From a virus, in IMG/VR virus record IMGVR_UViG_3300042691_027337, positions 1 to 29,592 of that record: a stretch of DNA of 29,592 nucleotides, one strand, 5' to 3'. Both the position numbers and the translations under genes were made by a program. Shown piece by piece: positions 1-29,592 of this stretch. Below the pieces are notes generated by a model that saw nothing but the letters and a program-made list of their open reading frames with translations, had not been told where the DNA came from and ran no database searches. How positions within the stretch are numbered: the stretch's first letter is position 1; each line of letters starts with the position of its first letter.

Positions 1-1
1 C

Positions 2-1321
2 TTGGAGCTGGCCGCCAAGCTCCAGGCCGTCACGAAGCAAGCCCAGGCTCAGCTCGCCCAGCGGATGCACGTCGTCACGAAGGGCACGGTCACGTCGCCC
101 AACCAGACGTCCCAGGTTCTCGCCTTCGCCAAGGCCGCCGGCTACCCGCACGACAACCTCCAGAAGGACACGATCCGCGCCCGCCTGAAGGAGCTGGACC
201 CGGCGCCGTCCCTGGAGCGCGACATCCTCCAGGTCCGCCGGGAGGCCGCGCGCGCCTCGACCGCCAAGCTCTCGTCGCTCCAGAAGGGCGCCTTCAACGG
301 GCAGCTCTATGGGTTGCTCCAGCACTACGGCGCGAGCCGCACCGGCCGGTGGGCCGGGCGCATCTTCCAGCCGCAGAACCTTCCCCGCCCCACGATCAAG
401 AACGTGGACAGGGCAATCGAGGGCGTCATGGCCGGGCTCGACGCCGACGCCCTGGAGCTGTTCTTTGAAGACAGCGCCCTCGGCGTGGTGGCCTCCTGCC
501 TCCGCGGCACGCTGGTCGCGAGCCCTGGGAACCTTCTGGTCAGCGCCGACCTCGCCCAGATCGAGGCGCGCGTGATTGCCTGGCTCGGCGGGCAACAGGA
601 CATCCTGGACGTCTTCGCCCGCGGCGAGGACGTCTATGTCTACACCGCCGCCAAGGTCGGCTCGACCGACCGCCAGCTCGGCAAGGTTCTGGTCCTCGCC
701 TGCGGCTTCGGCATGGGGCCGAACAAGTTCCAGGACACGGCCAAGACCTACGGGATGAGCCTCACCCCGCTGGAGGCCCAGGGCCATGTCTATGCGTGGC
801 GCGGCGAGAACCCGGCCATCTGCGATTTCTGGTGGAACTGCGACGCCGCCGCGCGAGACATCGCTTCAGGCGACAAGGGGCCGATCCACGTCGGGCCGGT
901 GTCGTTCCGGCGCCGCGGCGCCACCATGCTGATCCGCCTGCCTTCGGGGCGGGACCTTGTCTATCGCGGCATCGGCATGGAGTGGGACCGCGAGCAGGGA
1001 CGGGACGCCATCACCTACTGGGGCGTCAACCAATACACCCGGAAGTGGACCCGCATCCGGACCTATGGCGGCAAGCTGGCCGAGAACATCACCCAGGCCA
1101 TCGCTCGCGACGTCATGGCCGACGCCATGCTGGAGCTGGACCGGCAGGACGTGGACACCCGGCTGACTGTCCACGACGAGTTGATCGCGGAAGCCGATCA
1201 GGCCGACGCCGACGACACCCTTCAACTCATGCTCGACGTGCTCGGCATGACGCCCTCCTGGGCGCCGGGCCTGCCCGTCGCCGCCGCCGGATGGGCCGGC
1301 CCCCGCTACCGGAAAGGATGA
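2..1321 (+). CDS. Family A DNA polymerase, C-terminal part (5' end outside window)
   Basis: Replicative phage DNA polymerase of the PolA family. The reading frame is open to the window edge, so the N-terminal part, including any 3'-5' exonuclease domain, is not visible; residues are numbered from the first full codon. Motif A (S-A-D-L-A-Q-I-E-A-R, catalytic Asp at 183) and motif C (V-H-D-E, Asp392) carry the two metal-binding acids. The O-helix (motif B) reads R-x3-K-x3-L-x3-F-G from residue 224. The Klenow Phe762 equivalent is therefore Leu232, and the usual Tyr766 is Phe. These motifs are seen directly; the family assignment is secure. The gene ends two bases before the next start and heads the plus-strand operon. 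Replication of the phage genome is inferred from family and context. Confidence 0.93.
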   Translation: MELAAKLQAVTKQAQAQLAQRMHVVTKGTVTSPNQTSQVLAFAKAAGYPHDNLQKDTIRARLKELDPAPSLERDILQVRREAARASTAKLSSLQKGAFNGQLYGLLQHYGASRTGRWAGRIFQPQNLPRPTIKNVDRAIEGVMAGLDADALELFFEDSALGVVASCLRGTLVASPGNLLVSADLAQIEARVIAWLGGQQDILDVFARGEDVYVYTAAKVGSTDRQLGKVLVLACGFGMGPNKFQDTAKTYGMSLTPLEAQGHVYAWRGENPAICDFWWNCDAAARDIASGDKGPIHVGPVSFRRRGATMLIRLPSGRDLVYRGIGMEWDREQGRDAITYWGVNQYTRKWTRIRTYGGKLAENITQAIARDVMADAMLELDRQDVDTRLTVHDELIAEADQADADDTLQLMLDVLGMTPSWAPGLPVAAAGWAGPRYRKG

Positions 1322-1323
1322 CC

Positions 1324-1545
1324 ATGAGAGTGAACCGAGAAGTCAGAAGTGTCTTCGACCGTCTGGGCCTGGAGGTGGTCAGAAGCCGCCCCGGGGGCAA
1401 ACACCTGAAGGTCACGCTCCGCGCCCCCGACGGGCGTGAGACCGAGACCATCGTCCACGCCGGCAGCGGCGCGCTCGATCCGCGCGCCACCCTCAACCTT
1501 CGGGCCAGCCTTCGCCGCTGGCTCCGGACCGGGAGTGTGCAATGA
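1324..1545 (+). CDS. Small HicA-like phage protein (73 aa)
   Basis: A 73-residue basic protein. The start at 1324 is preferred over the in-frame ATG at 1318 because an AAAGG ribosome site sits six bases upstream of 1324, whereas 1318 would have none. Residues 8-35 (a predicted helix, then G-L-E-V-V, then G-G-K-H-L-K-V) resemble the alpha-beta start of the HicA/YcfA double-stranded-RNA-binding-like fold, where a Gly-Ser/Lys-His signature carries the active His. The C-terminal stretch R-A-S-L-R-R-W-L-R is helical and basic. No HicB partner follows, so a toxin role is not supported; a nucleic-acid-binding accessory protein is as likely. Its stop overlaps the next start by an ATGA junction, indicating translational coupling in the replication operon. 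Confidence 0.75.
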   Translation: MRVNREVRSVFDRLGLEVVRSRPGGKHLKVTLRAPDGRETETIVHAGSGALDPRATLNLRASLRRWLRTGSVQ

Positions 1546-2015
1546 GCAAGATGCCTTGGGACATCGAGGGCGACGAGAAGCTGTTCCTGTCCAGGCGCGG
1601 CGGGCTCCAGTGCGTCATCCTTCGGCACTACGAGCTGCGCCACCTGTGCGGCTACGTCGGGGTGAAGCGCGTTCACCCCTACGCCGGGTTCGACATCAAC
1701 GCGGACGAGGTCGGCGGGCTCGCTGTCCACGGCGGCGTGACCTGGTCCAGGGATAAACTCCCGGACCTGCTCGCGCTCCACCTGAACGATCAGTTCGAGC
1801 GGACAGTCGGCTGGTGGTTCGGCTTTGACTGCGCCCACGCCGGGGACATGACGCCGGGGCTCAACTCCAAGCTCAAGGACCGGCTCCCGCGGTTCCTGCG
1901 CGGCGCCTACCGGACCATGGAATACGTCCACAACGAATGCGAACGGCTGGCCTTCCAGCTCGACCGCGTCGCCAGGGGGAAAACGCCCTGGCCCACCGGG
2001 GGGAGTTCGACATGA
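1542..2015 (+). CDS. Conserved phage protein of unknown function (157 aa)
   Basis: I recognise the pattern but not a function. The segment L-C-G-Y-V-G-V followed by H-P-Y-A-G, then V-H-G-G-V-T-W-S, then W-W-F-G-F-D-C-A-H-A-G-D and a final E-Y-V-x-N-E-C-E helix, matches a family of roughly 150-residue hypothetical proteins common in phage replication regions. Conserved Trp, Cys, His and Asp residues suggest a compact, possibly metal-binding domain; this is inference. The gene is coupled by ATGA overlaps on both sides, to the HicA-like gene and to the GcrA homologue, so it is co-transcribed and probably early. No signal peptide or membrane segment is seen. Confidence 0.8.
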   Translation: MSKMPWDIEGDEKLFLSRRGGLQCVILRHYELRHLCGYVGVKRVHPYAGFDINADEVGGLAVHGGVTWSRDKLPDLLALHLNDQFERTVGWWFGFDCAHAGDMTPGLNSKLKDRLPRFLRGAYRTMEYVHNECERLAFQLDRVARGKTPWPTGGSST

Positions 2016-2497
2016 GCTGGACAGCCGAGAGGGTGGAAACCCTGAAGAAGCTGGTGGCCGAGAACTGGTCTTCCGGGGCTATCGCCCGAGAGTTCGGCGT
2101 CACCCGGAACACGATCATCGGCAAGCTGCACCGCATGGGCATGTCCACCCAGATCGCGCCCGGCTCCGGCAAGGCTTCCGAGGGCGCCATCACGCTCCGG
2201 GCGACGCGCCGCGCCAAGGGCAACCCGACCGGCGTCAAGGGCGTCAGGGGCGCCGTCCGCAAGGCCGCCGTGGTCCTGAAGCCTGTTGAGCTGCCGCGGC
2301 TGGAGGACGCCCCGCCGTCCCTGGACGTGCCGTTCCTGTCCCTCCCCCGGAAAGCCTGCCAGTGGCCCGCTTCCGGGGCAGGGCTGACCCTTCTCTGTTG
2401 TGGGAACCCAACCGCCCACCATGAGAGCATGGCGCCATACTGCGCCTATCACCTGCGGCTGGCTTACACGCCGCGTCCCGAAAGGAAGAAGACATGA
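2012..2497 (+). CDS. gcrA: GcrA-family cell-cycle transcription factor
   Basis: Full-length phage homologue (161 aa) of alphaproteobacterial GcrA. In Caulobacter, GcrA binds sigma-70 RNA polymerase and activates promoters carrying CcrM-methylated GANTC. Residues 1-47 hold the helix-turn-helix (M-S-W-T-A-E-R-V-E at the start, then G-V-T-R-N-T-I-I-G-K-L-H-R-M-G). A basic, Ala/Lys-rich linker follows. The C-terminal part keeps the family signature C-x-W-P, C-C-G-N and P-Y-C-A-Y-H-L-R-L-A-Y, the region used to contact sigma in the host protein. The start at 2012 is chosen because it begins the homology, overlaps the previous stop as ATGA, and has a GGGGGAG site seven bases upstream. It could tune host or phage promoters. 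I saw no GANTC in this window, so a host target is the simpler inference. Confidence 0.93.
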   Translation: MSWTAERVETLKKLVAENWSSGAIAREFGVTRNTIIGKLHRMGMSTQIAPGSGKASEGAITLRATRRAKGNPTGVKGVRGAVRKAAVVLKPVELPRLEDAPPSLDVPFLSLPRKACQWPASGAGLTLLCCGNPTAHHESMAPYCAYHLRLAYTPRPERKKT

Positions 2498-3015
2498 CCA
2501 AGCCCGCCCACCACGTTCTGTCCAACGTGGTCCTCTGCGACCAGGTTCTCCGCCTGGACAACGGCCGCGACGTCCTTGTGGGTGTCATCGGGGACGACAT
2601 CGTCGTCCCCATGTTCCCCGCGGCGATCCGTGTCTCGGTCTGGTTCGAGCTGCGGACCACCGGCCCGGGGCGTGTGCCCCTGAAGGTCCGGATCACGACG
2701 CCGGCCGACCGCCCGCCGATCGAGCTGGACGTCCCGGTGGACTTCCGCCGCCGGGGCTCGGTAGCCTTCACCCTGCCGAACGCCGAGCTGCCGCTGGCGA
2801 CGCCGGGGGAAATCAAGGTCGAAGCCCGGTTCGGGGACAAGGCCCCTTGGACGGTTGTCCAGACGAAGATGGTCATCAAGCAGGAGCAGGCCCCGGCGCC
2901 CGGTCCGAGCCCGACCGCCGCGTCGTCACAGGCGAAGCCCAACCGCAAGACCCGGCGCAAGCAGGCCGCCACGGCTCCGAACCCCCCGGCCGCAAACGAC
3001 CGAACGGAACGGTGA
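2494..3015 (+). CDS. Conserved phage beta-rich protein (DUF6941-like, 173 aa)
   Basis: The N-terminal 125 residues are predicted beta-rich and contain L-C-D-Q-V-L-R-L-D-N-G-R followed by V-G-V-I-G-D-D-I-V-V-P-M-F-P. This arrangement is seen in a family of small phage and bacterial proteins of unknown function (DUF6941-like; assignment by pattern only). The last 45 residues form a Pro/Ala/Lys/Arg-rich, probably disordered basic tail. No catalytic motif is evident. The ATG at 2494 overlaps the gcrA stop, so it is the last gene of the coupled plus-strand operon; a hairpin with a T-run follows its stop by about 40 bases. Alternative identity: a virion or host-interaction protein with an Ig-like fold. 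Confidence 0.75.
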   Translation: MTKPAHHVLSNVVLCDQVLRLDNGRDVLVGVIGDDIVVPMFPAAIRVSVWFELRTTGPGRVPLKVRITTPADRPPIELDVPVDFRRRGSVAFTLPNAELPLATPGEIKVEARFGDKAPWTVVQTKMVIKQEQAPAPGPSPTAASSQAKPNRKTRRKQAATAPNPPAANDRTER

Positions 3016-3056
3016 TTTTGTCGCCCAACGCGCACCTACGGCCCTTTGAAAAAGCT

Positions 3057-3083
3057 GGACAAGTTGGTGTCCTTTGTCTTTTT
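3057..3083 (+). terminator. Probable rho-independent terminator of the plus-strand operon
   Basis: GGAC (3057-3060) pairs with GTCC (3069-3072) around an 8-base loop, and five T follow at 3079-3083 within a T-rich stretch. Five A at 3049-3053 lie opposite, which allows further A-T pairing and some activity in the reverse direction. The stem is short, so strength is uncertain, but the position just after the last early gene fits. Confidence 0.5.
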
Positions 3084-3096
3084 CGAGGGGCCGCCA

Positions 3097-3146
3097 CTCC
3101 CTTCACACGGGAGGGGTCACAGGTTCAATCCCTGTCGCGCCCACCA
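3097..3146 (+). other. 3' fragment of a tRNA-Val(CAC) gene; putative phage attachment (att) core
   Basis: The stretch reads exactly as the 3' half of a tRNA. An anticodon stem CTCCC/GGGAG encloses the 7-base loop TTCACAC (anticodon CAC at 3104-3106, T33 and A37 in place). A 5-base variable region follows, then a T-arm ACAGG-TTCAATC-CCTGT, the acceptor strand CGCGCCC, discriminator A and CCA (3144-3146). The 5' half is missing: the bases upstream contain neither GGGCGCG nor a D-arm next to the anticodon stem. Tyrosine integrases commonly use tRNA genes so that phage attP carries this 3' portion and restores the gene on integration. The fragment starts at the anticodon stem, a usual crossover zone. 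No integrase gene is in view, so att function is inferred. Confidence 0.8.
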
Positions 3147-3170
3147 TTTAATTTCAAGCACTTAGCCCCT

Positions 3171-3200
3171 GTTGTCCAGCGTTGTCTGGCGTTGTTGGTT
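3171..3200 (+). repeat. Three tandem 10-bp direct repeats beside the tRNA fragment
   Basis: Three contiguous 10-base units begin GTTGT: GTTGTCCAGC at 3171, GTTGTCTGGC at 3181 and GTTGTTGGTT at 3191, the third being degenerate. The period equals about one DNA helical turn, so a protein could bind all three on one face. They lie 24 bases after the CCA of the tRNA fragment, where integrase arm-type or excisionase sites would be expected; they could equally be operator sites for the gene at 3250. Confidence 0.6.
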
Positions 3201-3220
3201 CCGAACCGTTCGTTCGGACC
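3197..3220 (+). other. Imperfect inverted repeat upstream of the 3250 gene
   Basis: GGT-T-CCGAA (3197-3205) pairs with TTCGGACC (3213-3220) across a 7-base loop, giving eight base pairs with one bulged T. It follows directly on the tandem repeats and lies 30 bases before the next start codon. It may be an operator or an mRNA leader hairpin; there is no T-run, so a terminator is unlikely. Confidence 0.4.
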
Positions 3221-3249
3221 TGGGGGTGTGTCCCGAAAAGGAGAGGACG

Positions 3250-4143
3250 ATGCACGACAAGACTTCTGAGCGCAGGACGGCCCAGGACCCGCTAGCGCAG
3301 CACCCTTATCGCCGCGAACTTAACTCGCTCACCGCTTTTTACATGAAAGACCCGGCCACAATAGCCGCGGGGCAGAAGCTAGGGATTTTCTTCAGGCTGA
3401 CCTATAACCCCGGCCAAGGCGCGGCCTTTACGTTTGACAGCCTGGAGACGGTGCATCAGGCGAAAGCCGCGCTCATCGGCGCGAGTGAAGACAAACTCGC
3501 TGAAATGGCCCGCGCTTTTGTCCCCCAGAACACGACGCACTGCATCGGTTTTGCGCGCTGCGGGGCTGTCCACGCGCAAGTGGACCCGCTGGCAGAAGGC
3601 CCTGTGTTTACGGTCGCGCGAGTAGCAAACGGGGCCAAGGACGCCGTTGAGTTTGGCGTTATAGACCGCGAAGCAAACACGGTTTCTTACCACATCATCG
3701 GGGGCATCGACTTCAAAGGGCCGGATGCGTTTCTTTTCAGGTTTACAAATGAAACCAAGCAGCCGAGTGTTGTCGTTAAACACTTATATATGTTCCATAA
3801 CTTCTTTAATTTTCTATATCTGGTGCTATTTCTTTTGTTGAAGCCCAATAACTACGTTGACCGCGCTACGTTGGACGCTCGGCCCATCGGCGCAAAGACT
3901 GACCGCGGCCAGCCGGTCATGCGCCGGCACGTCGAAATCAAGTTGAGCGCGGCCGTCGCCGCGCGGCGTGACGCCGAAAAGCGCGCGGCGGCTGCGGAGC
4001 AGGAGCGGCTTGCCCAGCTCCGGGCGTTCCACCTCTGTCGGGCTCACACCCGGCGCTTGCGGTCTGGCAAGGAAATCCTGGTCCGGGCGCATCACAGGGG
4101 CGATCCATCCAAGGGAACCCGGACCCACACCTACACGGTCTAG
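3250..4143 (+). CDS. Unrecognised membrane protein of foreign composition (297 aa)
   Basis: I do not recognise this protein. The ATG at 3250 is preceded by AAAAGGAGAGG, a strong ribosome site. Residues 1-170 look like a soluble alpha/beta domain. Residues 178-200 are very hydrophobic and aromatic (F-F-N-F-L-Y-L-V-L-F-L-L-L), a single likely membrane segment. Residues 235-260 form an Ala/Arg/Glu-rich helix, and the C-terminus is basic with several His. Codon use differs sharply from every neighbour: TTA, ATA, TAT and other A/T-ending codons are frequent and the region around 3735-3850 is AT-rich. It stands alone between the tRNA fragment and the late operon, so it looks like a transferred accessory gene (a 'moron'), perhaps expressed from a prophage. 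Its stop TAG at 4141-4143 lies within a CTAG shared with the opposing gene. Confidence 0.8.
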   Translation: MHDKTSERRTAQDPLAQHPYRRELNSLTAFYMKDPATIAAGQKLGIFFRLTYNPGQGAAFTFDSLETVHQAKAALIGASEDKLAEMARAFVPQNTTHCIGFARCGAVHAQVDPLAEGPVFTVARVANGAKDAVEFGVIDREANTVSYHIIGGIDFKGPDAFLFRFTNETKQPSVVVKHLYMFHNFFNFLYLVLFLLLKPNNYVDRATLDARPIGAKTDRGQPVMRRHVEIKLSAAVAARRDAEKRAAAAEQERLAQLRAFHLCRAHTRRLRSGKEILVRAHHRGDPSKGTRTHTYTV

Positions 4144-7100
4144 AAGCCGGAGGGGGACCGACCGGAGCCCCCGGTCTTGGTGCCCTTCTCGCCCACGATC
4201 GCCGTCGCGAACTGGTCGGCGGCCGAGTTGGACGTGATCTTCTGAAGCCCGAGCCCGATGGCGGTCCCCGCAAGGGGGCCGCCCGGGAGGACGCTCAGGC
4301 CCGCCGCCAGGGCCGGGACCCCAAGCATCTGATAGGCCGCCTTCACGGCGTTATACTCGCCGCTGTTGGTGTTGGCCGAGTTGCGGCCGGCGAAGGCGGA
4401 CAGGATCGGCTGCATCCCCGAGTTGAGGAAGTAGCCGAGTTGGGCGCCCGCGGCGAACGACGTCAGGTCGCGCTCGTATTTCAGACCGGTGATCGCCTGC
4501 TGGAACGGGTCGAGCGTGCCGAAGAGGCCGGTCCTGGACAGCGCGAGCTTCAGCAACCAGTTGACCAACTCCCCCTCTTGCTCCTTCTCTTCCCACTTGT
4601 CGCCGTTGAACAGCGCCTCGCGCGCGGCCGTCGCGAGAACCTGGCCCAGGAACAGGAGGGTGAACCCCCCGGCCATGGTGCCGAACGCGCCGGCGCCCAT
4701 GCGCGCCGCGGCCCACCCCTTGCCCATGTCCCCTTGAGCGATCGACACGTCCCGGATCATCCGGTTGAACACCCGGAGGTGGACGTTGCGGGTGAAGGAG
4801 TAGTTGAACGACGAGATACCATAGACCAGGCGGCCCCAGGTGCTCGTCGCATAGATCGGCTTGTCCACGCGGCCGGGGTTCTGGATCGTCTCGTCCACGA
4901 AGCGGTTGGCCGCGACCGTGAAGAGCCGGCCCGCCTTGCTGTCCAGCTCGTCCAGGGACGGCGGCGTGTCCTTCTGGAGCAGCCAATCCACGAAGGCGTT
5001 CATGTCGCTGTCTTCGATGCCAAGCTCCCGGAACTCGGCGCGGGCGCGCTCGGCGCGGATCGAGCCGGAGAGGCCGCCCTTTTCCTTGGGGCTCTTCACC
5101 ATGACCGCCAGCTCGCGGAGCCACAGGAAGCCGCCCGCCAGCGCGGCGCGGCGCTGCGCGTTGGTCAGGTGGGTCAGGCCCGTCCGCATGAAGAAGCTCG
5201 CCAGGAGGCGCTGGGACTGGATGCTGTCCCCATACATGCCGGCCATCTGGTGCTGGATGATACCCTCCGCGAGCGGCGTGGTGACGACGCCCAGCGCGCG
5301 GGCGAGAGCCGCGCGCTCCTGGACCGTCTTCGCCGTCCGGAACATTTCGCCCACATAGGAGACCATCGTGGTGAGCGCCGCCCGCGGCGAGCCCGTCCGG
5401 AGGAACACCGTCAGCGGCTCCGAGAAGGACGTCCAGATCGTGCGCGGGAGCAGGGCCAGCGTCCCGCCGACATAGATCGCCGTGGACAGCCGGCGCAGGG
5501 ACGAGTGGTCCACGCTGGTCATGTTGCCGGTGATGCGCTCGATCATCGCGCGGATTTCGCGGATGTCCTCGGGGTTGGCGCCCGACCGCATCGCTTCCTT
5601 CAACGTCATTTCCAGCCGGTTGTGCTCGGCGGGGTTGGTAAGCTCCTGGATCACCCGGATGCGCCCCTTCGGCGTGCCGGGGTCGTAGCGCCGGTAATTC
5701 TGGGCGATGGCGTCCTGGACGCCCCTCTGGCGCAGGACCGCGTCCAGGTCCGAGTTGGCGCCGGAGGCCATGGGGGCGCCGAACCGGCGGACATACTCGC
5801 GCTTGCGGGCGCTCTGGTGCATGTAGTGCGCCGACGCCTCCACCGGGTCCTTGATGTAGAAGTCTTCCAGCAGCCGGTCCGCCTCGGGCGGCAGGGTGCG
5901 CTCCTTGGTGAAGTTGCCGTCGGGACCCTTGGTCGCGAAGGTGATGGGGTTGCCGAGCAGGATGTTCTCCCGCCACTTCGTCGCCGCGACCTCCGACCAC
6001 ACCGGCCGGATCAGGACGGCCAGCTCGTCGATGCGGGCCTGAAGCTCCTGGGACTTGGTCGCGATGGCCTGGGGGTCGGGCTTCTTCGCGTCCTTGAGGT
6101 TCTTCAGCTCCCGGGCCATGCGACGGATGTCCTTCATCGCGTCCTGGATGTCGGGGTCGCGGAGCCTGTCCGGGGCGAAGCTCTTGATGTTCTTGATCTT
6201 GTCGTTCAACGCCTTCGGATCGACGTCCTGCGTGCCCACGTCCTTGTCGAACAGGATCGCATAGACCTTGTCGGCCTGGGCCTGGAACTTGGCCGGGTCG
6301 TCGAAGACGGCCGCCTCGTTCAGGATGCGCTGAAGGTAGGCGGTGTCCCGGACATAGCCGATTTCGATGCCCGCGGCGCGGCTGTCCACCCACGCCTTGT
6401 TGAGCAGGCGGCGCAGGGCGCCGGCCAGGTTCTTCTCTTCCTGGGTCGCCGCCGCCGGTTGCTCACCGAGCATGATCCCGCGGACCCGGTCGCTCTGGGC
6501 CGCCGTCAGGCGCTCCCCGAAGCCGTTCATCTTCATGGCGCTGGCGATCTGGTTGGACGCCTGCATCAGCTCGCGCTTCACCGCCCCCTCGAACGTCTCC
6601 CCAACCTGGCGCCCCGTGCCTGGGTCCGTCGCAACACTGTCCACCACGGCCTGGAGATAGGCGTCGCCCTTGCCCTTGTTCCGCAGGACCATGGCCTTCA
6701 TCACACCGCGCATCGAGTAGAAGATGCCGCGGCCGGTATCGGCCACGCGGGTCAGGATCGGGTGCCTCGGGTTGCCCGGGGCGTCCTTCAGGCCGGCGCG
6801 GTCCCGGATGCCGACCCCAAGGGTGGACAGCGTGGTCCCGACGTTGCCCTTGGCGACCTGGACGGCGGTGTTCCTGATCCGGCCCAGCTCAGCCTTCACG
6901 TCGGCCAGAAGCCCCGGCTCGCCCTGCTGGAGCGCCATCTTGTTCCAGTGCTGCGGATCGAGGACGTCGGTCTCCACCGGCTTGCCCGCGACCGGGTCCG
7001 CGCCGAAGATCATGACGCCCTGAAGCTCAGCAATCAGGTTGTCGAAGGCGCCGAAGATCGCCATGCGCTCCTGGTCCTTCGGGAACGTGTCCCGAAGCCG

Positions 7101-10100
7101 CCGGTCCGCCATGTCCAGATAGGCCACATCCGGCTTGGTGATGAACTCGTTCGTGCCCCCCGCCGCCTCGACCTTCATCGCGACATACGCCTCGAACGCG
7201 CGCGCGATCATTTCGGCAGGGTTGGCCCAGTAGCGCGGGTCCCCGAACGCCGCCGCCTTGGTGCGGTATTCGGAGCCCACATCCCGGGCGTCCCCGGCGC
7301 CCTTGGTGATCGCGTCCAGCTCGGCCTGGGCGGCGAGCGCCTTGGCCGTCGGGGTCTGGGTCAGGGGGTGGACGTTGGACGCCTCGACCTGGAGCTGGAG
7401 CACGCGATGCGCCAGCTTCGCCTGGTCGAAGAACAGCGCGTTCATGACCTGGACAAAGGCCGCCTCCGGCCCGGTGGTCGTCACATTCAGGCCGGGGTCG
7501 AGCCCCAGCTTCCGGGTCGCCTCCGAGAGCAGCATGTTCTGGGCGGCCGGGTCCTTGTGGAGCTTGTCCACGAGCCAGTGATCGAGCGCGTGCATCCACT
7601 CATGCGCGAAAGCGTTCGAGCGCCCGGGCATGTTGGTCCCGATTTCGATGGCTCGCTGGTCGGGGGAGTAGAGGCCGAAGTAGTTGGTCCTCTTGGACCC
7701 TGCGAAGGTGAGCGCCAGCGTTCCGTCCAGCCCTGAAGCATTCAGCGGCAGGCCCAGGGCGTGGTTCATCATCTGGATGTTGTGGTAGGCGTCGAGCATC
7801 CCATCCAGCGCGTCGCGGATGTTCGCCTTGCCGCCCTTGCCGACGTCGGACACCGCCCGGAAGCCGAACTTCTGGATCAGCATCTTGCGGAGAACCTGAA
7901 ACTGTTGGGCCGGCGGCAGGTTGATCGCGTCGTTCGGATCGAGCCCCGCGTCCCGGAACGCCGTCTCGCGGATCGAGAGCTTGGTGCTGGTCGCGTAGTC
8001 CCGGAACGTCGGTGCGAGCCCCCCACGAGGAACCCTGTCCTCGCGCGTGTCCGGGGCTTGTTCAGTGGGTTCACCGAACAAGTCCGTGTCCGTGTCCAGC
8101 TCAGCGTCCGTGTCCGTGTCCACGCGCTCGGTGCGCGCACGGGTCGGGCTGGTGTCCGCGACCTCGGCCCTGTCCAGCATCGGAGGCGACGCCGCGATGT
8201 TCCCACCCTCGGGACCGAAGCCCAGGGTCCCCTGGCTGGCGTTGTTCCGCTTGTCCATGAGGTTGGAGAGGATGTTGGCCGCGCTCGGCTTCGCGCCGAA
8301 CATATCGCCCACGGCGTTCGCCTGGCGCCCTACCTCGGCGGTGTAGTCCTTGATGAAGTCGCGCGCCTCGCGCCACCCCGCCGCGCGGGTGAGCGACTGG
8401 TTGTAGAACGCCGCGACCAGGGCCTTGGCGTTCGCGGACAGCGGGTTGAAAGCGTCCTGCTGCTTGAGGAACTGGGCCGGCTTCAAGCCCTGCCGGCGCA
8501 TGTTGCCGATGGCGTTGACGGCCGCTACGAGGTCCGCGGTGATGTCGAAGGCGGGATCGGCCTGCGCGCGCATCTGAGCCCAGGCCGGCGCGGCACCGAG
8601 CAGCGCGTTCCGGACGCCGCCGCCCTCTTCGTCCTCGATCAGCTTGTTCGTCAGGTCCACGTCGTCGTATGCCCGCGCGAAGATCGCCGCCTCGATGCGA
8701 CGGGCACCCGCCGGCGTGAGGCGCCCGTCGGCGCCGACGAACGCCGCCTGTTGCGCGGGGGCCATCCGACCGATGACGCCCCGGACGAACGCCGTGTTCG
8801 CCGCCGCCTGGACGCCACCCTCGACGTCGGTCTGGAGCGCACCCAGGGTCTCGGGCGTGATGAGGTCCCGGTCCACACGCGCCTGTTCGGACGGCGACAT
8901 CGCGAGCTTGTCGTCGGTGTTCGACTTGACCACGAACTCGCGCTTCTGCTCGGGGGTCAGGCCCCGCACCCGGCGCACCAGGACCGGCGCCTGGACGCCC
9001 GTCGTGTCGAAACCCTCGGCCTGGAGCCGCTTCAGATAGGCGTCGTAGCCGGCCGGGTTGGACTGCCGGGCGAGCGCCAGCGCGGCCACACGGCCGTTGC
9101 CGGAGAGCACCGTCCCCGTGTCGTCCACGATCGGCGCGCCGCGGTCGGACTGCGGGCTGTCGATCAGGAGGTCCGGATTGAGGTTGCCGGCGATGCTCTG
9201 GATTTGGACCTGGGACGAGGCGCGCGTGTCGCGGTCCCGGGGCTGAAGCTCGCCGGTCGCGCCCTGAAGCGTGGCCGCGTCCACCACCTCGAACTCGCTG
9301 TCCAGGGCCATCGTGCCGTCGGGCGTGGACACGCGCGAGCGACGCGCAGCCGTGGGGGCGGGCGCGGCCGGTGTTTCGATAGGAGCCGGAGCCGGAGCCG
9401 GAGGCTCGACGGGTGCCGGCGCGGGCATAGGCGCCGTGGGGGGCTCGGCAGGAACAGGCGCAGGGACCGGCTCGGCGGGGGGCGGCGAGGGGGTAGGCGC
9501 CGGGGCCGCTGGCTGGGGGACCTCTTCCGGCGGGACTAGGACGAAGCCTGGAGGGACTTCGACAACTCCCGCTCCAGCTCCCGGATTTCCAGGCGCAGGC
9601 TGTCCCGGAACTCCCGCTCCCCCGTCCCCCACGGCGGGCGGAATGACCGGAGCCGGTCCCGCAGGACTTGCAACCGGAGCAACGGGGGCGCTGACGGGTC
9701 CAGGGGCGGGAAGCGGGGTTCCATCGGGGATCGCTCGGCGCGCCAGCATGGCGCCCGGAACTTCTACCGCGGCGCCCGGCAGCTCGGCAATGGCTTCCAG
9801 GGCGATGGCGCTGCGGTCGGTGATCCGGCCGTCACCGGCCATCTGGCCGGCCGCTTCGCCCGCCGCGCCGGCCGCCGCCTGGGTCACACCCTCGGCGCCG
9901 ACGCCCGCCAGGCCGCCACGGACACCGCCGCCGAGGGCTCCGGCAACGGGACGCGCGATCCGGCCGGCGACACCCATGCTCAGGCCGTCGATCGCGCCCA
10001 CGGCGACGCCATAGCGCAGGGCGCGCGTGCGCGCCTCTTCGATGAACGTCGGATCGTCCAGCGCCATCAGCATGTTCTCGCGCGTGAGCGGGAGCCCGCG

Positions 10101-10805
10101 CGCCTGAAGGGTCTCGGCAATCGCTTCGTTGAACTTGCTCGCTGCGGCCACGGCCGCCGACGAGGCGCCAGCGCCCGTCACGAGGCCGGTAACGCCGCCG
10201 ACGGTGCCGCCCACAGCCGCGCCCGCGGGGCCGGCCAGCGCGCCACCGGCGCCGCCCAGGGCCGCGCCAGCCTTCGCGCCGGCCACGCCGCCCAGGATCG
10301 AGGCGCCCATGGCGGGCAGGCTCTCCACGGCGGCGTTCAGGCCGACGCGCGCCGTCGTGCCGGGGTTCTCCAGGATGTAGCCGCCGAGGGCGCCCCAACC
10401 TTCATCACCGGCTTCCTTCATCCGGCGCTGGCCGCCGCTGATCGTGGGGTCGGTCGGATAGGCCGCCGCCTCGGCGCGGTTCCGCAGATAGTTGTCCACG
10501 AACTGCTCGCGGGTCAGCACGCCGGAGGCGTAACCGGCGACGTCGAGCCCCTGGTCCACCTGCTGGTTCTTGCCTCGACCAAGCGGGTCCAGGACGTGGC
10601 GCTGGAAGAAGTTGCGGTCCTCGAACCGGGGGGCCGTCACGCCCTCCACGATGTCGAAACCCTCCGGCACGGCCACCGACCCGGCGGTCGCGCGCGCAGG
10701 CGCAGCGGGCGCGGGCGCGGGCTGCACCAGGTCGAAACCCTCGGGCAGGGCGGCGCCGCCGCCGCCGGGGGATACCAGATCGAACCCTTCCGGGAGCGCG
10801 GTCAT
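4140..10805 (-). CDS. Giant DNA-ejection/polyvalent protein with ParB-like and HExxH domains (2221 aa)
   Basis: Very large internal virion protein, the last gene of the late operon, in the position of the T7 gp16-type ejection protein. In order: three L/V-P-E-G-F-D-L/I-V repeats (residues 4-53); Gly-zipper, membrane-active-looking stretches (about 165-216 and 269-309); a Pro/Ala-rich linker (about 361-487) carrying a fourth degenerate repeat near 418; a DdrB-like ParB-superfamily domain (about 490-720) with S-G-N-G-R-V-A-A-L (G569-R572); an Asp/Thr acidic linker near 895; a zincin-like domain with H-E-W-M-H at 1068-1072, H1076 and a possible ligand E1205. Long helical regions follow. The C-terminal part, with Y-A-T-S-T-W-G-R-L-V-Y-G, resembles C-terminal domains of phage polyvalent proteins (LPD38-like, by memory). 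The start overlaps the upstream stop by ATGA. Roles in genome ejection, protection or processing are inferred. Confidence 0.88.
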   Translation of the reverse strand: MTALPEGFDLVSPGGGGAALPEGFDLVQPAPAPAAPARATAGSVAVPEGFDIVEGVTAPRFEDRNFFQRHVLDPLGRGKNQQVDQGLDVAGYASGVLTREQFVDNYLRNRAEAAAYPTDPTISGGQRRMKEAGDEGWGALGGYILENPGTTARVGLNAAVESLPAMGASILGGVAGAKAGAALGGAGGALAGPAGAAVGGTVGGVTGLVTGAGASSAAVAAASKFNEAIAETLQARGLPLTRENMLMALDDPTFIEEARTRALRYGVAVGAIDGLSMGVAGRIARPVAGALGGGVRGGLAGVGAEGVTQAAAGAAGEAAGQMAGDGRITDRSAIALEAIAELPGAAVEVPGAMLARRAIPDGTPLPAPGPVSAPVAPVASPAGPAPVIPPAVGDGGAGVPGQPAPGNPGAGAGVVEVPPGFVLVPPEEVPQPAAPAPTPSPPPAEPVPAPVPAEPPTAPMPAPAPVEPPAPAPAPIETPAAPAPTAARRSRVSTPDGTMALDSEFEVVDAATLQGATGELQPRDRDTRASSQVQIQSIAGNLNPDLLIDSPQSDRGAPIVDDTGTVLSGNGRVAALALARQSNPAGYDAYLKRLQAEGFDTTGVQAPVLVRRVRGLTPEQKREFVVKSNTDDKLAMSPSEQARVDRDLITPETLGALQTDVEGGVQAAANTAFVRGVIGRMAPAQQAAFVGADGRLTPAGARRIEAAIFARAYDDVDLTNKLIEDEEGGGVRNALLGAAPAWAQMRAQADPAFDITADLVAAVNAIGNMRRQGLKPAQFLKQQDAFNPLSANAKALVAAFYNQSLTRAAGWREARDFIKDYTAEVGRQANAVGDMFGAKPSAANILSNLMDKRNNASQGTLGFGPEGGNIAASPPMLDRAEVADTSPTRARTERVDTDTDAELDTDTDLFGEPTEQAPDTREDRVPRGGLAPTFRDYATSTKLSIRETAFRDAGLDPNDAINLPPAQQFQVLRKMLIQKFGFRAVSDVGKGGKANIRDALDGMLDAYHNIQMMNHALGLPLNASGLDGTLALTFAGSKRTNYFGLYSPDQRAIEIGTNMPGRSNAFAHEWMHALDHWLVDKLHKDPAAQNMLLSEATRKLGLDPGLNVTTTGPEAAFVQVMNALFFDQAKLAHRVLQLQVEASNVHPLTQTPTAKALAAQAELDAITKGAGDARDVGSEYRTKAAAFGDPRYWANPAEMIARAFEAYVAMKVEAAGGTNEFITKPDVAYLDMADRRLRDTFPKDQERMAIFGAFDNLIAELQGVMIFGADPVAGKPVETDVLDPQHWNKMALQQGEPGLLADVKAELGRIRNTAVQVAKGNVGTTLSTLGVGIRDRAGLKDAPGNPRHPILTRVADTGRGIFYSMRGVMKAMVLRNKGKGDAYLQAVVDSVATDPGTGRQVGETFEGAVKRELMQASNQIASAMKMNGFGERLTAAQSDRVRGIMLGEQPAAATQEEKNLAGALRRLLNKAWVDSRAAGIEIGYVRDTAYLQRILNEAAVFDDPAKFQAQADKVYAILFDKDVGTQDVDPKALNDKIKNIKSFAPDRLRDPDIQDAMKDIRRMARELKNLKDAKKPDPQAIATKSQELQARIDELAVLIRPVWSEVAATKWRENILLGNPITFATKGPDGNFTKERTLPPEADRLLEDFYIKDPVEASAHYMHQSARKREYVRRFGAPMASGANSDLDAVLRQRGVQDAIAQNYRRYDPGTPKGRIRVIQELTNPAEHNRLEMTLKEAMRSGANPEDIREIRAMIERITGNMTSVDHSSLRRLSTAIYVGGTLALLPRTIWTSFSEPLTVFLRTGSPRAALTTMVSYVGEMFRTAKTVQERAALARALGVVTTPLAEGIIQHQMAGMYGDSIQSQRLLASFFMRTGLTHLTNAQRRAALAGGFLWLRELAVMVKSPKEKGGLSGSIRAERARAEFRELGIEDSDMNAFVDWLLQKDTPPSLDELDSKAGRLFTVAANRFVDETIQNPGRVDKPIYATSTWGRLVYGISSFNYSFTRNVHLRVFNRMIRDVSIAQGDMGKGWAAARMGAGAFGTMAGGFTLLFLGQVLATAAREALFNGDKWEEKEQEGELVNWLLKLALSRTGLFGTLDPFQQAITGLKYERDLTSFAAGAQLGYFLNSGMQPILSAFAGRNSANTNSGEYNAVKAAYQMLGVPALAAGLSVLPGGPLAGTAIGLGLQKITSNSAADQFATAIVGEKGTKTGGSGRSPSGF
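10647..10796 (-). repeat. PEGFD(L/I)V peptide repeats at the N-terminus of the giant protein
   Basis: Three copies of (L/V)-P-E-G-F-D-(L/I)-V occur at residues 4-11, 20-27 and 46-53, separated by Gly- or Pro/Ala-rich spacers. A fourth related unit, V-P-P-G-F-V-L-V, lies near residue 418 (around 9545-9560). The conserved core with variable spacers suggests a short binding motif rather than a folded domain. Confidence 0.7.
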
Positions 10806-11632
10806 CAGCCCCTCCCCCGCGGCCTACGTGCAGGTGTGGGCGCGGGAGGCGCCGGAGCCTGGAAGAACTCGGGCGCGGCTTCCGGCGTCTCGAACAAGCC
10901 GGCGAACGTGGGCATGGGCGCCTCGGGCATGAGCATCATGTCCGGCGTGATGAGGGCCTGGGCAGGAAGTGGCGCCGGGGTCCTGTGGACAAGGTTCGGC
11001 CTGGCGCCAGCCTGGCGCTGTCCAGGAGTAGCCTGCGCCTGCCGGGCAGGAGCCTCGGCCGGGATGACCATCGTGTCCGGCTCAGCCAGGAGCGCCGCGA
11101 GCCCGGCGTTCTGGCCGCCTGCCGGCGCCTGCCGGCGGGCCGGGGTCCCGGCGCCTCGCTGGCTCGGGGGTCGAGGTCCACCCTCGGCGCGACGAAGCCA
11201 AAGCCCGGCGAACTCACCCGCCGTCATGCCGTCATGGCCGCCGTTGAGGCGGACAGCATCCGGGCCGACCACCTGGGACGCGGGCGCGTTCGGGTTGGAC
11301 AGAAGTGCGGCAGCGCCACCGGCGCCCTGCTGGTGGGCCAGATAAAGCTCGGCAGGCGTCGGCGGGCGACCGAGGCGCGAGGTCAGGAAACGCTGGTTGT
11401 CCGACATGAGGCGCGCGGCGGCGTCCGACGCCTGGACAGGGTCGTTGCGGTCCTGGAGCCCATACTGGCGCGCGGTGCGGTCGATGAACTGGAAGAGCCC
11501 GCCCGCGGACGAGTTGGGGTTCTGGGCGCGAGGGTCCATGGAGCTTTCGAGCTGCGCGACACGCGCCAACGCGCTCGGATCGACGCCGTGTCGGGTCGCC
11601 GCCTGCGTGATGATGTCCGCGAGCGCGCTCAC
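10805..11632 (-). CDS. Virion lytic transglycosylase (SLT-like, 275 aa)
   Basis: Soluble lytic transglycosylase-type muramidase that would cleave peptidoglycan during genome entry. The N-terminal 115 residues carry the SLT pattern: A-R-V-A-Q-L-E-S-S with catalytic Glu29, then S-A-G-G-L-F-Q-F (residues 42-49), and a later L-Y-L-A-H-Q-Q-G-A-G helix. The remaining 160 residues are Pro/Ala/Arg-rich and probably disordered. No signal peptide is present, as expected for a virion-delivered enzyme rather than a secreted one. It starts at GTG (11632), overlapping the previous stop as GTGA, and its own stop overlaps the ATG of the giant ejection protein. It is therefore made together with the ejection machinery and acts at infection rather than at lysis. 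Confidence 0.9.
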   Translation of the reverse strand: MSALADIITQAATRHGVDPSALARVAQLESSMDPRAQNPNSSAGGLFQFIDRTARQYGLQDRNDPVQASDAAARLMSDNQRFLTSRLGRPPTPAELYLAHQQGAGGAAALLSNPNAPASQVVGPDAVRLNGGHDGMTAGEFAGLWLRRAEGGPRPPSQRGAGTPARRQAPAGGQNAGLAALLAEPDTMVIPAEAPARQAQATPGQRQAGARPNLVHRTPAPLPAQALITPDMMLMPEAPMPTFAGLFETPEAAPEFFQAPAPPAPTPARRPRGRG

Positions 11633-12726
11633 TCCATGGGCTCCGGCCGACCGTTGCGGATGACGAACAGCTTGCCGGTGGCGCGCTCGCGGATGACCGC
11701 GCCCTCCCCGGCGGTCGCACCCTGGGGCGCCGCCGCCGCCGCGGGGGCGGGGGCCGCCGGGCGAGCCGCCTGGGCTGGCGCCGCGCCCGCGGGGGGAAGC
11801 GTGGTCGGCGGGGCCGGATAGGCGGGGTCACGGATGACCCTGCCGCTGCGGGAGAACCAACCGGTGGACTGGAACTTGGTGGCGATCGCCGCCAGGCCAG
11901 CCTCGACCGCCGCCTCGGCGTTGCCCGTCTCCTGATAGACGCGCGCGGCCTCGCTCCGGAGCGCCGCCTGGACTTCCTGGTCCACCTCGACGCTGTCCGG
12001 CTTGACATTGAAGCGCGCGGCGAGGCGCTGCTTCATGACCTCGGACATGCGCTGAAGCTCGCCGGAGCCAATCGTCCGGGGACGCCCAGTGGAGCCGCCG
12101 CCCGGCTGGGCCAGCTTCGCCGCCTCGACGTCGCGGTATGCCTGGTTGCCCTCGGTGGCAATGGCGCGCTTCGTCTGGGCGTCAACCGCGGCTTCGTTCT
12201 GGCGCTGACGCTCCCAGGCGACGTTGCCCTCGGTGGCGATCCGCTCGCGACTGGCGTTCTGGGCGCCACCCACGCGCTCGGTGCTCTGGATGCCCTCCTG
12301 ATAGCCCGTCGGCGTGTTACCGTAGGTCTGGACACCGGCGGCCGTCATGATCGTGGACAAGTCCTGTGGGGACCGGGCCTGCGGGTTGGCGAAGGTCTCG
12401 GCGCCGACCATGAAGCCGGGGCCGTGCTGGAGACCGCCGGGAGCCTGCGCCACGACGCCCATGGCGCGGGCGCGCGCGACCTGTTGCGGTGTTGCTTCCG
12501 GGCCGAGCACGTTGACCATGACGTCCGGGAGCGAACGAAGGGCGCCGGTCTGGACATTGGTCTGGGCGGCGTTGGCGTCATAGACCCCGGCGCGCGCGAT
12601 GGCCTGCTCCCGCTGGGCACCCATGAGGGCGGCGCGCATGACGTTCTGCGGGCTCGGCGCGAACGCCTCCGCAAGCGAGGAAAAACCCCTCGCGAAGCCC
12701 GGGTCCTGGAAGCTGACAGTCGGCAC
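11629..12726 (-). CDS. Internal virion/ejection protein (365 aa)
   Basis: No enzymatic motif is seen. The protein is Ala/Gln-rich and mostly helical, and its C-terminal 70 residues are Pro/Ala-rich before a short end reading G-K-L-F-V-I-R-N-G-R-P-E. Residues 170-205 contain repeated A-T-E-G-N and E-R/K-Q coiled segments. Its place between the gp14-like protein and the lytic transglycosylase corresponds to the T7 gp15-like ejection position; this is context inference. Start: a GTG at 12726 is chosen because AAGGAGG lies five bases upstream and the previous gene ends ten bases before; the upstream ATG at 12777 would overlap that gene and has no such site. Confidence 0.8.
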   Translation of the reverse strand: MPTVSFQDPGFARGFSSLAEAFAPSPQNVMRAALMGAQREQAIARAGVYDANAAQTNVQTGALRSLPDVMVNVLGPEATPQQVARARAMGVVAQAPGGLQHGPGFMVGAETFANPQARSPQDLSTIMTAAGVQTYGNTPTGYQEGIQSTERVGGAQNASRERIATEGNVAWERQRQNEAAVDAQTKRAIATEGNQAYRDVEAAKLAQPGGGSTGRPRTIGSGELQRMSEVMKQRLAARFNVKPDSVEVDQEVQAALRSEAARVYQETGNAEAAVEAGLAAIATKFQSTGWFSRSGRVIRDPAYPAPPTTLPPAGAAPAQAARPAAPAPAAAAAPQGATAGEGAVIRERATGKLFVIRNGRPEPME

Positions 12727-12736
12727 CTGGACCTCC

Positions 12737-13447
12737 TTAATAGAGCGAGAACGGGCTGATCGTGGGGCTCGGCGCACCGCCGCCGAACAGGCTACCCAGC
12801 CCGCCGCCGCCGACCATGCGCCCGCCCACCATCCCGACGCCGGTCATGATGTCCGCAAGCAGGTTCGGGGTCTTGTGGACCACGGCCGCGGGGATGTTGC
12901 TCTCGGTCTGGGCGACGCCGAGCGATCCCCGGCGGAGCCCGCCAATGGTCGAAAGCTGGTTGTTGGTGCCCTGGAGATTGATCTGGTTCGTCGTGTCGGC
13001 CGTGCCGAACGCGGACAGCTTGGCGAGCGCCTGGGCGCGCTGGCGCGCGTCCTGGGCGAACTTGGCGGTGCGCGAGGCGATTTCCTCGCGGACCGGTGCC
13101 GCGGCCTGGTCCTGCCCGGACAGATACATGCCTTCCTGGAGCAGCGGCGGGCTTTGCTCGTAGGCCGTCATGATGCGCTGTTCGGCCGCGTCCTGGACAG
13201 CCGCGCGCTGGGCCGGGGCGAGGTTCTGGACGCTCTCGTCCCAACGCTGGGTCGCCTCGCGCTCGAACGTGGCCTGGCGAGCAATCTCGGCCTCGCGCGC
13301 CTTTCGCGAAATGTCGGCGGCGATCCGGTTCTGGCGGTTCACTTCGTTGATGTGGGCGTTCTGGGACATGGCGTTCATGGCCTGCCCGCCCGCGGTCAGG
13401 CCGCCCATGATGAGCGCCGTGCCGATGCCTCCAGTCGGGTCACACAT
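12737..13447 (-). CDS. Internal virion protein, T7 gp14-like (236 aa)
   Basis: Begins M-C-D-P-T-G-G-I-G-T-A, followed by a short Gly/Ala hydrophobic segment (to about residue 25) and then a long, charged, Gln/Ala/Arg-rich helical stretch. The C-terminus is Gly-rich (V-G-G-R-M-V-G-G-G-G). This layout, including the Met-Cys start and N-terminal hydrophobic patch, matches small ejection proteins of the T7 gp14 type, which form a channel in the outer membrane during infection. Order in the operon (after the connector and tail-tube genes, before the transglycosylase and the giant protein) supports it. The exact membrane role is inferred from the family. Confidence 0.8.
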   Translation of the reverse strand: MCDPTGGIGTALIMGGLTAGGQAMNAMSQNAHINEVNRQNRIAADISRKAREAEIARQATFEREATQRWDESVQNLAPAQRAAVQDAAEQRIMTAYEQSPPLLQEGMYLSGQDQAAAPVREEIASRTAKFAQDARQRAQALAKLSAFGTADTTNQINLQGTNNQLSTIGGLRRGSLGVAQTESNIPAAVVHKTPNLLADIMTGVGMVGGRMVGGGGLGSLFGGGAPSPTISPFSLY

Positions 13448-13453
13448 GGTCCG

Positions 13454-14080
13454 TCACCCCACCACGCGGGAGGCGCCGCGGCGGGCGCTGTTCCCGTAGA
13501 AAGCGTTGAGCATCGCCGCGTTGTTCTGCCCCTGCATGTAGGAGCCGATGCCGGCGGACGCGCCCGCGAAAATGTCGCCCAGCGGCGTGAACGTCGGCTG
13601 GTCCGTGGAAATGATCTGGGTCCGTGCGAGCGCGTCGTTCGACGCGCGGTCGGCGTCGCCGGTGGCGTTGAGCTGCGACACGAGCGCGGACTTCTCCTGC
13701 CCGACGCGCTGGCGAAGCGTGTTCTCTTCACCGGCCGCCTTGGACAAGAGCTGCGCCTGCTGGACGCCGAGGTCTCGCTGGAGCCGGCCCTGTCGGTCCG
13801 CGGCCATGGTCGAGTTGAGCGTGCCGGCGCGCGCGAGCGCGAAGGTCATGTCATCGCGTGCCAGGCCGAACTTCTCCGCGAGCTGCGGATTGTAGAGCGC
13901 CATGACGGCGTCGTTCCGGGACTTGTAGAAGTTGTCATCGAAGCCGCCGAAGGTCGTGTCGATCTTGGCCGTGCCGGTGCGGATGCGCGCCTGCCGTTCT
14001 TCCTCGCGCTTGCGGGCTTCCGCGGCTTCCTTGAGCATCTGGTCCTGGGCGGACGTGTCCACCTTCGGGGCCGAACACAT
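13454..14080 (-). CDS. Internal virion protein (208 aa, helical)
   Basis: Starts M-C-S-A-P-K-V-D and continues with a charged coiled-coil-like helix (A-E-A-R-K-R-E-E-E-R-Q-A-R) and further Gln/Ala/Arg helices. Motif F-D-D-N-F-Y-K-S-R-N-D-A near residue 47 and P-Q-L-A-E-K-F-G-L-A-R-D-D near 65 are typical of phage internal virion or adaptor proteins placed next to gp14-like genes. The last 50 residues are Gly/Ala-rich. A GGAGG site sits in the preceding gene's stop region, eight bases from the ATG. No catalytic residues are recognisable; function in the inner core or ejection complex is inferred from position. Confidence 0.8.
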   Translation of the reverse strand: MCSAPKVDTSAQDQMLKEAAEARKREEERQARIRTGTAKIDTTFGGFDDNFYKSRNDAVMALYNPQLAEKFGLARDDMTFALARAGTLNSTMAADRQGRLQRDLGVQQAQLLSKAAGEENTLRQRVGQEKSALVSQLNATGDADRASNDALARTQIISTDQPTFTPLGDIFAGASAGIGSYMQGQNNAAMLNAFYGNSARRGASRVVG

Positions 14081-14086
14081 GGCGGC

Positions 14087-15235
14087 TTACCTCCGGGTGC
14101 CAGGCGCGGACAGCGCCATCCCGAGAATGTCACCGAGCGAGATATTCTCGCCGCCGGTGGCGATGTAGCGGCCGTCCCGGTCGTCGTTCGCGACGCGAAG
14201 CCCGCGGTAGCTGTCCGGGACAGCAGCCGGGCGGGCCACGCCGCCGGTTCCCGGGGCCTCCGGGGGGCGCGCGACAGGCGCGGGCGCGATCATCTGACGC
14301 GGGGGCCTCGCGACCGGGGCGACGCGCGCCATCGGACGCGCGACGGGTGCGCGCAGGTCGTCGGGGACCTGCGAGGGATAGTCCGGCAGCGGCGGGAAGC
14401 CGGGGTCGTTCTGGGTGAGAGGTGCGTGGTCCCCGAAGCCCTGGGCGTCCGGGAACGGCGCGCGCGCGATCGGCGCCACGAAGCCGCCGGGGGAGCCCTG
14501 CTCAGCCGGGGCGTCGAAACCCTGTCCAGTGTAGGACACCGGGAGCGCCATGCCGGGCCGGAGGCCGGGAAGGTTCGGCGCTTGAGCCATGCCGACCGAG
14601 GGGGGTGTGCGCGGCGAGAAACCCCCGGGGGAGCCCTGTTCAGCCATGCCGCCGAAGGGGCGCGACGCCGGGACCGTGCCACCGGGGGAGCCATATTCCG
14701 CCGGTCCGTCGAAGCCTTGGCCGGCGTAGGACATCGGGAGCGCCATGCCGGGCCGGAGCGCGGGGAGCCCTGCCGGCTGCGCCATGCCGAAGGACGAGAG
14801 CCCCGCGGCAGGGGAACCCTGCTCGGGGGCGCCTTGAAAGCCGCGGGGCGGCGGCGGAACCGTGCCCGACATCGAGCCCTGTTCCGGGGCGCCCTGGAAC
14901 GGCGGGCGGGCGAATGGCGCGGGGCGCAACACGGCCGGATCGAGCGGAGACGTCACGGCGCGCCGGACTGGATTGAAGGCCATGGGGCCTCCGGGGATCG
15001 GGGTCGGAAATGCGCCGAAGCCCGCGCTGGGGCTGGCGCCAGGCAGCGGCATCGCGTTGAAGGAACCGGCGATGTCGGGCGGCGCGAGAGGGATGGCGTT
15101 GAAGGAACCCGGCAGGTTCGGCGCGGGGAGCGGGCCGCCGCCGGGAGCGCCGCGGAGCGCATTGAAAGCGCCGAAGAGGTCAGGCGCCCCCAAACCCCCC
15201 GAAAGTGCCTGTGTCGAGCCGTTCGTCGGACACAT
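14087..15235 (-). CDS. Pro/Gly-rich repeat protein of the virion module (382 aa)
   Basis: Low-complexity protein not matching any family I know. The N-terminus begins M-C-P-T-N-G-S and has three units of (N/D)-(L/I)-x-G-(A/S)-F-N-A-x (residues 19-27, 40-48, 56-64). The middle has five copies of F-x-(G/A)-x-x-E-(Q/Y)-G-S (113-121, 133-141, 175-183, 194-202, 240-248). Two of these belong to a 37-residue duplication (150-186 and 215-251). The C-terminus is Pro/Arg-rich, ending in a more ordered segment from about residue 340. AAGGAG lies eight bases before the ATG at 15235, so the 56-base overlap with the upstream gene is real. An elongated spacer or internal-core structural role is plausible but unproven. 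Confidence 0.82.
   Translation of the reverse strand: MCPTNGSTQALSGGLGAPDLFGAFNALRGAPGGGPLPAPNLPGSFNAIPLAPPDIAGSFNAMPLPGASPSAGFGAFPTPIPGGPMAFNPVRRAVTSPLDPAVLRPAPFARPPFQGAPEQGSMSGTVPPPPRGFQGAPEQGSPAAGLSSFGMAQPAGLPALRPGMALPMSYAGQGFDGPAEYGSPGGTVPASRPFGGMAEQGSPGGFSPRTPPSVGMAQAPNLPGLRPGMALPVSYTGQGFDAPAEQGSPGGFVAPIARAPFPDAQGFGDHAPLTQNDPGFPPLPDYPSQVPDDLRAPVARPMARVAPVARPPRQMIAPAPVARPPEAPGTGGVARPAAVPDSYRGLRVANDDRDGRYIATGGENISLGDILGMALSAPGTRR
14483..14899 (-). repeat. Repeat array inside the Pro/Gly-rich protein gene
   Basis: Encodes five degenerate F-x-x-x-x-E-Q-G-S units, of which two lie in a near-identical 37-residue duplication whose copies differ by only about eight residues. The DNA units are correspondingly similar (for example the region 14505-14555 against 14700-14750), so unequal recombination could change copy number between relatives. 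Confidence 0.75.
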
Positions 15236-15719
15236 GCCACAAGCTCCTTGTCCTGTCTCGCCCCCACGAATAGAGGACGAAGGTCTCGCCGTTCTTCCCG
15301 AAGTTGGTCAGGGTGTGCTCCTGCACGCCACCGAGCAATTCGAGCCACTTTCGCGCGTCCTGATGCGCCTCCAGCGCGTAGCACTGAGCACGGATCGCAC
15401 CGGCATTATACAGGGCCGGCAACATGAAACTACGTGCGTGTCTTGTTAGCTTCAGGACGACCTCGGGCCACCGATCTGTCCCGTAGGCCCACAGGTTCCA
15501 CACCCGCGGCCAGAGGGGAACGGCGCCAAGCGCAGCGACCGGCTCCTGGTCCCGGTAGGCGATCCACTGGAAGGCGCCGGTGTTGAACGTGTCCAGCGCC
15601 AGGGCCTCCGGGTCCTCGGTGTGGCGCACCGCGAAAATCTCTTCTTTGTCCCGGACACGGAGGTTCGCGGCGATATAGGCCAGATGCTCCAGGACAGGCG
15701 GACCCAGGACCGCCGGCAT
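15180..15719 (-). CDS. T7 gp13-like / GNAT-fold internal virion protein (179 aa)
   Basis: The pattern A-L-A-L-D-T-F-N-T-G-A-F-Q-W-I-A-Y-R-D-Q-E-P-V-A-A-L-G-A followed by W-x-x-W-A-Y-G-T-D-R-W and a helical run with R-A-Q-C-Y-A-L-E, then W-L-E-L-L-G and a C-terminal F-V-L-Y-S-W, is typical of phage proteins related to T7 gp13 and often labelled acetyltransferase-like. The fold is probably GNAT-derived; whether it binds acetyl-CoA cannot be judged, and the family is usually regarded as needed for virion assembly. The ATG at 15719 overlaps the previous stop as ATGA. The 3' end overlaps the next gene by 56 bases in another frame and contains runs of six and five G. Confidence 0.82.
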   Translation of the reverse strand: MPAVLGPPVLEHLAYIAANLRVRDKEEIFAVRHTEDPEALALDTFNTGAFQWIAYRDQEPVAALGAVPLWPRVWNLWAYGTDRWPEVVLKLTRHARSFMLPALYNAGAIRAQCYALEAHQDARKWLELLGGVQEHTLTNFGKNGETFVLYSWGRDRTRSLWHVSDERLDTGTFGGFGGA

Positions 15720-17137
15720 CAATCGTCCTCGGCCATTTCGTGGTGGATCGCGATGGCGCCGACGCGCGCCGGGCCGGTGCCCTGCGAGGTCATCCGGATG
15801 GCGATGTGGGTGCCGTAGCCCTGGACCGGGATGCGTGCGAGCGAATAGGTGGATTGGCTGAATGTGCCGATGTTGACCCAGGCGTCCGGGGCCAGGGGGT
15901 CGAAGTTGACCTCCACCATCCAGGAGCCTTCGATCGCCGCGTCGAAACCGACGAAACTCTTGTAGTGCGCCGGCTTGCCCAGGTCCAACATGGGCGTCTC
16001 GAACTGACACTGGGTCGTGTCGTATTCGGCGGCCAGGGTGTTCCCGGGGATGTAGTTGTCCAGCGCCGTGGCGGCACTGGTGAACCCGCCATAGACATAG
16101 ACGTCGTTTCCGGAGCGCAGGACCACGCGATTACCTGCGGCGACTGCATAGTCCACCGTGAAGGGCAACGTGAAGATGCTCCAGGCCGTGACCTTCGTCG
16201 CCGGATAGTAGGACAAGACATAAATATTGTCGTTCCACACCAACCAGAAATGCCCGGTCATGGGCTCGATGAGGCCCTTGATCCGGTCCGCGTCCGCCGA
16301 GGACATGGACAGCCGGCGCTCGGTGATGATCGGGTCGATAGGCGAGCCGATGTCGTTGACCACGGCAGAGTTCGAGCCGTCACGCGCACGGACAGACCTG
16401 ATCCCGGTCGTGGACAGGAACAGGACGTCCCCAGAGCCATAGCGCGCGACACCCTGGGACGCGACCAGGCCGATGTTCCCGAGCACCTGGATGATCTGGT
16501 TCAGGTTCGGGTCCGGGTCCATGAACCACACCTGGACCGCGCGGCGCCCGAGCAGAATGATGTTGTTGTAATACTCTTCGATACCGAGAAGGTCTGCGCT
16601 GCCCTGGTCCTGGGTCGTGACGTCGATGAAGCCCGAGCCGGCCCCGGCGAAGTCGCTGGGCGCGTTGACCGCGGAGAACCGGACCAGGTCGCCCTCGACC
16701 ACATACATTTTCGACTTGTGGGCGCGCGAGGCGAGCCCGCTGGCGGCCACCACCTGCGTGCCACTGTAGAACCGGCGGGTGGACGCATCGCTCATCCGGG
16801 CGATGACGAAGAGCCCGGTCTGGAAACTGTCCGCGTCCAGCACCCGGCTGATCGTGGGGGAGCCCGAGCTGGGCGTGAGCTTCTGGTAAATCAGCGGCGC
16901 GGGGACGGAAACGCCGGTATCCGTGCCGAAGGTGTAGAGGCTGTTGCTGACGGCGGCGATGCCCGCCGTGTTAGCGGGGGCAGTCGCCAGGAGCGCGAAC
17001 TTGCGGCGCTTCTCAATCTCGCCGCCGGCGTTCACGAAGCCGTTGTTGAGCGTGCGAAGCGAGCCGGGCTTGGCGGTGATCGTCGTCTTGCGGACGTCCA
17101 CCCCGGCCGCGAAGTCCTCCAGCATGAAGTAGGCCAT
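15719..17137 (-). CDS. Tail tubular B-like / packaged-DNA stabilisation protein (472 aa)
   Basis: Predicted beta-rich throughout. The N-terminus A-G-V-D-V-R-K-T-T-I-T-A-K-P-G-S-L-R-T-L-N-N-G-F-V-N, then G-G-E-I-E-K-R-R-K-F, is the hallmark start of short-tail phage nozzle or stabilisation proteins (T7 gp12-like, P22 gp10-like). The middle region contains beta-propeller-like strands (V-Q-V-W-F-M-D-P-D-P, G-I-R-S-V-R-A-R-D-G) and the C-terminus is a jelly-roll-like beta region. It follows the tail tubular A-like gene by nine bases, the usual gp11-gp12 order. It would close the tail tube below the portal. The exact subfamily is not decided from sequence alone. Confidence 0.87.
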   Translation of the reverse strand: MAYFMLEDFAAGVDVRKTTITAKPGSLRTLNNGFVNAGGEIEKRRKFALLATAPANTAGIAAVSNSLYTFGTDTGVSVPAPLIYQKLTPSSGSPTISRVLDADSFQTGLFVIARMSDASTRRFYSGTQVVAASGLASRAHKSKMYVVEGDLVRFSAVNAPSDFAGAGSGFIDVTTQDQGSADLLGIEEYYNNIILLGRRAVQVWFMDPDPNLNQIIQVLGNIGLVASQGVARYGSGDVLFLSTTGIRSVRARDGSNSAVVNDIGSPIDPIITERRLSMSSADADRIKGLIEPMTGHFWLVWNDNIYVLSYYPATKVTAWSIFTLPFTVDYAVAAGNRVVLRSGNDVYVYGGFTSAATALDNYIPGNTLAAEYDTTQCQFETPMLDLGKPAHYKSFVGFDAAIEGSWMVEVNFDPLAPDAWVNIGTFSQSTYSLARIPVQGYGTHIAIRMTSQGTGPARVGAIAIHHEMAEDD

Positions 17138-17146
17138 GCCATCACC

Positions 17147-17860
17147 TCACGAGCCGGAGCCGTAGCCGGGCGGAATGAAGTCGATGCCTGGCCGGCCGAC
17201 GTTCCGCTGGGCGCCGCCGCCCATCACGAACGGCTCGGTCTTGTTGCCGCCCTGCCGGGCCTTGAGCATCCGGAGGAACTGCTGGGCCTTCTGGAGCTTG
17301 AGCTGGGCGTCCTCCCGCTTCATCTGGGCAAGGACTTCGGCCGCGGCGTAGAGGACGATCAGGGTGCCGTCCAGGGTTGCCACGTCGCTGGTGGCGACGA
17401 GCGGCCCCAGGGCCTTGCGACCGCGCATCCGGAGCGTGCCGGACTGGGAGGGGATCGGCCACACCTGGAACTGGTTGAGCCCGCCGTCGGCGTAGTGTTC
17501 CCACTTCTGCGGCGGGAACGTCCGGAAGTCGTCGTCCGAGTTGTAGACGTTGAAGTCGTCCGGTGTGATGCTGTAGCTGATCGGCTCCCACCGGGTTCCG
17601 TAGAGGACCCACGCCTGATTGACCGTCTCGAACGCGAGGTCCGCCGGGTAGTTGTAATACCGGGTGCCGTTCAGGAGCGGGACATCCCTGGACACGACCA
17701 GGCGGGGCCAGTCGTGCTGAACATAGAGTTCTTCCTGGACACGCCGAAGAAGGTTCTTCAGCGCGTCCTGGTGGTTGAGCCCATGGGCCACGTTCTGGCT
17801 CATGTGGGTCTCGGCCTTCAGCCGATCCAGCATTTCCGCGAGCGTGAGACCCATGGGCAT
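17147..17860 (-). CDS. Head-tail adaptor / tail tubular A-like protein (237 aa)
   Basis: Starts with helices (L-A-E-M-L-D-R-L-K-A-E) and then the pattern L-L-R-R-V-Q-E-E-L-Y-V-Q-H-D-W-P, followed by a beta region (Y-Y-N-Y-P-A-D-L, W-x-P-I-S-Y-S-I-T-P-D-D-F) and Q-V-W-P-I-P-S-Q-S-G-T-L-R-M-R-G. A final helical segment L-A-Q-M-K-R-E-D-A-Q-L-K-L-Q-K-A-Q follows. This is the organisation of T7 gp11-like tail tubular A and P22-type adaptor proteins, which form a ring under the portal. A second in-frame ATG lies six bases downstream; 17860 is preferred because AAGGGG is eight bases upstream of it. Confidence 0.87.
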   Translation of the reverse strand: MPMGLTLAEMLDRLKAETHMSQNVAHGLNHQDALKNLLRRVQEELYVQHDWPRLVVSRDVPLLNGTRYYNYPADLAFETVNQAWVLYGTRWEPISYSITPDDFNVYNSDDDFRTFPPQKWEHYADGGLNQFQVWPIPSQSGTLRMRGRKALGPLVATSDVATLDGTLIVLYAAAEVLAQMKREDAQLKLQKAQQFLRMLKARQGGNKTEPFVMGGGAQRNVGRPGIDFIPPGYGSGS

Positions 17861-17872
17861 GATCGTGTCCCC

Positions 17873-18355
17873 TTAGACCTGGCCGTCGATCGACGGGTCC
17901 ACGGCGCCGTCGGGCGCCGCGTCGTCTTCCTCGGTGTCCGCCGAGCCGGTGGCTGCGAAGGGATCGACGTCGTCGGACAGGTTGGTGGCTTCGGCGCGGG
18001 CCTTGGCGACGCGCTTGCCGGCGGCCTTGCCCTTGGGGGTCTTCTCGACGCCGCGGGGCGAGCTGTCGAAAGACACGATGCGGGTGTCGCGCAGTGGCAG
18101 CGAGGTCGCCACGCCGGGGAAGAGCTGGTCGATGATGCTCGATCCGTAGATCGCGTTGAGGCGCTTGCGTTCGTCGCCCTGATGGCGCTGGACCTCGCCC
18201 ATGTCGCGGACATTGGTGATCGCGCCTTCGCCGTGCAGAAACTCCAGAACGCACCGCTCCGGGAAAGAGACCGGATTGTCCACGCCACGATGGACCACGT
18301 TGCGAATGTCGCCTGCGAGCGCGACGTCGCAGATCAAGAGCTGGAACTTGTCCAC
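17873..18355 (-). CDS. Uncharacterised virion-region protein (160 aa)
   Basis: I do not recognise a family. The first 90 residues look folded, with V-R-D-M-G-E-V-Q-R-H-Q-G-D-E-R-K-R-L-N-A-I-Y-G in the middle. The last 70 residues are Lys/Ala-rich and then Asp/Glu-rich and acidic (S-A-D-T-E-E-D-D-A-A-P-D), probably disordered. Start: a GTG at 18355 is chosen since GGAG lies six bases upstream and just after the hairpin that follows the capsid gene; the in-frame ATG at 18409 would place that hairpin inside the coding region and encode a low-complexity leader. Located between major capsid and adaptor genes, it may be a capsid accessory or connector protein; that is context only. Confidence 0.72.
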   Translation of the reverse strand: MDKFQLLICDVALAGDIRNVVHRGVDNPVSFPERCVLEFLHGEGAITNVRDMGEVQRHQGDERKRLNAIYGSSIIDQLFPGVATSLPLRDTRIVSFDSSPRGVEKTPKGKAAGKRVAKARAEATNLSDDVDPFAATGSADTEEDDAAPDGAVDPSIDGQV

Positions 18356-18375
18356 GGTGTTCTCCAAGGGTTGAA

Positions 18376-18401
18376 CCCCGGACGTCTTGCGACGTCCGGG
18401 G
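18376..18401 (-). terminator. Strong hairpin after the major capsid gene
   Basis: A perfect 11-base-pair stem CCCCGGACGTC/GACGTCCGGGG encloses a tetraloop that reads GCAA (GNRA type) on the transcribed minus strand. It begins 13 bases past the capsid stop and ends just before the ribosome site of the next gene. There is no U-run, so it probably acts as an attenuator or mRNA-stabilising 3' end that lets capsid message exceed downstream message. Confidence 0.75.
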
Positions 18402-18413
18402 CGTTTCAAGACA

Positions 18414-19490
18414 TCAGACGATGTCGATGACGAGCGCGGAGTTGAGCTGCCGCGCCACGAGCTGGCCGGTCGAAGTGACCGAACGGTAGAGGACGAACTG
18501 GTTGTAGGGCCGTGCCGGCGTGTGCTGGCGGCGCCACTCCCCTTCCATCTTCATCGGGTAGATATGACGGGGGTCATACCAATAACCGCGCTTCTGGAGG
18601 CTGAGGTCGTCCAGGGTCGGATCATACATAATTTCCACCCCGTCGAACGACAGCGCGCCCATGGCGCCGTCCTGCTTCCCGCGGAAACCGTTCTGCGAGT
18701 AGTAGCCGTTGGCTCGCATTTCGGTCTCCATGGCGCCGATGAAATCGGAGCCGGCGAGGAAGACGCTCGGCTTGCCGCCGAACCGCATGAGCTGCCGCTT
18801 CTCGACCTGGAGGGTCTGGATCAGCGTGCCGCCATTGGCCGGGGACGAGGTCACGGCGCCGGAGCCGCCGGCTGCCGCGTGGGCCGCCGTGCGGGCACGG
18901 TTCCGCCACCAGGTCGTGGTCGCGCGGTTGATGCCGCCGTAGGTCCCCGTCGTCGGGTTCGCCACGATTGCCGCGCGGATGCCGGCGAGCGCCTTGGCGT
19001 CGGACGTGCCGTCGCCCCACCAGAGGGTGTTCAGCGAACGCGCGTAACGCTCACCGAAGTCCTGGAGCTTCGTCTCCAGCAGGCCGACCAGGACGGTCAT
19101 TTCCCGCTTGGAGTGCGTGGTGGTGCCCTCGCCGTTCGTGTCGGTCACGGACAGGCCGTCGATCTTCAGCTCGGTGTGGGTGAGCGTCAGGCCGATGTGG
19201 TGCTCGCGCCAAGCGAAGTTCGCGCGCTTGTTGTTCGCCGGGGTGTAGAAGTTGACGGTGTCGTTGTGGGTGAAGCCAACGAGGCTATCGTTGACGCCAG
19301 CCGCGCCGAAGTCACCGATCACGGCGACCGAGAGGTCGCCCTTGCCGCCGGGGAACGTCTTGGCGTTGCGCTCCATGATGTCCAGGAGCGGCTTGCTCTG
19401 GATCGTCTGAAGGAACGCTTCGCCCTTGTTCATGTAGAAGTCGAGCGCCGAGTTGGCGATGTTGGTCAGTTCGTCAGCCGTGAAGGCCAT
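18414..19490 (-). CDS. Major capsid protein (358 aa)
   Basis: Head-shell protein of the HK97-fold type, identified by pattern: an N-terminal helix with S-K-P-L-L-D-I-M-E-R-N-A-K-T-F-P-G-G-K-G, then N-D-T-V-N-F-Y-T-P-A-N-N-K-R-A-N-F-A-W-R-E-H-H-I-G, and later G-S-D-F-I-G-A-M-E-T-E-M-R-A-N-G-Y-Y, all typical of a capsid family widespread in podoviruses. The C-terminus ends in beta strands (N-S-A-L-V-I-D-I-V). It follows the scaffold gene by 14 bases, the normal scaffold-coat order. Expression is probably raised by the hairpins on either side of the scaffold-capsid pair. Asp-Ser at residues 67-68 is written GAT-AGC, one of the cases that avoids a GANTC site. Confidence 0.93.
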   Translation of the reverse strand: MAFTADELTNIANSALDFYMNKGEAFLQTIQSKPLLDIMERNAKTFPGGKGDLSVAVIGDFGAAGVNDSLVGFTHNDTVNFYTPANNKRANFAWREHHIGLTLTHTELKIDGLSVTDTNGEGTTTHSKREMTVLVGLLETKLQDFGERYARSLNTLWWGDGTSDAKALAGIRAAIVANPTTGTYGGINRATTTWWRNRARTAAHAAAGGSGAVTSSPANGGTLIQTLQVEKRQLMRFGGKPSVFLAGSDFIGAMETEMRANGYYSQNGFRGKQDGAMGALSFDGVEIMYDPTLDDLSLQKRGYWYDPRHIYPMKMEGEWRRQHTPARPYNQFVLYRSVTSTGQLVARQLNSALVIDIV

Positions 19491-19504
19491 TGGAGGTCAC
19501 TCCG

Positions 19505-20584
19505 TCAGGAGGCCCTGGTCCGCTGGAGACCCTGGAGGACGGCGTCCATCAGGGACTTCGGCTCGGGAGCCAGAGCATTCGTTGGGGTCTGACCGCCGGT
19601 CGGGACACGGAGCGTCGGCTTGGGCGCGGGACGGAACGCCGTGAACGTCTTGTTCACTTCGTCCAGGGCCTTCTCGGCTAGCGAGAGGGCTTCCTGCGGC
19701 GACCGGGGGGCGCCGTGTTCCGCGATGAGGGCCTGGGCATACCGTTGAACGGCGGCCTGCTTGGCGCCGTAGTCCGGGTCACGCGCTTGGACGCCCGTCT
19801 CCCAGGTCGCCACGGCGGTCCGGATGGACGTGGCCGCGGCCTGTTGGCGTTCTACCGCCTGCGTCTGGGAAAGCTCCTGGACCTGAGCCGTCGCGATGTT
19901 CGCCTGATGGCGAGACCGGACCAGCTCGCGCGCCGCGTCCTCGGGCATGAGCCCGTTGTCCACTTGCTGCCGGAGGTCGTCAGGGAGGCGGACCCCCATG
20001 GCTTCCTCGGCATACTGGACATAGGGGCGGACAGCCTGGAGGAACGAGTTGAAGTCCCCGCGCTTCAGCGCCGCGCCAGCCGTCAGGAGTTGGCCGAACT
20101 CACCCTCGGAAATTCGACTTTCCGCGATGAAACCCTGCACGTCCTGGAACTGACGAGCGAGAGGCTGGAGGGTTTCCAGCTCGCCCCGGAGGGCATCACG
20201 CTCGGCCTGGAACTGCTTTCCCCGCTGCACCAGCTCCCGAATGCGGTCCTGGGCCTTGGGCGTGTATGCCTTCAGCTCTTCCGCGGTCGGTTCCTGGAAC
20301 TCTGGAGACGGTTCGTCCTTTGCAGGAGAACCGGGTTCCGGCTCCGGCTTGTCCGAGGTCGCGGGCGACGCAAGCACGTCGTCCTCTTCCTTGGGAGGCG
20401 CCGCCTGCATGACCACCGAAAGGAGGTCAGCCTTCGTTTCCTCGGCCGGGGTTCCGCTGGACGACGTCGGGTTATTTACGTCCTGGCCGATGGACGGAGC
20501 GGCCTGCGGGTTAACGTCCTGCGAAGAGACTTCCTTGTCCGGGCTGGACGACGCCCCGGAATTAACGTCCTGCTTGGGGTCCAC
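19505..20584 (-). CDS. Capsid assembly scaffolding protein (359 aa)
   Basis: Highly charged, Gln/Glu/Ala-rich and helical, located directly upstream of the major capsid gene, as scaffolding proteins are. Residues 1-100 are an acidic, Ser/Pro-rich disordered region with three Q-D-V-N units (residues 5-8, 22-25, 34-37). Residues 105-150 form a coiled coil (R-I-R-E-L-V-Q-R-G-K-Q-F-Q-A-E-R-D-A). The C-terminal 60 residues include S-L-A-E-K-A-L-D-E-V-N-K-T-F and a basic tail, the usual coat-binding end. It starts at GTG with AGGAGCG seven bases upstream. Function is inferred from composition and position; sequence alone gives no enzymatic hint and no protease domain. Confidence 0.85.
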   Translation of the reverse strand: MDPKQDVNSGASSSPDKEVSSQDVNPQAAPSIGQDVNNPTSSSGTPAEETKADLLSVVMQAAPPKEEDDVLASPATSDKPEPEPGSPAKDEPSPEFQEPTAEELKAYTPKAQDRIRELVQRGKQFQAERDALRGELETLQPLARQFQDVQGFIAESRISEGEFGQLLTAGAALKRGDFNSFLQAVRPYVQYAEEAMGVRLPDDLRQQVDNGLMPEDAARELVRSRHQANIATAQVQELSQTQAVERQQAAATSIRTAVATWETGVQARDPDYGAKQAAVQRYAQALIAEHGAPRSPQEALSLAEKALDEVNKTFTAFRPAPKPTLRVPTGGQTPTNALAPEPKSLMDAVLQGLQRTRAS

Positions 20585-20627
20585 GCTGGATCGCTCCTAT
20601 GAGTTGGACGCTCACAGGATAGAAGTT

Positions 20628-20667
20628 CGTCCTGCGTGTCTTCAAGCCTCACAAGACACGCAAGACG
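20628..20667 (-). terminator. Long hairpin between portal and scaffold genes
   Basis: Arms 20628-20642 and 20653-20667 pair in 14 of 15 positions (core TGCGTGTCTT/AAGACACGCA) around a 10-base loop. It lies between the portal stop (20675) and the scaffold start (20584). No U-run follows on the minus strand. An attenuator, an RNase III-type processing site or a stability element are the likely roles. Confidence 0.7.
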
Positions 20668-20674
20668 ATCGTGG

Positions 20675-22825
20675 TCACTGGCTCATCATGGGCGGGGCCG
20701 ACCGCGGGGGTGGCGGGCCGTCAGCACCCATGTTGTTGCGCTTGGGCTCGGCGCCGGAATTGTTCGAGCCCTCGGCGCCCTGGGCGTTCGGGTCCTTGTC
20801 CGCGGGGGCGCCGGTGGCCTGTCCACCGCCGCGGTTCATGGACATGATCGATGGCAGGCCCGCGGTGAACGCCTCCGACAGGTCCAGCTTCTCGTCCATG
20901 CGCTGGAGGATTTGGCGAGCGAGCCATTCCGGGTTGAGCCCCGGGATTTGGAGCAGGACCGGCGCGATCTGATTGATGTTCTGGATTTCGGCGGCCTTGT
21001 TGGGCCGTCCGGTGCTCGCCGCCTCGATGTCCAGGATCAGCTCGCGCGCGGCCTGGTCACGGTTCATTTCCGGCCAGACGGCGCCCGGGCCGACGATCTG
21101 GATGATCGTCTCCTGGGAATACTCCAGGAGGATCACCTGCCCGGCGGCGCGGGCCATGCCGGTCAGCATTTCGTCCAGGTCATCCACGTCCGACGACTGG
21201 CCGGACATGCGGGAGCTTTCCGCGATCGAGGTCTCGGTGGCCGAGGCGCCGGACGTGCCGCCGAGGTTCGCTTCCTGGGCGCCGACGACGCGCAGGATGT
21301 CCTGGAACGGGGCGGACACGTCGTAGAGGCTCGGGTCGATCGGCGGCATCTTGATCGGCTGGAGAAGCTGGTCCACGGACTGTCCAGGCTGGAGCCCGTT
21401 CAGCTCGATGATCGCGTTCGCCGGGTGGTTCCGGAGCTTGTCCTTGTCCTCGTCGTCCAGCATACCGTTGGCGGTCGCCATCTTCGGCCGGTTGGCGCGG
21501 CGATGCTCGCGGAGACCCTGGCGAGCCCGGTTCATTTCGAGCTGCATGTCCCGGATCAGGCGCACGTCGGACATCGGGAAGACCGAATTGGTGTGGTAGA
21601 CGTCGTTGAACGACAGGACGAACCACGGATAGAACCGTTCGATCCACACCTCGGGCTGGCCGGGCTCGCGCAGGAAGTCGGGATAGCCGTCGCACAGGAC
21701 ATAGACCAGGCCGTCCTTGCGGGAATAGACCTCCCAGACACAGAAGACCTCGGAGGACTTCTTGTCCTCCCAGGGCTCGCTCAGGCGCACCGGCTGGCCG
21801 GGGCCTTCGATCTTCTGGTAGGCCCGCGCGCCGGCGCCGGCCGACTGGACGTCCACGCCGTAAATCTCCTGGATGTCCTCGCCGCTCAGCATGAACTCTT
21901 CCGCGACCCAGCCAGCGCCAACCCAGTTGCGGAGGCGCTTGCACTTGGGGTCCGGGATGAGGGCCGTGCTGTCCGGGTAGCTGACGTCCAGGCCCTCGCG
22001 GGCAAGGATCATCGGCTCCTTGGACAGTGCGTTCATGGCGAGCCGGAGCTGTTCGGCCTCGGCGCCGTCAGGGACGCTCTCGCCGTCCGCGATATCCGCG
22101 GACAGGCGCTCGATGGTGGCGAGCTTTTCGGAGTAGTCCGAAATCTGACGCTCGACCTCGGGCTTCATCTTCATGGCCCGCTGGAAGCCGAGCTTGGTGT
22201 AGCCGACGCCGGTCGTGACGGTGCGCCGGACGACCTCCTTCATGCCCTCCTTGAACGGGATGACCTGCTCGTCCAGCGAATAGTCATAGGCCAGCTCCAG
22301 CGAACGCGCGATGCGGTCGAGCATCTGGTTCTGCTGGATGGCCTGCTGGGCGTCGTTGACGATGGCCTGGGCCTGCGCGAGGACCGCCGCCGCGTGTCCC
22401 TGGACAACCGGGTCCGGGACCGTGGACATGATTTCCTGCGCGGAGGCCATCTGCTGCTGGGCCGCCTGGAGCGAGGTCATCGTGCCATCCCAGAGCGACG
22501 AGACCAGCTTGGTCTTGCGGCGGACGACGGTGCGCGGGTTGCGCGCATAGAGCGACGCGGTCCGGTGCTTGATGTGCCGCAGGACGATGTTCGCCACATA
22601 GCGGTCATCGTTGTCGGTCTGGTCCGGCCACTGGTAGCCGGCGGCGAAGCGCATGTCCTCGCGCATCCGCCGGAAGCTGGGCTCCCAATGGACCTTGGCG
22701 GCCCGGATGCGTGACTGCCACTTGCTACACAGCTCGGCGCGCTGGGGCGCGGGGTCCGGGCGCTCGCGCGCCACAACCTTCTCCGGGGCCTGGGGGGTGG
22801 CGCCTACGGCTTCGGTCAGCTCCAT
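20675..22825 (-). CDS. Portal protein (716 aa)
   Basis: Forms the dodecameric DNA gate of the head. Recognisable segments are R-F-A-A-G-Y-Q-W-P-D-Q-T near residue 60, R-T-A-S-L-Y-A-R-N-P-R-T-V near 88, a Gln/Ala-rich helical insertion (about 110-165), Y-D-Y-S-L-D-E-Q near 180, I-P-D-P-K-C-K-R-L near 285 and a long C-terminal region with A-A-G-Q-V-I-L-L-E-Y. The last 50 residues are Gly/Pro/Asn-rich. The length fits the large P22-like portals with a C-terminal barrel extension. ATG 22825 is chosen over GTG 22828 because GGAGG is correctly spaced for it; it shares TGATG with the terminase stop. It precedes the scaffold gene, separated by a hairpin. Confidence 0.93.
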   Translation of the reverse strand: MELTEAVGATPQAPEKVVARERPDPAPQRAELCSKWQSRIRAAKVHWEPSFRRMREDMRFAAGYQWPDQTDNDDRYVANIVLRHIKHRTASLYARNPRTVVRRKTKLVSSLWDGTMTSLQAAQQQMASAQEIMSTVPDPVVQGHAAAVLAQAQAIVNDAQQAIQQNQMLDRIARSLELAYDYSLDEQVIPFKEGMKEVVRRTVTTGVGYTKLGFQRAMKMKPEVERQISDYSEKLATIERLSADIADGESVPDGAEAEQLRLAMNALSKEPMILAREGLDVSYPDSTALIPDPKCKRLRNWVGAGWVAEEFMLSGEDIQEIYGVDVQSAGAGARAYQKIEGPGQPVRLSEPWEDKKSSEVFCVWEVYSRKDGLVYVLCDGYPDFLREPGQPEVWIERFYPWFVLSFNDVYHTNSVFPMSDVRLIRDMQLEMNRARQGLREHRRANRPKMATANGMLDDEDKDKLRNHPANAIIELNGLQPGQSVDQLLQPIKMPPIDPSLYDVSAPFQDILRVVGAQEANLGGTSGASATETSIAESSRMSGQSSDVDDLDEMLTGMARAAGQVILLEYSQETIIQIVGPGAVWPEMNRDQAARELILDIEAASTGRPNKAAEIQNINQIAPVLLQIPGLNPEWLARQILQRMDEKLDLSEAFTAGLPSIMSMNRGGGQATGAPADKDPNAQGAEGSNNSGAEPKRNNMGADGPPPPRSAPPMMSQ

Positions 22826-24420
22826 CACCAGCCTCCATTGCTGCGGGCTCGGGCGTTTTCGCGCCGGGTCCGGTTGCTCTCGTGCATGAGCGCCCCATAG
22901 GTGCCTGGGCGGTAGCGGTCAGCGCCGTGTCGGATCGGACCAGCGGAAATCAGGTAGTTCATGCCCAGGCCGACGTAGGCGAGCGCGTCCACAAAGTCGT
23001 CGTGGGCCGCGCCCGGAAACTTCACGATCTGGTCGCGGGCCTCGGGCCACCACGGCGCGCGCTCGGGGAAGAAAACCTTCCCCATCGCCATGCGCCCCTG
23101 GATCGACTGGGCGCGGGTCTGCTTGTCCGCGATCGGGATGACCTCGCAGACGGCACAGAACAGCCCTTCCTCCAGCATCCGCTTGCGGAGGAACGGGCCG
23201 ATGGACTTGGAAATGTGCGAGCGTTCCGCCCACCAATAGATGGGCTTGTATCGCTGGATCAGCGCCAGCATGGCGTCCACCGCCTGGTCCGCCGAGCCCT
23301 GGCGCCACCACACGTCCGGCAGGACATAAATGTCGTCGTTCTCGTCCACGCCGACCGGGATGAGGCAGGTCTTGTCCCGGTTCTGGAGCTGGGACACGGC
23401 ATGGTCGGAAGCGATGTAGAACCGCAGGTTCTTCGGCAGCTCGTTCGGCTTGTAGGTCTTCAGCCACTCGGACTGAAAGAACGCGCCGCCGTCGGGCGTC
23501 GGCCGGCCCTGGTAGAGGGACGCGAAGCCTGCCGTGTCGCGGCGCTGCTGCTCAAGCAGGAAGCCGCGGTCGAACCGCTCCGGCCAGAGAGCTTCGCCGG
23601 GCTTGCGCCCGAGGGGGTCGCCCTCCAGGGCCAGCGCCGGCAGGTCGATGATCTTCCACTGGGCCGCTTCCTCGGGGTCGTAATAGTCGTTGCCCGGATC
23701 GGTCAGCCGGCCGACCAGGTCGTCCTCATGCCAGCGGGTCTGAATGATGACCACGCGCGCATCCTGGGTCATCATGCGGGTGCCGATGACCTGCGTGAAC
23801 CATGTCCAGAGCTGGTCGCGGATCGTGGGCGAGTTGGCTTCCCGGCGGTCCTTGATCGGGTCGTCGATGATGAGAAGATGCCCGCCGCGGCCGGTGGTCG
23901 TGCCGCCTCGGCCGACGAAGGCGAGGACGCCATCGGCCATCGTCTCCAGTCGGTCCACGGCCGCGGAGCCGTCCTTCAGGTGGACGCCCTCGAACACCTG
24001 CTGGTAAGCCGCCGACTGGACGATGTCCCGGACAGCGCGGCCGATGTCGCCAGCGTATTTCTCGTTGTAAGTGCCGAAGATGATCGAGTGTTCGGGGTGA
24101 CGGCCGGCATACCAGGCCGGGAATTTCTTGGACGCCAGCTCGGTCTTACCGTGGCGCGGGGGGCAGTTGATGATGAGGCGCTTGTAGCGGCCAGCCTCGA
24201 CTTCCTCCAGCGCCGCCGCGATCACACGGTGATGCCGCGCGTCCTCGTAGAGGGACCGCTGGGTGTTGTCGCTGTCGTCGGGGTGCGGCATGACCAGCTT
24301 GGTGAACGAAAGCAGGTCTTCGCGCGCCTTGTCGGCGGCGACCAGGCGCTCGATCGCGCGGAGCGCGCGGGTCTCGGGCGACACCGAGACAGGCTTGAGG
24401 TGGGGATTGGGCTTGCTCAT
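22825..24420 (-). CDS. terL: Terminase large subunit (531 aa)
   Basis: Packaging motor and headful or site-specific nuclease. The ATPase half has Walker A C-P-P-R-H-G-K-T (residues 86-93), Walker B L-L-I-I-D-D (182-187) and a coupling motif Q-T-R-W-H-E-D-D (227-234). The nuclease half has Y-I-A-S-D-H (Asp339), W-W-A-E (Glu399) and H-D-D-F-V-D-A-L-A (Asp474/475/478), the acidic residues of the RNase H-like fold. Length is normal. The ATG overlaps the stop of the tail-fibre-like gene upstream (ATGA), and its stop abuts the portal start. No recognisable small terminase gene precedes it, which is unusual; it may lie outside the window or be one of the unassigned small genes. Confidence 0.96.
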   Translation of the reverse strand: MSKPNPHLKPVSVSPETRALRAIERLVAADKAREDLLSFTKLVMPHPDDSDNTQRSLYEDARHHRVIAAALEEVEAGRYKRLIINCPPRHGKTELASKKFPAWYAGRHPEHSIIFGTYNEKYAGDIGRAVRDIVQSAAYQQVFEGVHLKDGSAAVDRLETMADGVLAFVGRGGTTTGRGGHLLIIDDPIKDRREANSPTIRDQLWTWFTQVIGTRMMTQDARVVIIQTRWHEDDLVGRLTDPGNDYYDPEEAAQWKIIDLPALALEGDPLGRKPGEALWPERFDRGFLLEQQRRDTAGFASLYQGRPTPDGGAFFQSEWLKTYKPNELPKNLRFYIASDHAVSQLQNRDKTCLIPVGVDENDDIYVLPDVWWRQGSADQAVDAMLALIQRYKPIYWWAERSHISKSIGPFLRKRMLEEGLFCAVCEVIPIADKQTRAQSIQGRMAMGKVFFPERAPWWPEARDQIVKFPGAAHDDFVDALAYVGLGMNYLISAGPIRHGADRYRPGTYGALMHESNRTRRENARARSNGGW

Positions 24421-25100
24421 GTCGTCGTCGTGGCCCAGGTGAAATTCCGCCCGGGCGTGTAGATCGTCGCGACGCGCTGGGTGGCGGGCGCGTTGGCCGT
24501 GAGCATCCGCAGGCGCAGGACGTCGCTGTGGCGGATGTTGACGTGCTGGCTCCAGGACCCAAGCCCGTTGACGCGGATTTCGGCGTTCGCGGCGGCGATG
24601 CTGGAGCGCACCGTCAGGGAATAGACGCCGGTCGTATCGGCGTTGGTGAAGGTGAAGTCGGCGCTCTCGACGGTGACGTTCTGGGCCTGCCCGGTCAGGT
24701 TGGCGGGGCCGGTGATCGCGTCGGGCTGGACAAGGGACAGGGCCGCCTTGGCGGCTATGGCGGACGAAAGCGCCGCGAGGTCCGCGACAAGGTTCGTGAT
24801 GTCGGACTGCGCGTGGCCGTGGCCGGTGTTGGACTTGCCGGCGAGCGCAGCGACGAGCCCGGTGATGTCGGCCAGGGCGTAGTCGCCGGCCTGGGCGATG
24901 ACCGTGCCCTGACGCCCGAAGACGCTCGACACGCCGCCGGCCACGACGGACTTGAAGTCGTCGGGCGTGATGCGCCGGACGAACAGCTCGCCCGCGACGA
25001 TGGTGATGACCGGAATGTAGCCGTCGGCCGACATCGTCACCGTCTGCGGCAGCGCGATGATCGTGTCCTTCAGGAAGCTCCGGTCGAAAGGCTGGCTCAC
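24417..25100 (-). CDS. Tail-fibre-like / virion fibre protein (227 aa)
   Basis: Contains V-S-S-V-F-G-R-Q-G-T-V-I-A-Q-A-G-D-Y (residues 56-73) and then A-L-A-D-I-T-G-L and G-H-G-H-A-Q-S-D-I-T-N-L, the repeated 'fibre shaft' signature of many phage tail fibres. The C-terminal 90 residues are a beta-rich, head-like domain. The N-terminal 50 residues could be an attachment domain. It is translationally coupled both ways (GTGA overlap with the preceding membrane-protein gene, ATGA with terL), so a fibre gene is embedded in the packaging module, away from the fibre at the far end of the operon. Start GTG is inferred from this overlap. A capsid or head fibre is an alternative to a tail fibre. Confidence 0.78.
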   Translation of the reverse strand: MSQPFDRSFLKDTIIALPQTVTMSADGYIPVITIVAGELFVRRITPDDFKSVVAGGVSSVFGRQGTVIAQAGDYALADITGLVAALAGKSNTGHGHAQSDITNLVADLAALSSAIAAKAALSLVQPDAITGPANLTGQAQNVTVESADFTFTNADTTGVYSLTVRSSIAAANAEIRVNGLGSWSQHVNIRHSDVLRLRMLTANAPATQRVATIYTPGRNFTWATTTT

Positions 25101-25438
25101 TGGCGCGGACCCCCGGGGGACGTGGGGGCCTGGCTGCGCTCCAGTCGCTCCAGAACCGCCCGCATGTGACGCATGTCGGCCCGCAGCTCGCTGAGAATTT
25201 CGGTCGAGACGAGGCGCATCGAGTTCATGTCGTCGCGCAGCCTCATGAGGTTCGCGGTATGCTCGCGATCCGCCTGGGTGAAGACCGGGAGGGTTTCAGC
25301 CTTGATCCGCGCCAGTTCGGTCCTGGCCTCGCGCACGTCGTTGGACGTGGTGAACCAGATGCCGAGCACGCCGGCCAGCATGACGCCAAACTTGGCAACG
25401 TCCTCCCAACCGAAGTTGAGCTTGGAAATATCCACCAT
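25097..25438 (-). CDS. Membrane-anchored coiled-coil protein (113 aa)
   Basis: Residues 16-32 (F-G-V-M-L-A-G-V-L-G-I-W-F) form one membrane segment near the N-terminus. Residues 33-100 form a charged coiled coil (V-R-E-A-R-T-E-L-A-R-I-K, then R-A-D-M-R-H-M-R-A-V-L-E-R-L-E-R), and a short Pro-rich tail ends the protein. This is the layout of i-spanin-like and other small phage envelope proteins, but a separate spanin pair is present in the lysis cassette, so its role here is open. It starts at ATG 25438 with GGAGG eight bases upstream and follows the hairpin at 25460-25483. It is the first gene of the packaging module and overlaps the next start. Confidence 0.7.
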   Translation of the reverse strand: MVDISKLNFGWEDVAKFGVMLAGVLGIWFTTSNDVREARTELARIKAETLPVFTQADREHTANLMRLRDDMNSMRLVSTEILSELRADMRHMRAVLERLERSQAPTSPGGPRQ

Positions 25439-25459
25439 CGTCGTGGCCTCCAGGCAGGG

Positions 25460-25483
25460 GACCGCGGGGTGGCCCCCGCGGTC
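25460..25483 (-). terminator. Perfect 10-bp hairpin ahead of the packaging module
   Basis: Arms GACCGCGGGG and CCCCGCGGTC pair perfectly around a 4-base loop. The block is flanked by a direct repeat GCAGGGGACCG at 25454-25464 and 25490-25500, the first copy overlapping the stem. No U-run follows on the minus strand. It separates the virion-associated gene at 25502 from the packaging genes and is probably an attenuator or processing signal. Confidence 0.65.
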
Positions 25484-25501
25484 GCTTTCGCAGGGGACCG
25501 A

Positions 25502-26020
25502 TCAGTTCTGGAGAATGTCGGTGGTGAGCGTGAACACCTCGGCGCTCGCCGGGGTGTAGGCGCCGCGGGCCTCGATCAGCGCGAACAGCGTGGTGGCGCC
25601 GTCCGGAAGGTCGAAGAACAGGCCCGGGTCCGCCACCTGGGCGAAGCCGACGGCGCCGGCCGTGCCGACACGGTCCACGGTCACGTCCACGGAACCGATG
25701 TAGTTGGTCATGACGGCGGGGACCCAGGCGGCGTTGTCGCCGTTGGCGACCGCGACGGTTGCCCGGAAGTAGTGGACACGGAAGGCGGCGTTGGCGACGC
25801 CGGTGCCGGACTTGTGGAGCTTCACGCCGGCGATGCGGCCACCCTCGCCCGCGACGCGCGCGGCGCCGAGAACCTGGATCGGAGCGACCGAGCCGGCCGT
25901 GGTGCTGTTGGCGACGAGGTCGCCGGATGCGTATGCCGTGGTGTCCGCCGGGCGGGTCATGGCCGCGGCAGCAAGGGAGGCGGCCATCAGGCCGATCGGG
26001 TCAAAGCGATTGTCCGCCAT
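25502..26020 (-). CDS. Virion-associated beta-rich protein (172 aa)
   Basis: After a short Ala-rich N-terminus the pattern D-T-T-A-Y-A-S-G-D-L-V-A-N-S-T-T-A-G-S-V, then G-G-R-I-A-G-V-K-L-H-K-S and A-F-R-V-H-Y-F, and a final A-L-I-E-A-R-G-A-Y-T-P, is shared by a group of phage structural proteins of unclear role, possibly head decoration or fibre-associated. The composition is beta-rich. The start at ATG 26020 is chosen because AGGAGA precedes it and homology begins at M-A-D-N; an upstream ATG at 26071 would read through the hairpin. It stands alone between two hairpins (26043-26078 and 25460-25483), which suggests a separately tuned, abundant product. Confidence 0.72.
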   Translation of the reverse strand: MADNRFDPIGLMAASLAAAAMTRPADTTAYASGDLVANSTTAGSVAPIQVLGAARVAGEGGRIAGVKLHKSGTGVANAAFRVHYFRATVAVANGDNAAWVPAVMTNYIGSVDVTVDRVGTAGAVGFAQVADPGLFFDLPDGATTLFALIEARGAYTPASAEVFTLTTDILQN

Positions 26021-26042
26021 CTGGGTCTCCTGTTGCGGGTGT

Positions 26043-26078
26043 CCTGTGGCGTCAGCCACGTTGCACGACACCGACAGG
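26043..26078 (-). terminator. Bulged hairpin after the lysis cassette
   Basis: Arms 26043-26053 and 26067-26078 pair over 11 base pairs with one bulge (CCTGT and GGTGTC against GACGCC and ACAGG on the minus strand), with a 13-base loop. It fills most of the 60-base gap between the o-spanin stop and the next gene's ribosome site. Without a U-run it is more likely an attenuator or RNA-stability element than a full terminator. Confidence 0.55.
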
Positions 26079-26080
26079 TA

Positions 26081-26284
26081 TCATCGCCGGGGACAGATGG
26101 CGAGATAGACAGAGTTGTGAGCCTTGACCTGCTTGATGGTCTCGTCGGTGTCCCGGCTCGACCAGGTGATGGGCCGGAAACTGGCGCAGATGGCGGTGGT
26201 CGGATCAGTCGCGACGGAACCCGTCGTCGTCACGCAACCGGCCAGGATCAGCGTTGCGCCGATCAGCAGCCGCGCGCGCCTCAT
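26081..26284 (-). CDS. Rz1-like o-spanin lipoprotein (67 aa)
   Basis: A short basic start (M-R-R-A-R), a hydrophobic run and a lipobox L-A-G-C (Cys17) define a signal-peptidase II lipoprotein of the outer membrane. The mature part carries F-R-P-I-T-W-S-S-R-D-T-D-E-T-I-K-Q and H-N-S-V-Y, a pattern common in small phage lipoproteins placed beside endolysins. Its first 80 bases overlap the end of the upstream gene in another frame, the classical Rz/Rz1 arrangement. ATG 26284 is preferred to ATG 26314 because it gives a proper signal peptide. It would work with the inner-membrane spanin to disrupt the outer membrane at lysis. Confidence 0.8.
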   Translation of the reverse strand: MRRARLLIGATLILAGCVTTTGSVATDPTTAICASFRPITWSSRDTDETIKQVKAHNSVYLAICPRR

Positions 26285-26432
26285 TTGCCTTGGCGATGAC
26301 CTTGAGAGCTGCATCCAACCCCTCCTTCGCCTGCCCGGCGGCCCCCGCGTCGATCAGCTTCCTGTCCCGGAGGAACCCGGTCAGGCCCTCCAGGAGTTTC
26401 AGGATCGACGCGACGAGCCCAACCCAGGCCAC
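26205..26432 (-). CDS. Probable Rz-like i-spanin (75 aa)
   Basis: The N-terminus (V-A-W-V-G-L-V-A-S-I-L-K-L-L-E-G-L) is hydrophobic to amphipathic and could anchor in the inner membrane. The rest is a charged helix (A-K-E-G-L-D-A-A-L-K-V-I-A-K-A-N-E-A-R) ending in R-L-R-D-D-D-G-F-R-R-D, an ending common in phage Rz-like proteins. Overlap with the Rz1-like gene in another frame supports the assignment. The GTG start at 26432 lies four bases after the holin stop and is inferred from coupling; its Shine-Dalgarno is weak, and an ATG at 26483 inside the holin gene is the alternative. Function is by context and layout, not clear homology. Confidence 0.62.
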   Translation of the reverse strand: MAWVGLVASILKLLEGLTGFLRDRKLIDAGAAGQAKEGLDAALKVIAKANEARAAADRRNADPGRLRDDDGFRRD

Positions 26433-26436
26433 GACG

Positions 26437-26607
26437 TCAAGCCGCCTTGCGCTTCTCGATGATGGACCAGGCGATGCCGGCAATCGTGATGATCGCGCCC
26501 GCGGCCTGCTCGACCAGACCGGCGTCCAGGATGCCCTTGGAGGCGAGAATGCCGCCGCCGAAGGTGAGGATGTGGCGGATCACGCCGAAGATGGTTTCCT
26601 TGTTCAT
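26437..26607 (-). CDS. Holin, Pam3-gp28-like (56 aa)
   Basis: This gene is short but clear. It starts at ATG 26607 with AGGAG seven bases upstream. The protein has the pattern N-K-E-T-I-F-G-V-I-R-H-I-L-T-F-G-G-G, a Gly/Ala-rich first membrane segment, a short polar turn (L-D-A-G-L-V-E-Q), a second hydrophobic segment (A-I-I-T-I-A-G-I-A-W-S-I-I) and a basic end E-K-R-K. This matches the small two-segment phage holins related to Pam3 gp28. It would make inner-membrane holes that release the M15 endolysin encoded 12 bases upstream, timing lysis. Confidence 0.82.
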   Translation of the reverse strand: MNKETIFGVIRHILTFGGGILASKGILDAGLVEQAAGAIITIAGIAWSIIEKRKAA

Positions 26608-26619
26608 GGCTGGCTCCTG

Positions 26620-27021
26620 TCAGGGATATTTTGCGTGGGGGAGCTGGAAATGCGGCCCGTCCTTGAAGGTCTTCCAGTCGCCGCCCCACTCGATCGGCAC
26701 CTTCACGTCCTTCGCCGCCTGCTTCACGACCTTCGCGAGCTGGGAATAGAGCGGCCAGTCCCAGCGGACCTTGCCGTTCAGCTTGACCACGAAGTCCACG
26801 GCCTTGGACGTGCCGTCCTTGCCGGGGATGTGCCGGGACCGGAGGGTGCGGGTGGCGCCCTTGGCGTAGAGCACGCGCTGCTCCGCAAGGGTCCGGACGC
26901 CGCAGGTGATGGCGAAGGTGAAGTCCGGGTCGGACATCAGCTCGGCGGCGCGGTGGACAACCCGGATCAGGTCCGGGTGGACACCCTTGAGCCTGGACTT
27001 GGATGCGTTATCGAGGATCAT
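26620..27021 (-). CDS. Endolysin, peptidase M15 (L-Ala-D-Glu type, 133 aa)
   Basis: Zinc peptidase cleaving the peptide cross-links of murein. The motif order matches T5-type endopeptidase: G-V-H-P-D-L near residue 13, G-V-R-T-L-A-E-Q (41-48), S-R-H (His64) followed by A-V-D (Asp76) as zinc ligands, then W-D-W-P-L-Y, W-G-G-D-W (112-116) and D-G-P-H-F-Q-L with Asp121 and the third ligand His124. No signal peptide or membrane segment is present, so it needs the neighbouring holin. Start at ATG 27021 is where the family begins; the ATG at 27093 adds 24 unrelated residues. It overlaps the preceding membrane-peptide gene by 14 bases. Confidence 0.93.
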   Translation of the reverse strand: MILDNASKSRLKGVHPDLIRVVHRAAELMSDPDFTFAITCGVRTLAEQRVLYAKGATRTLRSRHIPGKDGTSKAVDFVVKLNGKVRWDWPLYSQLAKVVKQAAKDVKVPIEWGGDWKTFKDGPHFQLPHAKYP

Positions 27022-27160
27022 GGTCTTCGTCCTGTGTCCTGATGCGCTTGCCCGTATTGAGGACGAATAAAAGCAAAGCCCCCAGGACCGCAAGCCCGAC
27101 GAGCGTGACCACCAGCTCCACGATCAGGCGTTGAACCTCCAGGGGGAAGGCGCCGCTCAT
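27008..27160 (-). CDS. Small single-span membrane protein of the lysis region (50 aa)
   Basis: Sequence features: a short polar N-terminus, a strongly hydrophobic stretch from about residue 12 to 34 (L-I-V-E-L-V-V-T-L-V-G-L-A-V-L-G-A-L-L-L) and a charged tail K-R-I-R-T-Q-D-E-D-H-D. It starts at ATG 27160, two bases after the stop of the propeller-like gene, and its end overlaps the endolysin start by 14 bases, so it is coupled to lysis. It could be a second holin, an antiholin or an unrelated envelope peptide. No family is recognised. Confidence 0.65.
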   Translation of the reverse strand: MSGAFPLEVQRLIVELVVTLVGLAVLGALLLFVLNTGKRIRTQDEDHDPR

Positions 27161-27162
27161 GG

Positions 27163-28119
27163 TCAAGCCGCCTGGTTGGCGAAAGTGCTGGGGCCGTAGC
27201 CGGTGAGGTTGGCCGTGATGTCCAGCCAATTCGTCCCGAAATCGAACGAAATAAACACGTTGTTCTGGCCGAACGCATAGACATAGTCGCCGTTGCGGCA
27301 GAGCCGGGTGAACCCCGCGCCGAGCGAGACTGCCGTCCAGGTGCCGGTGGGGTTGGCGGCGCGGATCAACGTGTTGCCGGTGGAGCCGCACGCCAGGAAC
27401 TGCGTCCCGGTCCAGATGACGTCCAGAAGGTCCTGCGTGGTTCCGGATGTGGCGAGGGCATAGCTGGTGCCGTTGCTGGAGGCAGAAATCACACCGCCGG
27501 AGGCGACGCCGACGATGTAGCCACCGCCCGCCGCCGCCGCGTTGAACTGGTTTCCGGTGCCGCTGGATCGACTTGTCCAGGTGCCGAGCAGAGTAGCAGT
27601 GTGGAGCGATCCGCTCTGGCCGAAGACGGCGGTGATGCCCAGGCCCGGCTCTCGCGCGATCGCGCGGGCCGCCGCGGTTCCGTTCGGGACGTCGGTCCCG
27701 GCGGTCCAGGGGGATTGCCCGTCCGGGGAAGACGCACTCCGGTCGGTGACAACGCCCGAGGTCGTGGGGAAGACCGCATAGAACCCCCCAGACCCATCCA
27801 GGCATGTCACCACGCCGGGCGCCGTGATGTCGATCGGTGACGTCGCCTGGCTGGCGAAAGCGAGGCCGTCGAGGGACGTGTAGCAGGCAGCAACGCCTGT
27901 GGTCACGACCGGGCCACCAAAGAGGAACCGGGTCCCGTTGTGCCGCAGCGTGTGGACCGAGGGAAACGTGACGGGCAGGCCGGACGCCGCCTGGAGGGCG
28001 CCGAAGTTGTAGCCGTCCAACGCCCGCCAGACCTGCCCCGCCGTCGTGGACAGGACCAGCGTCGGCCGGAGAACCGGCCGGCGCACACCCCCGAGAATAC
28101 CACCAAGTCCCGGGATCAT
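27163..28119 (-). CDS. BNR/sialidase-like beta-propeller virion protein (318 aa)
   Basis: The protein is built of repeated beta units with Asp-box-like turns (S-L-D-G-L-A-F, S-N-G-T-S-Y, S-F-D-F-G-T-N-W-L-D-I), together with repeated T-W-T-(S/A) and G-G-x-Y strands. This is the pattern of BNR repeat propellers found in phage fibre or tail-associated proteins and in sialidases. No catalytic sialidase residues could be assigned, so a binding or structural role is favoured. The ATG at 28119 overlaps the stop of the tail fibre gene as ATGA, so the two are co-translated, suggesting a fibre-associated or host-recognition protein. Confidence 0.75.
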   Translation of the reverse strand: MIPGLGGILGGVRRPVLRPTLVLSTTAGQVWRALDGYNFGALQAASGLPVTFPSVHTLRHNGTRFLFGGPVVTTGVAACYTSLDGLAFASQATSPIDITAPGVVTCLDGSGGFYAVFPTTSGVVTDRSASSPDGQSPWTAGTDVPNGTAAARAIAREPGLGITAVFGQSGSLHTATLLGTWTSRSSGTGNQFNAAAAGGGYIVGVASGGVISASSNGTSYALATSGTTQDLLDVIWTGTQFLACGSTGNTLIRAANPTGTWTAVSLGAGFTRLCRNGDYVYAFGQNNVFISFDFGTNWLDITANLTGYGPSTFANQAA

Positions 28120-29592
28120 CAGCGGACACCCGCGGCGTGGCTGATGAAGATGTTCGAGCTGTCGATGACCTGGTAGAACAGCATCGTCAGCCGGTTGGCG
28201 ACCGTGTCCAGGGTCGGGGCCACGCCGTTGGCGAACTTGTAGACCGCGTTGAAGGCGAGGGTCCGCCCGCCGGTTGCGTCCTGATAGACCAGGATCGAGC
28301 CGGTCTTGCCGGCGACGGTGTTGGTGACAGCGCCGAGGGTGCGGTTGCCGGCCAGCGTCACGCTGAAGTTGATGCCGAGGCTCATGTCCCAGGCAATCGT
28401 CGCGGCGTCGGTGAGCGCGACATAGGCCGCCGCGTCATAAGCCGTCTTGGTGCTGATCGCCTCGTTCGACGTGCCGGTCCGGACAGCCGCGGTCCTGGAC
28501 GCGCCGTTGGGCAGCGTGGCCGGGATGTTCACCGTGATGGTGGCCGCCTCGATGCGGAGGCGTTCGCTCCCCGCGACGTGGAACTCCATGCGGTCGCCGT
28601 TGTGGACATATTCGATGCGGCCGACGGTGTTGCTGTCCGGGTCTCCGAAGTGGATGGCCGAGTTGAAATTCGTGTTGGCGCTCAGGAGCCAGTAGGAGTT
28701 GCCGCCGCCAAAGCTCTGGACAAGGTAGCCACCTGCGGGCGTGACGCGCGCGGCGGCGCTGGCGATCTGGAGGGGTGAGGTCGGGCTGGCGCCGAGGGCG
28801 ATACCGACGAAGCCGCCGCTCGGCTGGAGCAGCAGATGATAGGCTGTTGCCACGGCGTCCACGCGCTGCACCTGGAGCCAGGCATTGCCAGCCCCGCCGA
28901 CGCCGAGGGCGAGGCCGTAGGCGGCGTCCGTGTTGCTGAACAAGGCGGCGATGCCGGTCGCGGCGCCGAGGGTCGGGGTTGTAGCGGCTGCGACGCCGCC
29001 GACGTGGAGCTTCACCGCGGCGGCAGGGTAGGACGCGAAGCCGACCGACAGGTCAACCATCATCTGAATGCGGCCGGCGTTGTTGATCCGCATCCGCTCG
29101 ACAAGGTTCACGCCGCCGTCCGGCGTTGTCCAGAAGGACAGGCGGCCGGGGGCGTCGCCAGCGCCCGGCGTGCCGTCCACGTTGGCGCGGATCATCGCGG
29201 CGGGCGGTGCGTTCGTGCCGTCGTCAATGTAGCCGGACAGGCTGAAGATCGTATCGTCAGCGGCGACCAGCCCGCGCGTGCCGATGGCCGTGCCGCGCGA
29301 CTTGAAGAAGCCCATCTGCGGGCCGCCGTTGTCGTTCGACCAGCGCGAAAAGCTGCTAATGCCGACCGTGCTATGGAACTGCGACGACGGGGTGAACGAG
29401 TTTGACGCGCCGAGCGGGACCTGCGTCGCGTGGCCCTGCTGGAAGTCGCCAAGCGCGGTGAACATGCCCGCCGAGTTGAAGCCGCCCCGGAAGGTGTTGT
29501 TCGTGAAGAACCCGAGGCCGGCAGCGCCGTAGTTGCCGATGTTGATGGAGCTTGCGCCCCCGAAGTCGGTCTTGGCGCTGGAGTTGACGAAG
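28119..29592 (-). CDS. Tail fibre / receptor-binding protein (5' end outside window)
   Basis: The frame stays open to the window edge: bases 29466-29592 read through as N-x-x-x-F-G-G-A-S-S-I-N-I-G-N-Y-G and similar fibre-like sequence. The ATG at 29465 is therefore an internal methionine, not the start. Features include a shaft segment G-F-F-K-S-R-G-T-A-I-G-T-R-G, then Y-I-D-D-G-T-N, R-A-N-V-D-G-T-P-G-A-G-D-A-P-G-R-L-S-F, then E-R-M-R-I-N-N-A-G, a phrase common to many phage fibres. A further shaft follows, with a C-terminal beta domain (A-G-N-R-T-L-G-A-V, Y-Q-D-A-T-G-G-R-T-L-A-F) as the likely receptor-binding tip. Host specificity probably lies in the C-terminal 120 residues. Confidence 0.88.
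   Translation of the reverse strand, partial: FVNSSAKTDFGGASSINIGNYGAAGLGFFTNNTFRGGFNSAGMFTALGDFQQGHATQVPLGASNSFTPSSQFHSTVGISSFSRWSNDNGGPQMGFFKSRGTAIGTRGLVAADDTIFSLSGYIDDGTNAPPAAMIRANVDGTPGAGDAPGRLSFWTTPDGGVNLVERMRINNAGRIQMMVDLSVGFASYPAAAVKLHVGGVAAATTPTLGAATGIAALFSNTDAAYGLALGVGGAGNAWLQVQRVDAVATAYHLLLQPSGGFVGIALGASPTSPLQIASAAARVTPAGGYLVQSFGGGNSYWLLSANTNFNSAIHFGDPDSNTVGRIEYVHNGDRMEFHVAGSERLRIEAATITVNIPATLPNGASRTAAVRTGTSNEAISTKTAYDAAAYVALTDAATIAWDMSLGINFSVTLAGNRTLGAVTNTVAGKTGSILVYQDATGGRTLAFNAVYKFANGVAPTLDTVANRLTMLFYQVIDSSNIFISHAAGVR

Follow-up and report, generated by a model that had tools for sequence, protein, structure and literature searches.

The question raised by this locus is why 29,592 bases of viral DNA, the whole stretch analyzed here and called the window, should hold no GANTC site. 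The original prediction of a complete loss was confirmed: GAATC, GACTC, GAGTC, and GATTC each occur zero times. The expected number is 87 from base composition (about 90 had been predicted) and 132, 78, and 36 from first-, second-, and third-order Markov models, respectively; G+C content, earlier put at about 66%, was measured at 68.0%.

1..29592, no strand: whole window, with GANTC 0, GTAC 0, and 41 of 64 palindromic hexamers absent

In a coding-aware null model of 500 shuffles of synonymous codons, gene by gene, the window held 39.5 ± 4.7 GANTC sites, with a minimum of 26; the loss is complete, lies far past chance, and implies strong selection, as originally proposed. GANTC is also zero in the remaining 13.9 kb of this phage's contig (IMGVR_UViG_3300005525_000046, 43.5 kb, identical to the window at 16,765 of 16,765 bases of the compared overlap), where the null for a shuffled 13.2-kb piece outside the window was 13.3 ± 3.2, with a minimum of 5. 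Among the 16 XYNY'X' palindromes, GANTC alone is absent from the window; the next lowest, as observed/second-order expectation, are CTNAG (19/62), TGNCA (32/96), TCNGA (64/136), and AGNCT (51/81). Moreover, among 495 pentamer classes with at least 8 occurrences expected in the window and outer piece, 6 fell below 0.12 of expectation, and all 6 contain GTAC or GANTC; thus, depletion equal to that of GANTC is not seen in any unrelated pentamer of matching composition. We give virtually no credence to the loss being a by-product of base composition, codon usage, sequencing, or assembly: high G+C does reduce AT-containing sites, and the third-order expectation is merely 36, but the observed counts were reached in 0 of 500 synonymous shuffles, which rules out a composition or codon artifact, pentamers of the same composition are present, and separate contigs and isolate genomes are depleted too.

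GANTC is not the sole loss in this genome, because GTAC (0 in the window, 47 expected) and many palindromic hexamers are absent as well. The 41 missing palindromic hexamers compare with 13.4 ± 2.2 under the synonymous shuffle, and among hexamers expected at least 5 times, 14 of 29 palindromic versus 43 of 1,924 non-palindromic ones are absent. The 13.9 kb outside the window likewise lacks GTAC and has, of those 41 hexamers, only CACGTG (1), TGCGCA (2), GAATTC (1), and TACGTA (1). Sites lost in the window's lineage include GTAC, GTCGAC, CTGCAG, GGGCCC, GAGCTC, CAGCTG, CTCGAG, TGGCCA, and RGATCY, and degenerate or interrupted sites are among the losses (RGATCY, 1/24; CAGNNNCTG, 1/22; site counts are observed/expected here and below), as is the non-palindromic GAGGAG (0/28). 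TCGNCGA was found 3 times versus 32 expected from the second-order model and 47 from synonymous shuffling; we know of no enzyme of such specificity. Other palindromes are retained in the same genome. Altogether, sites lie far under a null that preserves composition and coding, and the lost words are mostly palindromes while similar non-palindromes are retained: the window phage shows broad Type II restriction-site avoidance, a kind already known. Strong selection stands, but as first stated it was incomplete: GTAC and about 20 palindromic hexamers were eliminated as well, and general avoidance of Type II restriction accounts for much of the signal.

The annotated genes of the window are as follows.

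2..1321, + strand: family A DNA polymerase, C-terminal part of a gene that leaves the window (PF00476, 1e-17; phrog_17, 6e-65)
2012..2497, + strand: GcrA homologue, 161 aa (PF07750; PDB 7ye1)
4140..10805, − strand: polyvalent protein, 2221 aa, with a ddrB-ParB domain (residues 499-613) and LPD1 (1191-1262)
10805..11632, − strand: SLT transglycosylase-domain protein (PF01464, 5e-13)
18414..19490, − strand: major capsid protein (phrog_9953, 4e-40; DNA match to Mae-Yong1326-1)
20675..22828, − strand: portal protein (phrog_156, 3e-10)
22825..24420, − strand: terminase large subunit, basis of the family tree (phrog_38, 4e-114)
26620..27093, − strand: endolysin, M15-type (phrog_465, 1e-54; PF13539)
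28119..29591, − strand: tail fibre protein, open at the window end (phrog_18345, 4e-17)

The contig also carries integrase, excisionase-like, and repressor-like genes, and the phage is probably temperate. The contig genes whose relatives recur throughout the six long comparison sequences encode structural proteins, polymerase, DUF2800, SNF2, a repressor-like HTH protein, an excisionase-like protein, and integrase. In the polyvalent protein, the ddrB-ParB domain matches PF18763 (2e-29), and residues 488-837 resemble DdrB of the P1 defence-against-restriction locus (33% identity); the protein has the DdrB domain of P1 Dar, with a putative role in protection from restriction. A phage GANTC methylase was sought in the contig and rejected: the sole methylase-like gene noticed was a phrog_757 match that no Pfam model hit at 0.001.

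By terminase, the four nearest bacterial loci, among 80 of 363 relatives kept, belong to Devosia, a Rhizobiales bacterium, Nitratireductor, and Bosea. On a tree of the terminase large subunit, built from the best tblastn segment per locus (L073 and L076 omitted for short matches), the GANTC avoiders form one supported clade. GANTC is below 0.15 of expectation in 16 of 17 members of the family set, or 16 of 18 counting L056, a clade member that retains it (9/14 in 4.2 kb); besides L056, the 17-member set omits L007 (4.1 kb, 0/8) and L006, a near copy of the window. No motif is lost as evenly across the family set. It is almost the sole loss in RHph_N65 (4/188) and in prophages of Nitratireductor (0/79) and Bosea (10/180), while depletion in the Devosia and Rhizobiales prophages is not GANTC specific. 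Because the GANTC count served to place the borders of the prophage segments, these values are biased downward; fixed 21-kb loci gave 9/70 for Devosia, 5/72 for Rhizobiales, 10/92 for Nitratireductor, and 3/78 for Bosea, and isolates and separate contigs are also depleted (L006, 0/15; Mae-Yong1326-1, 1/90; RHph_N65, as above). Sites are kept or lost lineage by lineage within the clade. From the terminase tree we picked 24 outgroup loci and 12 members of the clade for comparison; three of these members keep GGCGCC (85/56, 79/83, and 26/16), and the remaining nine have it 0 or 1 times. GANTC loss is a layer separate from the broad palindrome loss, because the family contains members that lost little besides GANTC, while T7 and HF1 avoid many palindromes and retain GANTC.

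General GANTC loss among alphaproteobacterial phages was not found: of 23 other phages and prophages of Alphaproteobacteria, none fell below 0.15 of expectation, the lowest standing at 0.17 and the pooled value at 0.41. These controls, which we picked, comprise 13 genome loci of at least 15 kb together with their host flanks, plus stretches of 20 kb from 10 phages; outside the set are the alphaproteobacterial loci L092 (7/33), L107 (14/57), L152 (10/26), and three of less than 9 kb (L085, L148, and L156). Other alphaproteobacterial prophages in the control set have GANTC near the host level. Caulobacter phage Cr30 was considered as a GANTC-free phage and rejected (89/121 in its first 20 kb).

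GcrA of the host is a regulator that binds CcrM-methylated GANTC promoters. The product of 2012..2497 belongs to the GcrA family PF07750 by its match to the profile (82.4 bits, cut-off 26.9, profile positions 1-153 of 155, scanned as 1937-2497) and matches GcrA in PDB 7ye1 over its full length (residues 1-160, E 2e-19); binding to GANTC or RNA polymerase is putative. Together with the terminase neighbors, this full-length homologue independently supports the alphaproteobacterial host originally proposed, likely a member of the Hyphomicrobiales. Of 50 related records (50 of 77 loci, many of them fragments), 1 contained GcrA, which therefore does not obviously travel with GANTC loss; tblastn revealed no relatives in 26 comparison sequences and no close relative in the phage collection at 1e-5. 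A second virus contig, L162, encodes a 31% identical GcrA and retains GANTC (34/54), as does the GcrA-encoding Caulobacter phage phiCbK (37/59 in its first 20 kb). Phage GcrA as a general cause of GANTC loss was rejected on these counts.

An explanation through the host's epigenetic circuit is that GANTC copies on the phage titrate CcrM or GcrA-RNA polymerase, or are misregulated, with phage GcrA acting on host promoters only and the other losses being ordinary restriction avoidance. The even loss of GANTC, extending to relatives with nearly normal counts of other palindromes (Nitratireductor, Bosea, and RHph_N65), fits this account, as do GcrA in all 11 alphaproteobacterial genomes searched, including four family-prophage hosts, the phage's own GcrA, and the low GANTC of the chromosome flanking prophages (0.27-0.40); low GANTC in Alphaproteobacteria with CcrM is reported in excerpts of PMC3973325. 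However, phiCbK and Cr30 keep GANTC, GcrA is rare among the related records, many of them fragmentary, and other alphaproteobacterial prophages stay near the host level, and we regard the account as rather unlikely. As to the alternatives first offered, HinfI-type restriction or CcrM/GcrA interference, the relatives RHph_N65, Nitratireductor, and Bosea speak for a GANTC-specific pressure, and the retention of the site by phiCbK and others speaks against CcrM alone.

We consider it fairly probable that selection stripped this phage DNA of the sites of many Type II restriction enzymes, in two layers. DNA without sites would escape cutting even when unmodified; the first layer would be the GANTC loss common to the family, and the second a lineage-specific set of mainly palindromic sites. 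The GANTC pressure would come from restriction of unmethylated GANTC, for example by a HinfI-type nuclease, to which phages could respond by methylating GANTC themselves or dropping it; phage-encoded GANTC methylases, published in PMC5537653 and PMC7139368 as far as excerpted, fit such a need for methylation or site freedom. What the counts show is the losses, with their statistics and their spread among relatives; nucleases as the selecting agents are our inference. Palindromes dominate the absent words, protein sequence and codon usage fail to explain the absence, and the relatives losing little besides GANTC point to a GANTC-specific pressure. Hosts whose GANTC is methylated by CcrM in any case could carry a HinfI-type nuclease cheaply. 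On the other hand, L056 keeps GANTC within the clade, and integrase and repressor-like genes are present here, though complete elimination is reported to be rarer in temperate phages. A GANTC nuclease would also be no uniform pressure in alphaproteobacterial hosts, because none of the 23 controls fell below 0.15. The same objection applies equally to the CcrM account. Between restriction of unmethylated GANTC and CcrM/GcrA interference, restriction is the likelier. It is possible, though we would not favor it, that the loss answers the host CcrM mark as such, through either solitary GANTC nucleases in methylated hosts or disturbance of the CcrM/GcrA circuit. That a phage-encoded nuclease cuts (methylated) host GANTC, the phage being site free for self-protection, is very improbable: among sampled loci the loss does track phage family rather than host class, but no family-shared candidate nuclease was noticed among the contig's genes.

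GANTC-depleted, clade-forming SAR11 phages are already published (Seong et al. 2022, PMC9516812). In the excerpts of that paper, as here, alphaproteobacterial phages lose GANTC in clusters on the phage tree, and a SAR11 prophage region lacks it. Unlike here, the pelagiphages described there represent other phage groups and hosts, with about half of 33 depleted; the present family bears integrase, and the window also lacks GTAC and about 20 palindromic hexamers. HF1-group haloviruses (excerpts of PMC7230728) share the very broad elimination of palindromic sites but are archaeal; in HF1, whose record annotates an integrase and an N-6 DNA methylase, the loss goes further (in the 45 kb examined, 41 of 48 palindromic hexamers are missing, versus 22 of 41 in this contig), while GANTC is retained (338/313). 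Complete or near-complete site loss resembles orthodox Type II avoidance (Rusinov et al. 2018, PMC6286503), which is, in the excerpted text, less commonly complete in temperate phages; here it is complete despite integrase, excisionase-like, and repressor-like genes. Phage-borne GcrA homologues are described in excerpts on phiCbK (PMC3556154), Pam5 (PMC9382816), and phiLM21-like prophages (PMC12429752), and the window phage shares this feature with all of them; phiCbK differs in retaining GANTC.

Site avoidance in phages is known; unusual here are the completeness of the loss and the absence of GANTC from most of the family, including members with few other avoided sites. The window phage is a relative of prophages of rhizobia-like bacteria, and its site loss most likely lets it escape DNA-cutting defences; it shows complete loss in an integrase-bearing lineage, a setting in which this is reportedly less common. 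The missing words, TCGNCGA included, form a readable record of nucleases met by the phage lineage. Family members with little lost besides GANTC, and other phages that dropped many sites while keeping it, are natural controls that permit testing whether phage genomes are shaped by the cell-cycle methylation mark instead of by ordinary restriction. If the CcrM-mark reading is true, a cell-cycle methylase would drive phage genome composition in a way separable from ordinary restriction avoidance; if solitary GANTC nucleases are at work, GANTC restriction would be a recurrent defence of Alphaproteobacteria that needs no methylase of its own.

A direct count on both strands found no GANTC in the window. 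The absence claimed in the original prediction was therefore borne out against the 87 sites expected from base composition, and it held under Markov models of orders 1, 2, and 3, which predicted 132, 78, and 36 sites. When synonymous codons were permuted within each of the 25 genes that make up 95% of the window, GANTC averaged 39.5 ± 4.7, with a minimum of 26 in 500 shuffles. The window, a 29,592-base virus record, is identical, across the 16,765 bases compared, to a 43,503-base IMG/VR contig (IMGVR_UViG_3300005525_000046); judging from the alignment offset and the junction, it lies there in reverse orientation at positions 733-30324. GANTC was also missing from the contig's 13.9 kb beyond the window, where shuffles of a 13.2-kb outer piece gave a mean of 13.3 and a minimum of 5. 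The site was missing both from 12 core genes (0 versus 18.4 expected) and from 15 genes for which the family showed no relative (0 versus 11.7).

The loss extended beyond GANTC: GTAC (window, 0 versus 47.4 expected; outer piece, 0 versus 17.0) and 41 of 64 palindromic hexamers were absent from the window as well, compared to 13.4 ± 2.2 absent hexamers in shuffles (maximum, 19 of 500). Among hexamers with at least 5 expected occurrences, 14/29 palindromic versus 43/1924 nonpalindromic words were absent, and many of the latter contain GANTC or GTAC; site loss falls mainly on palindromes. In the window plus outer piece, lost palindromes (observed/shuffle mean) were GTCGAC (0/36), CTGCAG (0/24), GGGCCC (0/24), GAGCTC (0/20), CAGCTG (0/18), CTCGAG (0/17), TGGCCA (0/13), ACGCGT (0/11), AGCGCT (0/10), AGGCCT (0/10), and GGATCC (0/9). 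The nonpalindromic GAGGAG (0/28) and GAGATC (0/18), the degenerate RGATCY (1/24), and the interrupted CAGNNNCTG (1/22) and TCGNCGA (3/47) were likewise lost; GAGATG was nearly absent (2/17). Most of the lost words are sites of familiar Type II enzymes: HinfI, RsaI, SalI, PstI, ApaI, SacI, PvuII, XhoI, MscI, MluI, BamHI, AlwNI, and, in the case of GAGGAG, BseRI. TCGNCGA, whose near neighbors ACGNCGA (44) and TCGNCGC (73) are abundant, is not known to be the site of any enzyme, and its avoidance looks like an unfamiliar restriction specificity. Across the whole contig, TCGNCGA occurred 3 times versus 32-47 expected; it was also avoided in the phage Mae-Yong1326-1 (1/27 observed/expected, as below) but not in Rhizobium phage RHph_N65 (86/55). 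In the window, palindromes close to or exceeding their expected counts were GGCGCC (85/64), GACGTC (33/30), CCGCGG (57/53), TCGCGA (19/17), and GCCGGC (65/68), while CCCGGG (18/37) and ACCGGT (3/6) were about halved. TCCNGGA was overrepresented in the contig (83 versus 21 or about 37 under second- and third-order models; 51 places in the window) and in a 32-kb part of Mae-Yong1326-1 (44/13.6). For the broad palindrome loss, a second layer beside that of GANTC, avoidance of Type II restriction is the best explanation.

The two layers can be told apart in the family. RHph_N65 had GANTC at 4/188, with only 4/49 palindromic hexamers (at least 4 expected) missing. In prophage segments whose borders were set by GANTC density, GANTC stood at 0/79 in Nitratireductor (surroundings, 83/304) and 10/180 in Bosea (surroundings, 79/199), with 2/35 and 2/44 palindromes missing; fixed 21-kb loci gave 10/92 and 3/78, respectively. 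Devosia and Rhizobiales segments showed partial GANTC loss (17/155 and 9/146), with 9/45 and 14/46 palindromes missing, compared to 0/45 and 1/46 in their surroundings. At a 20-kb Bosea locus (L192), 7/9 GANTC sites cluster within 3.3 kb, inside ORFs, as if this were newer DNA not yet purged. GANTC was kept in T7 (218/162), HF1 (45 kb; 338/313), and the related contig L061 (38/39), which lack 15/59, 41/48, and 16/28 palindromes (at least 3 expected for L061), respectively. Among the motifs tested, GANTC was the most evenly lost, falling below 0.15 of expectation in 16/17 family members (16/18 if the omitted clade member L056 is counted), followed by CGTACG (9/11) and GGATCC (8/10). None of 23 other alphaproteobacterial phages and prophages fell below 0.15, the lowest being phiLM21 (0.17) and RcapMu (0.19). 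Mae-Yong1326-1 (L001, L160; OP028995.1), which has capsid (73%), terminase (58%), integrase, and repressor in common with the family, nearly lacks GANTC (1/90). Passages of PMC9503304 report it as a Microcystis phage of 71.80% G+C lysing 7/39 cyanobacterial strains; contrary to that host range, a companion bacterium may be the phage's natural host.

The terminase tree comprised 76 rows (69 different). One of its branches (SH-aLRT 95) contained 15 avoiders, defined by GANTC below 0.2 of expectation, among 16 rows. The exception was L056 (9/14), and one avoider, L052 (6/37), lay outside. Such clustering was equaled in 0/500 label shuffles, although near-copies inflate it. Pooled GANTC counts were 11/458 in 12 chosen clade representatives versus 840/1177 in 24 outgroup loci. 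Over these representatives, AGGCCT (0/50), CTCGAG (0/29), CTGCAG (0/48), and GGATCC (1/69) were lost as fully as GANTC, but less thoroughly in the wider family. Other sites varied: GGCGCC stood at 85/56, 79/83, and 26/16 in three clade members and at 0 or 1 in the remaining nine, and CAGCTG, missing from the window (0/12), stood at 41/19 in Mae-Yong1326-1 (32-kb part). Such lineage-to-lineage turnover would be expected from changing encounters with restriction enzymes. A related clade (L019, L033, L037, L039, L049, L066, L067, and kin) has lost GTAC completely (e.g., 0/50 in L049) and kept GANTC; taken together, its palindromic hexamers show no avoidance (observed/expected >1.2 when pooled; 2 to 10 of 24 to 43 absent).

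The record is a tailed phage with terminase, portal, capsid, endolysin, and DNA polymerase genes in the window. Beyond it, the contig carries a phage integrase, a weakly matched excisionase-like protein, and a repressor-like HTH protein, and the phage is therefore probably temperate; relatives are embedded in bacterial contigs. A primase, an SNF2 helicase, and RuvC also lie there. Further features are as follows.

2012-2497: GcrA homologue (82.4 bits versus a cut-off of 26.9)
4140-10805: 2221-aa polyvalent protein with ddrB-ParB and LPD1 domains, similar to P1 DdrB
L078:1320-1709 and L078:650-1330 (the window's own contig, beyond the window): adjoining dATP/dGTP diphosphohydrolase domain (PF18909) and phrog_757 methyltransferase

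No Pfam model matched the methyltransferase at 0.001. The domains of the 2221-aa protein and its similarity to P1 DdrB suggest that it may add an anti-restriction layer beside site loss. The GcrA homologue aligns end to end with GcrA of structure 7ye1. A search of the phage collection at 1e-5 gave no match to it; one distant relative came from IMG/VR (L162, 31%), on a contig that keeps GANTC (34/54). By terminase, Mae-Yong1326-1 stood at 58% and RHph_N65 at 48.5%, and the closest bacterial loci were from Devosia (62%), a Rhizobiales bacterium (57%), Nitratireductor soli (49%), and Bosea lathyri (46%), all of them Hyphomicrobiales. GcrA was present in 11/11 alphaproteobacterial genomes searched, including these four hosts. 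These data support the predicted alphaproteobacterial host at class level.

As the cause of GANTC loss, we favor restriction of unmethylated GANTC, because alphaproteobacterial phages are described, in passages of PMC5537653 and PMC7139368, as encoding GANTC methylases of their own, of which several are not relatives of CcrM. It is as if a phage must be either GANTC-methylated or site-free. A GANTC nuclease would be cheap for CcrM-bearing hosts, whose own GANTC would already be protected. The alternative is interference with CcrM/GcrA. Two phages weaken it: phiCbK carries its own GcrA (PMC3556154) yet keeps GANTC (37/59, first 20 kb), and Cr30 keeps it too (89/121, first 20 kb). Retention of GANTC by other phages in such hosts counts against restriction and CcrM/GcrA alike as general rules.

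In the open-licence literature, we found neither the GANTC loss of this family nor its separation from broad site avoidance. Excerpts of published work describe site avoidance as widespread among phages, with complete elimination rarer in temperate ones (PMC6286503); twenty-one palindromic hexamers missing from every HF1-group virus (PMC7230728); 33 pelagiphages of which about half are GANTC-depleted, with the depletion clustered along the phage phylogeny, as well as a GANTC-free proviral region in SAR11 (PMC9516812); and GANTC underrepresentation in Alphaproteobacteria with CcrM (PMC3973325). Given this published site avoidance and GANTC depletion, the phage is therefore a strong further case of an already-known kind of site avoidance.
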